Below, piece after piece: positions 1 to 64,000 of a DNA stretch of 64,000 nucleotides. Both the position numbers and the translations under genes were made by a program. The notes beneath the pieces are model-generated. The model was not told the origin of the DNA and did not search any database. It saw only the letters and a program-made list of their open reading frames with translations. Origin of the DNA: Variovorax sp. PAMC26660 (GTDB lineage: Bacteria; Pseudomonadota; Gammaproteobacteria; Burkholderiales; Burkholderiaceae_C); NCBI RefSeq assembly GCF_014302995.1, contig NZ_CP060295.1:6005501-6069500 (forward strand). Reading direction: 5' to 3'. Numbering within the stretch: the first letter of the stretch is position 1; each line of letters opens with the position of its first letter.

Positions 1-1213
1 CGAAGGCCAGGCGCATGCGTGTTTCGTACAGCGCGAAGTCGGATACGCACGCCAGGAAAAACACGTAGTGCGGCTTGTCGGGAAAGAGCGCCACCACCAC
101 GGCGTAAGACAGGAAGCGCAGCACCACCTCCAGCAGCGCCCAGCGGCCGAGCGAGCCCATCGAGGTGTTGAGCGACAGCACCATCTCGTGGTGGACCGTG
201 TATGTGCGCAGCAGGAAGTACGGCGCGATGCACAGGAAGATGCTGCGCGCCTCGTTGCCCATCTTGAGCAGCGGCGCTGCCACCGTGATGAGGCCTGCGA
301 GCCCGACGAAGAGGGCACAGCCCAGCAGGAAGGAATGCTTTGCCAGTTGCAGCTTCGACGCCGCGAGCTTTTCTGCGCTGGCGCCCAGCATGGCCGGCGT
401 CTTCGTGTACAGAAAAGCCTGCACGAACTGCGAGGGCGCTTCCGCCAGCAAAAATGCGAGCTTGAACGCCCCCACATAGCTCAGCGGCATGAAGAAGGCC
501 ACGATGAGCAGGTCCGATTTGCGCAGGAGGAAGGTCAGCAGCGAATAGACGGTCGCGCTGCCCTGCGAAGCCAGGGCCAGCGCATGCCGTCCGTTCGGCG
601 GCGCCACGCCGTGGGAGGACAGGACGATGGCCGCGCACACGACCACGAAGGCGAACAGGTTGATGAGCAGCAGATGCGCCACGCCCAGCTCGAACCCCAG
701 CGAGGCACAGGCCGCCACGCCCAGCACCAGAATGGTCGAGCGGATGCCGGCTTCCAGGTTGAGCAGCCCCGCATGGCCCAGGCCTCGGCTGTACGCCAGC
801 CGCAGGCTGTTGAACGAAAAAATCGCCAGCGTGGCCACCACCAGCAGAAACGGCAGGTCGGCGACCGGCAAGCGCTGCATGCCCAGGATGACCACCACCA
901 GCAGCGTTGCCAGCGGCAGCCCGATGCCCAGTGTGCGAGCCACATCGCCGCTGAACACGCCCGGTGGCACGCTGGCCGCATTGCGCGAGAACAGCAGCGT
1001 GCTGCCCAGCGTGCCGACCACCAGCGCCACTTCCATCACGGACTGGTAGATCGAGTACTCGCCGAAGCGCGCGGGCGACACGTTCGCCGCCATCAGGAAG
1101 ATCGCCAGAAAGCCCGACAGGTAGACGTACAGCCGCGACGCCAGCGCGCCCAGCCCGAGCAACCGGGCCATGCGGCCACCGGGCAGTGCGAGTGAGGGTC
1201 TGAAGGGCTTCAT
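1..1213 (-). CDS. Wzx-like polysaccharide flippase (partial)
   Basis: Partial gene running off the left edge; 404 codons are visible from the ATG at 1213. The product is a very hydrophobic multi-helix membrane protein. It has no stop in this frame and a Lys/Arg-poor, Leu/Val/Ala-rich pattern typical of the MATE/Wzx polysaccharide transporter superfamily, whose members flip undecaprenyl-linked repeat units to the periplasm. Segments near residues 25-45, 60-75, 95-135 and 145-195 look like membrane helices. It lies 24 bp behind the preceding glycosyltransferase-like gene and is the last visible gene of the exopolysaccharide operon, which otherwise has no flippase. The family call is from hydropathy and context; no diagnostic motif exists. 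The C-terminal end lies outside the window. Confidence 0.72.
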   Translation of the reverse strand, partial: MKPFRPSLALPGGRMARLLGLGALASRLYVYLSGFLAIFLMAANVSPARFGEYSIYQSVMEVALVVGTLGSTLLFSRNAASVPPGVFSGDVARTLGIGLPLATLLVVVILGMQRLPVADLPFLLVVATLAIFSFNSLRLAYSRGLGHAGLLNLEAGIRSTILVLGVAACASLGFELGVAHLLLINLFAFVVVCAAIVLSSHGVAPPNGRHALALASQGSATVYSLLTFLLRKSDLLIVAFFMPLSYVGAFKLAFLLAEAPSQFVQAFLYTKTPAMLGASAEKLAASKLQLAKHSFLLGCALFVGLAGLITVAAPLLKMGNEARSIFLCIAPYFLLRTYTVHHEMVLSLNTSMGSLGRWALLEVVLRFLSYAVVVALFPDKPHYVFFLACVSDFALYETRMRLAF

Positions 1214-1237
1214 GGCGTGCGCCGCTTGTCTGTGCGC

Positions 1238-2170
1238 TTACTTGGCCGCCGGCGCATCGGCCACGCGCAGCGTGTCGAAGACCCGGCGCGCGCGCGTGGC
1301 GACCCTGAACGCGCTGTTCTTGGCCCGGCGCGCCACCAGCAGCGCGTAGGTGAGCGCCGCGACCGTTCGCACACGGCCGCGCAGCGCATGCGGCATCGCC
1401 ATCTTTGCGCTGCCCTGGAAGTGCAGCGCCAGCACGCGCGCCATGTCACCCGAAGACATCACCAGGCAGGGCTGTCCATCGCGATAGGCGATGCGCTTGG
1501 CACCGCCGCGAATGCGGAACTCATGCGCCAGATGGTTGTGCGAGCTGTTGATGTTGTGGTCGATCACGTGGCCGTCGAGCACGCGGTTGATCGGGTCGGC
1601 GTTGCCCGTGGCCTGGGCCCAGAGGTAGAGCAGCGTCATGTCGGAGACGCCGCCGCGAATGCCGCGCGCCGCGAAACGCGCGGCAATCTGGCGCAGCTTT
1701 CGCTTGCCGGCCGGCGTTGCGTAGGTGTCGAGCACGAAGGCGACGAAGCGCTGCAGTCCGTTCGATGTCCAGTAGCTCACGTGCGGCGAGATCTGGCAGG
1801 GGTTCCACCCGTCCGCGGGGCGAATGTAGGAGCCCGAGAAATCGGCCTTGCCCGCCAGCCGCCTGATGTGCGTGCCGGCGCCCTCGAACAGCAGCACGTC
1901 GCTGTCGATCAGCACGAACTCACTGCACTCGGGGTGCGCGGCCAGGTATTGCGCCAGGAGAAAGTAGCGCCGAAAGCAGATCTTCTCGAACTCGGGCGAA
2001 TTGCTCGACAGGTGCATGTAGGCGTGGCGAAAACGCTCGTAGGCGGGGCCGGCGTCGGTGTCCGACAGCACGAGCAGTTGCTCGTCGGCCTGCGCGGCCG
2101 ACTCGCGGCACAGCGACAGCGTCTGGTTCTGGCGGTCTTCCACCACGATGAAGGGCAGGGGTTGGCTCAT
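1238..2170 (-). CDS. Glycosyltransferase-like protein with DxD motif
   Basis: A 310-residue protein that I do not recognise at family level. Near residues 90-95 it has the sequence LIDSDVLLF, a DxD-type motif of the kind that binds metal and nucleotide sugar in GT-A glycosyltransferases, and it is largely soluble. The frame stays open 23 codons further upstream, but the ATG at 2170 is preferred because translation from it gives a compact start (MSQPLPFIVVED), with the preceding gene ending 31 bp upstream. Its place among polysaccharide genes supports a role in adding a sugar or another group to the repeat unit. Acceptor and donor cannot be told from sequence. Confidence 0.55.
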   Translation of the reverse strand: MSQPLPFIVVEDRQNQTLSLCRESAAQADEQLLVLSDTDAGPAYERFRHAYMHLSSNSPEFEKICFRRYFLLAQYLAAHPECSEFVLIDSDVLLFEGAGTHIRRLAGKADFSGSYIRPADGWNPCQISPHVSYWTSNGLQRFVAFVLDTYATPAGKRKLRQIAARFAARGIRGGVSDMTLLYLWAQATGNADPINRVLDGHVIDHNINSSHNHLAHEFRIRGGAKRIAYRDGQPCLVMSSGDMARVLALHFQGSAKMAMPHALRGRVRTVAALTYALLVARRAKNSAFRVATRARRVFDTLRVADAPAAK

Positions 2171-2201
2171 GGCTGGGTCGATGTGTGGGGTTGGGGAAGG
2201 G

Positions 2202-3146
2202 TCAGGGCTTGCGCGCCGTGGCGCTTCGGACCAGCGCAAGGTGCGCCGGGAGAAAACGGAAGTTGTCGTCCACCGGCATGTCCAGCGTGAACATGCCTTT
2301 GGCTGCGTTGGCCTCGGCGATCCAGGCGCGCAATTGCGCGGCCGGGAAGCGCGGCTCCGACGGCCGCGCCCAGGACGTGCCCAGCGGCGTCAGCACATGG
2401 AACATGAGTTCGGAAGGCGGCGTGGAAAGATGCTCGGGCGGCTGCATGAACTCGCCGGCCATGAGGTTCTGGCAGGGCGCGCTCTTGAGGCTGAAGCGCG
2501 CCGCGCCTTCGCCGGCATTGAAGGCCAGCCAGCGGTTGGGTGCGCCGCTGCGCGCTGCCCCGCACAGCATGTCCCAGTCGGCCGCCGTCATGCCCCGGGT
2601 GTTGTAGACACCGTCGAACCACCAGCCGGTGGCGAGCGGGCCGTAGTGCTCGGACCAGTCCCGGATCACGCTGGACCAGGCCGCGATGAAACGCGGTGGC
2701 GGCGGCGATTGTTCCGAGACATCGCCCAGGCATTCCATAAGGTACGGGTCGGCTTGGGGCGCACGAAATGGCAAATAGAGAATCAGCGAGATGCCCCTGC
2801 GGCGCAACGCCTGGCCGATTTCGAGCGGCAGGTCGCGCGGCGGCCGGTTCTTCGCGGTGCCGGGGCACAGCACTTCCAACGCGGGGTTGGGTGCGATGTA
2901 CTGGCCGTTGTTCTGCCCCAGCGTCAGGATCAGGTGAGAGGCCCGCATCAGCGCCAGCGAAGTCGCGAAGGCCTCCACATCGAAACGCATGACCTCGGCG
3001 ATGGATTGCTTTTCGGGCAGGTAATGCACCATCACGCCGAAGCCCGGCAGCGGCGGCTCCGGCTGCTGCGCCAGCACGGCCGTCGATGCTGCTCCGAGCA
3101 GCAGCACGGCCAGAAGGCGCAGAAGAAGAGCCGTGCGCGTCTTCAT
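2202..3146 (-). CDS. Secreted GH29-like (alpha-L-fucosidase-like) protein
   Basis: A 314-residue protein with a clear signal peptide (MKTR, then a Leu/Ala-rich core ending AVLA-Q near residue 26), so it is probably periplasmic or secreted. The mature part resembles the catalytic barrel of family GH29 fucosidases. GFGVMVHY sits where GH29 has its GIFIHWG motif, HLILTLGQNNG where it has the second strand, and TGWWFDGVYN at the WFDG segment that carries the nucleophile Asp in GH29. It is shorter than typical GH29 enzymes (about 450 residues), so activity is uncertain. The start overlaps the upstream glycosyltransferase stop by 4 bp (ATGA). GDP-fucose synthesis genes lie a few kilobases upstream in the operon, which fits a fucose-acting enzyme. 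The alternative is a general putative glycosidase of unknown specificity. Confidence 0.6.
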   Translation of the reverse strand: MKTRTALLLRLLAVLLLGAASTAVLAQQPEPPLPGFGVMVHYLPEKQSIAEVMRFDVEAFATSLALMRASHLILTLGQNNGQYIAPNPALEVLCPGTAKNRPPRDLPLEIGQALRRRGISLILYLPFRAPQADPYLMECLGDVSEQSPPPPRFIAAWSSVIRDWSEHYGPLATGWWFDGVYNTRGMTAADWDMLCGAARSGAPNRWLAFNAGEGAARFSLKSAPCQNLMAGEFMQPPEHLSTPPSELMFHVLTPLGTSWARPSEPRFPAAQLRAWIAEANAAKGMFTLDMPVDDNFRFLPAHLALVRSATARKP

Positions 3147-4222
3147 TGCATGGCCCTGGCGAACGCAACAGGCCTGCGCTTGAGCGTGAGGTAGCTCGCT
3201 GCCACCGCGCCGGGTGCGCAGGCAGTGGCCAGCGACCACGCCGGGCGCGTGCGTTCGTGCCGCGCGAGGTAGCGCGCCAGCCTGTAGGGATCGCAGGGCG
3301 CGCTGCCGACGAAGAAGCCGTAGCCCGAAAAAAGCTCCCGGTGCACCGGAATGTCCGACAGCAGCAGCGGCACGCCGAGCGTGGCCGCTTCGGCTGCGGA
3401 AAGATTGAAACCCTCGAAGGTAGAGAGCGAAATGAACGCCGTCGCGCCCAGGTACAGCCGCACCAGCTCTTCGCGCGACACCAGCCCCCGGTGCCGCACG
3501 GCGCCGCGCACCTCCGGCGCCAGCGCCGCGACCATGCGTTCGACATCGGCAGCGCCGTTCCCCGTGATGTCGAGGCAATCGACCAGGCCTGCGCGCTTCA
3601 TGCGCTCGAACAGCTTCAGGATGCCGCCGAAGTTCTTGTGCGGGTAGTAGTGGTAGGCCGCGATCAGGTAGCGCTCGCGCGGTGCCGTCGTGCCGGTCGG
3701 GGCTGCGCCGTGGATGGCGTCCACCGGATTGAAGATGACCGCTGCGCGCTCGCAGGCGCGGAAGTGCCGCTCGAAATCCTGCTGGCTGCTCTTGCTGATG
3801 AAGACCACGTCCGCGGCGCTGCGGGCGATGCGCCAGAGGCTCCAGTCTAGCCACAGCCGCTTCTGCCGCGTGAAGTATTGCGGGTACGCCTTGTACTGCA
3901 GGTCGTGCACGATGACGATCGAATCCTGGTGCCGCCCGAACAGCGTGAGCGGCAGGAAGTAGTTCGGGAACAGCGAGAACACCCGCTCGCCGGACAGCAG
4001 CGCCAGCAACCGGTGAAAGTTGTAGAGCAGCGTGTCCAGCAGGAAGCGGCTCACCTTCAGCCGCCGCGCCGCTTCGTACACGCGCGGATGGCGTTCGCTG
4101 ATCGGCTGCACCTGGTCGTCGGCGGACAGCCGCATGTTTCGCAGCAGCACCTCGGAGACATTCAGCACGCCCCCCGCGCCCTTGTTGAGCCGGATGGTGT
4201 CGTAGAACAGGTAAGTGGCCAT
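3143..4222 (-). CDS. Glycosyltransferase family 4-like
   Basis: A 359-residue GT-B fold glycosyltransferase. The C-terminal half carries the GT4 signature: a phosphate-binding stretch (YYPHKNFGGILKLFERM near residue 197) followed by STFEGFNLSAAEA, the E-x7-E type motif that contacts the nucleotide sugar, and then GVPLLLSDIPVHREL. The N-terminal acceptor half begins YDTIRLNKGAGGV. The start ATG at 4222 lies 9 bp after the polymerase stop, and the end overlaps the fucosidase-like gene by 4 bp, so translation is coupled. It should act on the cytoplasmic face, extending the lipid-linked repeat unit. The sugar is not predictable; with gmd and fcl nearby, fucose is one possibility. Confidence 0.85.
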   Translation of the reverse strand: MATYLFYDTIRLNKGAGGVLNVSEVLLRNMRLSADDQVQPISERHPRVYEAARRLKVSRFLLDTLLYNFHRLLALLSGERVFSLFPNYFLPLTLFGRHQDSIVIVHDLQYKAYPQYFTRQKRLWLDWSLWRIARSAADVVFISKSSQQDFERHFRACERAAVIFNPVDAIHGAAPTGTTAPRERYLIAAYHYYPHKNFGGILKLFERMKRAGLVDCLDITGNGAADVERMVAALAPEVRGAVRHRGLVSREELVRLYLGATAFISLSTFEGFNLSAAEAATLGVPLLLSDIPVHRELFSGYGFFVGSAPCDPYRLARYLARHERTRPAWSLATACAPGAVAASYLTLKRRPVAFARAMQ

Positions 4223-4231
4223 GTCGCGTCC

Positions 4232-5551
4232 TCAGGCAATGGGCAGGCCGCGTCGCGCGGCCCAGTGTTGCGGGCGGCGGCCGCGTGCGCTCAGGGCACC
4301 GGCGATCACCGCCGCGATCAGCCCCGAGGTTGCGAAGGGGCCCCAGCCGAGGATGGGACCGCGCATGAACGGCACGTACGCAGCCAGCAGCACCAGCGCC
4401 GAGAGATACGCACCCGACAGCCCGCGGTGCGGATCGACCGCCTTGTCGATCAGGCGAAAGCCCGCCGAGATCGCAAAGCCCAGCATCAGCGGACCCAGCA
4501 GCCCGAAGTCGAAATACGCCGTGGTGAACGGCGGCAGCGACAGGTTGCTCTGCGAGAAATTCCCAAGGATGGCCGACCAGCCCAGCGGATCGAAGTCCGG
4601 GAACATCTTCAGGTCGCGCGGCAGGAAGAACGAGAAAGCCGAGAGCAGGTAGCGCCCGAAGCCAAGATCCGGAATGGGCGCGCGCTCCAGAATGCCGGCC
4701 ACGACGAACATGGCGTCGAAGTCCTGGCTGTAGGGAAAGGTCGAGAGCCCTTCGCCCCAGAAATTCCCGCGCGAGAACAGGTTCAGCACCGGCCCCAGAC
4801 CCGCGATGGCGCCGAAGATCAGCGAGGCCAGCAACCAGCGCCGCCTCCGGCCGAAGCCATGGATGAACAGCGGCAACAGGCCGATCAGCAGGATCTGCCG
4901 CGCCGTGTTGACCGGGTTCGCCGCGACGGCGGCCAGCGCAAGCGCCAGACCGGCCGCGCACCACGCCCACAGCGTCTGCCGGCGAAACGCGTGGATGGCC
5001 AGCGCCACGAAGCACATCAGCACCACGAGCTTGGGCAGCGTCGAATAGACGATGTAGTCGACCGGCACACTGTCGTCGTCGCCCAGAATGCCGCGCGCCA
5101 CGAAGTTCAGGTCGGGCCGGATGAAGAGCGCGGCGAACGCGGCGAGCGAACAGCTCAACAGCAGCAGGAAGGGGTGGGCCACGCCGACCGCATGCGTATT
5201 GAACAGGCCGCCCGCGCGCGAAGCGGGCAGGTCGCGCACGCCGATCCGCGCGGCCTCCACGCCCGCCATGTACAGCAGCAGGAGCATCAGCGCCTGCGTG
5301 TGCGCGGCCGAGCCGATCACGCCGGTGTCCCAGAACTCGACGTCGTGGGCGATCTGCATCGCCGGCGCCAGCGAGAAGTAGGTCAGGATCGTGGCGTAGT
5401 GGATCAGCAGGAACACGCTGGCACCCGAGGCGCCGAGCAGCACAAGCTGCACCAGCGACACCGCGAACACGGCCGCGTAGCCCCACACCGGATCGACCAG
5501 CCCGGCGAGCAGTGCGCAAGCGATGCCGAACCAGAAAACGAGGGTTCTCAT
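4232..5551 (-). CDS. O-antigen polymerase-like membrane protein (Wzy role)
   Basis: A 439-residue integral membrane protein with about ten to twelve predicted helices and long loops, the usual look of Wzy-type polymerases. These link undecaprenyl-bound repeat units in the periplasm. Sequence conservation in this group is too weak for a motif-based call. The start is the ATG at 5551 (MRTLVFWFG), which puts a membrane helix at the N terminus. It is the only gene in the operon with this architecture and sits between gmd and a glycosyltransferase, so the polymerase role is inferred by elimination. An O-antigen ligase-type activity cannot be excluded. Confidence 0.68.
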   Translation of the reverse strand: MRTLVFWFGIACALLAGLVDPVWGYAAVFAVSLVQLVLLGASGASVFLLIHYATILTYFSLAPAMQIAHDVEFWDTGVIGSAAHTQALMLLLLYMAGVEAARIGVRDLPASRAGGLFNTHAVGVAHPFLLLLSCSLAAFAALFIRPDLNFVARGILGDDDSVPVDYIVYSTLPKLVVLMCFVALAIHAFRRQTLWAWCAAGLALALAAVAANPVNTARQILLIGLLPLFIHGFGRRRRWLLASLIFGAIAGLGPVLNLFSRGNFWGEGLSTFPYSQDFDAMFVVAGILERAPIPDLGFGRYLLSAFSFFLPRDLKMFPDFDPLGWSAILGNFSQSNLSLPPFTTAYFDFGLLGPLMLGFAISAGFRLIDKAVDPHRGLSGAYLSALVLLAAYVPFMRGPILGWGPFATSGLIAAVIAGALSARGRRPQHWAARRGLPIA

Positions 5552-5568
5552 GATGTGGGCTCCGGCGC

Positions 5569-6693
5569 TCAGGCCTCGATGCTCATGGGCGTGTGATACC
5601 CGTGGCGCTGAAGCAGCGCCTGGCGCTTGGCCAGTTCCAGGTCGGCACCGACCATTTCGCAAATCATCTGGTCCAGCGTGATCTCGGGCACCCACCCCAG
5701 GTCGTCGGCCGCCTTCGACGGATCGCCGCACAGCGTTTCGACCTCTGCCGGCCTGAAGTAGCGCGGGTCCACGCGCACCAGCACGTCGCCCACGCAGACG
5801 GCCGGCGCGTCGTCGCCGTCGATCGCGCAAACAATGGCGACTTCGTCCAGACCGCTGCCCTCGAACACCAGCGAAATGCCGAGCTGCTTTGCCGCCTTGC
5901 TGACGAAATCTCGGATGCTGTACTGCACGCCCGTGGCAATCACATAGTCGACCGCCGTCGGCTGCTGGAGCATCAGCCACTGCATGCGCACATAGTCCTT
6001 GGCGTGGCCCCAGTCGCGCAGCGCGTTCATGTTGCCCAGAAAGAGACACTGCTCCAGACCCTGCGCAACGTTGGCCAGTCCGCGCGTGACCTTTCTGGTC
6101 ACGAAGGTCTCGCCACGGCGGGGACTCTCATGGTTGAAAAGGATGCCGTTGCACGCGTAGATGCCATAGGCCTCGCGGTAGTTCTTGGTGATCCAGTAGG
6201 CATAGAGCTTGGCCGCGCCGTACGGGCTGCGCGGGTAGAACGGCGTCGCCTCGCTCTGGCGGCCCTCCTGCACCAGTCCGTAAAGCTCGCTCGTGCTGGC
6301 CTGGTAGAAGCGCGTCCTGGATTGCAGGCCGAGCAACCGGATCGCTTCGAGCAGCCGCAAGGTGCCCAGCGCATTGATGTCGGCCGTGTACTCCGGGCTT
6401 TCGAAGCTCACGGCCACGTGGCTTTGGGCGCCCAGGTTGTAGATTTCGTCGGGCTGCACCTCCTGCACGATCCGCGTGAGATTGCTGCCGTCCGAAAGAT
6501 CGCCGTGGTGCAGGTGCAGATGGCGCTCTGTCTTCGTGTGCACATCCGAGTAGAGGTGGTCGATGCGTCCCGTGTTGAACTGCGACGACCGCCGCTTGAT
6601 GCCATGCACCTCGTAGCCCTTGGCGATCAGAAGCTCCGCCAGGTACGAGCCATCCTGGCCCGTGATGCCGGTGATGAGTGCGCGCTTAGACAT
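5569..6693 (-). CDS. gmd: GDP-mannose 4,6-dehydratase
   Basis: Converts GDP-D-mannose to GDP-4-keto-6-deoxy-D-mannose, the first committed step to GDP-L-fucose (also used for GDP-rhamnose). The 374-residue protein is full length for the family. It has the Rossmann motif [15 protein letters not shown] near the N terminus, the [12 protein letters not shown] segment, the TSELYG catalytic Thr/Glu region and the [12 protein letters not shown] active-site Tyr-x3-Lys. The true start is the ATG at 6693 (MSKRALITG), which overlaps the end of fcl by 8 bp. It forms a two-gene GDP-fucose cassette with fcl, which supplies the sugar for the surrounding glycosyltransferases. Confidence 0.96.
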
Positions 6694-7672
6694 GTGCGGC
6701 CTCTTGGGTGTTGGCAGCGACTCCCTGTGCCAACTGGTAGTCCGCATAGGTGCGCCGCAGCCCCTCGGCCAGAGGCATCGTCGGCCGCCAGCCGATGGTC
6801 GCGGCGCGCGACACGTCGAGCAGCTTGCGCGGTGCGCCATCGGGCTGCGCCAGGTCGTAGCGGATGCTGCCTTCGTAGCCCACGACCTCGCGGATCAGCT
6901 CGGTCAGCTCGGCGATGGAGACGTCTTCGCCGGTGCCCAGGTTGATGTGGCCGCGCATCGGGTCGGTGTGCTGCTCGTAGGCACCGCGCGAGAGGTTCAT
7001 CACGTCCAGGCAGCCTTCGACCATGTCGTCGACATACAGGAACTCGCGTCGCGCACGGCCGCTGCCCCAGATCAGCACGGTGGGCGCCTTGCCGATCTTG
7101 GCCAGGTGAAAGCGCTGGATCAGCGCCGGCACCACATGGCTGTTCTCCAGGTGGTAGTTGTCGCCGGGGCCGTACAGGTTGCTCGGCATCACGCTGCGGT
7201 AGTCGATGCCGTGGGTGGCGCCGTACTGCCGGTTGTAGCTTTCGCACAGCTTGATGCCGGCGATCTTGGCAATGGCGTACGGCTCGTTGGTCGGCTCCAG
7301 CTTGCCGGCGAGCAGGGCGTCTTCGCGGATCGGCTGGTCGGCCAGGCGCGGATAGATGCAGCTCGAACCCAGGAACAGCAGCCGCTTGACGTTGGCAAGA
7401 AAAGCCTGGTGCGTGACGTTGGCCGCGATCACCAGGTTTTCGTAGATGAACTGCGCGGGGTAGGTCATGTTGGCGTGGATGCCGCCGACCTTGGCCGCTG
7501 CCAGGTAGACCTGGTCGATGGGCTCGGTCGCGAAGAAGCGTGCAACCGCCGCCTGGTCCAGCAGGTCGAGTTCCGCACGGCTGCGCGTGACGACCTCATG
7601 GCCCTGTTCGCCCAGCCGCCTTGCCAGCGTCTGGCCCACCATTCCGCGATGACCTGCAACAAAGATACGCAT
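6686..7672 (-). CDS. fcl: GDP-L-fucose synthase
   Basis: Bifunctional epimerase/reductase that turns GDP-4-keto-6-deoxymannose into GDP-L-fucose using NADPH. The 328-residue protein carries the nucleotide-binding motif [14 protein letters not shown], the SSCIYPRLA segment with the catalytic Ser, and YAIAKIAGI with the active-site Tyr-x3-Lys, all in family positions. It precedes gmd and overlaps it by 8 bp, the reverse of the gmd-fcl order seen in many enterobacteria. Together with gmd this is the best evidence that the polysaccharide made here contains L-fucose. Confidence 0.95.
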
Positions 7673-7711
7673 ATGTGCTTTCGGTGAAGGGGTTGATCGG
7701 ACAGGCGCCGC

Positions 7712-8422
7712 CTAGCGGGAGCCGTGTGCGCCGAACACGACGCGGAAGGTCTTCAGAACGATCACGAGGTCGCGCAACACGGACAGCGTGGCGACGTACT
7801 CGGCGTCCATCGCGGCGCGGCGGCGGTAGCTCACCTCGTTGCGGCCGCTGATCTGCCACAGGCCGGTGATACCGGGTCGCACGGCGCAGTAGTGGTCCCA
7901 GTAGTTCCCGTACAGGTACTTCTGGGCAAACATGCAGGGGCGCGGCCCCACCATGCTCATGTCGCCCTTGAGCACGTTCCAGAACTGCGGAAATTCGTCG
8001 ATGCTGTATTTGCGCAGGAAGGCGCCGAAGCGGGTGATGCGCGGGTCGTGCTCCAGCTTCTGGAAGACCGTCCATTCGAGCCGCGCCACCGGGTTGTCGC
8101 GCAGGTGGCGGGCCAGCACCGCATCGGCGTCGGGCACCATCGAGCGGAACTTGTAGAACCGAAAGACCCTGCCGTCCTTGCCGTAGCGCGGCTGCATGTA
8201 GATGGCGGGGCCGCCGGATGTGAACAGCACGCCGATCCATATCAGCGCATAGGCCCAGCCGAAGAACAGGAAGAACGAGCCGGCCATCAGGATGTCCACC
8301 GCGCGCTTGCTGGCCTGGAGCAGCCGCGAGCCACCGACCGGAGTGGCAGCTGCAACGGCTGGCGCAGCGCGGTCGGGCCGCGCGGGCGATGCCGTGGGTG
8401 TGCCCGAGCGCAGCGTGTTCAT
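7712..8422 (-). CDS. Undecaprenyl-phosphate sugar phosphotransferase
   Basis: Initiates repeat-unit assembly by moving a sugar-1-phosphate onto undecaprenyl phosphate at the inner membrane. The 236-residue protein has one hydrophobic segment (about residues 45-70), then the family motifs FYKFRSM, RITRFGAFLRKYSIDEFPQ, GDMSMVGPRP and RPGITGLWQISGR. This corresponds to the catalytic C-terminal part of WbaP/WcaJ proteins, without their extra N-terminal membrane helices, a common short form. The ATG at 8422 overlaps the upstream kinase stop by 4 bp. Whether the first sugar is glucose, galactose or another cannot be read from sequence. Confidence 0.92.
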   Translation of the reverse strand: MNTLRSGTPTASPARPDRAAPAVAAATPVGGSRLLQASKRAVDILMAGSFFLFFGWAYALIWIGVLFTSGGPAIYMQPRYGKDGRVFRFYKFRSMVPDADAVLARHLRDNPVARLEWTVFQKLEHDPRITRFGAFLRKYSIDEFPQFWNVLKGDMSMVGPRPCMFAQKYLYGNYWDHYCAVRPGITGLWQISGRNEVSYRRRAAMDAEYVATLSVLRDLVIVLKTFRVVFGAHGSR

Positions 8423-10716
8423 GACGGCACCTGCTCCGGGTCGATGCGCGCCGCTGCCCCGTTGGCCAGGCCCAGCGGGCGATCGCGGAAATGCGCAACG
8501 CCGTAGCCATAGCCGTAACTGCGGCTGCCGTTGTGCCGCAGGCTGGTGTCCAGCCCGTTGAAGACGACGCCGTGGAACGAAGCGCCCACATGCGCCAGCC
8601 GCTTGGCGCTTTCGTGCAGCTCGCCCATTTCGCTGTCGCCGGCGCGCGCCACCAGCAGCAGCGTGCCCATCGAAGGCGCCATCGCGGCGGTCTCCGATGC
8701 AAGCAGCGTGGGCGGCGCGTCCACCACCACCACGTCGTAGCGCGCGGAGAGCGTGGCCAGCGTCTGCGCAAAGGCGTCGCTGGTCAGCATGCCGGCCGGA
8801 TCGCGCGGCAACTCGCCGGTGGTCAGGACGTCCAGATGCGGCAGCACCAGCGGATGGATCGCCTGCTCGATCCGCAGGCTGCCGGCCAGCACGTCCGACA
8901 GGCCGCCGTGTCGGTCCAGCCCGAACTGGCTGCACAGGTTGCCGCGGCGCAGGTCGGCATCGACCAGCAGCACGCGCTTGCCCGAAGACGCCAGCACCGC
9001 CGCGAAGTTGGCCGACACGAAGGTCTTGCCCGCACCGGGCGTGGCACTTGAAATCAATATGCGGTTGTTCGGTGCGCCGAGCATCACGAACTTGAGCGCC
9101 GTGCGCAGCCTGCGCAAGCCTTCCAGCGCCAGGTCGTCCGGATACTGCGCGGCCAGCAGCTTCACGCCGGGCCGGCCGTTCAGGATGGCGCGGTCGAGCA
9201 CGCGCTGCTGCGGACTCAGCGTGATCGTGCTGTAGACGTCGAGCCCGGTCAGCGCCTCGATCTCCGCCGGGCTGCCGATGGACTTCTTCAGCGTCTTGCG
9301 CAGCAGCGCTGTGAGCACGCCCAGAAAGAGCCCGGCCGCCAGCGACAGCACCATGACGATCAACGCCTTGGGCCGGATCGGCTTTTCGGGCAGCAGCGCC
9401 TGGTCGACCACGCGCACGTTGCCGACCTTGCCTTCCTTGGCCAGCCGCATCTGCAGCGAGCTGTTCAGCAGCGAGGCGTACAGGTCGGTGTTGACCTTGA
9501 TGTCGCGCTGCATGCGCAGCGAGTTCTGCTGCAGCATGGGCATGCGGCGGATGCGCCCGTCCACGCCGCCCAGTTCCTTCTTGAGCGAGGCGATCTGCGT
9601 GTCCAGCGTCATCACGGCGGGGTGCGCGGCGGTGAAGCGGCCGACAAGGTCCAGGCGCTTTTGCTTGGCGTCCAGCAGCTTGGCCTGCAGGTCCACGCTT
9701 TGCGACAGCGCATTGCGGGCCTCGTCGTCCAGGCTGATGGTGCCGTTCAGGTTGCGGTACTGGTTGTAGCTGTCTTCCGACTGTTCGAGCTGCTGCTTGA
9801 ACTTGGGCAGCTCGGTGCCCAGAAAGGCCAGCGCGCGCTCGGCCTGCGCCGTCTTCTGGTCGATGTTCTGACGCACATACAGGCGCGAGATTTCGTTGAG
9901 CACATCGGCCAACTGCATGCGGTTGCCGGCTTGCAGGCTGATGTCCAGCACGCCCGACTGCTTGCCTTTCTCGATCACGCGCAGGTCGTTCTGCAGCCCG
10001 AGCAGGGTGAGCTGCTTGGAGTTGCGCACCAGCTCGAAGGCACCGCCGGGTTCGGCCTCGAAAGAGCCCACCAGCAGGTGCAGGGCACCGCCGGGAATGC
10101 TGGCGTCCAGCGGCACGCCCACCGTTCCCTGCAGTGGCGTTTCAAGGCCCGACTGGGTCAGCGTGTAGTTGCCGCCGGTGCCCGCGACCAGCAGGAAACG
10201 CTTTCCCTCGAAGGCCGGTGGCACGTCCATCTGCGCGACCGTGATCCGCTCGGTGCCGCTGACATAGTTGCCAAGGCCCAGGAACCCCGGCGTGGAAAGC
10301 GCCTTCGAGTGCCGCGCAATGAACGCGCCCACCAGCGGCAGGTAGTGCGGCTGCGCCGTGATGTACAGCTTGGTGTTTTCCATCGCCTGCCCGAGCACCA
10401 TGCGTGACCTCAATATTTCGGTTTCGCCGGCGGTGGGCGTCTTCACGTTCAGGCCGCCGGTGGCTGCCGAGTCACCCGGAAAGTTGCCAGCCGAGCGGTC
10501 GGCGTCCTCGACCTGGATCAGCAGGTTGGCCTCGTACACGCGCGGTGCGAGCAGCGCGTAGGCGCTGCCCAGCAGCAGCACCAGTGCAGTGATGCCCGCG
10601 ATCAGCCAGCGGCTGTCGATCAGGATGTCCAGGTATTCCTGGAACCTCGAGTGCTGGGGCCAGACGGGTTCCGCGCCCGGAGGTGCGGGAAGCAGGGGTT
10701 GCCAACGCGCGTTCAT
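8419..10716 (-). CDS. Wzc-like chain-length regulator / tyrosine autokinase
   Basis: Controls polysaccharide polymerisation and export by cycles of tyrosine phosphorylation. Of 765 residues, the N-terminal part is a Wzz domain with flanking membrane helices (about 35-55 and 445-465) and coiled-coil stretches. The C-terminal part is a BY-kinase with Walker A ATPGAGKT (near residue 560), Walker A-prime VLLVDADLRRG and Walker B DVVVVDAPP. The tail contains a Tyr cluster (SYGYGYG), the usual autophosphorylation site. I chose ATG 10716 over GTG 10725 because AAGGTG lies about 6 nt before the ATG and would overlap the GTG. It follows the Wza-like gene by 34 bp and should work with it. Confidence 0.92.
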   Translation of the reverse strand: MNARWQPLLPAPPGAEPVWPQHSRFQEYLDILIDSRWLIAGITALVLLLGSAYALLAPRVYEANLLIQVEDADRSAGNFPGDSAATGGLNVKTPTAGETEILRSRMVLGQAMENTKLYITAQPHYLPLVGAFIARHSKALSTPGFLGLGNYVSGTERITVAQMDVPPAFEGKRFLLVAGTGGNYTLTQSGLETPLQGTVGVPLDASIPGGALHLLVGSFEAEPGGAFELVRNSKQLTLLGLQNDLRVIEKGKQSGVLDISLQAGNRMQLADVLNEISRLYVRQNIDQKTAQAERALAFLGTELPKFKQQLEQSEDSYNQYRNLNGTISLDDEARNALSQSVDLQAKLLDAKQKRLDLVGRFTAAHPAVMTLDTQIASLKKELGGVDGRIRRMPMLQQNSLRMQRDIKVNTDLYASLLNSSLQMRLAKEGKVGNVRVVDQALLPEKPIRPKALIVMVLSLAAGLFLGVLTALLRKTLKKSIGSPAEIEALTGLDVYSTITLSPQQRVLDRAILNGRPGVKLLAAQYPDDLALEGLRRLRTALKFVMLGAPNNRILISSATPGAGKTFVSANFAAVLASSGKRVLLVDADLRRGNLCSQFGLDRHGGLSDVLAGSLRIEQAIHPLVLPHLDVLTTGELPRDPAGMLTSDAFAQTLATLSARYDVVVVDAPPTLLASETAAMAPSMGTLLLVARAGDSEMGELHESAKRLAHVGASFHGVVFNGLDTSLRHNGSRSYGYGYGVAHFRDRPLGLANGAAARIDPEQVPS

Positions 10717-10750
10717 GGGTTTCACCTTTTCGTGTTGCGGGGTCGGGCAC

Positions 10751-11959
10751 TCACCGCCGGGCGGTGTCGCGGCTGAGGTTGACGACCTGGGCCGCCGGAA
10801 GAATCAGGCTGACGACGCGGTTCCACGTCACCAGCGGCACGTGGTCCACGTAGACGACGTCGCGCGGCTGCAGCTCGAAGCGATCGGCCAGCGCCAGCGC
10901 CACCGGGTTCTTCGCGTTGAGGTTGAAGATCAGCTGCGTGTCCAGGTCGTCGGGTGCGTTGCGCACCACGTAGATCTGGCCGGGGTCCGACGACAGCAGG
11001 TCGGGCCCGCCCGCGTCACCCAGCGCTTCGTTCAGGCTGAGCCGGCCGTTGCGCATCTGCAGCGCGGACGGCGCCCTGACTTCGCCCATCACGTAGACCC
11101 GGCTGTCCTCGCGGGTGCCGACGTTCACGATGTCGCCGTTCTGCAGCGGAATGCGGTTGCCGTCGGCGCCGAAGCTCTGCAGCAGCGGCAGGTCGATCAC
11201 CGTCGTGCGGTTGCCGCGCGTCAGCGTCACGCGGGAGCGGTCGCCGATCTGGGTGAAGCTGCCGGCCCGGCTGATGGCCTCCGACAGCGTCATCGGGATG
11301 TCGGTGAAGATCTGCAGGCCCGGTGTGCGGACTTCGCCCTGCACATAGGCGCGCTGGCTGCGGAACGACTGGATGCGCACCGTGACCTGCGGCTCCTTGA
11401 TGAAGGCCTTGATGCGCCGCGCAATCAGCTCCGACGCGCCGCTTTCGGTCAGCCCCTGCAGCTTGGTGCGCCCGATATACGGAAAGCTGATCTCGCCGTT
11501 CGCGCCGACGATGAAGCCCGGCGCCACGCTGACGCCGGTCGGGTCGGTCTGCTGCGCGATGACCGCGCCGGCATTCGGCAGCAGTTCGGGATGGTCGTAC
11601 ACGATGATGCCGACCACGTCCCCCGGCCCGATGGTGTAGACCGGCGGCGCGGCAAACAGGCGCTGCACGTCTTCGGGCACCGTCTTGGGCCGCTGCGCGA
11701 TCTGCGCGCGGATCAGGTCGGGCGTGATGGAGATGATCTTTCCGCCGTCGCCACCCGTGGATGGCGTTGCACCCGCGTTGCCCGATGCGCCGTTGTTGAA
11801 GTTCAGCGGCCCCGGTGTCCCGAAACCCGGCGCACAGCCGCACAGGCCGAGCGACAGCAGCATCGCCAGGGCCAGCCACCGGAAACGGTGCTCGGCCAGG
11901 GCAAGGGTGGAGAGCGTGCGCGTGCCGCGTGACGGCTTCGCTGGATCGATGCGTTGCAT
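10751..11959 (-). CDS. Wza-like polysaccharide export lipoprotein
   Basis: Outer-membrane channel for polysaccharide export. The 402-residue product starts at ATG 11959, which has a strong AAGGAGA ribosome site 5-6 nt upstream; an ATG 15 codons earlier lacks this. A hydrophobic core ends in LCGC, a lipoprotein-type cleavage site. The mature protein has the PES domain (YTIGPGDVVGIIVYDHPEL near residue 110) and then two SLBB-like modules (AYVQGEVRTPGLQIF and VYVMGEVRAPSALQ). This domain order matches Wza and ExoF-type export proteins. It lies directly before the tyrosine kinase gene, its usual partner. Confidence 0.93.
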   Translation of the reverse strand: MQRIDPAKPSRGTRTLSTLALAEHRFRWLALAMLLSLGLCGCAPGFGTPGPLNFNNGASGNAGATPSTGGDGGKIISITPDLIRAQIAQRPKTVPEDVQRLFAAPPVYTIGPGDVVGIIVYDHPELLPNAGAVIAQQTDPTGVSVAPGFIVGANGEISFPYIGRTKLQGLTESGASELIARRIKAFIKEPQVTVRIQSFRSQRAYVQGEVRTPGLQIFTDIPMTLSEAISRAGSFTQIGDRSRVTLTRGNRTTVIDLPLLQSFGADGNRIPLQNGDIVNVGTREDSRVYVMGEVRAPSALQMRNGRLSLNEALGDAGGPDLLSSDPGQIYVVRNAPDDLDTQLIFNLNAKNPVALALADRFELQPRDVVYVDHVPLVTWNRVVSLILPAAQVVNLSRDTARR

Positions 11960-12000
11960 GGAAATCTCCTTGACGGCCGGGAACCGGTACTGGCGGGGGG

Positions 12001-12927
12001 TCATGGCGCGGCCCAGGTGGTGGGCATGGCGCGCCCGGCACCGGCGAGCGGGCGGCTCTGGCTTCGCCGCTCCGTGCTGGTGCCGAAACAGCGGTCGGTG
12101 ACCCAGTCGCCGACGGACTGGAGGAACAACTGCTGTCCCTTCGCCGTGCAGACGGTGTGGTCCACCTCCCGCATGAATTCGTAGTGCAGCGACTGCGCAA
12201 AGGCTTCGTTCCGGAACGGGCCGAGCTGGTCGCGGTCACGGTCGCAGACATGCAGCGAGCCGGAATACAGCATCTGCATCGCCACCTTGCGCTCTGCAAG
12301 CTGCGCCATGGTGGTGGCGAACCACGCGGCGGTGACCGCGGGCGATATGGATTCGGTGAAGAAGCCCGGCAGCGGCCTGGCCGCCTGCGTGCGCAGCAGA
12401 TGGCGCTTGAACCAGCGCACGGCCTTGCCCGCGAACGACGGATGCACGGGCGCGGCCAGCGCGCGGCGCACCGTGCGCTCCCAGCGCACGCGCCGCTGCG
12501 GAAAGGCAAAGCCGTCGAACATCGAGATGCCGATGACGCGCGCATCCGCCGCGGCGGTCGACATGGCGTGCTCCGCACCCGAACACATGCCGACGATCAC
12601 GAACTGCCGGATGCCCAGCGTGGCTTCCATCAGGTCCATGCCGGCCTGCAGGTCGTGCACCGCGCGGGTTTGCAGGTCGGGCGCGTTGTCGAGCGCATCG
12701 CTGTCGCCCACGCCGCCCAGGTCCAGCCGCAGGCTGCTCACGCCGCGCGCGGCCAAGGCATGCGCCAGCTTGACGTTGATGCGGCGCGGTCCCACGCGAT
12801 GGTTGGCGCCCATATTGAGCATCAGGCAGGCGACCGGGGCGGGCGCGTGCCGCGCGGGGGTGGTAACCATGCCCACCAGCGAGCCGCCGCGGCCGAAGCG
12901 GACCGGGCTTTGCGTCATGTCATTCAT
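12001..12927 (-). CDS. Alpha/beta hydrolase with Cys at nucleophile elbow
   Basis: A 308-residue alpha/beta hydrolase. The elbow reads GMCSG with Cys115 in place of the usual Ser; the following Ser could also act. It resembles the pair of hydrolases often found beside exosortase-type exopolysaccharide loci, although no exosortase or PEP-CTERM protein is visible here. The start ATG at 12927 overlaps the stop of the other hydrolase gene by 8 bp (ATGAATGA), showing tight coupling. Because the NRPS in the same operon has no terminal thioesterase, this protein could release or edit the peptide, or transfer it; that role is inference. Confidence 0.72.
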   Translation of the reverse strand: MNDMTQSPVRFGRGGSLVGMVTTPARHAPAPVACLMLNMGANHRVGPRRINVKLAHALAARGVSSLRLDLGGVGDSDALDNAPDLQTRAVHDLQAGMDLMEATLGIRQFVIVGMCSGAEHAMSTAAADARVIGISMFDGFAFPQRRVRWERTVRRALAAPVHPSFAGKAVRWFKRHLLRTQAARPLPGFFTESISPAVTAAWFATTMAQLAERKVAMQMLYSGSLHVCDRDRDQLGPFRNEAFAQSLHYEFMREVDHTVCTAKGQQLFLQSVGDWVTDRCFGTSTERRSQSRPLAGAGRAMPTTWAAP

Positions 12928-13738
12928 GGAGAGCCCCTTGCAGACGGTTGAGCGCATCGGACGGAACCATGGCGCTGTTGGGATACGGGTCGGAGGTCCA
13001 GTCCAGCCTGTGCTTGAAATAGGCCAGCCGCACCGGCATGTGGCGCGACTGCTGGCTCGCGGCCCACTGCGCGGTGTGCTCGTCTTCGGGCGGTGCCAGC
13101 ACCAGCGTGTCGTGCAGCGCCGTGAGCGGCAGCGCGTCGGGCGTGAGGGCCGCGAGTTGCGCGCGCAACGCGGGCGACAGCGATGCGCCCAGCGCTTCTT
13201 CGGGCAACGCGGCAGGTTCGCTTTCGAGGCTGCGGCGCCATGCGGTGTCGGGAATGCAGAACGAGGCATCGACCGCCGCCACGTGCTGCTCGCGCAGAAA
13301 GCGCGCATAGCGCCGGCCGTCGATCACCGGCTCCCACAGCACCAGCCGCACCGGGTCGCAGCGCCCGTTGCGTGCGGCCAGCACCGCGAGCGTGGCGCCC
13401 AGGCGCGCACCGATCCACACGATGCGCGCGTGAGGCGCACGCCGGCGCAGCTCTTCGTGCGCGGAGCACAGGTCGCGGCGCCAGCCGTCGAACTCGCCCT
13501 GGCTTTCGTCGCCGGGCGAATCGCCCGAGCCGTAGAAATCGAAGCGCAGCGTGGCAATGCCGCTGCGCGCCAGGCGCTCGGCCAGCACCTTGAAGAAGCG
13601 GTGGGTGCGCAGGCCTTCCGGGCCGAAGGGCGGGCAGACCAGCACGGCGGTGTCGCCGTCCTGCGCCTGCTCGGCGGGATGGAACAGCCCGAAGACCTGG
13701 CGCGATGCCGGCCCGAACATGAGCGCGAGCGGGTTCAT
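12920..13738 (-). CDS. Alpha/beta hydrolase-fold protein, Arg at nucleophile site
   Basis: A 272-residue alpha/beta hydrolase-fold protein. The oxyanion-side segment VCPPFGPEG and the LRFDFYGSGDSPGD strand-turn fit the S33-like fold. At the nucleophile elbow, however, the sequence is GARLG, with Arg112 where the catalytic Ser belongs, so it may lack hydrolase activity or use another residue. It overlaps the phosphopantetheinyl transferase stop by 4 bp and the second hydrolase by 8 bp. Similar tandem hydrolases accompany exopolysaccharide/exosortase loci. It may partner the Cys-type hydrolase as a heteromer. Function is unproven. Confidence 0.7.
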   Translation of the reverse strand: MNPLALMFGPASRQVFGLFHPAEQAQDGDTAVLVCPPFGPEGLRTHRFFKVLAERLARSGIATLRFDFYGSGDSPGDESQGEFDGWRRDLCSAHEELRRRAPHARIVWIGARLGATLAVLAARNGRCDPVRLVLWEPVIDGRRYARFLREQHVAAVDASFCIPDTAWRRSLESEPAALPEEALGASLSPALRAQLAALTPDALPLTALHDTLVLAPPEDEHTAQWAASQQSRHMPVRLAYFKHRLDWTSDPYPNSAMVPSDALNRLQGALHE

Positions 13739-14448
13739 GCGCAGGCCTCCGTCAGGGAGCGCGGTGCGGTGGCGCGGATGTTCGTCTCGCGCCACTCCGC
13801 GAGCGACCCCACGCTGTCCATGCGGGAAGGCGCCGGGCCCAGAACCAGCCACAGGATACGGCCGGCCATCGGCAGCTCGATGCTGCGGCAGTCCGGCGTA
13901 ATGCCCACTTCGAAGCTGTCCGATGGCACCAGCAGGCCCACGCCGATGGCTTTCAGGCAGGCCTCCTTGCGGGTCCAGCAGGTCAGAAAGGCCTGGTCGC
14001 GTTCGCGCGCGGGCAGGGCAGCCAGTGCCTCGTTCTCGCGCGGCGTGAAGTGCCGCGCGGCGAGCGCCGGCGCATCGGGCACCGCGCGCAACTGCTCAAC
14101 GTCCGCGCCCAGCGGCCCGCGCCCGCCGATGGCGATCAGCGCCAGCGAGCGGCTGTGGCTCATCGAAAAGCGGGTGCGCGGGCAGCCCGACAGCGAGGGC
14201 TTGCCGAAGGCGCCGGTGGCGAAATGCAGGGCCTCGGCCCGCAGGCCCGCATGCTCGGCCAGCGCCTGGCGCAGCGCGATGTGCGAGGCCACGAACCGCT
14301 GCCGGTCGGCGGCAAAGCGGAAGGCGGCGGCACGCGCCCGCTCTTCGTCCGACAGGATCTGCGCCGGCAGCAGGTCGGTGAAGCTGTCCAGGTCGACATA
14401 CCGGCACACCGGTGCGTCGATGGAAAGGGCGGATGCGAGGTGTCCCAT
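13735..14448 (-). CDS. Sfp-type 4'-phosphopantetheinyl transferase
   Basis: Moves phosphopantetheine from CoA onto the serine of the carrier domains, switching the NRPS and PKS from apo to holo form. The 237-residue size and motifs are those of the Sfp family: GKPSL and FSMSHS near residues 83-98, GADVEQL (the Mg-binding Asp-x-Glu region) and WTRKEACLKAIGVGL. It begins 6 bp after the NRPS stop and overlaps the next gene by 4 bp. Four carrier domains in the two upstream proteins are its obvious substrates, and its presence shows the locus carries its own activating enzyme. Confidence 0.94.
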   Translation of the reverse strand: MGHLASALSIDAPVCRYVDLDSFTDLLPAQILSDEERARAAAFRFAADRQRFVASHIALRQALAEHAGLRAEALHFATGAFGKPSLSGCPRTRFSMSHSRSLALIAIGGRGPLGADVEQLRAVPDAPALAARHFTPRENEALAALPARERDQAFLTCWTRKEACLKAIGVGLLVPSDSFEVGITPDCRSIELPMAGRILWLVLGPAPSRMDSVGSLAEWRETNIRATAPRSLTEACA

Positions 14449-14454
14449 GATCGA

Positions 14455-17400
14455 TCACCCCTTGCGCAGCCAGCCGCCGAAGGCACGCCCCAGCAGGCCG
14501 CTGCCGTGGCTGCCGCGTGCCGCGGCCGCAGCGCCATCGAGCGGCAGGCCCTGCAGTTCCGACGGCATGCTGTCGGGCCCCGTGCTGCGCGGCGAGGCGC
14601 CGATCTGGCCCAGGTTCTCGAACAGATAGCGGCGCGGCTCCACGCGGTAGCCGAGCAGCAATTCGGTCTGCTGCACGGCGCGCAGCACCAGCAGCGAATC
14701 GCCGCCGAGGTCGAAGAAGTTGTCGTTCGCGCGGATGTCGTTGACGTCGATGCCGATCACACCGGCCCAGATCTGCGCGAGCTGCGCATGCGCCGGGTTC
14801 AGCAGGCTCTGCTGCGGCTTTTTCGCGCCCGGCACTGCGGTGGCTGCGTGCGCTGTATCGACCGCCGCGAGCTTTTGCAGGTAGGCCGCGCTGGTGGAGC
14901 CCTCGGCGCTGGCGATGTAATCGAGCGTCGCCTCGGGCCGGTCGGCAACCCGGCGCAGCAGTTCGAGATAACGCTCGCGCAACTGTGCCCCGGTCTCGCG
15001 CAGGTACACGTCGGCGTTGTAGATCAGCGCGCCTTCGAGCCCGTGCGACTTGTCCATCAGCCACACGCCGATGTCGTCGGTGGCGCCGCGCTGCATCAGG
15101 TGCATCTGCCGGGTCTGCAGGCTGCCGATGCGGCGCGAGCGGTCGCGCGCGTCCTGGAACGAGAACATCGACTGGTAGGGCCCGGAAGTGCGCATCTGAG
15201 CGCCAAGGCCCGTCTCGGCCGTCAGGCGCTCGAAGGGCACCTGCTGGTAGTTCATGAGCGTGAGCAGTTCCTGCTTCACGTAGCCCATGAACTCGGGCAG
15301 CGTCTGGCGCAGGTCGATGCGCAGCGACACCGGCAGCACGTTGTTGAAGACGCCCATCACGTCCTCGGTCTCGGGCTGCTGGCGGCCGCGCACCGGGTTG
15401 GCGATGACGATGACATCGGAGCCGATGACGCGTGCCATCGTCAGCGCGTAGATGCCGAAGGTCAGCATGCTGAGCGTCACGTCCATGCCGCGCGCCACTT
15501 CGCGCAGATGCTGCGTGGTCGCCAGGTCGATGCTGATCCACTGGGTGCCGCCCTGGCCGCTCTTGCCCGCGCGGCGGGGCATGTCGGTGCTGGGAAGGCG
15601 GGGCAGCGGTGCCTGCGCGAAACGCCGGCGCCAGAAGTCGAGCTGTTCCTGGAAGGTCGGCTCTTCCATCCATTGCGCCAGCCACTCGGCGTAGTCGCCG
15701 TGCGTGGTGGCGAGCGCGGGCAGCGCATGCGGACGGCCGCGTTCCGATGCGTCGTAGATCGCCGACAGCTCGCGCTGCAGCAGGTCGAAAGACCAGCCAT
15801 CCCAGATCAGGTGATGCGGCACGAAGACGAAGGCGTGGTCCTTGTCGTCGAGCTGGAACAGGGCTGCATGCGCCATCGGCGCGCGATGGATGTCGATGGG
15901 CCGGTCGGCCAGTTCCTGCATGCGCTCGGCCAGCTCGGCTTCGCGCTGGTCTGCCGGCATGCCGCGCAGATCGATCACAGGCAATGCAAATTCCACAGAC
16001 TGCGTGATGGACTGGACAAGCTGGCCGCTGCGCGAATCGACACCCATGTGCGTGCGCAGCGCGGGCTGGCGGCGAATGATTTCCTGCACCGCCGCCTCGA
16101 AGCGCCGGGCATCGAGATCCCCGAGCAGCCGCTGCGCCGAGGGCGCGTTGTAGACCGAGCGGCCGGGGTGCAGCTCTTCCATGAAGCGGATGCGCTCCTG
16201 CGACGGCGTCATCGGCGCCGACGCGCGATCGGGTGTGCAGGCCAGCGGCGCCTGCACGCCGACGCCCGCACCCTGCAGCCCTTCGATGGCGGCGGCCAGC
16301 CGTTCGGCGGTGGGTGCCTCGAACAGCGTGCGCAGCGGCAGCGTCACCTGGAACTCGCGGCTGAGCAGCGTGGCCAGGCGTGCAGCCAGCAGCGAATGGC
16401 CGCCCATGGTGAAGAAATCGTCCTGCATGTCCAGGCCCGGCAGGCTCAGCACCTGCTCCATGGCGGCGAGTACCTTGCGCTCGCTGTCGTTGCGCGGACC
16501 CGCGCCGCGCTGCACTTCGTCGCGCGGCAGGGCCTGCGGTGCGGGCAACGAAACGCGGTCGAGCTTGCCGTTGGGCAGCGTGGGCAGCGCCTTGAGCGTC
16601 ACCACGTGCTGCGGCAGCATGAAGGCAGGCAGGCGCTCGCGCAGATGCAGCATGAGCGCATCGAGGTCGAAATCGACACCGGGCACCAGCGCAAGGTAGG
16701 CCACCAGCCGCACGTCGCCGGGGTGGTCTTCGCGCGCCACCACCACGCTGCGCGACACGCCCGCGACTTCGTTGCAGCGGGCCTCGATCTCGCCGGGCTC
16801 GATGCGGTAGCCGCGCACCTTCACCTGGAAGTCGAGCCGGCCCAGGTGTTCAAGCAGCCCGTCGTTGCGCCAGCGGCCACGGTCGCCGGTGCGGTACATC
16901 GCCCTTGCGGCACCGAGCACGCGGGCCGTGACGAAGCGCTCGGCCGTGAGTTCGGGCCGCTCGAGGTAGCCCAGCGTGACGCCGTCGCCGCCGATGCAGA
17001 TTTCGCCCGGCACGCCGATGGGGCAGGGCTGCAGCTCGTCGTCGAGCACCCAGACTTCGGTGTTGTCGATGGGCCGGCCGATCGACACGCCGCGCGAAGC
17101 GACCACATCGCGCTGCATGTTCCAGGCGGTGGACCACACGGTGGTCTCGGTCGGGCCGTACACATTCCACAGTTGCTCGCAGCGGTCGAGCAGTTCGAGC
17201 GCCAGGCGCGAGCGCACCGGCTCGCCGCCGATCCAGGCCCTGAAGCCCGGGGCGCCCGGCCACTGGGCGTCGAGCAATAGTTGCCACATGCCGGGCGTGG
17301 CCTGCAGGATGGTGACCTGCTCTTCTTCGAGCAGGGCGCGCAGGCGGTTGCCGTCCATCGCGGTGTCGCGCTGCACCATCACGATCTCGGCGCCGGCGGC

Positions 17401-19479
17401 CAGCGGCAGCAGCAGCTCGGCCACCGCAATGTCGAAGGACAGCGTGGTCACCGCCGCGAGCCGGTCGCCCGCGCCGATGCCGGGTTCCCGCTGCATCGAC
17501 TGGATCAGGTTGGCCACCGCGCGGTGCGGCACGCACACGCCCTTGGGCCGGCCGGTGGAGCCGGAGGTGTAGATCACGTAGGCCGCGTCTTCGGGTTCCG
17601 CGTCGTCACCGGAGGGCGGCAGCGCGTCGGGACTGGCCTGGTGCCAGTCGGTGTCGCGGTCGATCTCGAACAGGTGCGCGCTGGCATCGACGCGCCAGTT
17701 GCGCGGTGCAGCCACGATGTCCGACGAGGTCAGCAGCAGGCCGAGGCGGGCGTCTTCTGCGTAGTGGTCGAGCCGCGCCTGCGGAAAGGCGGGGTCTAGC
17801 GGCACATAGGCGGCGCCCGACTTCAGCACGGCCAGCAGCGCGACGACCATGTCGATGCCGCGCTCCAGGCACAGGCCGACGCGCTGGCCCCGGCCGATGC
17901 CGCGTTCGCGCAGTGCATGGGCCAGCCGGTTGGATTGGGCATCAAGCTCTTCGTAGCTGTGGCTTCGCGCGCCGTCGCGGATCGCGGGATGCCTGGGTTG
18001 CCGCAAGGCGCGCGCCACGAAGCCGGCGTGGGCAAAGGGTTCGCCCACAAGGTCCGTGGGCCGTGGCTGCAGGGCGAGCAGCGCATCGGTGGAGTCGGGC
18101 GACAGCACTTCGAGCCGGCCGATCGCTTCGGCGGGGCTGCGTGCGGCCGAGCGCAGCACACACTCGAACATGTCGAGCCAGCGCTGCACGCTGGTCTCGT
18201 CGAACAGGTCGGTGTTGTATTGCGCTTCGACCACGAGGCCACCGTCGAAGGGCCTCAGGTTCAGGAAGAGCTCGAAGTTCTCGTACTGGCGCCCCACGGT
18301 GTCCTGCGTGACTTCGAGGCCGATGAAGCTCTGCGCGCCGACCGCGACGTCGGGGTCGACGTTGAACATCACGCTCACCAAGGGCTGCCGGCTGGCGTCA
18401 CGCTGCAGCGAGAGCTTCCCCAGCAGCGCGCCGTAGGTCAGCGACTGGTGCTCGAAGGCATCAAGCACAGCGGTGCTGCATTCGCCCATCAGCGCATCGA
18501 AGCGCAGTTGTGCATGCGCGGTCACGCGCAGCGGCAGCAGGTTGACGCAGTGGCCGACGAGGCCGGGCATGTCGCGCGCCAACTGGCCGGACGCAGGGAT
18601 GCCGACCACGATGTCGTCATGCCCGGTGAGCCGGTGCAGCGTGGCCACGAAGCCGCAGAACAGGCCGACGAACAGGCTGGCGCCGGTTCGGGCGCTCATC
18701 GAACGCAGGCTGCTCACGAGGCGCCGGTCGAGCAGCCGCTCGGTGCGGCGCGAGGCGAAGGTGCGCACCGCCGGGCGCGGGTGGTCCAGCGGCAGGTCGA
18801 GCACGGGCAGCGAACCGCCGGCGAAACGCTCCAGCCAGTAGTCCACATGCAGTTGCATGTCGGGCTGCGCGGCCTCTGCGGCTTCTTCGGCGGCAAAGTC
18901 CGCGAAGGAAGGCGCCGCCTTGAGCCGCAGTCCGTTGCCGGTCTGTTCGGCATAAAGATGGCCGAGCTGCTCGGTGATGACCGCCCAGGACCATCCGTCG
19001 CAGACCACGTGGTGCGCCGACATGACGAGTTCGTGCGCGTTGTCGTCGAGCCGGAACAGCACCGCCCGGAACAGCGGGCCGCGCTCCAGCGAGAACGGCG
19101 TGCTCACCGCCGCGTTGCGCGCCGCTTCCAGCGCCTGCGTGCGGGCTTGCGGGGCGAGCGCGCCCAGGTCTTTCAGAGCCAGCGGGTCTGCTTCAGGCTG
19201 GCCGACCAGCATGCAACTGCCGTCTGGCGCAATGGTGGAACGCAGCGACTGGTGCCGCTCGACCAGCCGCGCCACGGCCCGTGCCATCGCGCGCCTGTCC
19301 AGCGGGCCGTGCAGGCGCAACAGCACCGATTCGTTGTAGGCCAGCGAAGCATCGGCGCTCAGCATGGCGCCGAGCCAGACCTCGCGCTGCGATTCGGTGG
19401 TCGGGATCACGCATTCGATGAACCCGCCGGCGGCGGGGCCCGTTCCGATGTCGGCGACGGGGCGAAGAACGGCGTTCAT
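14455..19479 (-). CDS. Nonribosomal peptide synthetase, C-A-T-C-T
   Basis: 1674 residues. The first condensation domain (about 20-450) has HHVVCDGWS near 156. The adenylation domain (about 500-985) has YTSGSTGRPKG near 635 and LPNGKLDR. The first carrier domain has MGGHSLLA near 1029. The second condensation domain (about 1085-1500) has HHLIWDGWS near 1221. The last carrier domain has DLGGDSLL near 1593. There is no second adenylation domain and no thioesterase or reductase. Manual alignment to GrsA gives the pocket code D-I-A-Q-I-G-V-V-W-K, closest to glycine codes (DILQLGLIWK), so Gly or a small residue is suggested. The start overlaps the hybrid synthetase stop by 4 bp, so it should act next in line. 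The final C-T needs a substrate loaded in trans or serves in release. Confidence 0.95.
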   Translation of the reverse strand: MNAVLRPVADIGTGPAAGGFIECVIPTTESQREVWLGAMLSADASLAYNESVLLRLHGPLDRRAMARAVARLVERHQSLRSTIAPDGSCMLVGQPEADPLALKDLGALAPQARTQALEAARNAAVSTPFSLERGPLFRAVLFRLDDNAHELVMSAHHVVCDGWSWAVITEQLGHLYAEQTGNGLRLKAAPSFADFAAEEAAEAAQPDMQLHVDYWLERFAGGSLPVLDLPLDHPRPAVRTFASRRTERLLDRRLVSSLRSMSARTGASLFVGLFCGFVATLHRLTGHDDIVVGIPASGQLARDMPGLVGHCVNLLPLRVTAHAQLRFDALMGECSTAVLDAFEHQSLTYGALLGKLSLQRDASRQPLVSVMFNVDPDVAVGAQSFIGLEVTQDTVGRQYENFELFLNLRPFDGGLVVEAQYNTDLFDETSVQRWLDMFECVLRSAARSPAEAIGRLEVLSPDSTDALLALQPRPTDLVGEPFAHAGFVARALRQPRHPAIRDGARSHSYEELDAQSNRLAHALRERGIGRGQRVGLCLERGIDMVVALLAVLKSGAAYVPLDPAFPQARLDHYAEDARLGLLLTSSDIVAAPRNWRVDASAHLFEIDRDTDWHQASPDALPPSGDDAEPEDAAYVIYTSGSTGRPKGVCVPHRAVANLIQSMQREPGIGAGDRLAAVTTLSFDIAVAELLLPLAAGAEIVMVQRDTAMDGNRLRALLEEEQVTILQATPGMWQLLLDAQWPGAPGFRAWIGGEPVRSRLALELLDRCEQLWNVYGPTETTVWSTAWNMQRDVVASRGVSIGRPIDNTEVWVLDDELQPCPIGVPGEICIGGDGVTLGYLERPELTAERFVTARVLGAARAMYRTGDRGRWRNDGLLEHLGRLDFQVKVRGYRIEPGEIEARCNEVAGVSRSVVVAREDHPGDVRLVAYLALVPGVDFDLDALMLHLRERLPAFMLPQHVVTLKALPTLPNGKLDRVSLPAPQALPRDEVQRGAGPRNDSERKVLAAMEQVLSLPGLDMQDDFFTMGGHSLLAARLATLLSREFQVTLPLRTLFEAPTAERLAAAIEGLQGAGVGVQAPLACTPDRASAPMTPSQERIRFMEELHPGRSVYNAPSAQRLLGDLDARRFEAAVQEIIRRQPALRTHMGVDSRSGQLVQSITQSVEFALPVIDLRGMPADQREAELAERMQELADRPIDIHRAPMAHAALFQLDDKDHAFVFVPHHLIWDGWSFDLLQRELSAIYDASERGRPHALPALATTHGDYAEWLAQWMEEPTFQEQLDFWRRRFAQAPLPRLPSTDMPRRAGKSGQGGTQWISIDLATTQHLREVARGMDVTLSMLTFGIYALTMARVIGSDVIVIANPVRGRQQPETEDVMGVFNNVLPVSLRIDLRQTLPEFMGYVKQELLTLMNYQQVPFERLTAETGLGAQMRTSGPYQSMFSFQDARDRSRRIGSLQTRQMHLMQRGATDDIGVWLMDKSHGLEGALIYNADVYLRETGAQLRERYLELLRRVADRPEATLDYIASAEGSTSAAYLQKLAAVDTAHAATAVPGAKKPQQSLLNPAHAQLAQIWAGVIGIDVNDIRANDNFFDLGGDSLLVLRAVQQTELLLGYRVEPRRYLFENLGQIGASPRSTGPDSMPSELQGLPLDGAAAAARGSHGSGLLGRAFGGWLRKG

Positions 19480-22400
19480 GCGGCGGCCTTTCCATTCACG
19501 AGGTGGGCGGATGCCTGGGTGTCGGGCACGTACCAGAAGGGCTGGCCGTCGACGTCGCGCGCCAGCACCGAGCCTTCCTGCGAGGGCTTGCGTACATCGA
19601 AGCCGGTCACGACCGCCGCGCGGCGCGGCAGGAAGCCGGACTCCTGCATCTCGGCCACCGACTCCTTGAAGGCGCGCTGGATCGTGGCGATGTCTTCCTG
19701 GCTGTGCGCGCTCGTCAGGAAGCAGGGGAAGTTGTCCAGGATGTGCACGCCGCGGCTGCGCATCATGGCGAACAGCAGGTCTTGCAGCGGATGGTCTTCA
19801 AGCCAGCTCACGCGCCACAGCGAGGCGATGTGGCGGATCGCGATGGGCGCGCCAACCGCGACGCACCAGGCCGTGAGTTCGTCGGCCATGGCGGCGGTGC
19901 TCGCGCTCAGGCCGGTCTGCAGCGTGGGGCCGGCTTCTTTCAGATGCGTGAGCGAAGCCCTGGCAGCGGCCAGCGCGAGCGGATGCCGCACGAAGGTGCC
20001 GGCGAAGTAGGTGACGCCGACACCGGGGATCGAGTCGTCGCCGTACTGCCAGCCTCCACCGTCGAGCGCGTCCATGTAGGCGCGCTTGCCGGCAATCACG
20101 CCGACCGGAAAGCCGCCGCCGATCACCTTGCCGTAGGTGGCAAGGTCGGCACGCACGCCGAACAGTTCCTGCGCACCGCCCAGCGCCACGCGAAAGCCGG
20201 TGATGACCTCGTCGAAGATCAGGCACACGCCGTTTTGCTCGGTGATCGCGCGCACTTCCTGCAAAAACTCGCGCGGCTGGAAGTCGGGGCGGCGGCTTTG
20301 CACCGGCTCGGCCAGCACGGCGGCCAGGTCGTCGGCGTTCTCGCGGATGAAGGCCAGCGCCTCGGGCGTGCCGTAGTCCAGCACGCGGATGTCGCCGAAC
20401 ATGCCGCTCATCACGCCGGGCGCGGCCGAGATGCCCTTGGCGCCCTTGCCGGCGCGCACCAGCACTTCGTCGAAGGTGCCGTGGTAGGAGCCGGTGAACA
20501 CGACCACGGTGCTGCGGCCGGTGACGGTGCGGGCGATGCGCAGCGCCGCCATCACGGCTTCGGAGCCGGTGTTGCACAGGCCGGCGCGATCGCTGCCGGT
20601 GAGTTCGCAGATCAGGCGCGTGACATCGGCGGCCAGCGGATGCTGCGGCCCGATTTCGTAGCCAGCGTCGAGCTGCTGGCGCACGGCCTCCTGCACGAAA
20701 TCGGGCTGCCAGCCGAACATGTTCATGCCGAAGCCGTTGAGCGCATCGACGTATTCATTGCCGTCGATGTCCCAGAGCCTGGAGCCCTTGGAGCGTTCGA
20801 TGACGATCTGGTAGGTGATCTCCTTCGTCACCGGGCGAAAGCCATTGACCACGCGCGGGTCGGCCATGTGGGCGCGGTTCGCCTCGGTGAATTCCTTGCT
20901 CTTGCGGGTGCGTTCCACATAGCGTCGCAGGAAGGCCGCGAGCCGGGCCTTCTGGCGGCCGCTGGGCTCGGTGGTGCGCTGGGTGTGGATGCGGGCGATG
21001 GCGCCGAATGCCTTGGCGACGTCATAGCGCAGCGGTTCCTTCGCTGCCTCTGGCTCGGAAACTGGCGATGTGGCGGGCGTAGCGACGGCCAGCATCTGTG
21101 TTGCCTGCGAGGGCACGAAGGGCGCGGCCGTCACCGTGCCCGACAGCAGCGCCAGGTGTTGGCGCATCAATTCCATTTGCTGCGCAATCAATTGGGGAAG
21201 CTGCGTGCCGTTCAGATCGCCGGCTTGCAGCGGCCGCAACTGTTGCACCGGGTAGGGGACGGGTTGAAGCGGCTGGCTGGCCAGCACGGCTTCCACCGGC
21301 TCGGCCACGGGCACCGCTTCGGGTGGCAGGCTCTCGCGCAGGAAGGCTGCAAGGGTGTCGAAGCTGCGGTAGTTCTCCATCAACTGCCTGAAGCTCAGGT
21401 TCACCTTGAAGCGCTTCTTGATCTGCGTGGCCGCCTGCGTCAGCGTGAGCGAATCCAGTCCGAGTTCGGCGAAGAGTGCGTGCCCCTCGGCCTGGGCCAT
21501 GTCGATGCCGGAGATGTCCTCGAACAGGGTGCGCAGCCGCGCATCCATGGAAGGGGTCGACGAGGCGGGAGAAGAAGGCGGAAGAGGCGAGGGCGCTGCA
21601 GCTGTCACGATCGGCTCCAGTGGAATTGAGGGGACGGAAAGGGCGGGCGAGGTCGGCAAGGCGGCCGGACGGGTTGCGATGTCGATCCAGAAGCGCTTGC
21701 GCTCGAAGGGATAGGTGGGCAGGCACACGCGCTGCGCGCCGGCATGAGCGGCAAGGCGCGAGAGTTCGATCTCGGCGCCGCATGACCAGAGCCTTGCGAA
21801 TGCCAGCCGCAGCGTGCGGGCTTCGTCGGCCGGCTCGCCGTGCAGCAGGGGCACGGCTGCGTTGGCGCCGTGCTGGCGCACCAGCGTCGAGAGCGTGTTG
21901 CGCGGACCGGCCTCCACGAAGACGGGATGGGCCATGTGCGCCATCGCGCTGCGCACCGCCGGCGAAAAATGCACGGTGTCGCGCAGGTGGCGGGCCCAGT
22001 AGGCGGCGCTGGTCGCTTCTTCTGCTTCGAGCAGTCGGCCCGTGAGCGTCGAGAAGATCGGGATGAGCGGCGCATGCAGCGCGACCTGGCTCACCAGTGC
22101 CTCGAAGGGCGCGACGGCCGCGTCCATCATCGAAGAGTGAAAGGCGTGCGAGGTCTGCAGCGGCCGGTTGGCAATGCCTTCTGCGTCCAGCGTTGCCTGC
22201 AGGGCTGCGATGGCCTCGAAGGGGCCGGCGGCGACGCAGGCGGTGGGGCCGTTTTCCGCCGCGAGCGACAGCGACGGGCCGAGCCGCGACAACAGGTCGG
22301 CGACACCGAGCCGCACCGACAGCATCGCGCCGGCCGGCTGCGCCTGCATCAGCGCGCCACGGCGGGCCACGAGCCGGGCTGCGTCTTCGAGCCGCATCAC

Positions 22401-25400
22401 GCCCGCCAGCACCGCCGCGACGAACTCGCCCACGCTGTGGCCGATCAGCGCCTGCGGCCGCGCACCCATTGCAAGGAGCCGCTGCGCCAGCGCGTATTCG
22501 AGCGTGAAGATGGCGGGTTGCGTGATGGCGGTGGGCGCGAGCGATTGCGCGTCGACGCTGAACATCTGCGCGCGCAGGTCGAAGTCCATGGCGCCGTCGA
22601 AGGCGCGCAGGCCATCGTCGAACGCTGCCGCGAACACCGGATCGTGCGCATGCAGGTTCTTGCCCATGCCCGCGTACTGCGCACCCTGGCCCGGGAACAT
22701 CAACACGAGTTGCGGGGCACGCGAAGCGATGCTGCCGCTGGTGCGCCACGGGGAGGCTTCGTCGCGCAAGGCCGCGATGGCTTCGGCGGCATCGCCGGCC
22801 ACCACGGCGCGACGGAAGGCGTGGACCTTGCGGCCGACGCTCAATGTGTACGCGGCATCGGGCAGCGACAGCTCCGGGTGCGTTTCGAGGTGCGCCGCGA
22901 GCCGTTCGGTCGCCACGGCCAGCGCGGCTTCGGAACGGGCGGACAGCGGCAGCACCTGATAGCCCGCCACGGTCGCCGGGGCCGGCCGCAGCGGTGCCTC
23001 TTCGACCACCACATGCGCGTTGGTGCCGCCGACGCCGAAGGAGCTGACGCCCGCACGGCGCGGCACATCGGCGCGCGGCCAGGGCTGCAGCACGTTGCTC
23101 ACGCGAAACGGCGTGCGCGCGAAGTCGATCACCGGATTCGGCGCGTTGAAATGCACCGTCGGCGGAATCAGTCCGTGGTGCAGCGACAGCGCGGTCTTGA
23201 TGAGCCCGGCCGCGCCCGCAGCCGTGACCATGTGGCCCACGTTGCTCTTGAGCGAGCCGAGCGTGCAGAAGTCCAGCGCATCGGTGTGTTCGGCAAAGGC
23301 CACGGCCAGCGCCTCGACCTCGATCGGATCGCCCATCGGCGTGGCCGTGCCATGCGCCTCCACATACGAGATGCTGCGGGCGTCGACATTCGCCGCCGCC
23401 AGCGCGGCACGGATCACCGCCGCCTGTCCGTCGACGCTGGGCGCCGTGAAGCTGGCCTTGGCGCCGCCGTCGTTGTTGACGCAGGCGCTGCGCAGCACCG
23501 CGTAGATGGTGTCGCCATCGGCCTGCGCGTCCGCCAGCCGCTTCAGCAGCACGACCGCCGCACCGTCGCTGAAGACGGTGCCCTGGGCCTTCGCATCGAA
23601 GCTGCGCGTGTGCCCGTCGGGCGACAGCATCGAGCCCTCGTTGTAGAGGTAGCCGCTGCGCGGCGGGCAGGTGACCGAGGCGCCACCCGCGAGTGCCATG
23701 TAGCACTGGCCGGTGCGCAGCGCATGGAAGGCCTGCGCCACGGCCACCAGCGAGGTCGAACAGGCGGTGTGCACGCTGACGGCCGGGCCCGTGAGGTTGA
23801 GCCGGTTGGCCACGCGGGTGGTGATGTAGTCCTTCTCGTTGGCCAGCATCACCTGGAACTCGCCGACCGCTTCCACCAGATCGGGCCGCGTGGCGACGTG
23901 GCGCTGGAAGTAGCTGGCGTTGTACATGCCCGCGTACACGCCCACCGGGCCGGGTGCGGCGTCGGGCACATAGCCTGCGCGCTCCATGCATTCCCAGCAG
24001 ATTTCCAGAAAGATGCGCTGCTGCGGGTCCATCAGCGCCGCTTCTTTCGGGCCGATGCCGAAGAAGGCCGCGTCGAAGTCCTCGATGCCGTCGATCACGC
24101 CGCGTGCGCGCACATAGGCCGGGTCCGTGCGCAGGGCCTCGCTGATGCCGGCGTCTAGCGTGGCGTCGTCGAAGAAACTGATGGTGTCGCGGCCGGCGAC
24201 GAGGTTGTCCCAGAACTGTTCGACGTCGGCAGCGCCGGGGAAGCGGCCGGCCGTGGCGATCAGCGCGACGGCATCGAGGGTGTCTGTGGCGGGACGTGCG
24301 GTGCTGCTTTGCGTCGCGATGGGTTCTTCGCTGGCTGGATGCAGGCGGGTTGCCATGGCCTGCGGCGTCGGATGGCGAAAGAACAGGTTGGTCGACAGAG
24401 GCTGCACGGTGTCGCGCTGCAGCTCGGCCAGCACCTGCAGCACCAACAGCGAGTCGCCGCCGAGATCGAAGAAGTTGTCGTTGCGCCCGACCTTCTGGAT
24501 GCGGAGCGCGCGGGCGAAGGCTTCGCACACTTGCTGCTCGGCGCCATCGCGCGCTTCCTCGAAGGGCTGGGCCAGGTCGGGGCGCTCGCCGGCGGGCTCG
24601 GGCAGGGCATTGCGATCGAGCTTGCCGTTGGGCGTGACCGGAAGCTGCGCCAGCCACACCTGCGCGGAGGGAATCAACGCGGCAGGCAAGCGGGTCGCGA
24701 GGTGGGCGCGCAGCGTGTCCCACGGGAGCTTGTGCGACCGGGCGACGAGGTAGGCCACGAGGCGCAGTTGCCCGTCACCATCGGGCCGCGCGACGACGGC
24801 GCAGGACTGCACCTCGGGGTGGGCAAGGATGGCCGCTTCAACCTCGCCGGTCTCTATGCGGTGCCCGTGGATCTTCACCTGCCCGTCGCGCCGGCCGATG
24901 AACTCGATGGTGCCGTCGGGCAGCCAGCGTGCGAGGTCGCCGGTGCGATAGAGCCGGTCGTCGGGGCCACCGAAGGGATCGGGCACGAAGCGCTCCGCGG
25001 TGAGCGCGGGTTGCTGCAGGTAGCCACGGGCCAGCCCATGCCCGCCGATGCACAGCTCGCCCACGAAGCCGGAGGGCAGCAACGCCATCGAAGGGCTCAG
25101 CACGCGCAGCACGGTGTCCTTGATCGGACGGCCGAGCGGCACCGAGCGCAGGCGGGCCGGCAGCGCGGACGGAATGCGGTGCGTGGCCGCGAAGGTGGTG
25201 CATTCGGTCGGGCCGTAGCCGTTGCTCAGCGCCAGGCCGGGGAGCGCGGCGAGGGCGCGTTGCACATGCGGCACCGACAGGGCTTCGCCACCGGTGATCA
25301 GGTGCCGCAGGCCCTTCAGATGTGCCGGGTCGTCGTCGACCACGGCGTTGAAGAGCGCGGCCGTCAGCCAGGCCGTGTGCACGTCGTGCTGCGCGATGGT

Positions 25401-26744
25401 GTGCGCAAGGCCCGCGCCGGTGGGCACGCGTTCGCCGTGGATCACGCAGCGGCCGCCGTTGAGCAGCGGGCCCCAGATTTCGAGCGTGGCGGCGTCGAAG
25501 GCAAGCGGCGCGGCGTGCAGCATCGCGAGGCCGGGGGCGAGCTGCACGTAATCGACACCGACAACAAGGCGAAGGATCGCGCGATGGCAGATCTCGATGC
25601 CCTTGGGCGTGCCGGTGGAGCCCGAGGTGTACATGACATAGGCCACCGATTCGCCGGCGATGGCAGGTTCATTCCAAGCACTGCGATCTGTATTGCCGAT
25701 GCAATCGTCGAACAGCAGAACGGCTTGCGTCGCGGGCACGAGGTGGCGGTGCGGCTGGGTCGTGATCACCTGCCGGGTGCGCGCCTCGCCGAGCATGTAG
25801 GCGATCCGCTCGGGCGGGAAATCGGTCGGCACCGGGACGTAAGCTGCACCGGCCTTGAGGATGCCGAGCAGTGCAACTATGGCGGCCATCGAGCGGTCCA
25901 GCAGCAGGCCGACGCTGTCGCCCGCGTGCACGCCCGCGTCTTGCAGGCTATGCGCGAGCCGGACGGATTGCTGGTCGAGTTCACCGTAGGTCATGTGCGC
26001 GTCGCCCTCGGCGAGCGCGACGGCGTCGGGGGAAGCGGCCGCCTGCCGGCTGAACAGGCCGGTGACGGTGAGCGCGCGGTCTACAGGCGCGGGCGCGGTG
26101 GTCCATGCGGTGAGTTGGGCGTCGAGGTCGCCGGCCGGCAGGGTGCGGATGTCGCTCAACGCGGCGTCGGGTCGGGCCAGCAGATCAGCGGCCGTGTCGG
26201 CGAGGGCCGCGAGCAGTTGTTCGAGCGCGCCGATGTCCATCAGGCTCGCTGCCGCATCCATATGAAGGCGCAGCGGTGCGTCCGGCGCGGTGCCGCTCAG
26301 CCAGAGCCTGACGGGCGCATCGGCATCCACTTCGGCAAGGCCCACGTCATCGCGCAGCCAGAGTGAGGCGGGCACGGCGCCGGCCCGCGGCGTTGCGGAT
26401 GCGGCACGGCGGCCGGCGTCCAGTTCAGTCAGCCAGGCGCTGGCCGTCTTCGTGGCATCGAACGCGACGGTGATCGTTCCGTGCCTTGCCTCACACAGTG
26501 CAGGCCACAGGGTGCCGAGCCAGCGCGACTGCAGCAGCAGCCATGCGCCGGCGAAGAGGGTGTCTGGCAAATGGCTGGTGGCGGCGAGAGCCTGCGCCTG
26601 GCATTGCGCGAATTGCGCATCGAGCGTCAGCGAACCGGCGTGCCGGCCCTTTGCTTTTTCCGGGTTGGATCGCGGCACGAAGAGGTCGCCCAGAAGCAAA
26701 TCCGGAGCGCCGCGGCGTGCTGGCGAAACAGTTTGAATTTCCAT
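19476..26744 (-). CDS. Hybrid NRPS-PKS: A-T-KS-AT-T-aminotransferase
   Basis: 2422 residues, the first gene of the operon. Residues 1-225 look like the C-terminal remnant of a condensation domain without HHxxxDG. The adenylation domain (about 235-710) has YTSGSTGTPKG near 371 and a hand-derived pocket code D-A-L-W-I-G-G-T-F-K, one position from the common valine code. A carrier domain follows (DLGGDSLL near 761). The ketosynthase (about 825-1250) has Cys995 and both His motifs (EAHGT, NVGH). The acyltransferase (about 1345-1650) has Ser1437 in GHSVG and HAFH, the malonyl signature. A second carrier has Ser1765. A class III aminotransferase (about 1950-2400) has the PLP lysine at 2206. There are no reducing domains. 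Expected chemistry: valine, one malonate extension, then amination of the beta-ketone. No strong ribosome site precedes the ATG. Confidence 0.95.
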   Translation of the reverse strand: MEIQTVSPARRGAPDLLLGDLFVPRSNPEKAKGRHAGSLTLDAQFAQCQAQALAATSHLPDTLFAGAWLLLQSRWLGTLWPALCEARHGTITVAFDATKTASAWLTELDAGRRAASATPRAGAVPASLWLRDDVGLAEVDADAPVRLWLSGTAPDAPLRLHMDAAASLMDIGALEQLLAALADTAADLLARPDAALSDIRTLPAGDLDAQLTAWTTAPAPVDRALTVTGLFSRQAAASPDAVALAEGDAHMTYGELDQQSVRLAHSLQDAGVHAGDSVGLLLDRSMAAIVALLGILKAGAAYVPVPTDFPPERIAYMLGEARTRQVITTQPHRHLVPATQAVLLFDDCIGNTDRSAWNEPAIAGESVAYVMYTSGSTGTPKGIEICHRAILRLVVGVDYVQLAPGLAMLHAAPLAFDAATLEIWGPLLNGGRCVIHGERVPTGAGLAHTIAQHDVHTAWLTAALFNAVVDDDPAHLKGLRHLITGGEALSVPHVQRALAALPGLALSNGYGPTECTTFAATHRIPSALPARLRSVPLGRPIKDTVLRVLSPSMALLPSGFVGELCIGGHGLARGYLQQPALTAERFVPDPFGGPDDRLYRTGDLARWLPDGTIEFIGRRDGQVKIHGHRIETGEVEAAILAHPEVQSCAVVARPDGDGQLRLVAYLVARSHKLPWDTLRAHLATRLPAALIPSAQVWLAQLPVTPNGKLDRNALPEPAGERPDLAQPFEEARDGAEQQVCEAFARALRIQKVGRNDNFFDLGGDSLLVLQVLAELQRDTVQPLSTNLFFRHPTPQAMATRLHPASEEPIATQSSTARPATDTLDAVALIATAGRFPGAADVEQFWDNLVAGRDTISFFDDATLDAGISEALRTDPAYVRARGVIDGIEDFDAAFFGIGPKEAALMDPQQRIFLEICWECMERAGYVPDAAPGPVGVYAGMYNASYFQRHVATRPDLVEAVGEFQVMLANEKDYITTRVANRLNLTGPAVSVHTACSTSLVAVAQAFHALRTGQCYMALAGGASVTCPPRSGYLYNEGSMLSPDGHTRSFDAKAQGTVFSDGAAVVLLKRLADAQADGDTIYAVLRSACVNNDGGAKASFTAPSVDGQAAVIRAALAAANVDARSISYVEAHGTATPMGDPIEVEALAVAFAEHTDALDFCTLGSLKSNVGHMVTAAGAAGLIKTALSLHHGLIPPTVHFNAPNPVIDFARTPFRVSNVLQPWPRADVPRRAGVSSFGVGGTNAHVVVEEAPLRPAPATVAGYQVLPLSARSEAALAVATERLAAHLETHPELSLPDAAYTLSVGRKVHAFRRAVVAGDAAEAIAALRDEASPWRTSGSIASRAPQLVLMFPGQGAQYAGMGKNLHAHDPVFAAAFDDGLRAFDGAMDFDLRAQMFSVDAQSLAPTAITQPAIFTLEYALAQRLLAMGARPQALIGHSVGEFVAAVLAGVMRLEDAARLVARRGALMQAQPAGAMLSVRLGVADLLSRLGPSLSLAAENGPTACVAAGPFEAIAALQATLDAEGIANRPLQTSHAFHSSMMDAAVAPFEALVSQVALHAPLIPIFSTLTGRLLEAEEATSAAYWARHLRDTVHFSPAVRSAMAHMAHPVFVEAGPRNTLSTLVRQHGANAAVPLLHGEPADEARTLRLAFARLWSCGAEIELSRLAAHAGAQRVCLPTYPFERKRFWIDIATRPAALPTSPALSVPSIPLEPIVTAAAPSPLPPSSPASSTPSMDARLRTLFEDISGIDMAQAEGHALFAELGLDSLTLTQAATQIKKRFKVNLSFRQLMENYRSFDTLAAFLRESLPPEAVPVAEPVEAVLASQPLQPVPYPVQQLRPLQAGDLNGTQLPQLIAQQMELMRQHLALLSGTVTAAPFVPSQATQMLAVATPATSPVSEPEAAKEPLRYDVAKAFGAIARIHTQRTTEPSGRQKARLAAFLRRYVERTRKSKEFTEANRAHMADPRVVNGFRPVTKEITYQIVIERSKGSRLWDIDGNEYVDALNGFGMNMFGWQPDFVQEAVRQQLDAGYEIGPQHPLAADVTRLICELTGSDRAGLCNTGSEAVMAALRIARTVTGRSTVVVFTGSYHGTFDEVLVRAGKGAKGISAAPGVMSGMFGDIRVLDYGTPEALAFIRENADDLAAVLAEPVQSRRPDFQPREFLQEVRAITEQNGVCLIFDEVITGFRVALGGAQELFGVRADLATYGKVIGGGFPVGVIAGKRAYMDALDGGGWQYGDDSIPGVGVTYFAGTFVRHPLALAAARASLTHLKEAGPTLQTGLSASTAAMADELTAWCVAVGAPIAIRHIASLWRVSWLEDHPLQDLLFAMMRSRGVHILDNFPCFLTSAHSQEDIATIQRAFKESVAEMQESGFLPRRAAVVTGFDVRKPSQEGSVLARDVDGQPFWYVPDTQASAHLVNGKAAA

Positions 26745-26776
26745 GTAAACACCCGGGGAATAAATACATTGGAATT

Positions 26777-26809
26777 AATTGAATGCGCGAAAATACCGCC
26801 CATTCAATT
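26777..26809. repeat. Perfect 9 bp inverted repeat, 15 bp spacer
   Basis: AATTGAATG at 26777-26785 is matched by its exact reverse complement CATTCAATT at 26801-26809. The repeat lies 33-65 bp before the start of the first operon gene. Arm centres are 24 bp apart, slightly over two helical turns, which would suit a dimeric regulator; it could equally form a leader hairpin. Its arms coincide with the best promoter boxes for the operon. Confidence 0.65.
26778..26807 (-). promoter_or_regulatory. Candidate sigma-70 promoter of the NRPS-EPS operon
   Basis: On the minus strand a -35-like TTGAAT (26807-26802) and a -10-like TTCAAT (26783-26778) are separated by 18 bp, each matching consensus at four of six positions. 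Transcription would begin near 26770, giving a leader of about 26 nt. Both boxes fall inside the arms of the 9 bp inverted repeat, so a protein bound there would block or alter promoter access. Prediction by eye only. Confidence 0.4.
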
Positions 26810-27299
26810 GGCGTTCTGAGGTGGATCTATTCGTTTTTCTTGACTGAATACTAGGAGGTTTGCTACCGGGAATGTGCGGCCTTTAGGCCTAAGTTACAGT
26901 TAGACAAGGTTATTTCTAAAACGTACTACCCGAACTGTCACGTACGAGGTAACTGATGCGTGGTTTGAGGGAAGGAGGTGAGTCCGCCGATCGGATTTCG
27001 GCGTCGGGAGAGGTCGGCGAAGCGGGGTACTCAAGGGGAGAAACAGAGGAGATCAGGCCTGTCAGGGTGGCAATGATCGTTCTGTCGGCATAACTGGATT
27101 TGTCTGAGCGCCTCGCAGGGAGTCATGCGGAAAACGCACAGCCAGGTGTTCGGGGAATGAAGCATTTACAGCGAAATCCGCTGTTATTAATTCATCGAGT
27201 CTGTAACTGGATAAAAAATATCTGTACAAAACTCAGAAATAATCAAGACTTCGCGAAGTGTCTGTTTTTATGCAGAATCAACTCTCTTGAAAGTCAAAA

Positions 27300-28187
27300 A
27301 TGCTTAGCGACATCCTATTACCCGATGTAGTTCTCAAGCGTTGCAATCACTACTTCGAGTCGATTCTTCCGAACAATTCAGATGCATTGACCGCCAACGC
27401 CATCTATTTCGGCAACGCGGAGTGGGCGCAGGAATACCTGGACTTCTGCCATCGGGACACGCACTTCAGGGCCAGATGGCTCGCGGCGGGCGGCGACTGG
27501 ACCGACAAGGTCGTCATCGACCTGGGCTGCGGGCCCGGCAATGTCTTTGCCACGCTGGGCGGCAAGCCCAGGCTGCTGATCGGCGTCGACGTGGCCGCCG
27601 GCTCGCTGGAGCTGGCCGCGAGCCTGGGCTACACGGCGGTGCTGGCGGATGCGGCGCACACGCCTTTTCGCTCGGGCGTGGCGGACATCGTGGCCATCAA
27701 TGCGTCGCTGCATCACTGCGACGACATGGGTGCGGTGCTGCGAGAGGGCGCACGGCTGGTGAAGCCCGACGGCATCCTCATCACCGACCACGACCCGCAA
27801 TTGACCGCGTGGGACTACAAGGGCCTGGCCCGGCTGATGTGGGACGCGCGGCTGTGGGTCTATCGCGCGACGCGGCACGGTTTTCACAAGACCGGCAGCC
27901 AGCAGTCGTGGGGGCTGAAGACGGAAGTGCATCACCGGCCCGGCGACGGCGTCACGAACGAGTTCTTCAGGAAGACGCTGGAGCCGCTGGGCTTCGAGGT
28001 CAGCGTTCATCCGCACAACCACCAGGTCGGGGCGGAGGCGCTGAGCGGCAGCGTCGGCCCCGCGCAATGGAAGTACCGCATGGGCAATGTGCTGTCGGGC
28101 CGCGACCCGGCGGCGCCCGCGAGCGCGTTGTCCCTCATGTGCATCGCCAGGCGCGTGGTGCATGAAGAGCCGATGGCAACGGCATGA
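27300..28187 (+). CDS. Class I SAM-dependent methyltransferase
   Basis: 295 residues with the class I methyltransferase fold. Motif I is VIDLGCGPGN near residue 72, followed by the acidic strand end LIGVDVAAGS and motif IV-like DIVAINASLHH. The C-terminal part (after about 190) probably shapes the substrate site and is not recognised. It is divergent from the NRPS-polysaccharide operon and starts at the edge of its control region, so it may methylate the peptide or a sugar of the same product. The ATG at 27300 has only a weak upstream purine run (GAAAG). The substrate is unknown. Confidence 0.88.
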   Translation: MLSDILLPDVVLKRCNHYFESILPNNSDALTANAIYFGNAEWAQEYLDFCHRDTHFRARWLAAGGDWTDKVVIDLGCGPGNVFATLGGKPRLLIGVDVAAGSLELAASLGYTAVLADAAHTPFRSGVADIVAINASLHHCDDMGAVLREGARLVKPDGILITDHDPQLTAWDYKGLARLMWDARLWVYRATRHGFHKTGSQQSWGLKTEVHHRPGDGVTNEFFRKTLEPLGFEVSVHPHNHQVGAEALSGSVGPAQWKYRMGNVLSGRDPAAPASALSLMCIARRVVHEEPMATA

Positions 28188-28213
28188 CCCGGATCCGACA
28201 CAGGAGAGACACC

Positions 28214-29038
28214 ATGACCATGAACGTTCTCACGATGGGCCGGCAACTGCGTCACGCGCTGGCCGACCCGATTGCGCGCCCCGCCATGCTGCATCTGAAG
28301 CGCAGGCAGTTCTTTACGCCGCAGGGCTTCGGCGCCTGCTTCGGCGTGTTCGAAAGCTTCGACGCGGCCCGCGCCTGGCTTCCGCCCAGCGCGGAGTTCG
28401 ACCATGCCGCACTCGCCCAGGAGTACGTGCAGGTCCGCACGCAGCGCATCTTTGCCTACGACTATCCGGTGATGTGGTGGCTGGAACGCGCGTTTCGCAA
28501 CGGCGCCGCGTCATTGCTGGACATCGGCGGATCGGTCGGGGTGCACTACTACGCCTACCGCCGCTATTTCGAAATGCCGGACAACCTGGCCTGGCATGTC
28601 GCCGAAGTGCCGGCCATCGCGTCCATCGGTCGCGACCTGGCCGCAACGAACCATGCCACGGCGCTGCACTTCACCGAAGACATGGCGCAAAGCGGCAGGG
28701 ACGCCGACGTGTGGCTTTCCGCCGGTGCGCTGCAGTACCTGGAAGCCGGGCGAATCGACCATCTGCTGCAGCAGTCCGGCGCGCGGCCGCGCCACATCCT
28801 GCTGAACAAGCTGCCGCTGTATGCCGGGCCTGACTTCGTGACCACCCAGAACATCGGCGATCACTGCTATGCGCCGGTGCACATCTACAACCGCCTGCGC
28901 TTCGTGCGCGGCATCGAGGCGCTGGGCTATGCGCTGGAAGACCAGTGGCTGACGCCGGAGCGTTCGCTGCATCTGCCGGGGCATCCCGAACGCGCGATCC
29001 CGGCGTTCACGGGGCTCTACTTTTCCCGGCTGGAGTGA
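28214..29038 (+). CDS. Putative methyltransferase (TIGR04325-like)
   Basis: A 274-residue protein with a SAM-binding-like motif LLDIGGSVGVHYY near residue 103. The overall pattern, with an aromatic-rich N-terminal region containing FTPQGFGACFGVF and a late NKLPLY strand, resembles the TIGR04325 methyltransferase family, which often lies in surface-polysaccharide loci. The start is ATG 28214, set by AGGAG 7 nt upstream; an in-frame ATG at 28184 that overlaps the previous gene lacks such a site. It follows the other methyltransferase by 26 bp, likely in one transcript. Target unknown; a sugar or lipid-linked intermediate is plausible. Confidence 0.72.
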   Translation: MTMNVLTMGRQLRHALADPIARPAMLHLKRRQFFTPQGFGACFGVFESFDAARAWLPPSAEFDHAALAQEYVQVRTQRIFAYDYPVMWWLERAFRNGAASLLDIGGSVGVHYYAYRRYFEMPDNLAWHVAEVPAIASIGRDLAATNHATALHFTEDMAQSGRDADVWLSAGALQYLEAGRIDHLLQQSGARPRHILLNKLPLYAGPDFVTTQNIGDHCYAPVHIYNRLRFVRGIEALGYALEDQWLTPERSLHLPGHPERAIPAFTGLYFSRLE

Positions 29039-29040
29039 GC

Positions 29041-29065
29041 AGGGCGCCGGAAGCCGGACAGCCCT
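29041..29065 (+). terminator. Hairpin after methyltransferase pair
   Basis: AGGGC and GCCCT (29041-29045 and 29061-29065) enclose a second stem CCGG-AAG-CCGG (29047-29057), starting 2 bp after the stop codon at 29038. The position suits a terminator, but no T-run follows, so it would be an imperfect intrinsic terminator or an mRNA-stabilising hairpin. Confidence 0.4.
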
Positions 29066-29158
29066 TCAGCGACTGCTGGTAGCCTCTGCGGATTCTTCGA
29101 GCGCGACTCCGGGCACATGGGGGCGCGTGATTCAAGTCTTCCAGGAAGGAATCCGGTA

Positions 29159-29878
29159 GTGGTTGTGACAGGCAGGAAGTGGCGCGCGAGCCTCGCGCTG
29201 ATGGCGGCATTGATGGTGGGCGCGTGCACCACGACACCCAAGACCCCGGTGGCGGGCCCCGGCGAGTACGTCGTGCAGCCGGGCGACACGCTCTATCGCA
29301 TCGCGTCGAAGTCGGGCCGGTCGGCGAGCGACATCGTCCGCTGGAACAATATCCAGGACCCCGACCGCCTCGAAGCCGGGCAGGTGCTGCGCGTGGTGCC
29401 GCCCGGTGGCGCATCGTCCGAAGCGTCGCCCCCGCCCAGGAGCGGTGGCAACGCCGAACGCACAAGGCCGCCCCGGGCCACGGCACCGGCCCGCGAGCCC
29501 GACCCCGTCGTGCCACCGGCGTCCCGGCGCAGCGACTGGGGCTGGCCCGCGCAGGGCGCGGTGGTCGCGGGCTTCAACGGCAGCAGCAACAAGGGCATCG
29601 ACATCGGCGGCAGCCCCGGCGAAGCGGTGCTGTCGATCGGCGCGGGCTCGGTCGCGGCAACCGAGACGCTGCGCGGCTATGGCAGCGTGCTCATGGTCGA
29701 TCACGGCGGCTCCTACATGTCGGTCTATACCAACGTGCGGACCATGCTGGTCAAGCAAGGCCAGAAGGTGCAAAGGGGCCAGAAGATCGCCGAGATGGGC
29801 AACGAGGCCAAGCTGCACTTCGAGATCCGCTACCGCGGCAAGGCCGTCGATCCGCGTCAGTACCTGCCGGCCAAATAA
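29159..29878 (+). CDS. NlpD-like LysM/LytM lipoprotein, degenerate peptidase
   Basis: A 239-residue lipoprotein of the NlpD/EnvC activator type. A signal peptide ends in VGAC (lipid site), followed by a LysM domain (YVVQPGDTLYRIASKSG), a Pro/Arg-rich linker and a C-terminal LytM (M23) domain. In M23 enzymes the zinc ligands are His/Asp; here the first site reads NKGIDIGG, as in NlpD, and the HxH motif is replaced by LHFEIRYRG without a second His, so the domain is probably catalytically dead and regulatory. Such proteins switch on cell-wall amidases during division. GTG 29159 is preferred as start because AGGAAGGA ends 8 nt upstream; ATG 29117 would add 14 residues before the signal peptide. 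Confidence 0.85.
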   Translation: MVVTGRKWRASLALMAALMVGACTTTPKTPVAGPGEYVVQPGDTLYRIASKSGRSASDIVRWNNIQDPDRLEAGQVLRVVPPGGASSEASPPPRSGGNAERTRPPRATAPAREPDPVVPPASRRSDWGWPAQGAVVAGFNGSSNKGIDIGGSPGEAVLSIGAGSVAATETLRGYGSVLMVDHGGSYMSVYTNVRTMLVKQGQKVQRGQKIAEMGNEAKLHFEIRYRGKAVDPRQYLPAK

Positions 29879-29887
29879 ACGGGCTTC

Positions 29888-29909
29888 GCGCTGTTCGGGC
29901 CAACAGCGC
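29888..29909 (+). terminator. 8 bp hairpin between nlpD-like gene and copper operon
   Basis: GCGCTGTT (29888-29895) and AACAGCGC (29902-29909) form a perfect 8 bp stem with a 6 nt loop, 9 bp after the lipoprotein stop and 16 bp before the first copper gene. No T-run follows. It could terminate the upstream transcript, act as an attenuator in the copper leader, or mask the weak ribosome site of the small gene behind it. Confidence 0.45.
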
Positions 29910-29925
29910 TACACTCCCGCCGCAC

Positions 29926-30309
29926 ATGCGCCGCACCTCCTTCCATCGCTGCATGACCGCGTTCCTCGTGGTCCTGTCGCTGCTGTTCTCGCAGCTGGCG
30001 CTGGCAAGCTACGTCTGTCCGGGCGTGCCCGACACGTCCTCGATGGCGCAGATGATGGCCACGGGCGAGCCGTGCGAAGGCATGGACATGGCGCAGCCCG
30101 TGCTCTGCTACCAGCACGCGGCAGACATGTCGCTGTCGTTCGAGCCGGTGAAGCTGGCCACGCCATCGCTGCCCGCCATCGTGCAGATGGTGGTCATGCC
30201 ACTGGTGCTGGTCTCGCTGGGCCATGCACTGCCAGTGCAGGCCCAACCCGAGCGACAGCATCCGCCGCCCGACCCCGTTTTTCTGGCCACGCGCAGACTT
30301 CGCGTCTGA
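29926..30309 (+). CDS. Small Met/Cys/His-rich exported protein of the cus operon
   Basis: A 127-residue protein that I do not recognise by family. It has a signal peptide or N-terminal membrane anchor (FLVVLSLLFSQLALAS) and a Met/Cys/His-rich middle region (MAQMMATGEPCEGMDMAQ, then CYQHAADMS) that looks suited to binding Cu(I) or Ag(I). A second hydrophobic stretch (IVQMVVMPLVLVSLGHAL) follows, and the end is Pro/Arg-rich. It sits 76 bp before cusC in the same direction. The ATG at 29926 is chosen because it opens a classical signal sequence. A metal-sensing or chaperone role in the efflux operon is likely from context only. Confidence 0.72.
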   Translation: MRRTSFHRCMTAFLVVLSLLFSQLALASYVCPGVPDTSSMAQMMATGEPCEGMDMAQPVLCYQHAADMSLSFEPVKLATPSLPAIVQMVVMPLVLVSLGHALPVQAQPERQHPPPDPVFLATRRLRV

Positions 30310-30385
30310 AATTTCCGTTGACTGACCGGTGCTGGTGCGGCTTGTCCGCTCGCCAGCGATTGCCTCGTTCGTCTGCGGAGTTTCC

Positions 30386-31618
30386 ATGTCCATTCCTTTC
30401 CCGCGCGCGGCCGCTTTGGCCGCTGCGCTGCTGCCGTACCTCGCGGTGGCCACGCCTCTTTCTTTCGATACAGCCCTTCAGCTCGCCGTCCAGCGCTCCG
30501 AAACGGCGCGCGCTGCCCGTGCCGGCGTACTGAGCGCCACGGAAGCATCCCGGGCTGCGGCCCAGTTTCCCGATCCGACGCTGCGCATCGGCATCGACAA
30601 CCTGCCGGCAACGGGCCCGGATCGCTTCCACACCACGCGCGACTCGATGACGATGAAGCGCATCGGCATCAGCCAGGAATGGCTGTCCGCCGACAAGCGC
30701 GCAGCGCGGCAAGCGGCGGCCGATGCCTCGGTCGACCGGGAGGCGGTGCAGGCGCGCGTCGCTGCGGCCGACGCCCGACTGCAAGCCGCGCTCGCGTACC
30801 TCGACGCCTTCTATGCCGGCGAGACTTTGAAGCTCTCGACGCTCATGGAACACCACGCTCATGAAGAGCTGGAAGCATCGCGCGCACGCCTGTCCTCGGC
30901 GGTGGGGAACAGCCAGGACGTGCTGGCACTGGCCGGCGCACGCGGCATCTCGGAAGACGAGACGGCCGAAGTCCGGCAGCAACAGAACACCGCGCGCGTC
31001 GCATTCGAGCGCTGGGTCGGCGTACCGCCCGACGAATTGATGCCCCCGGGGGTCATCCCGCTCCCCACCGAGCAAAGCTACATCGCCAGCCACCCCACAG
31101 TCGCCGCGATGCAGCGCGATGTCGATATGGCCAGGCGGGCGGCAGACGTCACAGCGTCCAACCGCAAGCCCAACTGGACCTGGGAGGTGGCCTACGGCCA
31201 GCGCACCGGCTATTCCGACATGGTGTCGGTGGGCGTGAGCATCCCGCTGCCCGTGGCGCCTGGCGAACGCCAGGACCGGGACACCGCGAGCAAGCTGGCG
31301 CTGGTCGAGAAGGCCGAAGCCGATCTGGCCGAAGCCACCCGGGTTGCCATCGCCGAGTACCGGTCGCTGTACGGCGATGCGCAGCGCCTGCAGCAGCGCA
31401 TCGACCGCTATGGCAGCGGCGTCGTCGTTCCCGCCGGTCAAAGAACGGCTGCCGCGACAGCCGCCTACCAATCCAACCAGGGCAGCCTCGTCGTGCTGTT
31501 CGAGGCACGGCACGCCGAAGTCGAGGCACGGCGCAAGCTGCTGACGCTGCAGCGCGACCTTGCCAAAGCTCGAATCCAACTGGCCTTGCGGCCGCTGACC
31601 GCCGAGGTGGCGCAATGA
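30386..31618 (+). CDS. cusC: CusC/CzcC-like outer-membrane efflux protein
   Basis: The outer-membrane channel of a tripartite metal efflux pump. The 410-residue product has a signal peptide (ending near AVATP), then two repeats of the TolC-type coiled-coil/beta pattern, seen in RAGVLSATEASRAAAQFPDPTLRIG-like and LVEKAEADLAEATRVAI-like helical stretches. It is slightly shorter than E. coli CusC and lacks a clear lipobox. Start ATG 30386 has GCGGAG upstream; a frame opening 19 codons earlier has no such site. The stop overlaps cusB by 4 bp. The cognate pump genes directly follow. Confidence 0.88.
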   Translation: MSIPFPRAAALAAALLPYLAVATPLSFDTALQLAVQRSETARAARAGVLSATEASRAAAQFPDPTLRIGIDNLPATGPDRFHTTRDSMTMKRIGISQEWLSADKRAARQAAADASVDREAVQARVAAADARLQAALAYLDAFYAGETLKLSTLMEHHAHEELEASRARLSSAVGNSQDVLALAGARGISEDETAEVRQQQNTARVAFERWVGVPPDELMPPGVIPLPTEQSYIASHPTVAAMQRDVDMARRAADVTASNRKPNWTWEVAYGQRTGYSDMVSVGVSIPLPVAPGERQDRDTASKLALVEKAEADLAEATRVAIAEYRSLYGDAQRLQQRIDRYGSGVVVPAGQRTAAATAAYQSNQGSLVVLFEARHAEVEARRKLLTLQRDLAKARIQLALRPLTAEVAQ

Positions 31619-33117
31619 ACAGAACACACACGATGGGCGCCTTTTTGCTGGCCGCCCTGTTGCTCGCCGCAGGCGCCTTCTACCTGGGCCGCAAGACCGC
31701 GCAGCCTGCGGATGCGTCGATGGCGGCTCCGGCTGCCGATGGCCGCAAGGTTCTCTACTGGCGCGATCCGATGGTGCCGGGCCAGCGTTTCGACAAGCCC
31801 GGCAAGTCACCCTTCATGGACATGCAACTGGTCCCGGTGTACGCCGACAGCACAACGGGCTCGGGTGGCGAGGAGGGCGTGAAGGTCAGTCCCTCGGTCC
31901 AGCAGAACCTGGGCATCCGCTATGCCAGCGTGCGACGGACGGAAACCTCCGCCTCGTTCGACGCGGTCGGCAGCGTGCAGTTCGACGAACGGCTCAATGT
32001 CGCGGTGCAGACCCGCGTTGGCGGGTATGTCGAACACCTGTCGGTGCGCGCGCCGATGGAGCGTGTGCGCAAGGGGCAGGCCCTGGCAACGGTCTTCGCG
32101 CCGGAATGGCTCGGGCCGCAGAACGAGCTGCTTGCGCTCAAGCGATCCGGCGTTTCTTCCGACCTCATCGCGGCGGCGCGTGAGCGCATGCGGGCCATGT
32201 CGATTCCGGGCGATCTCATCCGGCGCAGTGAAGAGACGGGCACCGCGCAGGCGCGCTACGTTCTGGCCGCGCCGGCCGATGGCGTCGTGGCCGAACTCGG
32301 CGTGCGCGAAGGCGTCGCGGTCACGCCCGGCATGACGCTGTTCCGCATCGCTGGCCTGGAAAAAGTCTGGGCGGTGGTCGAGATTCCCGAAGCGCAGGCG
32401 GTGCGCCTTGTGCGCGGCCAGAAGGTCAAGGCGACTCTCCAGGCCGATGCGGCGCAGTCCTTCGACGGCACGCTCGACGAGATCCTTCCCGAAGTCAACG
32501 TGGCCACACGCACGCTGAAAGCCCGCTTCGAGGTCGACAACAAGCACGGAAAGCTGGTGCCCGGCATGCTGCTGCGGCTGCAGGTGGCCGGTGCCAGCAG
32601 CACCCGGCTGGTCGTGCCCGCCGAAGCCGTGATCCGCACCGGCAAGCGTGCCGTCGTCATCGTGCGCAAGGCCGATGGCGCGTTCGAGCCGCGCGACGTG
32701 TCGCTGGGTGCGGACATGGGCGACGACATCGAGGTCGTCTCGGGTCTTGTCGACGGCGACCAGGTGGTGGCCAGCGGCCAGTTCCTGATCGACTCCGAAG
32801 CGCGGCTGCGCTCCGTGCTGGGCAACATGGCTGCACCGGCAACCGCTCCGGCCACAGCAGCCTCGGCGCCGGCCGTCGCAATTCACAAGGCACAAGGCAA
32901 GGTCGAAAGCGTGGCGCCCGACGGCATCACCATCTCGCATGGCCCCGTCGCAACGCTCAAGTGGCCGGCCATGACGATGGGCTTCGCCAAGACCGCGCCG
33001 GCTGCTTTCCCGGACATCAAGCCCGGCGACACGGTTCGCTTCGAGTTCAAGGAAGGTGGCCCCACGGGCTATGAACTGGTCTCCGTGCAGCGCGTGCAGG
33101 CGGGCGCCAAGCCATGA
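31615..33117 (+). CDS. cusB: CusB-like membrane fusion protein with fused CusF domain
   Basis: The periplasmic adaptor of the copper/silver efflux pump, 500 residues. Order: N-terminal anchor helix; a heavy-metal-binding-like domain ([20 protein letters not shown] near 45-75) in which the usual Cys residues are absent; barrel-sandwich/lipoyl and beta-barrel adaptor region (about 90-400); and a C-terminal CusF-type domain (about 425-495) with [17 protein letters not shown], keeping the His, Trp and two Met of CusF. Fusion of CusF to the adaptor places a copper chaperone directly at the pump. It overlaps cusC and cusA by 4 bp each. Confidence 0.93.
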
Positions 33118-36100
33118 TCGCCGCGCTCATCCGCTGGTCGGTCGGCAACCGCTTCCTGGTGCTGATCGCGACCGTGTTCCTGGTGGCCGCCGGCTGGTGG
33201 TCGGTGGCGCGCACGCCGCTCGATGCATTGCCCGATCTCTCGGACACGCAGGTCATCATCCGCACGCCTTTCCCGGGCAAGGCGCCCCAGGTGGTCGAAG
33301 ACCTCGTGACCTATCCGCTGACCACCACCATGCTCAGCGTGCCCGGTGCCAAGACCGTGCGCGGCTATTCCTTCTTCGGCGATTCGTTCGTCTACGTGCT
33401 GTTCGACGACAAGACCGATCCGTACTGGGCACGCTCGCGCGTGGTGGAGTACTTGAACCAGGTGCAGAGCAAGCTGCCCGCAGGCGCCAACGCCTCGCTG
33501 GGCCCTGACGCCACGGGCGTCGGCTGGGTCTACGAATACGCGCTGGTCGATCGCACGGGCACGCGCGACATCGGACAGTTGCGCGCGCTCAACGACTGGT
33601 TCCTCAAATTCGAGCTGAAGACCGTGCCCGATGTGGCCGAAGTCGCCAGCATCGGCGGCATGGTGCGGCAATACCAGGTGGTGCTCGACCCCGACCGCAT
33701 GCGCGCGCTGGGCATCACGCAACAGACGGTGGTGGACGCCTTGCAGAAGGCCAACCAGGCATCGGGCGGCTCGGTCGTCGAATTTGCCGAGGCCGAGTAC
33801 ATGGTGCGCTCGCGCGGCTACCTGCGCTCGCTGGACGACTTCCGCACGATCCCGCTGGCCGTGTCCGGCGCCACGCCGGTGCTGCTGCGTGATGTGGCGA
33901 CGGTGCAGGTCGGCTCCGAGATGCGGCGCGGCATCGCCGAGCTGGACGGGGAGGGCGAAGTGGCCGGCGGCGTGATCGTCATGCGCTCGGGCAAGAACGC
34001 GCGCTCGACCATCGAGGCCGTCAAGGCGAAGCTGGAAACCCTCAAGCCCAGCCTGCCGCCGGGCGTCGAGATCGTGCCGACCTACGACCGCTCGCTGCTG
34101 ATCGACCGCGCCGTCGAGAACCTGCGCGCCAAGCTGATCGAGGAATTCATCGTTGTTGCGCTGGTCTGCGCGGTCTTCCTGTTCCACCTGCGCTCGGCGC
34201 TGGTGGCGGTCGTGGCCTTGCCGGTCGGCGTGCTGGCTGCGTTCATCGTCATGCACTGGCAGGGCGTCAACGCCAACATCATGTCGCTGGGCGGCATCGC
34301 GATTGCCATCGGCGCGATGGTAGACGGCGCCATCGTGATGGTCGAGAACGTGCACAAGCACATCGAGACCTTCGAGACGACGCATGACCGGCAACCGACC
34401 GTGGCGGAACGGTGGCAGCTCGTTGCCGATGCCTCCGTGGAAGTCGGGCCCGCGCTGTTCTTCTCGCTGCTGGTGATCACGCTGTCCTTCGTGCCGGTGT
34501 TCTCGCTCGAAGCACAGGAAGGGCGCTTGTTCTCACCGCTGGCTTTCACCAAGACCTACGCGATGGCGGCTGCGGCGGGGCTGTCTGTGACGCTGATCCC
34601 GGTGCTCATGGGCTACCTGATCCGGGGGCGCATTCCGCACGAAGCCGCCAACCCCGTGAACCGCTTCCTGATGGCGGTGTACAGGCCCGCGCTGGAACTG
34701 GTGCTGCGCTTTCCCAAGGGAACGCTGGCCATGGCCGCAGTGCTGCTGGCGCTGACGGCGGTGCCGTTGATGCGCCTCGGCGGTGAGTTCATGCCGCCGC
34801 TGGACGAAGGCGACCTGCTCTACATGCCCTCCGCGCTGCCGGGGTTGTCGGTGTCGAAGGCCTCCGAGCTGCTGCAGCAGACCGACCGCCTCATCAAGAC
34901 CGTGCCGGAGGTTGCGCGCGTGTTCGGCAAGGCGGGTCGCGCGGACACGGCGACCGACCCGGCCCCGCTCGAAATGTTCGAGACCACCATCCAGTTCAAG
35001 CCGAAGGCGCAATGGCGCGCGGGCATGACGGCCGACAGGCTGGTCGAAGAGCTGGACCGCGCGGTGAAGGTGCCGGGCCTGACCAACGTGTGGGTGCCAC
35101 CCATCCGCAACCGCATCGACATGCTGGCGACCGGCATCAAGAGCCCTGTGGGCATCAAGGTGGCGGGCGCCGACCTGGCCACCATCGATGCGCTGACCAC
35201 GCAGATCGAAGCGGCCGTGAAGAACGTTCCCGGCGTGTCGTCGGCACTGGCGGAACGATTGACGGGCGGGCGCTACATCGACGTCGATGTCGACCGGCTG
35301 GCTGCCGCGCGCTACGGGCTCTCGGTGGCCGATGTGCAGGCGGTGGTGTCCACGGCCATCGGCGGCGAGAACGTGGGCGAAGTCATCTCGGGCCGCGAGC
35401 GCTATCCGATCAACGTGCGCTACCCGCGCGAGATCCGCGATTCGCTGGAGCGTCTGCGGCAATTGCCCTTCGTGACCGGCAAGGGCGCGCAACTGCTGCT
35501 CGGCGACGTGGCGAAGATCACCATCGAAGACGGCCCGCCGATGCTGCGCAGCGAGAACGCGCGGCTGTCGGGCTGGGTGTATGTGGACGTGCGCGGCCGC
35601 GACTTGCGTTCCGCCGTCAACGACATGCAGGCCGCTGTCGACAAGGCCGTGAAGATGCCCGCCGGCTATGCGGTGTCGTGGTCGGGCCAGTTCGAGTACC
35701 TGGAGCGCGCGACCGAGCGGCTGAAGCTGGTCGTGCCCGTCACGCTGGCGGTCATCTTCGTGCTGCTCTACCTGCTGTTCCGCTCGTTCGGCGATGCGGC
35801 GCTGGTGATGGCGGCCGTGCCGTTCTCGCTCATTGGCGGCTTCTGGCTGATCTGGGCGCTGGGCCATTCGATCTCGGTGGCCACGGCGGTCGGCTTCATT
35901 GCGCTGGCGGGCGTGGCGACCGAGTTCGGCGTGGTGATGCTGGTCTACCTGAAGAACGCGTTGGCGCGGCGCCTGGAAGCCGGCGAACCTATGAACGACG
36001 ACACCCTGCTGGCCGCGATCCGCGAAGGCGCGGTGTTGCGCGTGCGCCCCAAGGCCATGACGGTGGCCGTGGTGATGGCCGGTCTGCTGCCGATCCTGTG

Positions 36101-36290
36101 GGGCAGCGGTACCGGCTCGGAGGTGATGACGCGCATTGCCGCGCCGATGGTCGGCGGCATGATCACCGCGCCGCTGCTCAGCATGCTCGTTGTTCCGGCC
36201 GCCTGGTACTTGATGCGCCGGCGTGGCAATGCCGCGCGCACCCGTTTGTCTGCTGTTTCCACCCAACCCATTGAAGGAGTTACCCCATGA
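33114..36290 (+). CDS. cusA: CusA-like copper/silver RND efflux transporter
   Basis: The proton-driven inner-membrane pump, 1058 residues, HME-RND family. It matches E. coli CusA closely by eye (for example [57 protein letters not shown]). The three methionines that carry Cu(I)/Ag(I) in CusA (M573, M623, M672) appear here at 571, 621 and 670, inside [14 protein letters not shown] and RIDMLATG. This supports monovalent copper/silver over the divalent-metal Czc group. Twelve membrane segments are expected and the charged TM4 region is intact. It overlaps cusB and cusF by 4 bp each. Confidence 0.96.
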
Positions 36291-36634
36291 AAGCCCTGCA
36301 TTCCCTCGCATTCGTGCTGCTCGCAGCATCGGCCGTTGCTGCCCAGGCCCAGATGTCGAAGGACGAAATGTCGTCCATGAAGACAGCGGCACCCGCTTCG
36401 CAGGCGGCCGGCATGCTGACCGACGCGGTCGTCCAGAAGATCGACATGGCGGGCGGCGTGATCGTGCTCAAGCACGGCGACATTCCGAACCTCGCCATGC
36501 CGCCCATGACCATGGGCTTCGATGTCGCCGACAGGAAGATGCTCGACCAGGTGAAGGCCGGCGACAAGGTCAAGTTCCATGTGGAGGTCATGAAGGGCAA
36601 GCCCACCGTGACGCACCTCGAAGCGGCCCGCTGA
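36287..36634 (+). CDS. cusF: CusF-like periplasmic copper protein (variant site)
   Basis: A 115-residue exported protein with a signal peptide ending AQAQM and one CusF beta-barrel domain. The metal site reads [17 protein letters not shown]. The His and the two Met of the MTM motif are kept, but the Trp that caps Cu(I) in CusF is Met here. CusF-family proteins hand Cu(I)/Ag(I) to the CusB/CusA pump. It overlaps cusA by 4 bp and closes the operon. The operon therefore has two CusF domains, one fused to CusB with Trp and this free one with Met. Confidence 0.92.
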
Positions 36635-36636
36635 GG

Positions 36637-36660
36637 GCCCGGCGGGGCTCATGGCCGGGC
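36637..36660 (+). terminator. GC-rich hairpin after cus operon
   Basis: GCCCGGC (36637-36643) and GCCGGGC (36654-36660) form a perfect 7 bp stem with a 10 nt loop starting 2 bp after the cusF stop. It is followed by a mixed sequence with short T pairs rather than a T-run, so it is a possible but not canonical terminator. Confidence 0.45.
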
Positions 36661-36758
36661 AAGCTTCTTGCAGCTTTGGCGCTACCGCCCGGGCAACCCC
36701 CATGGCAGGAAGCGCCAGCCGGCAGTAAATTTCCCCACTTTGGCCCTTGGGAGTGTTC

Positions 36759-37772
36759 GTGGACGCATGGTCGAGCCAGCAGCTTTTTCCTCTGTACGGA
36801 CGCGAGGTCTTCCGCTCGCGCAAGGCGGACGAGACGCATGCGCTGGTTGCCCATGAGCTGAAGGCGCACCGCAGCGTCTGGGGGCGCGGCAAGGTCGATT
36901 CGATCTTCTGCCGCGCCGAGTTGGGCGCACTGTCCTTGTGCATCCTGCGCTATGGCTGCGATGTCGACATCGAGCCCGATGCGCTGGGCAATTTCGTGCT
37001 GGTCCAGATGCCCTTGCGGGGCCACGCCGAAATCCACGCGGGCGGCGAGACGCTGCATATCCATCCCGGGCAGGGCGCGGTGGTGTCCGCGCACAAGCCC
37101 GTGCGGCTGCGCTGGCATGCGGACTGCGAACAGCTCATGCTGAAGATCGAACTCAGCCGCCTGCAGGAAGTGGCGCGCCGCGCCTTTGCAGCGCGCCATG
37201 CGGACGAGATCGGCGAGATCGACTTCGAGATGCCGCTGCGGCTCGACGACGCCGCCGGCACGCAGTGGTGCCGCATGGTGGCCAACCTGGCGTCGTTGCT
37301 GCCATCTAACGGCAGCACACCGTACGATCCGCGGTGGCTCGCGCACTGCGAAGACAACCTCATGCTTTACCTGTTGTGCCACCGGCCCAACTCGGTGCGA
37401 AGGCAGCACGATGCCCTGCGGCTCGGATCGGAGGCGACCAGCCTGCGGCAGTTGCGGCGGGCAGAGGAATTCATGCGCAGCCGGCTCGAAGCCCCGCTGT
37501 CGCTGGAAGAGGTGGCGGATGCTGCCGGGGTGACCCGGCGCATGCTGGCGCTGCTGTTCAGGCGCCACCGCGATCTTTCGCCAATGGAAGTGCTGCGCAA
37601 CATGCGGCTCGATGCCGCGCACGAACAATTGGCACGACACGACGGCGCGAGCGTGACGCAGATCGCGTTCAACTGCGGCTTCTCGCACCTGAGCCGTTTT
37701 GCCGCCTGTTACCGCGAGCGCTTCGGCCAGCTCCCGCGCGACACCTCGCGGGAGCCTGCCTCAAGACACTGA
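36759..37772 (+). CDS. AraC-family transcriptional regulator
   Basis: A 337-residue regulator. The N-terminal 200 residues look like an AraC-binding-like ligand domain (VLVQMPLRGHAEIHAGG, GQGAVVSAHKPVRLRW), as in regulators of aromatic and amine catabolism. The C-terminal 100 residues hold the two helix-turn-helix motifs (LSLEEVADAAGVTRRMLALLF and ASVTQIAFNCGFSHLSRFAA). GTG 36759 is preferred as start because GGGAG lies 5 nt before it; TTG 36747 is possible. It stands beside the aromatic catabolic genes and probably controls the operon starting at 39162 and/or the binding-protein gene. Its stop abuts the stop of the convergent neighbour with no gap. Confidence 0.9.
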   Translation: MDAWSSQQLFPLYGREVFRSRKADETHALVAHELKAHRSVWGRGKVDSIFCRAELGALSLCILRYGCDVDIEPDALGNFVLVQMPLRGHAEIHAGGETLHIHPGQGAVVSAHKPVRLRWHADCEQLMLKIELSRLQEVARRAFAARHADEIGEIDFEMPLRLDDAAGTQWCRMVANLASLLPSNGSTPYDPRWLAHCEDNLMLYLLCHRPNSVRRQHDALRLGSEATSLRQLRRAEEFMRSRLEAPLSLEEVADAAGVTRRMLALLFRRHRDLSPMEVLRNMRLDAAHEQLARHDGASVTQIAFNCGFSHLSRFAACYRERFGQLPRDTSREPASRH

Positions 37773-38972
37773 TCAGGACTTCATCGCGCACTTCACGGCC
37801 GAGCTGTCCTGGTAGTTCTGGAACACGGTGCCGATCACCTTGTTGGCAATGCGTCCGTTGGCATCTCTGGCGATCACGCGCAGGTAGTAGTTCTGGATGG
37901 GGAAGTTGTTGGGGCCGTAGCGGAAGTCGCCACGCACCGACCTGTAGTTCGCCGCCTTGATCGCCTTGAGCAGCGCGGGTTTGTCGGCCACCTTGCCGCC
38001 AATGTCGCGCACGGCCGCATCCATGGCCATCAGCACGTCGTAGGCCTGGCCGGCATAGAACGACGGGTTGCGCCCGTTGTTCTGCTGGCGGAACGCGGCC
38101 ACGAAGCGCTGGTTGGCGGGGTTGTCGAGGTCGAACGACCAGTGCGCGGTGTTGAAGAGCCCGAGCATCGGCTCGCCCACGGCGGGAATCATGTCTTCGT
38201 CGGCCGAGAACGCGGTCGAGATCAGTGCCACGTCCTTCGACAGCCCCGCGGCGACGAACTGCTTGATGAAGCTCACGCCCATCGCGCCGGGCAGGAAGAA
38301 GTACAGCGCCTCGGGCTTCGACGCGCGGATCTGCGCCAGTTCCGCCGAGTAGTCGAGCTGCCCCAGCTTGGTGTAAAGCTCATCGCCCACCGTGCCCTTG
38401 AAGGTGTGCTTGAACCCGTTGATGGCGTCCTTGCCGCCGGGGTAGCTGGGCGCGATCATCGCGACCTTCTTGAACCCCTTGTCGGAGGCGAACTTGCCGG
38501 CCGATTCGTAGTACGCGTCGTTGGGGTACGACGCGCCGAAGAAGTACGGGTTGCAGCGCGCGCCCGAATAGTCGCTCGGCCCGGCGTTGCTCGACAGATA
38601 AGGCACCTTGGCGGCGAAGAGCGGTGGCCCCACGGCGAGCGCGACGGATGAACCCACAGGGCCGGTGAACAGGTCGATCTTGTCGCGCAACAGCATGCGA
38701 TCCACCACCTGCCTGGCCGTCTCGGGGTTGCCGGCGGTGTCGGCCTCGACGAACTCGACCGGCACGCCGCCGAGCTTGCCGTCGAGCTGCTTCATCGCGA
38801 CGGCGAAGCCGGCCTTGGCCTCTGCGCCACCGACCGCGAACGGGCCTGAAAGATCCATCGCGAGACCGACCTTGACGGCCGGTGCCTGTGCCTGTGCCTG
38901 CGATAGCGACGGCGATGCGCCGGTGACGACGGCGATGGCCAACAAGGCCGTTCTGATGCTTGCCTGCGACAT
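37773..38972 (-). CDS. Periplasmic substrate-binding protein (branched-chain amino acid type)
   Basis: 399 residues with a signal peptide (core LLAIAVVTGA, cleavage near SQAQA) and the two-lobed type I periplasmic-binding fold of Leu/Ile/Val-type ABC uptake systems (VKVGLAMDLSGPFAVGG at the start of lobe one). Members also bind aromatic acids. An AGAGGAG-type ribosome site precedes ATG 38972. No permease or ATPase gene is in the window, so it is an orphan that must borrow a transporter or act as a sensor. It is divergent from the Rieske operon, sharing a 189 bp control region, which suggests it captures that pathway's substrate. Confidence 0.88.
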   Translation of the reverse strand: MSQASIRTALLAIAVVTGASPSLSQAQAQAPAVKVGLAMDLSGPFAVGGAEAKAGFAVAMKQLDGKLGGVPVEFVEADTAGNPETARQVVDRMLLRDKIDLFTGPVGSSVALAVGPPLFAAKVPYLSSNAGPSDYSGARCNPYFFGASYPNDAYYESAGKFASDKGFKKVAMIAPSYPGGKDAINGFKHTFKGTVGDELYTKLGQLDYSAELAQIRASKPEALYFFLPGAMGVSFIKQFVAAGLSKDVALISTAFSADEDMIPAVGEPMLGLFNTAHWSFDLDNPANQRFVAAFRQQNNGRNPSFYAGQAYDVLMAMDAAVRDIGGKVADKPALLKAIKAANYRSVRGDFRYGPNNFPIQNYYLRVIARDANGRIANKVIGTVFQNYQDSSAVKCAMKS

Positions 38973-39040
38973 GAAAAATCTCCTCTCGGGGTGATTCGGG
39001 TGACGTGGGGGGATGCGAAGCGCGGGTCGGAGTCTGCGTG

Positions 39041-39055
39041 CCGCCGTGACGGCGG
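39041..39055. promoter_or_regulatory. 15 bp palindrome, candidate operator
   Basis: CCGCCGT-G-ACGGCGG is a perfect palindrome with 7 bp arms and one central base, in the divergent region between the binding-protein gene and the catabolic operon. It is compact enough for a dimeric regulator site. It could also be a simple GC-rich hairpin. Confidence 0.4.
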
Positions 39056-39068
39056 GCTATCCGTTTCT

Positions 39069-39087
39069 TGCAGCGTGGGTGGCTGCA
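39069..39087. promoter_or_regulatory. Inverted repeat TGCAGC-N7-GCTGCA
   Basis: Perfect 6 bp arms at 39069-39074 and 39082-39087 with a 7 bp spacer, about 75-90 bp before the first catabolic gene. It is placed like an activator site near a -35 box. AraC-type regulators usually prefer direct repeats, so another regulator is possible. Confidence 0.35.
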
Positions 39088-39104
39088 CGAAATGGACAGA
39101 CAGC

Positions 39105-39120
39105 GGGCAGGGCGCTGCCC
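39105..39120 (+). promoter_or_regulatory. Leader hairpin of the catabolic operon
   Basis: GGGCAG (39105-39110) and CTGCCC (39115-39120) with a GGCG loop form a stable small hairpin 42 bp before the dienelactone hydrolase ATG. If it is transcribed it could shape the leader; otherwise it is an operator half. No T-run follows, so termination is unlikely. Confidence 0.3.
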
Positions 39121-39161
39121 AGAATTGCCCGCAAACCCCATCACTTCGGAAGACACCCACG

Positions 39162-40421
39162 ATGAGTCAGTACATCGACATCCCGGCCGCCGACGGCCAG
39201 ACCTTTCGCGGCTACCTGGCATTGCCCGCCTCGGGGAAAGGCCCCGGCATCGTGCTGTGCCAGGAAATCTTCGGCATCAACGACTACGTGCGCGAGGTGG
39301 CCGATCTCTATGCCGAAGAGGGCTACGTGGTGCTGGCGCCCGACCTGTTCTGGCGGATGGAGCCGAATGTCGATCTGGGCTATTCGCCGGAAGACTGGCA
39401 ACGCGCATTCGGCTTCTTCCAGAAGTTCGACATCGAGGCGGGCATCTCGGACGTCACCGCCAGCGTGAAGGCATTGCGAGCGCACCCGGCCTGCACCGGC
39501 AAGGTCGGCGCACTGGGCTTTTGCCTGGGCGGCAAGCTGGCTTACATGGCGGCCGCGCATTCGGGCGTGGACGCCGCCGTGGGCTACTACGGCGTCGGCA
39601 TCGAGGCCGCCCTCGACCTGGTGCCGAAGATCGAATGCCCGATCGCGCTGCACTTTGCCGAACTCGACAAGTTCTGCCCGGCCGAGGCGCGCACCCAGGT
39701 GCTGGATGCCTTCGCCGGCAAGCAGGGCGCGCAGATGTATGTGTACCCCGGCGTGGACCATGCCTTCGCGCGCACCGGCGGCGAGCATTTCGACAAACCC
39801 TCCACGCTGATGGCGCACCAGCGCTCCATGGCGCTGTTCAAGGAAGCCATCGGGCCCGTCTACGACCTGTCGGCGCTCTGGGACAAGCACTGCGAGTACG
39901 AGTTCGCAATGCGCGACGTGGTCGCCACCATGGCTACGATGGTGAGCGAGCCCTACGTCAACCACATCCCGACCATGACCGGCGGTGTGGGTGCGAAGGA
40001 GCTGTCGCGCTTCTACAAGCACCACTTCATTCCGAGCACACCGCCGGACACGCGGCTCACGCCCATCTCGCGCACCGTCGGCGCGACGCAGATCGTCGAC
40101 GAGATGCTGTTCTGCTTCACCCACACGGTCGAGATCGACTGGATGCTGCCGGGCATCGCGCCCACGGGCAAAGCCGTGGAGATTCCGCTCGTGGCCATCG
40201 TGAAATTTCGCGGCGACAAGCTCTTTCACGAGCACATCTATTGGGACCAGGCCAGCGTGCTGGCGCAGATCGGCCTGCTCGACACCCAGGGCCTGCCCGT
40301 GGCGGGCGTGGAAACCGCGCGCAAGCTGGTGGACGAAACGCAACCGTCGAACACCCTGATGCCGCGCTGGTCGAAGTCGAACGGGCTGACCATCGCCGAC
40401 CCCGCGCTGCCGCTGGGATGA
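39162..40421 (+). CDS. Dienelactone hydrolase fused to NTF2-like domain
   Basis: 419 residues in two parts. Residues 1-235 are a dienelactone hydrolase: GIVLCQEIFGINDYVRE near the N terminus, the nucleophile Cys in GFCLGG (near 124) and GVDHAFAR with the active His. Residues 255-395 look like an NTF2/SnoaL-like domain (EYEFAMRDVVATMATMVSEPYVNHIPTMTGG..KELSRFYKHHF by pieces), a fold used for polyketide-type and carbonyl chemistry or as an accessory. DLH normally opens 4-carboxymethylenebutenolides from ring cleavage. The fusion is uncommon. Start ATG 39162 gives a normal DLH N terminus. The stop overlaps the reductase start (ATGA). Confidence 0.85.
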   Translation: MSQYIDIPAADGQTFRGYLALPASGKGPGIVLCQEIFGINDYVREVADLYAEEGYVVLAPDLFWRMEPNVDLGYSPEDWQRAFGFFQKFDIEAGISDVTASVKALRAHPACTGKVGALGFCLGGKLAYMAAAHSGVDAAVGYYGVGIEAALDLVPKIECPIALHFAELDKFCPAEARTQVLDAFAGKQGAQMYVYPGVDHAFARTGGEHFDKPSTLMAHQRSMALFKEAIGPVYDLSALWDKHCEYEFAMRDVVATMATMVSEPYVNHIPTMTGGVGAKELSRFYKHHFIPSTPPDTRLTPISRTVGATQIVDEMLFCFTHTVEIDWMLPGIAPTGKAVEIPLVAIVKFRGDKLFHEHIYWDQASVLAQIGLLDTQGLPVAGVETARKLVDETQPSNTLMPRWSKSNGLTIADPALPLG

Positions 40422-41383
40422 AAGACGCCGACGCCATGCTGGAACTCGTGGTGGCGGCCGTGAGGCCGCTCACGCCGGCCATCAAGTCCTTTGTGCTGAG
40501 CGATGCGCGAGGCGGCGCATTGCCGCCGTTTGCGCCGGGCGCACACCTGGGCGTGCAGGTGGTCCAGCCCAATGGGCGCATCGGGCAGCGTGCGTATTCG
40601 CTGGTGGCGCCGCATGCCGGCGAAGACTGCTACGAGATCGCCGTGCTCCACGAGCCGCAAGGCGCGGGCGGCTCCGCCTGGATGCACGGCCTTGCGCAAG
40701 GCGCCATCCTTGCCACGCATCCGCCGCGCAACGACTTCGCACTGCATAAAGGGAGCGCGCCGCCGTTGCTGATCGCCGGTGGCATCGGCATCACGCCGCT
40801 GCTTTGCATGGCGAGGTCGCTGGCGGCCGAAGGGTTGTCCTTCGACTTTCACTACGCCACCCGCAGCGAAGAGGCCACGGCCTATCTGCATGAAGTGCGT
40901 TCGCTGGGCGGCACGGTGGTTCACGACGGTGGCGACCCGTCGCGCGGCCTTGACCTGCGCGCGGTGCTGACCGGGCCGCAAGCCGGGCGCCATCTGCATG
41001 TCTGCGGCCCCCGGGGCATGGTGCAGGCCGTGGTGGACACCGCCCGAGCGCTCGGATGGCCCGACGACCACGTGCACTGCGAACTCTTTGCCGGCGCCCT
41101 CGAACAGACGGGCGACACGGCCTTCGAGGTGCGCACCCTGCGTTCGGGCAAGACACTGACCGTTTCACCCCGCCAGAGCCTGCTCGACGTGCTCATCGCC
41201 GCCGGCTTGGACCCCTTGTACGACTGCCGCCAGGGCGACTGCGGCGTGTGCGCCGTCGATGTGGTCGAGGGCATTCCCGATCACCGCGACCACAACCTCA
41301 GCGCACGCGAGAAGGCCGAGGGCCGAACCATGTGCACCTGCGTGTCCCGCGCGAAGACGCCGCACCTGGTGCTCGACATCTGA
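40418..41383 (+). CDS. Dioxygenase reductase (phthalate-dioxygenase-reductase type)
   Basis: Passes electrons from NAD(P)H to the Rieske oxygenase. The 321-residue protein has an N-terminal flavin-binding barrel (QRAYSLVAPH), an NAD-binding domain (LLIAGGIGITPLLCMARSL, HVCGPRGMVQAV) and a C-terminal plant-type 2Fe-2S domain with Cys residues in DCRQGDCGVCAVD and TMCTC. This order, with the ferredoxin at the end, is that of PDR/VanB-type reductases, so no separate ferredoxin is needed. It overlaps the DLH stop by 4 bp and lies 23 bp before the alpha subunit. Confidence 0.93.
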   Translation: MKDADAMLELVVAAVRPLTPAIKSFVLSDARGGALPPFAPGAHLGVQVVQPNGRIGQRAYSLVAPHAGEDCYEIAVLHEPQGAGGSAWMHGLAQGAILATHPPRNDFALHKGSAPPLLIAGGIGITPLLCMARSLAAEGLSFDFHYATRSEEATAYLHEVRSLGGTVVHDGGDPSRGLDLRAVLTGPQAGRHLHVCGPRGMVQAVVDTARALGWPDDHVHCELFAGALEQTGDTAFEVRTLRSGKTLTVSPRQSLLDVLIAAGLDPLYDCRQGDCGVCAVDVVEGIPDHRDHNLSAREKAEGRTMCTCVSRAKTPHLVLDI

Positions 41384-41406
41384 CGAAGTTTCAGGAGACT
41401 CACCCC

Positions 41407-42720
41407 ATGACGACAACGACCATCGACCTGCAGGCGCTCGTGCAGCCTGACCGCGTGCACAAGCGCGTCTACACCGACCCCGCCATCTTCGAGCTGGAAA
41501 TGGACCGCGTCTTCGGCCAGGCCTGGCTGTACGTCGGCCACAAAAGCCAGGTGCCCAACGTCGGCGACTACTTCACCACGCGCCTGGGCCGCGAGTCGGT
41601 GGTGATGGTGCGCCACACCGACGGCGAGGTGAATGTGCTGTACAACCGCTGCCCGCACAAGGGCGCCAAGATCGTGCCCGACGGCAGCGGCAGCGCCGGA
41701 AAATTCCTGCGTTGCCTGTACCACGGCTGGACCTTCAAGTGCGACGGCAGTCTGCTGTCGGTGCCCCTGCGCAGCGGCTATGAAGACACGGCGCTCGACC
41801 TCAAGAGCCCGGCGTATTCGGTGCGCAAGGTGGCGCGCGTGGCCAGCCACCGCGGCTTCGTGTTCGCGAGCCTGTCCGAGGACGGCCCCGAACTCAGCGA
41901 ATTCCTGGGTGGCGTGGCCACGTCGCTCGACAACTTCTGCGACCGTGCACCCGAGGGCGAAGTGGAGGTGGCAGGCGGCGTGCAGCGCGTGATCCAACGC
42001 AACAACTGGAAAATCTTCTTCGAGAACCTGCACGACACGATTCACGCGGTGGCCACGCACGAGTCGTCGTGGCGCGCGGCCAAGGAAGAGTACGAAGCCA
42101 TGCCGGCCGGCACGCCCAAGCCCTTCGAGGTGGTGATCGTCGACGGCAACGGCGAGCCGCTGGAGTTCTGGGCCAACCTGGAACTGAAGGGCTACGACCA
42201 TGGCCACGGCTTCATGGAAGGCATCTTCGTGCCGCCGACCGATCCGGTGAGCCTGGCCTACGTGGCCTCGCTCGAAGCCAGCCAGGGCGCGCAGCGTGCC
42301 GATGAAATCCTGCGCGTGAACCGGCACAACACCATCGTCTACCCGAGCTGTTCGCCGCACACCTCGTTCCAGCAGATCCGCGTGATCCGGCCCTTGTCGG
42401 TCGATCGCACGCTGGTGGAAATCTTCAGCTTCCGGCTGAAGGGCGCGCCAGAGGCAACCTTCCAGCGCACGCTCAAGTACACCAACATCGTCAATTCACC
42501 CTCGTCGAACGTGATGCCCGACGACCTGGAAGCCTACAATCGCGTGCAGGAAGGCCTGGCCTCCGACGGCGGCGACTGGGTCAGCATGCACCGGGCGGCC
42601 GGGCGCGACCAGCCTTTGCCTGGTGGGCGCGCCTCCAACGGCAACAGCGAAATGCCGGCGCGCAACATGTTCCGAACCTGGGCCGCGTACATGGGCGTGC
42701 AGGCCGGAGGTGCCGAATGA
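41407..42720 (+). CDS. Rieske oxygenase, alpha subunit
   Basis: Catalytic subunit of a ring-hydroxylating oxygenase, 437 residues. The Rieske cluster ligands are C82-x-H84 and C103-x2-H106. The mononuclear iron motif D210-x2-H213-x4-H218 sits in NLHDTIHAVATH, as in two-component dioxygenases, with the bridging Asp present. The ATG at 41407 gives a standard N terminus; a longer upstream frame is only readthrough of the preceding gene region. The beta-subunit gene overlaps by 4 bp. The substrate is probably an aromatic carboxylate or similar, judged from the company of reductase, DLH and SDR. It cannot be narrowed by sequence alone. Confidence 0.94.
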   Translation: MTTTTIDLQALVQPDRVHKRVYTDPAIFELEMDRVFGQAWLYVGHKSQVPNVGDYFTTRLGRESVVMVRHTDGEVNVLYNRCPHKGAKIVPDGSGSAGKFLRCLYHGWTFKCDGSLLSVPLRSGYEDTALDLKSPAYSVRKVARVASHRGFVFASLSEDGPELSEFLGGVATSLDNFCDRAPEGEVEVAGGVQRVIQRNNWKIFFENLHDTIHAVATHESSWRAAKEEYEAMPAGTPKPFEVVIVDGNGEPLEFWANLELKGYDHGHGFMEGIFVPPTDPVSLAYVASLEASQGAQRADEILRVNRHNTIVYPSCSPHTSFQQIRVIRPLSVDRTLVEIFSFRLKGAPEATFQRTLKYTNIVNSPSSNVMPDDLEAYNRVQEGLASDGGDWVSMHRAAGRDQPLPGGRASNGNSEMPARNMFRTWAAYMGVQAGGAE

Positions 42721-43202
42721 ACTTCAACGACTGGCAAGAGCAGCAGGAGATCACCCAGTTCCTGCACCACGAAGCACGCCTCCTGGACGAGCACCGCTGG
42801 GACGAATGGCAGCGGCTGTTCACGCCCGACGGGCTGTACTGGGTGCCGCTGGTGCACGGCCAGACCGACCACCTCAACCACGCCTCGCTGTTCTGCGAAG
42901 ACGCCTTGCTGCGCTCGATGCGGGCGCGGCGGCTCGAACAGGCCCGCGCCTATTCGCAACAGCCGCCCACGCGCACCGTGCATGTGCTGGGCAACATCTC
43001 GCTCGAATCACGCAGTGAAACAGGCGTTGTCGTGCGCTCGACCTTCCTGCTGCTCGAATGGCGCAAGACCGAGCAGCGCAGCTTCGGCGGCAGCGTGCTG
43101 CATACCTTGCAGCGCGAGGGCCGCGGTTTCCGCATCCAGATGAAGCGCGTCGACCTCATCAACTGCGACGCGGCGCACGAAGCCCTGCAGGTGTTCATGT
43201 GA
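42717..43202 (+). CDS. Ring-hydroxylating oxygenase, beta subunit
   Basis: A 161-residue NTF2-fold small subunit that holds the alpha3-beta3 oxygenase together. The N terminus EITQFLHHEARLLDEHRWDEWQRLF and the tryptophan-rich WVPLVHGQ are typical, and the C-terminal part (LHTLQREGRGFRIQMKRVDLINCDA) matches the family pattern. ATGA overlaps link it to alpha upstream, and its TGA overlaps the GTG start of the next gene. It has no catalytic metal of its own. Confidence 0.93.
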   Translation: MNFNDWQEQQEITQFLHHEARLLDEHRWDEWQRLFTPDGLYWVPLVHGQTDHLNHASLFCEDALLRSMRARRLEQARAYSQQPPTRTVHVLGNISLESRSETGVVVRSTFLLLEWRKTEQRSFGGSVLHTLQREGRGFRIQMKRVDLINCDAAHEALQVFM

Positions 43203-43792
43203 CCGCCGCGCTGCTGGCCATGCACTACCAGAACGACGTGCTGCACGTCGACGGCAAGGTGCGGGTGGGGGTGGCGGCCGATGATCCCGCGCGCCCCCGG
43301 CTGATCGCATCGGCCGCGCGCCTGATCGCCGGGGCGCGGGCGAACGGCGTGCCCGTGATCTTCGTGCGCATCGCCTTTGCGCCGGGCTACGCGGACTGCC
43401 TGCGCAACTGCACGTTGTTCCGGCGCGTGGCGGAAACGGGCGCGGTGCTCGACGGGAAGTGGGGCGCGGAGTTCTATGACGAATTGGCACCGCTGCCGGG
43501 CGAGGCCGTCATCACCCACAAGCGGAACAACCCGTTCTGGGCCAGCGGTCTCGAAGAGGCCGTGCGGCGCACCGGCGCCTCGCGGCTCTACGTGGCAGGC
43601 ATTGCGACCAATCATGTGGTCGAGCACGGCGCGCGCCACGCCAGCGACCTGGGCTTCGAGGTGGCGGTCGTGGCCGATGCCTGCAGCACCGCGCAGGCAC
43701 ACCTGCACGCGGCCAGCCTGGAAACGCTGGCCATGCTCGCGGATGTGATGAATGTCGACAGCGCGATCGCGCAGATGGAGGCCATGCCATGA
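43199..43792 (+). CDS. Isochorismatase-like hydrolase lacking catalytic residues
   Basis: A 197-residue member of the isochorismatase/cysteine hydrolase superfamily. The fold motifs are present (AMHYQND near residue 8, THKRNNPFWASGL with the Lys near 105, GIATNHVVEH near 134). However, the catalytic Asp position in the first motif is His9 and the catalytic Cys position in the third is Val140; only the Lys region is normal. It is thus either inactive, binding a pathway intermediate, or works by different chemistry. It starts at GTG 43199, overlapping the beta-subunit stop (GTGA), and overlaps the SDR by 4 bp, so it is clearly part of the catabolic operon. Confidence 0.85.
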   Translation: MTAALLAMHYQNDVLHVDGKVRVGVAADDPARPRLIASAARLIAGARANGVPVIFVRIAFAPGYADCLRNCTLFRRVAETGAVLDGKWGAEFYDELAPLPGEAVITHKRNNPFWASGLEEAVRRTGASRLYVAGIATNHVVEHGARHASDLGFEVAVVADACSTAQAHLHAASLETLAMLADVMNVDSAIAQMEAMP

Positions 43793-44571
43793 GCTTCGAG
43801 GGAAAAGTCGCGATCGTCACCGGCGCGGCCGCAATGCTCGGCAGCGCCATCGTGCGGGCCTTCGTACAGGCCGGCGCGCAGGTGCTCGCGGTGGACATCG
43901 ATACTGCGCGCGGCGAAGCGTTGCAGGCCGAACTGGGGCCGCTGTGCCGCTTCGTGAACTGCGACATCGCATCGGACACGGCGCTCGATGCACTGGTGGC
44001 CGACGCGCTCGCCAGCACGGGCCGCATCGACTTCCTGGTCAACAACGCGGTCGTCTACGGCGACAAGGGGCTGGAGGCTTCGCGCGGCGAATGGCTGCAC
44101 GCGCTCGACGTCAACCTGGTTTCCGGTGCGATGCTGGTGCAGAAGACCGCCGACGCGCTGGCGGCGCAGGGTGGGGCGATCGTGAACATGGGCAGCGTCG
44201 GCGGCAAGTTCGGCGCGGCGCGCCGGGCGCTGTATCCCGCGGCCAAGGCAGCGATCCTGCAGCTCACGCGCAACCAGGCGGTGAGCCTTGCGCCCCGTCG
44301 CGTGCGGGTGAATTCGGTGTCGCCCGGCTGGACGTGGTCGGACGCGCTGTCCCGCATGTCCGGCGGCGACCGGGCGCATGCGGACCGCGTCGCGGCGCCG
44401 ATGCACCCGCTGGGTCGCGCGGGAGACGGCGACGACGTGGCGCAGGTGGTGATGTTCCTGTGCTCGGACGCGGCGCGCTTCGTGACGGGCGCGGACATTC
44501 CGGTCGATGGCGGGTTCTCGATGCTGGGGCCGGACCAGGGGCGGTCGGCCGGGGACTGGTTCAACACCTGA
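43789..44571 (+). CDS. Short-chain dehydrogenase, likely dihydrodiol dehydrogenase
   Basis: A 260-residue classical SDR: TGAAAMLGSAI (nucleotide site), NNAVVYGD, catalytic GSVGG and YPAAKAAIL (Tyr-x3-Lys), then SPGWTWSDAL. In operons with Rieske dioxygenases this gene usually rearomatises the cis-dihydrodiol with NAD+. The Asn-Asn-Ala motif and full length suggest an active enzyme. Last gene of the operon; its convergent neighbour begins 54 bp beyond its stop. Confidence 0.9.
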   Translation: MSFEGKVAIVTGAAAMLGSAIVRAFVQAGAQVLAVDIDTARGEALQAELGPLCRFVNCDIASDTALDALVADALASTGRIDFLVNNAVVYGDKGLEASRGEWLHALDVNLVSGAMLVQKTADALAAQGGAIVNMGSVGGKFGAARRALYPAAKAAILQLTRNQAVSLAPRRVRVNSVSPGWTWSDALSRMSGGDRAHADRVAAPMHPLGRAGDGDDVAQVVMFLCSDAARFVTGADIPVDGGFSMLGPDQGRSAGDWFNT

Positions 44572-44625
44572 CCTGGGGGCGGCGAAGGGCGAGCCCGACG
44601 CAGCCTCCAGGGAACCGCTGCCGAC

Positions 44626-45111
44626 CTACTTGCCGGCCGCCTTGGCAACGCTCACGGCGCCCTTCATGCCCATGTCGTAGTGGCCGGGCTGAAGGCAGCC
44701 GAAATCGACCTTGCCGGCCTCGGTGAACTGCCAGACGATCTCGCCCGTCTTGCCGGGCGCGAGCGTCACCATGTTCGGCTCGGCGTGTTCCATCTCGGGG
44801 TTTTTCTTCATCGCCTCGTAGTGCGTCTTGAGGTCCTTCTCGGTGCCGAGCACGAGTTCGTGCTTCAGATTGCCGGAGTTGGTGACGACGAAACGCACGG
44901 TCTCGTTCTGCCGGACGTCGATGTTGGCGGGCGTGAAGCGCATCGCATCGGTCATGTCGACCTTGACCGTGCGCGTGACCTTGGCGGCGACGCCGGGCTT
45001 GCCCGTGGCGTCGTCGGTGTCGTGGCCGCCCGCATGGCTGCCGGCTGCGCTGGCGCTCGCGGCGGTGAATACGGAAAGGGCGAACAGGGCCAGGGAGTGA
45101 AGCGTTGTCAT
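44626..45111 (-). CDS. Exported cupredoxin (type 1 copper protein)
   Basis: 161 residues with a signal peptide (LALFALSVFTAASASA) and one plastocyanin-like domain. Copper ligand candidates are His in GNLKHELVLG and Cys, His and Met in FGCLQPGHYDMGMKG, the ordinary H...C-x4-H-x-x-M pattern. The region after the signal is rich in His/Asp (SHAGGHDTDD), which may bind metal as well. AAGGAA precedes the ATG at 45111; an ATG 23 codons upstream lacks a signal sequence. It may carry electrons or buffer copper in the periplasm and lies near other metal genes, though transcribed oppositely to the cus operon. Confidence 0.9.
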   Translation of the reverse strand: MTTLHSLALFALSVFTAASASAAGSHAGGHDTDDATGKPGVAAKVTRTVKVDMTDAMRFTPANIDVRQNETVRFVVTNSGNLKHELVLGTEKDLKTHYEAMKKNPEMEHAEPNMVTLAPGKTGEIVWQFTEAGKVDFGCLQPGHYDMGMKGAVSVAKAAGK

Positions 45112-45214
45112 GAAATTCCTTGTGTCGGGGGATGTGAGAGAAAAATCGGGAGCCAGATGAACGAGCGCGCGCAGCCGCACCCGTGACGGATCACGGGCAC
45201 GACAACGGGCGTGG

Positions 45215-45547
45215 TCAGGCGCGAGGAGGTTTTTCGAGAACGCGGGGCGCGATGGCCTGCATGGCGCTGTGCAGTTCCACCAGATCCGCCGCCGGCAGAT
45301 GAGGGAAGGCCATGACGGATGCCGAAGGCATCAGCGCCGCTGCCTGGCAGGCGCCGCAAGTGCCGCACTTGTGGGCGGTATCGCCGTCCGGCGCGACGTG
45401 GTCATGCGAAGAAGACGCCACATGCACCGCCTGCGCCTGGGTCGGTGCCGGTGCCGGTGCGCAGAACGCCTGGGACACGGCCGCAAATCCCTGAAAGGGA
45501 ATCGCGAGCATCACGGCCCACAGCAAGAACGCACGGAAACGACACAT
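45215..45547 (-). CDS. Cys-rich exported protein (DUF2946-like)
   Basis: A 110-residue protein with an N-terminal signal or anchor (FLLWAVMLAIPFQGFAAV) and a metal-site-like cluster HKCGTCGACQAAALMP, preceded by SSSHDH. The pattern resembles DUF2946-type small proteins often seen in copper-stress loci. It lies upstream of, and in the same direction as, the cupredoxin gene (103 bp apart) and could share its transcript. The start ATG 45547 opens the signal sequence; the frame stays open further upstream without signal character. Copper association is inferred. Confidence 0.68.
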   Translation of the reverse strand: MCRFRAFLLWAVMLAIPFQGFAAVSQAFCAPAPAPTQAQAVHVASSSHDHVAPDGDTAHKCGTCGACQAAALMPSASVMAFPHLPAADLVELHSAMQAIAPRVLEKPPRA

Positions 45548-45608
45548 GCCGAAAATTTTATCGGCGCGTCGTCCGGCGGAGATTACATGTTGGTAATGTG
45601 GGCGACCC

Positions 45609-46997
45609 ATGACGAAGCCATCCGCGGACACCCCACAGCCTCCCGCAACGCCAGCGCCTGCAGGGCCGATCGAGCCGGTTTCGTTCGCCGAAGCCTTGCG
45701 CTTCTGGCTCAAGCTCGGCTTCATCAGCTTCGGCGGCCCGGCAGGGCAGATCGCGCTGATGCACGCCGAACTGGTCGAGCGCCGGCGCTGGATCAGCGAG
45801 AAGCGATTTCTGCACGCGCTGAACTTCTGCATGCTGCTGCCCGGCCCCGAGGCCCAGCAACTGGCGACCTACATCGGCTGGCTGATGCATCGCACGAAGG
45901 GCGGCATCGTGGCCGGTGCGTTGTTCGTGCTGCCTTCGCTGTTCATCCTCGTCGCGCTGTCGTGGGTCTACCTGCGCTTTGGCAATGTGCCGGTGGTGGC
46001 TGGCATCTTCTATGGCATCAAGCCGGCCGTGACGGCGCTGGTGGTGCACGCGGCGCATCGCATCGGCACCCGCGCGCTGAAGAACGGGTGGATGTGGGGC
46101 ATTGCTGCCGCTGCCTTCGTGGCGATCTTTGCGTTCGACACGCCGTTTCCAGCCATCGTGCTCGGCGCCGGGCTCATCGGCTACTTCGGCGCGCGATGGC
46201 ATCCGGAAGTGTTCGCTATCGGCGGCGGCCACGGAAGCGCCAGCAAGAGCTACGGCCCGGCGCTGATCGACGATGACACGCCACCGCCGCCGCATGCGCG
46301 CTTCTCGCGTTCGCATCTCGCCAAGGTGCTGGGCGTCGGCCTGGGTCTCTGGTTGCTGGCGATGGGGGTGCTCATCGCCCTGCAGGGCCTGCACGGTACG
46401 CTGACACAGATGGGCTGGTTCTTCACCAAGGCGGCGCTGCTGACCTTCGGCGGCGCGTATGCGGTGCTGCCCTATGTCTACCAGGGGGCTGTCGAGCAAT
46501 ACCAGTGGCTGTCGGGTGTGCAGATGATCGATGGCCTGGCACTTGGCGAAACCACGCCCGGCCCGCTGATCATGGTGGTGGCCTTCGTCGGCTTTGTCGG
46601 CGGATGGTTGAAGCAGGTGATCGGGCCGGACGCCTTGTTCCTGTCGGGGGCGCTGGCGGCCAGCGTGGTGACCTTCTTCACCTTCCTGCCGTCCTTCATC
46701 TTCATCCTCGCGGGCGGGCCGGCCATCGAGGCCACGCATGGCAAGCTGGGTTTTACGGCGCCGCTGTCGGCCGTCACTGCGGCCGTGGTGGGCGTGATCC
46801 TGAACCTGGCGTTGTTCTTCGCGTACCACGTCCTCTGGCCGAAGGGCTTCGGTGGGCACTTCGACATCGTCTCGGCGGTCATCGCCGTTGCCGCCGGCGT
46901 GGCGCTGTTCCGCTTCAAGGTCGGTGTGATGCCGCTGCTGGGCCTGTGCGGCGCAGCAGGGCTGGCGATCACGCTGCTGGTGCCGGGCCTGCGCTGA
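45609..46997 (+). CDS. chrA: Chromate transporter ChrA
   Basis: A 462-residue CHR-family membrane protein that exports chromate driven by the membrane potential. It is the two-domain long form. The first half has FISFGGPAGQIALMHAEL and LPGPEAQQLATYIGW; the second half repeats the pattern as TFGGAYAVLPYV and LGETTPGPLIMVVAF, showing the ancestral duplication. About ten to twelve membrane helices. The start is ATG 45609, divergent from the Cys-rich gene (61 bp between). No chrB or superoxide dismutase gene is adjacent. Confidence 0.95.
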   Translation: MTKPSADTPQPPATPAPAGPIEPVSFAEALRFWLKLGFISFGGPAGQIALMHAELVERRRWISEKRFLHALNFCMLLPGPEAQQLATYIGWLMHRTKGGIVAGALFVLPSLFILVALSWVYLRFGNVPVVAGIFYGIKPAVTALVVHAAHRIGTRALKNGWMWGIAAAAFVAIFAFDTPFPAIVLGAGLIGYFGARWHPEVFAIGGGHGSASKSYGPALIDDDTPPPPHARFSRSHLAKVLGVGLGLWLLAMGVLIALQGLHGTLTQMGWFFTKAALLTFGGAYAVLPYVYQGAVEQYQWLSGVQMIDGLALGETTPGPLIMVVAFVGFVGGWLKQVIGPDALFLSGALAASVVTFFTFLPSFIFILAGGPAIEATHGKLGFTAPLSAVTAAVVGVILNLALFFAYHVLWPKGFGGHFDIVSAVIAVAAGVALFRFKVGVMPLLGLCGAAGLAITLLVPGLR

Positions 46998-47007
46998 AGG
47001 CGAGGGT

Positions 47008-48084
47008 TCAGGCGCCGGCTTGGGTCCTGTACCAGTCGATGCCGGCGTCGTCGGTCTCGCGGACAACCTCGCCGCGGTGCAGCAGGTAGTTGAGGCAAGC
47101 AAGGCTCTCGCCCGTCGCCATGCCCAACAGCGGAACGTCGGACTCGGCAATCGCGCGCGCGAACAGGCTGCCGAACACATCGACCGCACGCTTGGGCGTC
47201 TTCAACGCGTTCTTCAAGCGCTCGAGCGCGCGTTCCTGCCCCGTCTGAAGCCTGTCGATGCGGGCGTGCAGGCCGCGAAAGCACTCGTTGTGCGAGGGCA
47301 GCACCAGCACGTCGTCGGGTATCTCGCGCTTGAGCTTGGCCAGGGACGCGAGCCAGTCGCCCATCGGATCGGCATCGGGCTCGGCGGGAGACACCGAGAC
47401 GTTCGACGAAATGCGCGGCAGGATCTGGTCGCCCGAGATCAGCACCTTGAGGTCGGGGCAGTACAGGCAGGCATGCTCCGGCGAATGGCCGTTGCCGGTG
47501 ACGATGCGCCAGTCGTGCGCGCCGATGCGCAAGACCTCGCCGTCGCGAAGGCGCCTGAAGCTGTCGGGCAGCGGATGGATGTGCTTGCCGAAGTTGCCGA
47601 AGCGCGTGCGGTAGGTCTCGATGGCCGCATCGCTCCAGCCGGCGCGCCGGTAGAAGGCAATGGCGTCGTCCGGCGCTTCGCGCCCGGTGTCGGACACCAT
47701 GACGCGGCACATCAGGTATTCGGAGCGCGTCATCCACAGCCGAACGCCGAACTTGCGCGTGAGCCAGCCCGCCATGCCCACGTGGTCGGGGTGCATGTGC
47801 GTCACGAAAACGCGGGTCAGCCCGCGCGTATCGGGCGAGTTGGCGAACAGTTCACGCCAGACCGCCACGGTGTCTTCGGTGCGCACGCCCGTGTCCACCA
47901 CCGCCCAGCCGGCGCCGTCGTCCAGTGCCCACAGGTTGATGTGATCGAGCGAGTAGGGCAGCGGCATGCGTATCCAGTGCACGCCGGCCGCCACCTCGAT
48001 CGATTTGCCGCGTTGCGGCAGCTCCGCGAAGGGATATATGAGCTTGCCCTTGGCCGCTTCCGCCGTTTCTTCCAGACCGTCCAT
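47008..48084 (-). CDS. Metallo-beta-lactamase-fold hydrolase
   Basis: 358 residues with the MBL fold: the zinc motif T-H-M-H-P-D-H near 106, a second His in GNGHSPEH and an Asp in ISGDQILP. The C-terminal helical extension (about 255-358) resembles glyoxalase II-like and MBLAC-type hydrolases acting on thioesters or acyl-CoA, so the substrate is open. A good AGGAGA ribosome site fixes ATG 48084; the track upstream has no signal peptide, so it is cytoplasmic. It ends 10 bp from the chrA stop and is divergent from the nuclease pair. Confidence 0.88.
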   Translation of the reverse strand: MDGLEETAEAAKGKLIYPFAELPQRGKSIEVAAGVHWIRMPLPYSLDHINLWALDDGAGWAVVDTGVRTEDTVAVWRELFANSPDTRGLTRVFVTHMHPDHVGMAGWLTRKFGVRLWMTRSEYLMCRVMVSDTGREAPDDAIAFYRRAGWSDAAIETYRTRFGNFGKHIHPLPDSFRRLRDGEVLRIGAHDWRIVTGNGHSPEHACLYCPDLKVLISGDQILPRISSNVSVSPAEPDADPMGDWLASLAKLKREIPDDVLVLPSHNECFRGLHARIDRLQTGQERALERLKNALKTPKRAVDVFGSLFARAIAESDVPLLGMATGESLACLNYLLHRGEVVRETDDAGIDWYRTQAGA

Positions 48085-48207
48085 CGTGTGTATCTCCTGA
48101 GGATGGATTGTGACGCCGGCTTGCGGTGTGCCCGGCCCACGGCGCCGATGCAGCGGAACCGATAATGCGCGGTTGCCTGACACCAACTACCAACCAAGCG
48201 AGGCCGC

Positions 48208-49458
48208 GTGAAATTCATTCATGCCGCGGACATCCATCTCGACAGCCCCTTGCACGGCCTGAGCGCGTACCCCGACGCGCCCGCCGCGCAACTGCGCAAC
48301 GCGTCGCGCGACGCGTTTTCGCAACTGGTCGAACGCGCGATCGAAGAGCAGGTGGCGTTTGTCGTGATCGCCGGCGACCTGTACGACGGCGACTGGAAGG
48401 ACCACAACACCGGCATCTTCTTCAGCAAGGAGATGGGGCGCCTGAAGCGTGCGGGCATCCGGGTGTTCCTGCTCTTCGGCAATCACGACGCCGAGAGCGA
48501 GATGACGAAGAAGCTCACGCTGCCGGACAACGTGGTGAGCTTTTCCTCGCGCAAGCCCGAAGTGCACAGGCTGGACGACCTGAAGGTCGCGCTGCATGGC
48601 CAGAGCTTCAAGGACAAGGCCATCACCGACAACCTCGCGCTCCGTTATCCGGAGCCTGTCGCCGGCTACTACAACATCGGCGTGCTTCACACGGCGCTGG
48701 AGGGATACAGCGCCCACGCCAACTACGCTCCCTGCTCGCTGGCCGAACTCAATGCCCGGGGCTATGACTACTGGGCGCTGGGCCATGTGCACGAGTTCCA
48801 GCACTGGTCGGAGCAGTCCGAGATCGTCTTTCCCGGCAACCTGCAGGGGCGACATATCCGCGAAACCGGCCGCCGTGGCGCGGTGCTGGTGACGGTGGAA
48901 GAGGGCCGCACGAACGTCGAGCGACTGTTCCTCGATGTGCTGCGGTGGGAGTCGGTCGAGGTCGATGCCTCGGAGTGCCACTCGATGGCCGACGTGGCCC
49001 GCCAGGTTGGCCGTTCGCTGGAAGACCTGCTCCTGGTCGACGGCCATGTGCCCCGCGCCGTTCGGGTCACGCTGCGTGGGCGCACGCGGGCGCACGGCGC
49101 GCTGTTCGGCAAGGCCAACGAGCTTCGCGCGGAAGTGCTGGGGCAGATCGCGGCCATCGGCAATGAACGCCTGTGGCTCGAAAAGGTGAAGCTCGCGACG
49201 CAGCCCTTCGATGCGATGAAGGATGTCGGCGCCCGCATGGACGCGATTGCCGATCTGCAGGAGATTCTTGGCGAGGCGGCGGCCGACCCGGCGTTCCTGG
49301 AACAGTTGCGCAGCGAACTGCAACCCTTCTTCGGCAAGGTGGCGGCCGATGTGAAGGAGGATGTGCCCTTCCTCGCGATGGCGCGCGAGGGCGACTTCAC
49401 CGCGCTGCTCGCGCATGTGTCGCCGGCGCTCTTGGCCAGCCTGATGGACGGGGAGTGA
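48208..49458 (+). CDS. SbcD/YhaO-like metallophosphoesterase
   Basis: A DNA repair exonuclease subunit of the SbcD/Mre11 group, 416 residues. The phosphoesterase motifs are in order: DIHLDSPL, GDLYDGDW, FGNHD and GHVHEF, giving a two-metal active site. The C-terminal third (after about 290) is a capping or partner-binding region as in YhaO. It sits 5 bp before the SbcC/YhaN-like ATPase gene, the usual pair. Such complexes trim DNA ends and hairpins; the exact role of this divergent pair is inferred. Confidence 0.92.
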   Translation: MKFIHAADIHLDSPLHGLSAYPDAPAAQLRNASRDAFSQLVERAIEEQVAFVVIAGDLYDGDWKDHNTGIFFSKEMGRLKRAGIRVFLLFGNHDAESEMTKKLTLPDNVVSFSSRKPEVHRLDDLKVALHGQSFKDKAITDNLALRYPEPVAGYYNIGVLHTALEGYSAHANYAPCSLAELNARGYDYWALGHVHEFQHWSEQSEIVFPGNLQGRHIRETGRRGAVLVTVEEGRTNVERLFLDVLRWESVEVDASECHSMADVARQVGRSLEDLLLVDGHVPRAVRVTLRGRTRAHGALFGKANELRAEVLGQIAAIGNERLWLEKVKLATQPFDAMKDVGARMDAIADLQEILGEAAADPAFLEQLRSELQPFFGKVAADVKEDVPFLAMAREGDFTALLAHVSPALLASLMDGE

Positions 49459-49463
49459 AGGCC

Positions 49464-52400
49464 ATGCGCATCCGACAACTGCAACTGCTCAAGTACGGCA
49501 AGTTCGATGGCACGTCCATCGAGTTTCCCAAGGCCACGTGCGATTTCCATGTCATCGTCGGGCCGAACGAGGCCGGCAAGTCGACGGTTCGCAATGCCAT
49601 TTCCGAGCTGCTGTTCGGCATGCCCTTGCGCACGAAACTGGACTTCAGGCATGCGCTCACCGAGATGCGCCTGGGCGGCACGCTGGAAAGTGAAGCCGCA
49701 GAGACGGAATTCCACCGGGCCCGGGGCAGAACGCCGTTGCGCACGCCGGCCGACGACACGCTGCCCGAGAACCATCTCGCGCCGTTCCTCGGAACCGCCG
49801 ACAAGGCCTTCTTCGAGCAGATGTTCTGCATGGACCACGAGCAGCTTGTCGAAGGCGGAAAGAGCATCCTCGATGGCTCGAAAGACGTCGGGCGCGTCCT
49901 GTTCCAGTCCGCAGCCGGCATCGCGAGCCTGGGCCCCGTGCGCGAGGCGCTGGAGAAGCAGGCGAGCAGCCTGTGGGCACCCCGCAAGCCAAGCAGCGAC
50001 TACGCGCTGGCGGCACAGCGTTTCGAGGAAGCCAGCGCCGAACTGAAGAACGCACAGGTCAAGACGAAGGTGTGGAGCGAAGCCAAGAGCGCACTGGACG
50101 AGGCTGTGAACGAGATCGCCACCGAGGAGGCCCGGCGCCTGTCGGTGGAAACGTCGCGCTCCCAACTGGAGCGGGTGCGCCGCCTCGCGCCTTTCCTGCT
50201 CAAGCTCCAGACCCGCGAGAAAGAGCTGGCCGAACTGGGCGAGGTGGTCGAGTTCCCGGCCAGCGCCCTTGCGGACCTGAGCGCCGGAGGAGCCGAGCTT
50301 TCATCTGCCGAGGCGCTTCTGCAGGCGCGCGCCATGGACGTGAAGGCGCGTCGGCAAGCGTGCGACGAGGTGTCGTTCGACGGTGCCGCGCTGGCGTTCC
50401 GCAAGGACATCGAAGCGCTCGATGCCCTGCGAAGCCTGTGCGCGAACCATCCGCGGGATTTGCCCTTGCGGCAGGCCGAAGTCGACCGGCTTCTCGAAGA
50501 GGCCAAGGCCGCCGCCGCGCAATTGGGGTGGCCGGCGGACGAGGCGGGCATTCGCGCCAGCCTGCCGACGGCGCTCGCGCTGAAGGCGGTTTCCAACCTG
50601 CTGCGGGACCGTGGCGCGGTGCATCAGACGATGCGCAGCGCCGAAGAGGCCGAGCAGCAAAAAACTGTGGACCTCGACGGCCATCTGTCGGAGCTGGAAG
50701 GGCTCCAGTCGTCGGAGGTGCCCCTGAAATTGCGGCAGGCACTCGACGAAGCATTGCCGCTCAAGGCCAGCGGCGCCAGGCAGCGAAGCTTGGGCGCCGG
50801 GGTCGATCAGGCGAGCGCGAGGCTGGGCCATGCGCTGGCGGCATTGGGCCGCTGGAGCGCGCCGGTCGACAAGCTGCGTGCCATGGAGGTGCCGTCCACC
50901 ACGCGAATTTCAGCGCTGCAGCGCCAGCGCCATGAAAGCGCGACGGCATGCACCCATGCGCGCGAGAAGCTGGACGCATCCCGTGCCGAAGTGGATCGGC
51001 TCGAACTCGAAGTGGCGCATTTCGAGCACGCGCACAAGGTGGTCACACCGACCGAGGTGCATGAAGCCCGAACGAGCCGCGATGCGACGTGGACGTCGAT
51101 CAAGCGCGGTGACGTGCAGGTCGCCACTGGCGCGCCCTCGCTCGACGCGGCCATCCGGCTTGCGGACGAGCTGGTTGATTCGCAGCTCGGCACGGCGACC
51201 GATGCCGCGACCCTGCAGAGCATCAGGCAGCGGCTGGAACAGGCGAGGGCGGATGCCTTGCGGCATGCACAGTTGCTTGCCGACCGCACGGCCGAACTCG
51301 AACAACTCGAACTGAACTGGGCAACCGCCGCCTCGGCAGCCGGCTGGACAGGCATGCCCCTGGACGATGCCGCCGATTGGCTCGACAAGCGGACAGAAAC
51401 TCTCGAAGCGCAGGAAGCGCTGGAGCAACGGCAACGCGATCTGGACGAAGAGGTTGCTTCTTCGCGTCATGCACGCGAGGCGCTGGTTTCGGCGCTGAAA
51501 GACGCGGCCGTTGCCACGCAGGACGAGGGCGACCTCGCGGCGCTGTGCACCGCTGCCAGTCTTCACGTGAGCCAGGTCGACGCAACGCTTGCGCGAAAGA
51601 GTGGATTGCAGCAACAGGTGACGCAGGCCCGGCGCGCGCTGGAGGGCTTCAAGGCGAATGCCGAATCGGCGACGCGCCAGTACGAGGCATGGGCGCTTCA
51701 ATGGTCCGCTGCCCTTCAAAGTGCCAAGTTGCAAGCGGCTTCCGCGACCTTCGCCGAAGCCGAAGGCGCCGTCGAACTGGCCAACGAGGTGGCGGACCGG
51801 CTCGACAGGGCGGACGGCATTCGTCGCGAGCGCATCGACACCATGCGGGCGGACCTGGAAAAGCTGGAGGCGCAAGCGAAGCGGCTCGCAGCGCAACTGG
51901 ACCCGGAACTGCTCTCGCTGGGCGATTGGCCCGAGGTGTCCAGGCGCCTGTCGCAGCGCCTTCAGGAAACGGCCAGCGCGGCGCAGAAGGCAGGGCTGGC
52001 CGATGCCGCGCTGCTCACGGCGCAATCACAGGAAAGCGAGGCCGGCCTTCGCGTAAGCACGGCGCAAGCGCGGCTGAAGCCGTTGCTGGAACTCGCCAGC
52101 GTCGAGTCGGCGCCCGAGGCCGTTCCGCTCGTGGAGCGCTCCGACAGGCAGCGGGCGCTTCGCAAGGAGCTTGCCGAGGCACGCGAGGCGCTGATTCAGG
52201 ACGGTGACGGGCTCGCCCGCGAGGCCATCGAAGCCGAGATTTCCGAATACGTTCCGACAGAAGTCCTCGGGCTGCTGGAGCAGGCCAGGAACGATCTGGC
52301 CGCAGTGACCGAGCGCCTGAATCTGCTGGTGCAAAAGCGCGTTACCGCAGAGCAGGCGTTTTCTGCCATCGCGGGGCAGGCCAATGCCGCGACGGCCGAG

Positions 52401-52943
52401 GCAAGACGGCAAGAGGCATTGGCCGCGATGGGCGAAGTCGCCGAGCAATACCTGGAAGTCGCGACGGCGGGCAAGCTCCTCAAATGGGCCATCGACCGGT
52501 ATCGCGACCGCAAGCAGGGGCCGATGCTCCAGCGCGCCAGCACGGTGTTCTGCGAACTCACGCTGGGCGACTTCACCAAGCTGGGCGTGGATTACGAGAA
52601 GGACACGCCTGCGCTGTACGCCCGGCGCAAGGGCGGGCAGGTGGTGGAGGTCTCGGGCCTGAGCGAAGGCACGCGCGACCAGCTCTATCTGGCCTTGCGC
52701 ATCGCCGCGCTTGAGCTTCATCTGGAGAACGCGAAGGCGCTTCCCTTCGTGGCCGACGACCTCTTCGTCAACTTCGACGACGAGCGGGCGAAGGCCGGCT
52801 TGAGGGCGCTGTGCGAGCTGTCCAAGCGCACGCAGGTGGTCTTTCTCACGCACCACGATCACCTGTTGCCGTTCGTGCGCGAGGTGTTCGCCGGTGGCGT
52901 GAACATCATCGAGCTTCGCAGAGAGACAGTGGATGCGGGTTGA
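49464..52943 (+). CDS. SbcC/YhaN-like coiled-coil ATPase
   Basis: The ATPase partner of the nuclease, 1159 residues. Walker A is GPNEAGKST near residue 36. The long central region (about 180-950) is Ala/Glu/Arg/Leu-rich coiled coil. The C-terminal ABC signature LSEGTRDQLYLALR is followed by Walker B ALPFVADDLFVNFDD and the D-loop. It has no CxxC zinc hook that I can see, a feature of the YhaN branch. ATG 49464 has GAAGG just upstream. SMC-like, cytoplasmic, acting on DNA ends. Confidence 0.92.
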   Translation: MRIRQLQLLKYGKFDGTSIEFPKATCDFHVIVGPNEAGKSTVRNAISELLFGMPLRTKLDFRHALTEMRLGGTLESEAAETEFHRARGRTPLRTPADDTLPENHLAPFLGTADKAFFEQMFCMDHEQLVEGGKSILDGSKDVGRVLFQSAAGIASLGPVREALEKQASSLWAPRKPSSDYALAAQRFEEASAELKNAQVKTKVWSEAKSALDEAVNEIATEEARRLSVETSRSQLERVRRLAPFLLKLQTREKELAELGEVVEFPASALADLSAGGAELSSAEALLQARAMDVKARRQACDEVSFDGAALAFRKDIEALDALRSLCANHPRDLPLRQAEVDRLLEEAKAAAAQLGWPADEAGIRASLPTALALKAVSNLLRDRGAVHQTMRSAEEAEQQKTVDLDGHLSELEGLQSSEVPLKLRQALDEALPLKASGARQRSLGAGVDQASARLGHALAALGRWSAPVDKLRAMEVPSTTRISALQRQRHESATACTHAREKLDASRAEVDRLELEVAHFEHAHKVVTPTEVHEARTSRDATWTSIKRGDVQVATGAPSLDAAIRLADELVDSQLGTATDAATLQSIRQRLEQARADALRHAQLLADRTAELEQLELNWATAASAAGWTGMPLDDAADWLDKRTETLEAQEALEQRQRDLDEEVASSRHAREALVSALKDAAVATQDEGDLAALCTAASLHVSQVDATLARKSGLQQQVTQARRALEGFKANAESATRQYEAWALQWSAALQSAKLQAASATFAEAEGAVELANEVADRLDRADGIRRERIDTMRADLEKLEAQAKRLAAQLDPELLSLGDWPEVSRRLSQRLQETASAAQKAGLADAALLTAQSQESEAGLRVSTAQARLKPLLELASVESAPEAVPLVERSDRQRALRKELAEAREALIQDGDGLAREAIEAEISEYVPTEVLGLLEQARNDLAAVTERLNLLVQKRVTAEQAFSAIAGQANAATAEARRQEALAAMGEVAEQYLEVATAGKLLKWAIDRYRDRKQGPMLQRASTVFCELTLGDFTKLGVDYEKDTPALYARRKGGQVVEVSGLSEGTRDQLYLALRIAALELHLENAKALPFVADDLFVNFDDERAKAGLRALCELSKRTQVVFLTHHDHLLPFVREVFAGGVNIIELRRETVDAG

Positions 52944-52997
52944 GTTGCGGAACCTACGGGCGCTGCGGTCCTCTTACCCAGTTTCTCCGCTTCCTCG

Positions 52998-54974
52998 ATG
53001 AATGAAATCCGCAATGCCGCCGCCGAACTCTCTCGTTTCCGTCGCCGTGTGGTGGTGGTCGGTTGCGTGGTGCTGTTCGGGTTCGGGCTGATCGGCGCGC
53101 GCCTGGCATTCCTGCAGGTCGTGCGGCACGAAGAGCTGGCCGACCGGGCCGAGAGCAACCGCACCGCCATCGTGCCGGTCGTGCCCAACCGGGGGCAGAT
53201 CCTCGACCGCAACGGCGTGGTGCTGGCGTCCAACTACGCGGCCTACACGCTGGAGGTCACGCCGTCGAAAGTGGCCGACATCAACGCGGCCATGGACGAG
53301 TTGGGTGCCATCGTCGAAGTCACGCCCAAGGACCGGCGCCGCTTCCAGCGGCTGCGCGAAGACTCGCGCAGCTTCGACTCCATTCCGATCCGCACGCGCC
53401 TGAGCGATGAAGAAGTCGCGCGCTTCGCCGCGCAGCGCTACCGCTTCCCGGGCATCGAGATCAAGGCGCGACTGTTCCGCACCTACCCGCATGGCGATGT
53501 GGCCTCGCACGTCATCGGCTACATCGGCCGCATCAACCAGCGCGAGAAAACCGCGATGGACGATTGGGAAGAAGAAGACCGCGCGAACTACCGGGGCACG
53601 GACTACATCGGCAAGCTGGGCATCGAGCAGAGCTACGAGAAGGCCCTGCACGGCCAGACCGGCGTGGAGCAGATGGAAACATCGGCCGGCGGGCGCGCCG
53701 TCCGGCGGCTGTCCCGCCATCCCGCCACGCCGGGCCAGACGGTGATGCTGTCGCTCGACATCAAGCTGCAGAAGCTGGTGGAAGACATGTTCGGCGAGCG
53801 CCGCGGTGCGCTGGTGGCCATCGACCCCAAGACCGGCGAGGTGCTGGCCTTCGTGAGCAAGCCGACCTTCGACCCCAACCTGTTTGTCGAAGGCATCGAC
53901 ACCGAGAGCTGGAAGGCACTGAGCGAATCGCTCGACAACCCCTTGCTGAACCGCGCGTTGCGCGGCACCTATCCGCCGGGATCGACCTACAAGCCCTTCA
54001 TGGCATTGGCCGCGCTGCAGACCGGCAAGCGCACGGCGGACAAGGTGGAGAACGACCCGGGCTTCTACAACTTCGGCGGTCGCACCTTTCTCAGCCACCG
54101 GGGCGGGCTGGGCGGTGTCGACATGCACCGCGCCATCCAGTTCTCGAGCAATACGTACTTCTATTCGCTCGCCAGCGAGATGGGCGTGGACCTGATCCAC
54201 GACTTCATGGCGCCATTGGGTTTCGGCCAGTTCACTGGCATCGACCTGCAGGGCGAGTCGCGCGGCGTGCTGCCGAGCAAGGCATGGAAGCGCGCTGCGT
54301 ATCGACGCGCCGACATGAAGACCTGGCATCCTGGCGAAACCATCTCGCTGGGCATCGGCCAGGGCTACAACAGCTTCACGATGCTGCAGCTCGCGTCGGC
54401 CAACGCCACGCTGGCGAACGGCGGGGTGCGCTATCAACCGCATCTGGTTCGCGCCATCAGGGACACGGTCAGCGGGGAGGTCGTGCAGCAGGTGCAGCCA
54501 CCGGCGCAGGACCTGGGCTACGCGCGCAAGCACGTCGACGTGGTGCGCGATGCGATGGTGGCGGTCACGAAGGGCGGCACGGGCACCCGTGTGTTTGCTG
54601 GTGCCGCGTACACCTCGGCAGGCAAGACGGGCACCGCGCAGGCCGTGAGCCTGGGGCCCAAGGCGCGCGCCAGCGGCAAGGCGCTGGACGAACGGCAGCG
54701 CGATCACGCGCTCTACATGGCTTTTGCGCCGGCGGAAAACCCGACCATCGCGGTGGCCGCCATCGTCGAGAACGCGGGCTTCGGCGCGGCGCATGCGGCG
54801 CCCATCGTGCGCCGCGTGTTCGACTACTGGATCGCGGGGCAATACCCGAATGACGCCGACATGGCCGCAGTCCAGGTAGGAAAGGCCGGAGCGCCCGTCG
54901 GCAAGCCGTTGCTGGCCAGCGAAGTGCAGGCCCCTGGAGATCAGGCGGAGGCCGACGACGCCGCGGCGCTCTGA
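52998..54974 (+). CDS. mrdA: Penicillin-binding protein 2
   Basis: The transpeptidase for cell elongation, 658 residues. It has a short cytoplasmic tail, one membrane helix (about 20-42), the pedestal region with the QILDRNGVVLA motif, and the transpeptidase with Ser329-x2-Lys332 in GSTYKPF, SSN in FSSNTYF and KTG in AGKTGTAQ. All active residues are present. The C-terminal tail after about 610 is acidic and Ala/Gln-rich. There is no rodA or mreBCD next to it here, unlike the usual mre cluster, so it may be an extra copy. The convergent gene is 22 bp away. Confidence 0.95.
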   Translation: MNEIRNAAAELSRFRRRVVVVGCVVLFGFGLIGARLAFLQVVRHEELADRAESNRTAIVPVVPNRGQILDRNGVVLASNYAAYTLEVTPSKVADINAAMDELGAIVEVTPKDRRRFQRLREDSRSFDSIPIRTRLSDEEVARFAAQRYRFPGIEIKARLFRTYPHGDVASHVIGYIGRINQREKTAMDDWEEEDRANYRGTDYIGKLGIEQSYEKALHGQTGVEQMETSAGGRAVRRLSRHPATPGQTVMLSLDIKLQKLVEDMFGERRGALVAIDPKTGEVLAFVSKPTFDPNLFVEGIDTESWKALSESLDNPLLNRALRGTYPPGSTYKPFMALAALQTGKRTADKVENDPGFYNFGGRTFLSHRGGLGGVDMHRAIQFSSNTYFYSLASEMGVDLIHDFMAPLGFGQFTGIDLQGESRGVLPSKAWKRAAYRRADMKTWHPGETISLGIGQGYNSFTMLQLASANATLANGGVRYQPHLVRAIRDTVSGEVVQQVQPPAQDLGYARKHVDVVRDAMVAVTKGGTGTRVFAGAAYTSAGKTGTAQAVSLGPKARASGKALDERQRDHALYMAFAPAENPTIAVAAIVENAGFGAAHAAPIVRRVFDYWIAGQYPNDADMAAVQVGKAGAPVGKPLLASEVQAPGDQAEADDAAAL

Positions 54975-54998
54975 GAGCGCTGGGGGATCAAGGCGCTC
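54975..54998. terminator. Hairpin at the convergent mrdA/phosphotransacylase ends
   Basis: GAGCGC (54975-54980) and GCGCTC (54993-54998) form a perfect 6 bp stem with a 12 nt loop, starting at the mrdA stop and entering the end of the convergent gene. No T-run on either side, so bidirectional termination would be weak. Confidence 0.35.
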
Positions 54999-55950
54999 AG
55001 CCGACCGCCTTGATGAGCCGCTCGCGCCCGGCCTTCGCCAGCATCGAGGCGACCGCGCAGGACGCGAGCCGTGCCGGCTCGGAATCGGCGCGGCTCGTCA
55101 GGATCACCGGCACCTTCGTGCCCAGCACGATCCCTGCGGCATAGGCGCCGGCCAGGAAGGTCAGGCTCTTGGCCAGCATGTTGCCGGCGTCCAGGTCGGG
55201 CACGATCAGCACGTTGGCACGGCCCGCGACTGGTGATGTGATGCCCTTGATGCGGGCCGCCTCGGGATCGATGGCGTTGTCCATCGCCAGCGGGCCATCG
55301 AGCTGCGCGCCGGTGATCTGTCCCCGGTCGGCCATCTTGCACAGCACGGCGGCGTCGAGCGTCGAGGGCACCTTGGCGTTGACGGTTTCCGTTGCCGAAA
55401 GCAGCGCCACGCGCACGGCCGGCATCCGCAGCGCATGCGCAAGGTCGATCGCGTTCTGGACGATGTCGACCTTTTCCTCGAGCGTGGGCGCAATGTTGAT
55501 CGCCGCGTCCGAAATGATCAGCGGCTGCGAATGGCCGGGCACGTCCATCACGAAGCAATGGCTGATGCGGCGGGATGTCCGCAGGCCGCCTTCGCGGCGC
55601 ACGACCGCGCCCATCAGCTCGTCGGTGTGCAGGCTGCCTTTCATCAAGGCATCGACTTCGCCACGCAGGGCCATGGCGACCGCCAGGTCGGCGGCGGCAT
55701 GGCTGTGCGGTGCATCGACGATCACGAGGTCCGAGAGATTCGCGCCGATCGCCAGCGCCGCCGCTTCGATGCGTGCGCGTGGGCCGATCAGCACGGGGGC
55801 GATCAACCCCAGCCGTGCCGAAGCGAGTGCGGCTTCGAGCGACACCTCGTTGGTGGGATGGACCACGGCGACGCGCAGCGCGGGCAGTTCGCGTGCGGCG
55901 GCGATCAGGCGGTCGTAGTGCGGATGGGTGGCGGGTGATGGAGCGGTCAA
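54997..55950 (-). CDS. Phosphate acetyl/butyryltransferase family protein
   Basis: A 317-residue phosphotransacylase-type protein: PLIISDAAINIAP (the substrate-binding segment of the Pta/Ptb family), TETVNAKVPSTLDAAVL and LDAGNMLAKSL. It should move acyl groups between CoA and phosphate. In Burkholderiales such proteins often partner acetate kinase or appear alone near polyhydroxyalkanoate genes; neither is visible. The only start near the conserved N terminus is a TTG at 55950, since no ATG or GTG precedes the family core, and no strong ribosome site is seen. Confidence 0.85.
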   Translation of the reverse strand: MTAPSPATHPHYDRLIAAARELPALRVAVVHPTNEVSLEAALASARLGLIAPVLIGPRARIEAAALAIGANLSDLVIVDAPHSHAAADLAVAMALRGEVDALMKGSLHTDELMGAVVRREGGLRTSRRISHCFVMDVPGHSQPLIISDAAINIAPTLEEKVDIVQNAIDLAHALRMPAVRVALLSATETVNAKVPSTLDAAVLCKMADRGQITGAQLDGPLAMDNAIDPEAARIKGITSPVAGRANVLIVPDLDAGNMLAKSLTFLAGAYAAGIVLGTKVPVILTSRADSEPARLASCAVASMLAKAGRERLIKAVG

Positions 55951-56038
55951 GGCGTATTCGGCTCGTTGATTTTCGGGCGAGTTTGATCTTTTAACCGATT
56001 GGTTTTGCCAAATGAAGCATTGGCCTTCGCACGCATCG

Positions 56039-56923
56039 TCAGAGCGGCGCCATCGGCCGGCGCGCGGAGCGCCGCAGCGCCTGCATCAGCGCCCTGGCTT
56101 CCACACCCGGCTGCCAGTCGGTGCGATGCACGAAATAGCTGGTGGCCGGTGCCAGGTCGCGTGGTCTATAGGCCTGCAATTGGTAGTTCTGCGCCTGCGA
56201 TTCCACCAGCCGGCGCGGCACCACCGCAATGCCCATGCCCGCCGCTGCACAGCCCAGCACTGCGCCATAGGTGCTGAACGACAGCACGCGCGCACAGGCG
56301 ATGTGCCGCGATTCGAGCCAGCGCTGCGCCATGGTGCGGTAGGGGCAGCCTTCGCGAAAGGCAAGGAGTGTCGGTGCATGCGAAGGCGCCTGCGCAAGCA
56401 GTTCCGCCGGGTCTTCCTGGGCCACCAGCACGAGCGGTTCGTCGAAGGCGGCCTCGTAGATCAAGCCTGCGCGCTCGGCCGTGCGCGCGGTCACGGCAAG
56501 GTCGAGGCGGTGCTGCAGCAGCATCTGCGACAGGGCCGGCTCGGCCTCGACCTCCAGTTGGAGTTCCAGCGCAGGAAAAGCCTGGCGCAAGCTCGCCAGC
56601 GCGCCGGGCAGGTGCATGGCCGTCGTGCTCTCCATGGTGCCCAGGCGCAGGCGCTGTGCCGCAAGCGTCTCTGCGCGCGCATTGACGGTTGCCTCATCGA
56701 TCAGGTCGAGGATGCGCGCCGCATAGGGCAGGTAGCGCTGCCCGGCTTCGCTGAGCTGCAGGCGCTTGCCCAGACGGTTGAACAACTGGACGCCGAGGCG
56801 CTGCTCCAGTTGCTTGAGCCGCGTCGTCACATTGGACTGGGCGCAGCCGAGCATGTTGGCCGCCTTCAGGGCGCCGCCTTCGTCCACCACGGCCTTGAAG
56901 GTTTCGAGCAATACACGGTCCAT
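56039..56923 (-). CDS. LysR-family transcriptional regulator
   Basis: 294 residues: an N-terminal winged helix (about 1-60, with AANMLGCAQSNVTTRLKQLEQRLGVQLFNR as separate elements) followed by the two-lobed effector domain (about 90-290, RLGTMESTTAMHLPGAL). It is divergent from the transporter/peptidase pair, the normal arrangement for a LysR regulator and its target. The shared 180 bp region holds a palindrome with T-N11-A spacing (listed separately). The effector is unknown. Confidence 0.92.
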   Translation of the reverse strand: MDRVLLETFKAVVDEGGALKAANMLGCAQSNVTTRLKQLEQRLGVQLFNRLGKRLQLSEAGQRYLPYAARILDLIDEATVNARAETLAAQRLRLGTMESTTAMHLPGALASLRQAFPALELQLEVEAEPALSQMLLQHRLDLAVTARTAERAGLIYEAAFDEPLVLVAQEDPAELLAQAPSHAPTLLAFREGCPYRTMAQRWLESRHIACARVLSFSTYGAVLGCAAAGMGIAVVPRRLVESQAQNYQLQAYRPRDLAPATSYFVHRTDWQPGVEARALMQALRRSARRPMAPL

Positions 56924-56959
56924 GGCGTTCCTCTTGGTGCAATCGTCTGAAGATTGTAA

Positions 56960-56974
56960 ATCTGATTATCAGAT
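56960..56974. promoter_or_regulatory. LysR-type operator, perfect palindrome
   Basis: ATCTGAT-T-ATCAGAT is an exact 15 bp palindrome holding T-N11-A (56961 to 56973), the LysR recognition core, 37 bp upstream of the lysR-type gene start and 130 bp before the divergent transporter gene. It is the natural site for the neighbouring regulator, for autoregulation and activation. Confidence 0.65.
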
Positions 56975-57103
56975 ATAGAACATTCAACAAATTCGATTTG
57001 GAGATAAAAATGGACCGTAGCCTCGCATCCAGCGTCGGCACACCCAGGCGCTACCCGGCGACGCGCGTTGCCCCGTGCCTGTAGCCACATTCAAGGAGTT
57101 TTC

Positions 57104-58048
57104 ATGGCAAGCAAGGGCCCGAGCGTCCTGGCCGCAGGCGTCTTCCTCGGCCTGCTGGTGCCGGCATTCGCGGAAGCGGCACGCCCGCTGATGCCGGTGA
57201 CCGTGTTCATCTTCGTTCTTGGCACGCTCTTGCGCGTCGATCCGGCCACCGTGCTGTCGGTCTTGCGCCGGCCTGCGGTTTCGGTGCTGCTGCCCCTGTG
57301 CGCCATCGTCGTCTGCCCGGTGGTGGCAGGGCTCGCCGGTCATGCGCTGGGCCTGCCGCCTGCGTGGACCCTTGCGCTGGTGCTCGCCTATTGCGCGCCG
57401 CCGGCCAGCGGCACCTCGGCCGTGGCCCGCATGTTGGGGTTGGATGCGGCCGTTGCGCTGGTCGCGACCCTGGCGGCGATGGCGATCGTGCCGTTCACCG
57501 CGCCGCTGCTGGCGCAATGGTTCGGCCGCGATCCGGGCGTTGCGATCGAGCCGTCCAGCCTGGCGCTGCGGCTGCTGTTTCTGGTCGGCACGGCCGAAGG
57601 CGTGGCGCTCCTGGTGCGCCGGTTCGCGAAGGAACGCCTTGCCGCCCACGCGGGCGCGATCGACGGCATCGTGGTCGTCGCGCTGCTGGTCTTTGCGGTC
57701 GGCACCATGGCCGGCATGCAGAAGTCCTTGCTCGACGATCCGCGTCTTGTCACGTCGGTGATCGCGCTGGCATTCGCGGCGAACGTCGGCGTTCAGGCTG
57801 TTGCGTACCTGCTCACGCCGGGCAGCGTGCGGACCCGCCTCAATGTCGCGCTGCTCATGGGCAACCGCAACGTCGGGCTGTTGTGGGCTGCGCTCGGAGC
57901 CGCGGCAACGCCCACCGTTGCGCTGTTCTTCGCATGCGCCCAGTTGCCCATCTATCTGCTGCCACGGGTCATTCAAAGCCTGCTGCCGCGCCTGGAACTG
58001 CTGGGCGAGCGCCGCAGGGCCGCGCGCGAACCGAGGGCTGTGGAATGA
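57104..58048 (+). CDS. BASS-family (bile acid:sodium symporter-like) transporter
   Basis: A 314-residue membrane protein with about nine to ten helices. It resembles the BASS/SBF family: a two-fold pattern with CAPPASGTSAVARMLGLD in the middle (the conserved Ala-Pro-Ala-Ser-Gly-Thr-Ser like segment) and GNRNVGLLWAAL later. The family carries organic anions with sodium. The start is ATG 57104, set by AAGGAG about 7 nt upstream. It overlaps the peptidase gene by 4 bp and is controlled, by position, by the divergent LysR regulator. Confidence 0.72.
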   Translation: MASKGPSVLAAGVFLGLLVPAFAEAARPLMPVTVFIFVLGTLLRVDPATVLSVLRRPAVSVLLPLCAIVVCPVVAGLAGHALGLPPAWTLALVLAYCAPPASGTSAVARMLGLDAAVALVATLAAMAIVPFTAPLLAQWFGRDPGVAIEPSSLALRLLFLVGTAEGVALLVRRFAKERLAAHAGAIDGIVVVALLVFAVGTMAGMQKSLLDDPRLVTSVIALAFAANVGVQAVAYLLTPGSVRTRLNVALLMGNRNVGLLWAALGAAATPTVALFFACAQLPIYLLPRVIQSLLPRLELLGERRRAAREPRAVE

Positions 58049-59772
58049 ACGTCCGAAACACCCATCTCCTGAACCCGCCTCATCCTATGACCCTCCTGAT
58101 CGACACCGTCATTCCCCGCACGCTGGCGCAACTGATCGAGCGCTTTACCGCGAATCCGGTGACTCGGATCGAGGCCTGGCTGTTCGAGGATGCGGCAGCC
58201 CGCCGGGCGGCAGAGCAAACCCTGGCCAGGGCGGGAGTGAAAGCCGTGCTGCGCAGCGCGTACAAGCCGCTGGTGCACTTCTTTCTCGAAGAGTTCGATG
58301 GCACCGGAATGGGCGAGATCGCGGTTCAGACACCTGCAGGCAAGGGCCAACGCTTCCGTCTCGAAGCCTATCCACTGGCAGGCCTGATCGGCGATGCAGC
58401 CACGCTGCGGTTCGTCGAGGGCACCGCTCTTCAGTCGGACTATCGCGTCACGGCCGGCAACAGGCACTGGCAGGTGTTCGCACCGAACGACGACACCGCG
58501 TCGCCATGCGGCTGGTTGCGCGTCTGGCAAGGCGACACGCTGACCGAAGACGCGGCGCTGCGAACCGAATGCGAGATCGCCTGCGACGCCGCACTCGGCG
58601 CCGTTCGCCGCCACGCATGGCCGGCCACGCTGCCGCTGTTCGACACACTGGAAATCGACATCGCGACCACCGGCATCGAGCGGCGGCTCTCGTTCGGCCA
58701 CGAGACCATCAGCACCTTCGAGGGGCTTCATGAAGACTGCTACTACGGCGCCCTGGAATTCTTCAAGGCGCGTGCAGGCCTGGCCGATGCCGACCGCACG
58801 CTGCAGCCGGGACAGATCGTTCCGTTGATCTCGCAAGTCGATGGGGACACGCGCGTCGCGGTGCGGCTCACAACCCATCGCCGCGTCGATCCACCCGCAG
58901 GCGGTGCAGTGGCGCTGGACACCGCCGATCGTTCGCTGGTGCCCGCAGAGGTCGAGCTTGCCGTGGCGGCGCTTCCTGGCGAGCCGTTCTCCGTGACCTC
59001 GCACCAGGGTAGAAAGGTTGCCGGCGTTCATGTGCGCGGCGCGCTGCCGGGCCTGGTGGTCACCGCTGGACAGCATGCGAACGAAAGCTCGGGCGTGGTC
59101 GGTGCATTGCGCGCGGCCCGCCACTTGAACCGCGAGCGCGGTGCCCACTACGCGCTCGTGCCGCTCGAAAACCCCGACGGTGCGGCGCTTCACCACCATC
59201 TGCAAGAAAGCCATCCAGCGCACATGGCGCATGCGGCCCGGTACACGGCACTCGGGGACGATCTGGAGGCGCGGATCACACCGCCCTTCGGAGAAAAGGC
59301 CGCGCGGCTCGAAGCCATCGAACGCACCGGTGCCCGGCTGCACCTGAGCCTGCACGGCTATCCCGCCCACGAGTGGACGCGCCCCCGCGCCGGCTATGTG
59401 CCACGGTACAACGAGTTGTGGACGGTGCCCAAGGGCTTCTTCCTGATCTTGCGTCGCCACCCGGGGCACGACGGCATGCGCTTCCTGAACGCGCTCACCG
59501 AGGAGCTGCAGTCCGGTTCAGCGGAGCTTGCCGAGTTCAATGCGAGCCAGCAGCGCATGTGGCATGCCCATGTGGGCGAGCTGCCATTCGAGCGCATCAA
59601 CGGCATTCCCTGCATGGTCATGACCGACAAGCGTTCCACGGTGCCGTTCACGCTCATCACGGAGTTTCCCGACGAAACGGTTCGCGGCCCGGCGTTCCGG
59701 CTGGCCCACACGACGCAGATGCGAACCGTGCTGGCTGCGGCGCACCTGTACTGGAAGGGCCTGCTGGACTGA
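58045..59772 (+). CDS. M14-family zinc carboxypeptidase with long N-terminal domain
   Basis: 575 residues. The metallopeptidase part starts near 320: the zinc motif H344-x2-E347 in GQHANESSG, the substrate loop LENPDG, and a third zinc His in LSLHGYPAHE. This is the M14 family. The first 320 residues are an unassigned region with no signal peptide, rich in EFDGTG, FEGLHEDC and similar turns. The start ATG 58045 overlaps the transporter stop by 4 bp; ATG 58087 is a possible later start. The pairing with a BASS-type transporter suggests uptake and hydrolysis of one substrate. Confidence 0.85.
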   Translation: MNVRNTHLLNPPHPMTLLIDTVIPRTLAQLIERFTANPVTRIEAWLFEDAAARRAAEQTLARAGVKAVLRSAYKPLVHFFLEEFDGTGMGEIAVQTPAGKGQRFRLEAYPLAGLIGDAATLRFVEGTALQSDYRVTAGNRHWQVFAPNDDTASPCGWLRVWQGDTLTEDAALRTECEIACDAALGAVRRHAWPATLPLFDTLEIDIATTGIERRLSFGHETISTFEGLHEDCYYGALEFFKARAGLADADRTLQPGQIVPLISQVDGDTRVAVRLTTHRRVDPPAGGAVALDTADRSLVPAEVELAVAALPGEPFSVTSHQGRKVAGVHVRGALPGLVVTAGQHANESSGVVGALRAARHLNRERGAHYALVPLENPDGAALHHHLQESHPAHMAHAARYTALGDDLEARITPPFGEKAARLEAIERTGARLHLSLHGYPAHEWTRPRAGYVPRYNELWTVPKGFFLILRRHPGHDGMRFLNALTEELQSGSAELAEFNASQQRMWHAHVGELPFERINGIPCMVMTDKRSTVPFTLITEFPDETVRGPAFRLAHTTQMRTVLAAAHLYWKGLLD

Positions 59773-59776
59773 TTCC

Positions 59777-60184
59777 CTAAACAGCCACCAGCGCGGCATC
59801 GACCCGCCGTGCCCGATGGTCGATGTAGTAGCCGCCGAACTCGGTGTAGCGCAGCACCAGCCGCGCACAGGCCACACAGCGGAACACGTCGCAGCGGTTG
59901 AACGGAAAGTGTGCGACCGAAATCGGCGCATCGGCCGAGTCGTAGCGTGTGCCGTTCGGATGGAATTCTTCAAAAGTGGGTTCGTCGATGTCGTCGGCGC
60001 GCAGTGTACCGACGCGCTGGAGCAGGTCGGCGGGCCAGCGCTCTTCGGTGATGCTCTCCCAGGAATCCGTCCGGTGCAGCCAACACCCGCAGGCGGATAC
60101 GGTCGACTGTTCACCGGCTTCGGCGAGCTGCTTCAGTTCGTGGGCATTCAACGGCATCTTTTTCAGCGAGAGATCGGGAGGCAT
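59777..60184 (-). CDS. Uncharacterised protein with Cys pairs
   Basis: 135 residues, not recognised. Visible features: ACGCW with Cys32 and Cys34, and CDVFRCVAC with Cys98, Cys103 and Cys106, which together could bind a metal or iron-sulphur cluster. There is no signal peptide or membrane helix. The start ATG 60184 faces the divergent DUF1266 gene. The stop lies 4 bp from the peptidase stop, so the two converge. Its coding status is supported by a full-length open frame with normal amino-acid composition, not by homology. Confidence 0.7.
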   Translation of the reverse strand: MPPDLSLKKMPLNAHELKQLAEAGEQSTVSACGCWLHRTDSWESITEERWPADLLQRVGTLRADDIDEPTFEEFHPNGTRYDSADAPISVAHFPFNRCDVFRCVACARLVLRYTEFGGYYIDHRARRVDAALVAV

Positions 60185-60278
60185 CGAATATAGCCAGCTA
60201 CGCTATGGCATTCGCGCCCAGGCCCGCCCGGACATCGTCGGTTCGGACCTTGCATCTCGGACAGGCAAAGGAAATCTC

Positions 60279-61007
60279 TTGGCATCCTCTACCAACTACA
60301 CACCGGCGCTGGTCGTCGGCATGCTGATTCTTGCGCTGGTCATGTACCTTCGGGAACGGCGAGCGTCACGCAACGACGACGTCAGCGATCCGCTGCTTCA
60401 GCGACAACTGGCGCTCGGTGCGATCTACGGTCGCCTGAACAGCATGGACGAACGCACCCTGAGCGGCCGGAAAGACATGCGCCATGCCAAAGAGGTCAAG
60501 CAGATGCTTGAAACCGTGTGGCATGTCGGAGGGCGCGAGGCGCCCGCGCGCATGCGCGAGCAGATGAATGCCGGCCTGCAGTCCGGCCATCGTTCGGACC
60601 CCGGTCTTTGCCGGCAGGCCGAGCGGCTTGCCGCCGAGGAACGGGCACAGGCGGGGCAGGCCGTCGATGCGGGAGCGTCTGCAAGCCTGGCGCATCGCGC
60701 GCTGCTGGCCTGGGACGTGGCCCGCTATGCCAACCTTGCGCGCCACGGGTTCTACGTGGGCTACCTGACGCGCACGGAAGCGTTGGGTTTTCTGCGGCAG
60801 GCCCACGAACTCAGCTTCGATCAGTTCGGCTCATGGGCCGACTTCGGCGAGGGCGTTCTGTTCAGCAAGCGCGTCTTCGACGCGCAGTTGACGCCGGCCG
60901 AGAAAGAGGCGGTCTCGCACTACGACGATCTGGCGGATGCGATGCATGCACTGCTGCGCGATCCGCAGTCGGCCTGGAACCGCGTTGCCTGGGCTGCTTC
61001 GCGCTAG
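60279..61007 (+). CDS. DUF1266-like membrane-anchored protein
   Basis: 242 residues: one N-terminal membrane helix (ALVVGMLILALVMYL, near residue 10), a charged linker and a C-terminal domain (about 130-235) with LAWDVARYANLARHGF, GYLTRTEALGFL and FGSWADFGEGVLF. This is the DUF1266 pattern of conserved Trp-Asp-Arg and a late SWADF segment. DUF1266 has no known function. TTG 60279 is preferred as start because AAAGGAAA lies just upstream and it precedes the helix; the first ATG would cut into the helix. Confidence 0.75.
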   Translation: MASSTNYTPALVVGMLILALVMYLRERRASRNDDVSDPLLQRQLALGAIYGRLNSMDERTLSGRKDMRHAKEVKQMLETVWHVGGREAPARMREQMNAGLQSGHRSDPGLCRQAERLAAEERAQAGQAVDAGASASLAHRALLAWDVARYANLARHGFYVGYLTRTEALGFLRQAHELSFDQFGSWADFGEGVLFSKRVFDAQLTPAEKEAVSHYDDLADAMHALLRDPQSAWNRVAWAASR

Positions 61008-61058
61008 TTGATTGGACGCGAAAAAGTCAGTTCGGCTTCGACTTCCTTCTCGCATTCG

Positions 61059-61919
61059 TCACGTATAGCGCTTCTCCAGCGCATCCCACTCCGGCTTGCC
61101 CACCAGCCGCTGGCGCTCTGCGAATGTCACGACCAGGCCGCTGGATTCCTGCACTTCCTTCTCGTCGCGCAGGACAGTCAGGGCCTTCTGCATGCCGGCG
61201 ACGGCACCCTGCAGAGTGGCATTGGCGTAGAGGACGATGCCGTAGCCCAGCTCGCCCAGGTCCGTGGCGTTGAAGATCGGGGTCTTGCCGCCGATCACCA
61301 TGTTCATCAGTTGCGGCTTGGCCAGGCGTTGGGGCAACGAACGGATCTCGTCGGCGCTGGTGACTGCCTCGACAAAGAGGATGTCGGCGCCAGCCTCGGC
61401 GAATTTCTGCGCCCGCTCGACCGCGGCCTCGAAGCCGTGGACGGCCGCCGCATCGGTGCGCGCCATGATCAGCAGGTCCTGGTCCTGCCGTGCGTCGACG
61501 GCCGCCTTGATCTTGCTCACGGCTTCTTCGGTGGAGATCACTTCCTTGCCCGAGAAATGGCCGCAGCGCTTGGGCGCCACCTGGTCTTCGAACTGGATGC
61601 AGTCGGCGCCGGCACGCTCCAGCGTGCGCACCGTGTGGCGCACGTTCAAGGCGTTGCCGAAGCCGGTATCGGCATCGACGATCAGCGGCACCGAGACCGC
61701 ATCGCGGATGCGCGCCGTGTGGTCGGCGATTTCGGCCAGGCCCATGAAGCCCTGGTCGGGCATGCCGAACCACATGTTGGTGACGCCTGCGCCGGTGATG
61801 TAGATCGCCTTGAAGCCCAGGTCTTCGATGACCTTGGCGGACAGCGCATTGAAGGCGCCTGGAACGATCAGGCCGCGACGGGCCTCGGCGAGGGACTTGA
61901 GTTGCTTGCGGGTGGACAT
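61059..61919 (-). CDS. Isocitrate lyase/PEP mutase-family lyase, PrpB-like
   Basis: A 286-residue alpha/beta barrel of the PEP mutase/isocitrate lyase superfamily: ADTGFG (metal-binding Asp), the KRCGH active-site motif and the FVEAVTS and MNMV segments. KRCGH is the lyase signature shared by PrpB (2-methylisocitrate lyase) and related dimethylmalate lyases, so a lyase is favoured over a mutase. Its place after acnD-prpF suggests the methylcitrate cycle, but a second PrpB-type gene with another substrate is possible. Start ATG 61919 (MSTRKQLKS) gives the family N terminus; ATG 61937 would leave almost no gap to prpF. Confidence 0.82.
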   Translation of the reverse strand: MSTRKQLKSLAEARRGLIVPGAFNALSAKVIEDLGFKAIYITGAGVTNMWFGMPDQGFMGLAEIADHTARIRDAVSVPLIVDADTGFGNALNVRHTVRTLERAGADCIQFEDQVAPKRCGHFSGKEVISTEEAVSKIKAAVDARQDQDLLIMARTDAAAVHGFEAAVERAQKFAEAGADILFVEAVTSADEIRSLPQRLAKPQLMNMVIGGKTPIFNATDLGELGYGIVLYANATLQGAVAGMQKALTVLRDEKEVQESSGLVVTFAERQRLVGKPEWDALEKRYT

Positions 61920-61941
61920 CAGAGAAATTCCATTCAATCAA

Positions 61942-63138
61942 TCAGAAACTGTCGCCGGGTACGCGCACCCAGCCTTCCATCAATACACGGGCGCTTCGGC
62001 TCATCAGGGCCTTGGTCACCACCCATTCACCACCATCGACCTTGCGCGCTTCGGCACCGACGCGCAGCGTGCCCGAAGGGTGGCCGAAGCGCACGGCCTG
62101 GCGCTCGCCGCCGCCGGCCGCAAGGTTCACCAATGTGCCGGGAATCGCTGCGGCGGTGCCGATGGCAACCGCGGCCGTGCCCATCATGGCGTGGTGCAGC
62201 TTGCCCATGGAGAGCGCACGCACGAGCAGGTCCACGTCCGCCACCTTCACGGCCTTGCCGCTGGAGGCCGTGTAGCCAGTGGGAGGTGCGACGAAGGCCA
62301 CCTTGGGCGTGTGCTGGCGCCTGGCCGCCTCGCCGATGTCCTTGATGAGGCCCATCTTCACCGCGCCATGCGCGCGGATCGCCTCGAACATGGCCAGCGC
62401 CTTCGCATCGCTGTTGATCGCGTCCTGCAGCTCGGTGCCTGTGTAGCCGATCTCGCCGGCGTTGACGAAGATGGTGGGAATGCCCGCGTTGATCAGCGTG
62501 GCGCGCAAAGTGCCCACGCCAGGCACTTCGAGGTCATCGACCATGTTGCCGGTCGGGAACATCGCGCCGCCGCCGTCACCGTCTCCTTCGTCGGCCGGGT
62601 CGATGAATTCCAGGGGCACTTCGGCGGCGGGAAAGGTCACGCCGTCGAGTTCGAAGTCGCCGGTTTCCTGCACCTCGCCTTCGACGATGGGTACATGGGC
62701 GACGATGGTCTTGCCGATGTTGGCCTGCCAGATGCGCACGGTGCACGTGCCGTTCTGGGGCACGCGCGACCGGTCGATCAGGCCCTGCGAAATCGCGAAC
62801 GGCCCGACCGCTGCGGACAGGTTGCCGCAGTTTCCCGACCAGTCGACGAAAGCGCTGTCGATGGAGACCTGGCCGAACAGGTAGTCGACGTCGTGCTCCG
62901 GTCGCGTGGAGCGCGACAGGATCACCGTCTTTGAGGTGGAGGAGGTGGCCGCGCCCATGCCGTCGATCTGCTTGGCATAAGGGTCGGGGCTGCCGATGAC
63001 GCGCAGCAGCAGCGCATCACGCGCCGGCCCGCTTTGGCGCGCTGCCGCAGGCAGGTCCTGCAGGCGAAAGAACACGCCCTTGCTGGTGCCGCCGCGCATG
63101 TAGACGGCGGGAATCTTGATCTGGGGAACGGATGCCAT
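61942..63138 (-). CDS. prpF: 2-methylaconitate cis-trans isomerase
   Basis: 398 residues, full length. PrpF isomerises the trans-2-methylaconitate made by AcnD so that the methylcitrate cycle can proceed, and is needed only with AcnD, which is the next gene here. Family segments are VYMRGGTSKGVFF at the N terminus, DWSGNCGNLSAAVGPF (active-site Cys region) and HHAMMGTAAVAIGTAAAIPG. ATG 63138 begins MASVPQIKIPAVY; the same frame is open above it. 25 bp follow the acnD stop. Confidence 0.93.
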   Translation of the reverse strand: MASVPQIKIPAVYMRGGTSKGVFFRLQDLPAAARQSGPARDALLLRVIGSPDPYAKQIDGMGAATSSTSKTVILSRSTRPEHDVDYLFGQVSIDSAFVDWSGNCGNLSAAVGPFAISQGLIDRSRVPQNGTCTVRIWQANIGKTIVAHVPIVEGEVQETGDFELDGVTFPAAEVPLEFIDPADEGDGDGGGAMFPTGNMVDDLEVPGVGTLRATLINAGIPTIFVNAGEIGYTGTELQDAINSDAKALAMFEAIRAHGAVKMGLIKDIGEAARRQHTPKVAFVAPPTGYTASSGKAVKVADVDLLVRALSMGKLHHAMMGTAAVAIGTAAAIPGTLVNLAAGGGERQAVRFGHPSGTLRVGAEARKVDGGEWVVTKALMSRSARVLMEGWVRVPGDSF

Positions 63139-63163
63139 GGTGATGGGAATGGTGGTTGTCTTC

Positions 63164-64000
63164 TCAGGCGGCCGGCTTGTTCTCGGCCAGGAAGTCTTGC
63201 GCAAAACGCTGCAGCACGCCGCCTGCCTCGTAGATAGACACTTCTTCCGCCGTGTCCAAACGGCAGGTCACCGGCACCTGCAGCGTGTCGCCGTTCTTGC
63301 GGCGAATGACCAGCGTGAGGTCGGTGCGCGGCGCGGGCTCGCCGGCCACGTCGTAGGTTTCGGTGCCGTCCAGGCCCAGCGTGAGGCGCGTGGTGCCGGG
63401 CTTGAACTCCAGCGGCAGCACGCCCATGCCGAGCAGGTTGGTGCGGTGGATGCGCTCGAAGCCCTCGGCCACGACCGTCTCCACGCCGGCCAGGCGCACG
63501 CCCTTGGCGGCCCAGTCGCGCGACGAGCCCTGGCCGTAGTCGGCACCGGCCACGATGATCAGCGGCTGCCTGCGGTTGAGGTAGGTCTCGATCGCCTCCC
63601 ACATGCGCACGACCTGGCCTTCAGGCTCGATGCGCGCGAGCGAGCCCTTCTTCTGAACGCCATCGACCACCGCCATCTCGTTGACGAGCTGCGGATTGGC
63701 GAAGGTGGCGCGCATGGCCGTCAGATGGTCGCCGCGGTGCGTGGCGTAGGAATTGAAGTCTTCCTCCGGAAGGCCCATCTTCGCCAGGTACTCGCCGGCG
63801 GCACTGTCCCGCATGATCGCGTTGGAGGGCGACAGGTGGTCGGTCGTGATGTTGTCCGGCAGGATGGCCAGCGGTCGCATGCCGCGCAGCGTGCGCGGAT
63901 TGGCCGCGAGCGCGCCCACGCCCTCGCTGTCCCAGTAGGGCGGGCGGCGGATGTAGGTGGACTGCGGCCGCCAGTCGTACTGCGGGCTCACCTTTTCGCC
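63164..64000 (-). CDS. acnD: Fe/S-dependent 2-methylisocitrate dehydratase (partial)
   Basis: The C-terminal 278 residues of an aconitase-family enzyme, cut by the right edge. Visible are ILPDNITTDHLSPSNAI (the start of domain 4), DFNSYATHRGDHLTAMRATFANP, GADYGQGSSRDWAAKG (the swivel-domain active-site Ser-Ser-Arg) and GMGVLPLEFKPGTT. In AcnA the same segments occur, but the direct neighbour prpF identifies the AcnD subtype. It dehydrates 2-methylcitrate in propionate breakdown. The iron-sulphur Cys residues lie outside the window. Confidence 0.9.
   Translation of the reverse strand, partial: GEKVSPQYDWRPQSTYIRRPPYWDSEGVGALAANPRTLRGMRPLAILPDNITTDHLSPSNAIMRDSAAGEYLAKMGLPEEDFNSYATHRGDHLTAMRATFANPQLVNEMAVVDGVQKKGSLARIEPEGQVVRMWEAIETYLNRRQPLIIVAGADYGQGSSRDWAAKGVRLAGVETVVAEGFERIHRTNLLGMGVLPLEFKPGTTRLTLGLDGTETYDVAGEPAPRTDLTLVIRRKNGDTLQVPVTCRLDTAEEVSIYEAGGVLQRFAQDFLAENKPAA

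Follow-up and report, generated by a model that had tools for sequence, protein, structure and literature searches.

The window, the whole stretch of 64,000 nucleotides that was analysed, comes from a Variovorax-type soil bacterium and carries on its minus strand a run of 15 genes (by gene models) leading from an NRPS-PKS to a putative flippase, with two divergent methyltransferase genes upstream and four further genes of the run beyond window base 1. The features are the following:

-4759..-3236, minus strand, outside the window: ManC (gene models)
about -3225..-2452, minus strand, outside the window: LuxR-type response regulator (gene models)
-2459..-1329, minus strand, outside the window: GalE (gene models)
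-1299..-52, minus strand, outside the window: glycosyltransferase (gene models)
1..1213, minus strand: putative Wzx flippase, 3' end about 55 bases beyond window base 1 (weak NF041503 match)
1238..2170, minus strand: putative glycosyltransferase with a DSD motif (read by eye)
2202..3146, minus strand: GH29-like alpha-L-fucosidase fold with an N-terminal signal-like helix (predicted structure)
3143..4222, minus strand: glycosyltransferase family 4-like (PF00534, 44.6 bits)
4232..5551, minus strand: putative Wzy polymerase, a multi-helix membrane protein (name of one relative)
5569..6693, minus strand: GDP-mannose 4,6-dehydratase, GMD (PF16363, 490 bits)
6686..7672, minus strand: GDP-L-fucose synthase-like Fcl (PF01370, 213 bits)
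7712..8422, minus strand: initiating sugar-phosphate transferase, WbaP/WcaJ catalytic half only (PF02397, 200 bits)
8419..10725, minus strand: Wzc-type tyrosine autokinase (Wzz, WZC_N, GNVR, AAA_31)
10751..12004, minus strand: Wza-type outer-membrane polysaccharide export protein (Poly_export, SLBB)
12001..12927, minus strand: H2, alpha/beta-hydrolase with Cys at the nucleophile position, GMCSG (TIGR03100 closest)
12920..13738, minus strand: H1, alpha/beta-hydrolase with Arg at the nucleophile position, GARLG (TIGR03101 closest)
13735..14448, minus strand: 4'-phosphopantetheinyl transferase, PPTase (PF01648, 61.4 bits)
14455..19479, minus strand: NRPS, 1674 aa, C-A-PCP-C-PCP (Pfam)
19476..26744, minus strand: NRPS-PKS, 2422 aa, A-PCP-KS-AT-ACP-class III aminotransferase (Pfam domains in this order)
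26910..26930, minus strand: conserved leader block starting GGTAGTACG (leader alignment)
27300..28187, plus strand: class I methyltransferase, divergent, possible partner (Methyltransf_11, 61 bits)
28184..29038, plus strand: TIGR04325 methyltransferase, divergent, possible partner (186 bits, cut-off 80)

The gene models confirm the 15 tightly packed, same-strand genes of the earlier note. The 14 junction gaps from NRPS-PKS to flippase are -4, 6, -4, -8, -4, 25, -4, 39, -8, 17, 9, -4, 31 and 24 bp; the tight packing stands, with a largest gap of 39 bp in place of 41 bp and seven overlapping junctions instead of eight, a difference that the choice of start codon decides. The extent of 26.7 kb first given has to be abandoned, as the operon runs 4.8 kb past the window edge, which cuts that part off, and in its entirety comprises 19 genes on one strand over about 31.5 kb. 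Terminator-like sites occur at chance level both in locus L003 (11, versus a shuffled mean of 9.8) and in positions 10000-29000 of the window (11 versus 8.8), and there is therefore no sign of a transcription break; no sigma-70-like promoter was found in a scan of the same two regions. Judged from sequence, the 19-gene run is probably one transcript.

The assembly line at the 5' end of the run contains A, PCP, C, KS and AT domains with their active-site motifs, and is accompanied by the PPTase. The NRPS-PKS has two PP-binding stretches, of which the second (about 1735-1800) was located by eye, and its A domain has the code DALWIGGTFK, which we take to be Val-like. The A domain of the NRPS has the code DIAQWGVVWK (read by motif), which is not known to match an established substrate code. 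HHxxxDG is present in both C domains of the NRPS and LGGDSL in its last PCP, and Pfam detects no terminal thioesterase or reductase domain in either protein. The domain order of the NRPS-PKS predicts the diamino acid that had been proposed before, and the product of the assembly line is predicted to be a short peptide beginning with a valine-derived diamino acid.

H1 and H2, formerly described only as tandem hydrolases, are indeed two hydrolases, but the description is corrected here, as they correspond to the Arg/Cys pair that exosortase-A polysaccharide loci carry. Both score under the cut-offs of their closest NCBIfam families (H1 101.8 bits against TIGR03101, cut-off 202.75; H2 55.7 bits against TIGR03100, cut-off 168.45). 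Of 52 related loci, 50 have Arg at the nucleophile position of H1 and two have Gly, and Cys115 of H2 is invariant in 120 of 120 aligned relatives. Adjacent Arg and Cys hydrolase genes, preceded by an ACP gene, were found in all 15 TIGR03101 loci read, and the features of the pair are used as read in these 15 loci, not as a published definition. The same features are present in the window: Arg and then Cys at the nucleophile elbow, in neighbouring genes after a carrier protein, with the PPTase gene between the terminal PCP and H1.

The polysaccharide genes begin directly after this pair, with a 4-bp overlap between the H2 and wza genes. At E <= 0.001 the 7.39 Mb genome has no Poly_export match other than the Wza-type gene, and the Wzc-type autokinase scores 431.1 bits against TIGR01005, over the cut-off of 411.7. 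Fucose in the predicted glycan is suggested by the genes for GMD, Fcl (a name that we assume for 6686..7672 from gene order and sequence) and ManC, and by the GH29-like fold, the model of which (pLDDT 88.5) has the fucosidase AlfB as its best PDB match (E 3.6e-12); the protein itself reaches 17.3 bits against PF01120, under the cut-off of 25.2, and two relatives carry PF01120. The domain readings of the earlier note agree with the profile matches apart from those for Wzx, Wzy and one glycosyltransferase, for which no family is over cut-off. The Wzx candidate scores 23.8 bits against NF041503 (cut-off 300) and has no Pfam match, and the putative glycosyltransferase with the DSD motif had no family match in profile searches. 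For the Wzy-like protein there is no Pfam family over cut-off; one relative carries the name "Oligosaccharide repeat unit polymerase", and a fold search gave a weak match to WaaL and none that is convincing, which says nothing about the fold.

Upstream, relatives of the 27300..28187 methyltransferase lie directly before the NRPS-PKS in many Wza-linked loci, though not in every one, and TIGR04325-like genes recur next to NRPS-PKS loci elsewhere. The leader block reads GGTAGTACG in 14 of 15 aligned leaders and GGCAGTACG in L038. A degenerate form of this pattern occurs once in its own genome and once in G011, which makes two of five linked genomes searched; it is absent from five other genomes searched, three of them linked (G014, G033, G076), and no regulon was drawn from it for this reason. 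An RfaH/ops-type element was rejected: the window leader does contain GGCGGTA, but among 20 leaders searched the motif was found in no more than two. One sigma-54 pattern gave no match in the 15 aligned leaders, and Rfam no family within the window at gathering scores.

A search for the gene order in related genomes, proposed with the first reading, found the order kept across the genus, with 41 genomes linked. The NRPS-PKS is present in 91 of 101 genus genomes and the Wzy-like gene in 44, all of which have the NRPS-PKS; in 41 of these 44 both are on one contig with 13.6-15.9 kb between match starts, and the NRPS-PKS is near polysaccharide genes in at least 41 of the 101. In a sample of the family, four of 299 genomes have the Wzy-like gene, all four among the 16 that are NRPS-PKS-positive. 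Since the gene order recurs across the genus, the arrangement is, on this comparative evidence, more than chance, and the earlier view of Wza/Wzc-type fucose polysaccharide genes and a small-molecule synthetase in one run is supported by its conservation. The Wza-linked loci form one clade on the tree (1 change needed), and conservation there therefore amounts to one joining event plus inheritance.

Linkage to export genes also extends beyond the genus. XrtA-type EPS genes directly adjoin the NRPS-PKS in three other genera (G065, G092, G303), ten proteins scanned from L061, L071 and L075 being over the cut-offs of TIGR03027, TIGR03007, TIGR03018, TIGR03015 and others, and homologous genes occur in G109; the XrtA-linked group needs 3 changes on the tree. 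In G682, from another family, polysaccharide genes lie beside the unit. Altogether 22 of 46 NRPS-PKS places have a Poly_export gene no more than 20 kb away, versus 0 of 36 for the remaining NRPS/PKS loci that are listed in these genomes; with one genome per other genus, four of nine are linked versus 0.28 expected. No export gene is near the NRPS-PKS in G093, G300, G131 and G151 (87 kb) in the wider family or in G045 outside it, and in G188, G349 and G299 the nearest is only at 44-45 kb. XrtA itself (TIGR03109, cut-off 208) is over cut-off in none of 19 NRPS-PKS genomes, G000 included; relatives at 115-170 bits occur in G349, G188, G093, G300 and G151, none of them near the NRPS-PKS.

The closeness of the two gene sets in the linked genus genomes makes it likely that a small peptide is bound to the polysaccharide or secreted together with it. 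The reading that we tentatively prefer, at somewhat less than an even chance, is that of a composite operon: a peptide made by the NRPS-PKS line and starting with a vicinal-diamine acid would be freed by H1/H2 for attachment to a predicted fucose-containing exopolysaccharide. The first A domain would load valine or a similar residue, KS-AT would add malonate, and the class III aminotransferase would aminate the beta-keto group to yield 3,4-diamino-5-methylhexanoyl-ACP. The NRPS would then add one residue, for which some relatives have a Gly-like pocket. The product would stay on the final C-PCP of the NRPS, to which neither an A domain nor a thioesterase belongs, until H2, with its Cys nucleophile, and the Arg partner H1 pass it on to an acceptor. 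The repeat unit would be started by the initiating sugar-phosphate transferase, with fucose supplied via ManC, GMD and Fcl, and then be flipped, polymerised and exported through Wzc/Wza. We infer that the peptide is joined to the glycan; none of the 19 genes was recognised as encoding an enzyme that would link a peptide to a sugar. The glycan-peptide hybrid of the earlier note is partly supported: the linkage is conserved, but 47 of the 91 NRPS-PKS-bearing genus genomes are without the Wzy-like gene, and in other genera the unit adjoins a polysaccharide locus of a different type.

Those 47 genomes are consistent with a different notion, namely that the product is a free small molecule (a signal, metallophore or antimicrobial) merely co-expressed with or trapped in the polysaccharide, with H2 as a stand-alone thioesterase and H1 as its helper. 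Its PPTase and hydrolase pair make the unit complete, and the starter code varies (of 65 codes, 46 are Val-like, 13 Pro-like and the rest other), as in diversifying natural products. A serious possibility, though one to which we give distinctly less than an even chance, it has to contend with the lack of a dedicated exporter, receptor or resistance gene among the operon genes with a family match, with the absence of such linkage from the 36 other NRPS/PKS loci, and with an Arg/Cys pair that is otherwise known from exosortase-A-associated families.

Modification of another envelope component (lipid, lipopolysaccharide or protein) would explain the NRPS-PKS in genomes without a linked locus, and solitary units do exist: in several Wzy-less genus genomes read by eye, the unit lies beside housekeeping genes. 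This appears improbable, as the unit adjoins two different exopolysaccharide types and each of 45 scanned NRPS-PKS genomes has at least one Poly_export gene, so that the acceptor could be a glycan encoded at another place in the genome. That the two gene sets are functionally uncoupled chance neighbours kept by shared descent would fit the single Wza-linked clade, but is very unlikely in view of the XrtA-type linkage in three other genera, the arrangement in G682, the excess of linked genera and the H2-wza overlap.

Extending the preferred reading, a peptide freed by H1/H2 and joined to the exopolysaccharide, it is conceivable, if rather unlikely, that Burkholderiales decorate exported polysaccharides with NRPS-PKS vicinal-diamine peptides, that the Arg/Cys pair is a general carrier-protein-to-glycan transferase, and that these products form an undescribed class of nonribosomal peptide-glycan conjugates. 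If true, this would provide a testable role for the ACP and hydrolase genes that are so far unexplained in exosortase-A polysaccharide loci, and a chemically unusual cationic substituent on the surface polysaccharide would be predicted; a glycan-bound peptide would be missed by natural-product screens for free molecules. The main text of Haft 2006, as far as available, contains none of the terms hydrolase, ligase, nonribosomal, acyl carrier and decarboxylase. Among the matches listed in the literature, judged by title, abstract start or passage, no description was found of an NRPS-PKS inside a Wzx/Wzy polysaccharide operon, nor, in the portions of the literature searched, of this natural-product unit, which is conserved in a genus of soil and roots (91 of 101 genomes).

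The operon is a new assortment of known parts. With XrtA/PEP-CTERM loci (TIGR03027, TIGR03007, TIGR03018, TIGR03100, TIGR03101, TIGR03109) it shares a carrier protein followed by the Arg/Cys hydrolase pair, whereas its EPS genes are of the Wza/Wzc type, with window proteins under the XrtA-type cut-offs (TIGR03027, 68.4 versus 180 bits; TIGR03018, 105.4 versus 230.65 bits), and an NRPS-PKS replaces the small ACP. It resembles colanic-acid-like loci in Wza, Wzc, the initiating transferase, GMD, Fcl, ManC and a WcaI-family glycosyltransferase, and differs from them in the NRPS-PKS, PPTase and hydrolase pair at its 5' end. In a further known system a small amino-acid product is likewise encoded next to exopolysaccharide-associated genes, but it is made by a single synthase and there is no NRPS-PKS. 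Iturin/mycosubtilin-type PKSs carry KS-AT-ACP and then a GSA-like aminotransferase on one chain and make a beta-amino fatty acid. The window NRPS-PKS likewise has KS-AT-ACP and a GSA-like aminotransferase on one chain, but here the aminotransferase would act on an aminoacyl starter, and a vicinal diamine is therefore predicted.

The NRPS-PKS (2422 aa, 19476..26744), a second NRPS (1674 aa, 14455..19479), a PPTase gene and a pair of alpha/beta-hydrolases (H1, 12920..13738; H2, 12001..12927) form a unit that shares its operon with polysaccharide genes. Fifteen minus-strand genes run from 26744 down to the flippase, as the earlier note had it, with gene models extended past the window edge giving gaps of at most 39 bp (not 41) and seven overlaps (not eight). 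The flippase does not end the run, which continues past the window edge through a WcaI-family glycosyltransferase (580 bits, cut-off 276), GalE, a LuxR-type response regulator and ManC (575.4 bits, cut-off 372.95), making 19 genes and about 31.5 kb. The small gaps, the 4-bp overlap between H2 and wza and a frequency of terminator-like sites no higher than in shuffled sequence make a single transcript likely from the gene layout. Family models clearly identify Wza, Wzc, an initiating transferase, GMD, an Fcl-like epimerase, two glycosyltransferases and ManC; the Wzy and Wzx assignments are putative. The gene at 2202-3146 is predicted from its model to encode a GH29 fucosidase fold; the best match has E 3.6e-12, and query TM-scores run over 0.56-0.70 among the 50 matches listed. 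After ManC at the operon end, genome G014 carries an opposite-strand GMD-like gene and a second response regulator (L090:15936-20000).

A 555-base leader lies upstream of the NRPS-PKS, followed by divergent genes:

26900-26970, roughly 165-185 bases upstream of the NRPS-PKS start: conserved leader block with GGTAGTACG, in 14 of 15 leaders
27300-29038, divergent from the operon: two methyltransferase genes, the second a TIGR04325 family member

Genes similar to these methyltransferases recur next to the NRPS-PKS loci of several other genomes. Beyond them, at 30329-36290, is a copper-type efflux set (OEP, a CusB-like protein with a CusF domain and an AcrB-type pump).

Among 101 genomes of the genus, the NRPS-PKS aminotransferase region occurs in 91 and the Wzy-like gene (4232..5551) in 44, all 44 having both. 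The conserved gene order looked for in relatives is borne out by 41 of these, in which both markers share one contig with 13,645-15,882 bases between match starts; in the remaining three they are on separate contigs of drafts. The other 47 NRPS-PKS-bearing genomes are without the Wzy-like gene, a count that includes two fragmented genomes (G010, G029) placed by score in the linked group. In a family sample of 299, the NRPS-PKS region is present in 16 and Wzy in 4, all within the 16. Read by eye, tRNA-modification, mutase and miaB-like genes flank the unit in several unlinked loci.

Wza (10751..12004) is the only match in its genome to Poly_export, and this family was used to compare linkage. 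Across 45 scanned genomes, 22 of 46 NRPS-PKS places lie within 20 kb of an export gene; for other NRPS/PKS loci among the matches listed the figure is 0 of 36, 15 of them being on a contig with such a gene (Fisher 3e-7, ignoring shared ancestry; contig ends can conceal neighbours). With one genome per genus and the window's own omitted, linkage is seen in 4 of 9, where 0.28 would be expected (P 1e-4), or in 3 of 9 (P 0.002) when the other g57 genome is swapped in. The export gene is 44-45 kb away in G188, G349 and G299 and 87 kb away in G151; the Poly_export scan found none near the NRPS-PKS in G093, G300, G131 and G045.

A second kind of export locus also adjoins the unit. Directly beside the NRPS-PKS of G065 (divergent), G092 and G303 (same strand) are genes of the families named for exosortase A (XrtA) polysaccharide loci, and each of the ten neighbour proteins scanned scores over cut-off for one or more of these families. 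The neighbourhood recurs in G109, judged by similarity, and in G224, judged by where Poly_export lies. XrtA itself exceeds its cut-off in 0 of 19 NRPS-PKS genomes, five of which have weaker relatives elsewhere in the genome. On a quick-search tree of KS plus aminotransferase (53 rows picked from the loci collected, some on long branches), the Wza-linked rows make up a single group (SH-aLRT 100) and three changes are needed to account for the five rows linked to XrtA-type genes, so that the unit would have joined polysaccharide loci more than once or been lost from them repeatedly. Two loci (L061:7526-9967, L071:8777-10990) have one open frame joining an XrtA-associated ATPase (TIGR03015) to a WecB-like UDP-GlcNAc 2-epimerase domain (below cut-off). 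G151 and G188 each encode, close to the NRPS-PKS, a protein whose AVLGDSDSH motif looks SGNH-like by eye (L063:225-1331, L065:5-1186); the two resemble one another, and the first gave no NCBIfam match.

Of the two hydrolases, H1 is closest to TIGR03101 and H2 to TIGR03100, both exosortase-A-associated families, with scores below the curated cut-offs. The position of a serine nucleophile is taken in H1 by Arg (50 of 52 related loci) or Gly (2 of 52), some of these loci sharing a genome or coming from nearly identical ones; in H2 it is always Cys, across the 120 relatives aligned out of 251 found. TIGR03101 is present in 19 of 120 sampled genomes of the order; the 15 of these 19 loci that were compared all combine the Arg with an adjoining Cys-bearing H2-like gene, immediately preceded by an acyl carrier protein gene, their XrtA association coming from the family models. 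In the window a terminal carrier domain is encoded upstream of the pair, separated from it by the PPTase gene; judged by the Arg/Cys residues and preceding carrier protein shared with those loci, the window pair is of the same kind. The Arg/Cys pair is also present in three (G701, G557, G682) of seven more distant genomes, class-level ones that have a similar aminotransferase region; the other four show none within the stretches examined. The G682 stretch also carries genes resembling those for the initiating transferase, a glycosyltransferase and Wza.

The 2422-aa protein is ordered A, PCP, KS, AT, second carrier domain and class III aminotransferase, from which a beta,gamma-diamino acid is expected as the first unit of the product. 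The 1674-aa protein is C-A-PCP-C-PCP, and a domain search found no thioesterase on it; HHxxxDG is conserved in its last C domain (54 of 54 rows) and LGGDSL in its last carrier domain (41 of 44). The first adenylation code (GrsA positions), DALWIGGTFK, is one we take to be valine-type; such codes occur in 46 of 65 related sequences and proline-like codes in 13, three additional loci without an A domain at the expected place being left out. We know of no code matching the second, DIAQWGVVWK; DILQLG-type codes, presumably for glycine, occupy that position in 13 of 57 rows, which include a few poor alignments and possibly some adjacent paralogous domains. The first A domain looks exchanged in L028, L050, L052, L054, L103 and others, since identity there is about 40% against 75-82% in KS and aminotransferase and a Pro-like code replaces the Val-like one. 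Some genomes of the genus (G005, G388, G015) have two aminotransferase regions of this type.

A product released as a free molecule is nearly as likely as one attached to the polysaccharide, since solitary units exist and starter codes vary. We favour the reading in which the peptide, off-loaded by the Arg/Cys pair, would end up on the polysaccharide as a substituent, because export loci of two different kinds recur next to the unit and the proposed off-loading pair is of a kind named for exosortase-A loci. The acceptor is the weakest step of this substituent reading, no peptide-to-sugar joining enzyme having been recognised among the 19 operon genes.

The separate parts are already known. No description of their combination, of its conservation or of the shared hydrolase pair turned up in the portions of the literature searched. 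A reported precedent is that of N-acyl amino acid synthases, which yield small amino-acid products and are encoded alongside exopolysaccharide genes (PMC7293339); the window operon, with its predicted short peptide, shares this arrangement.
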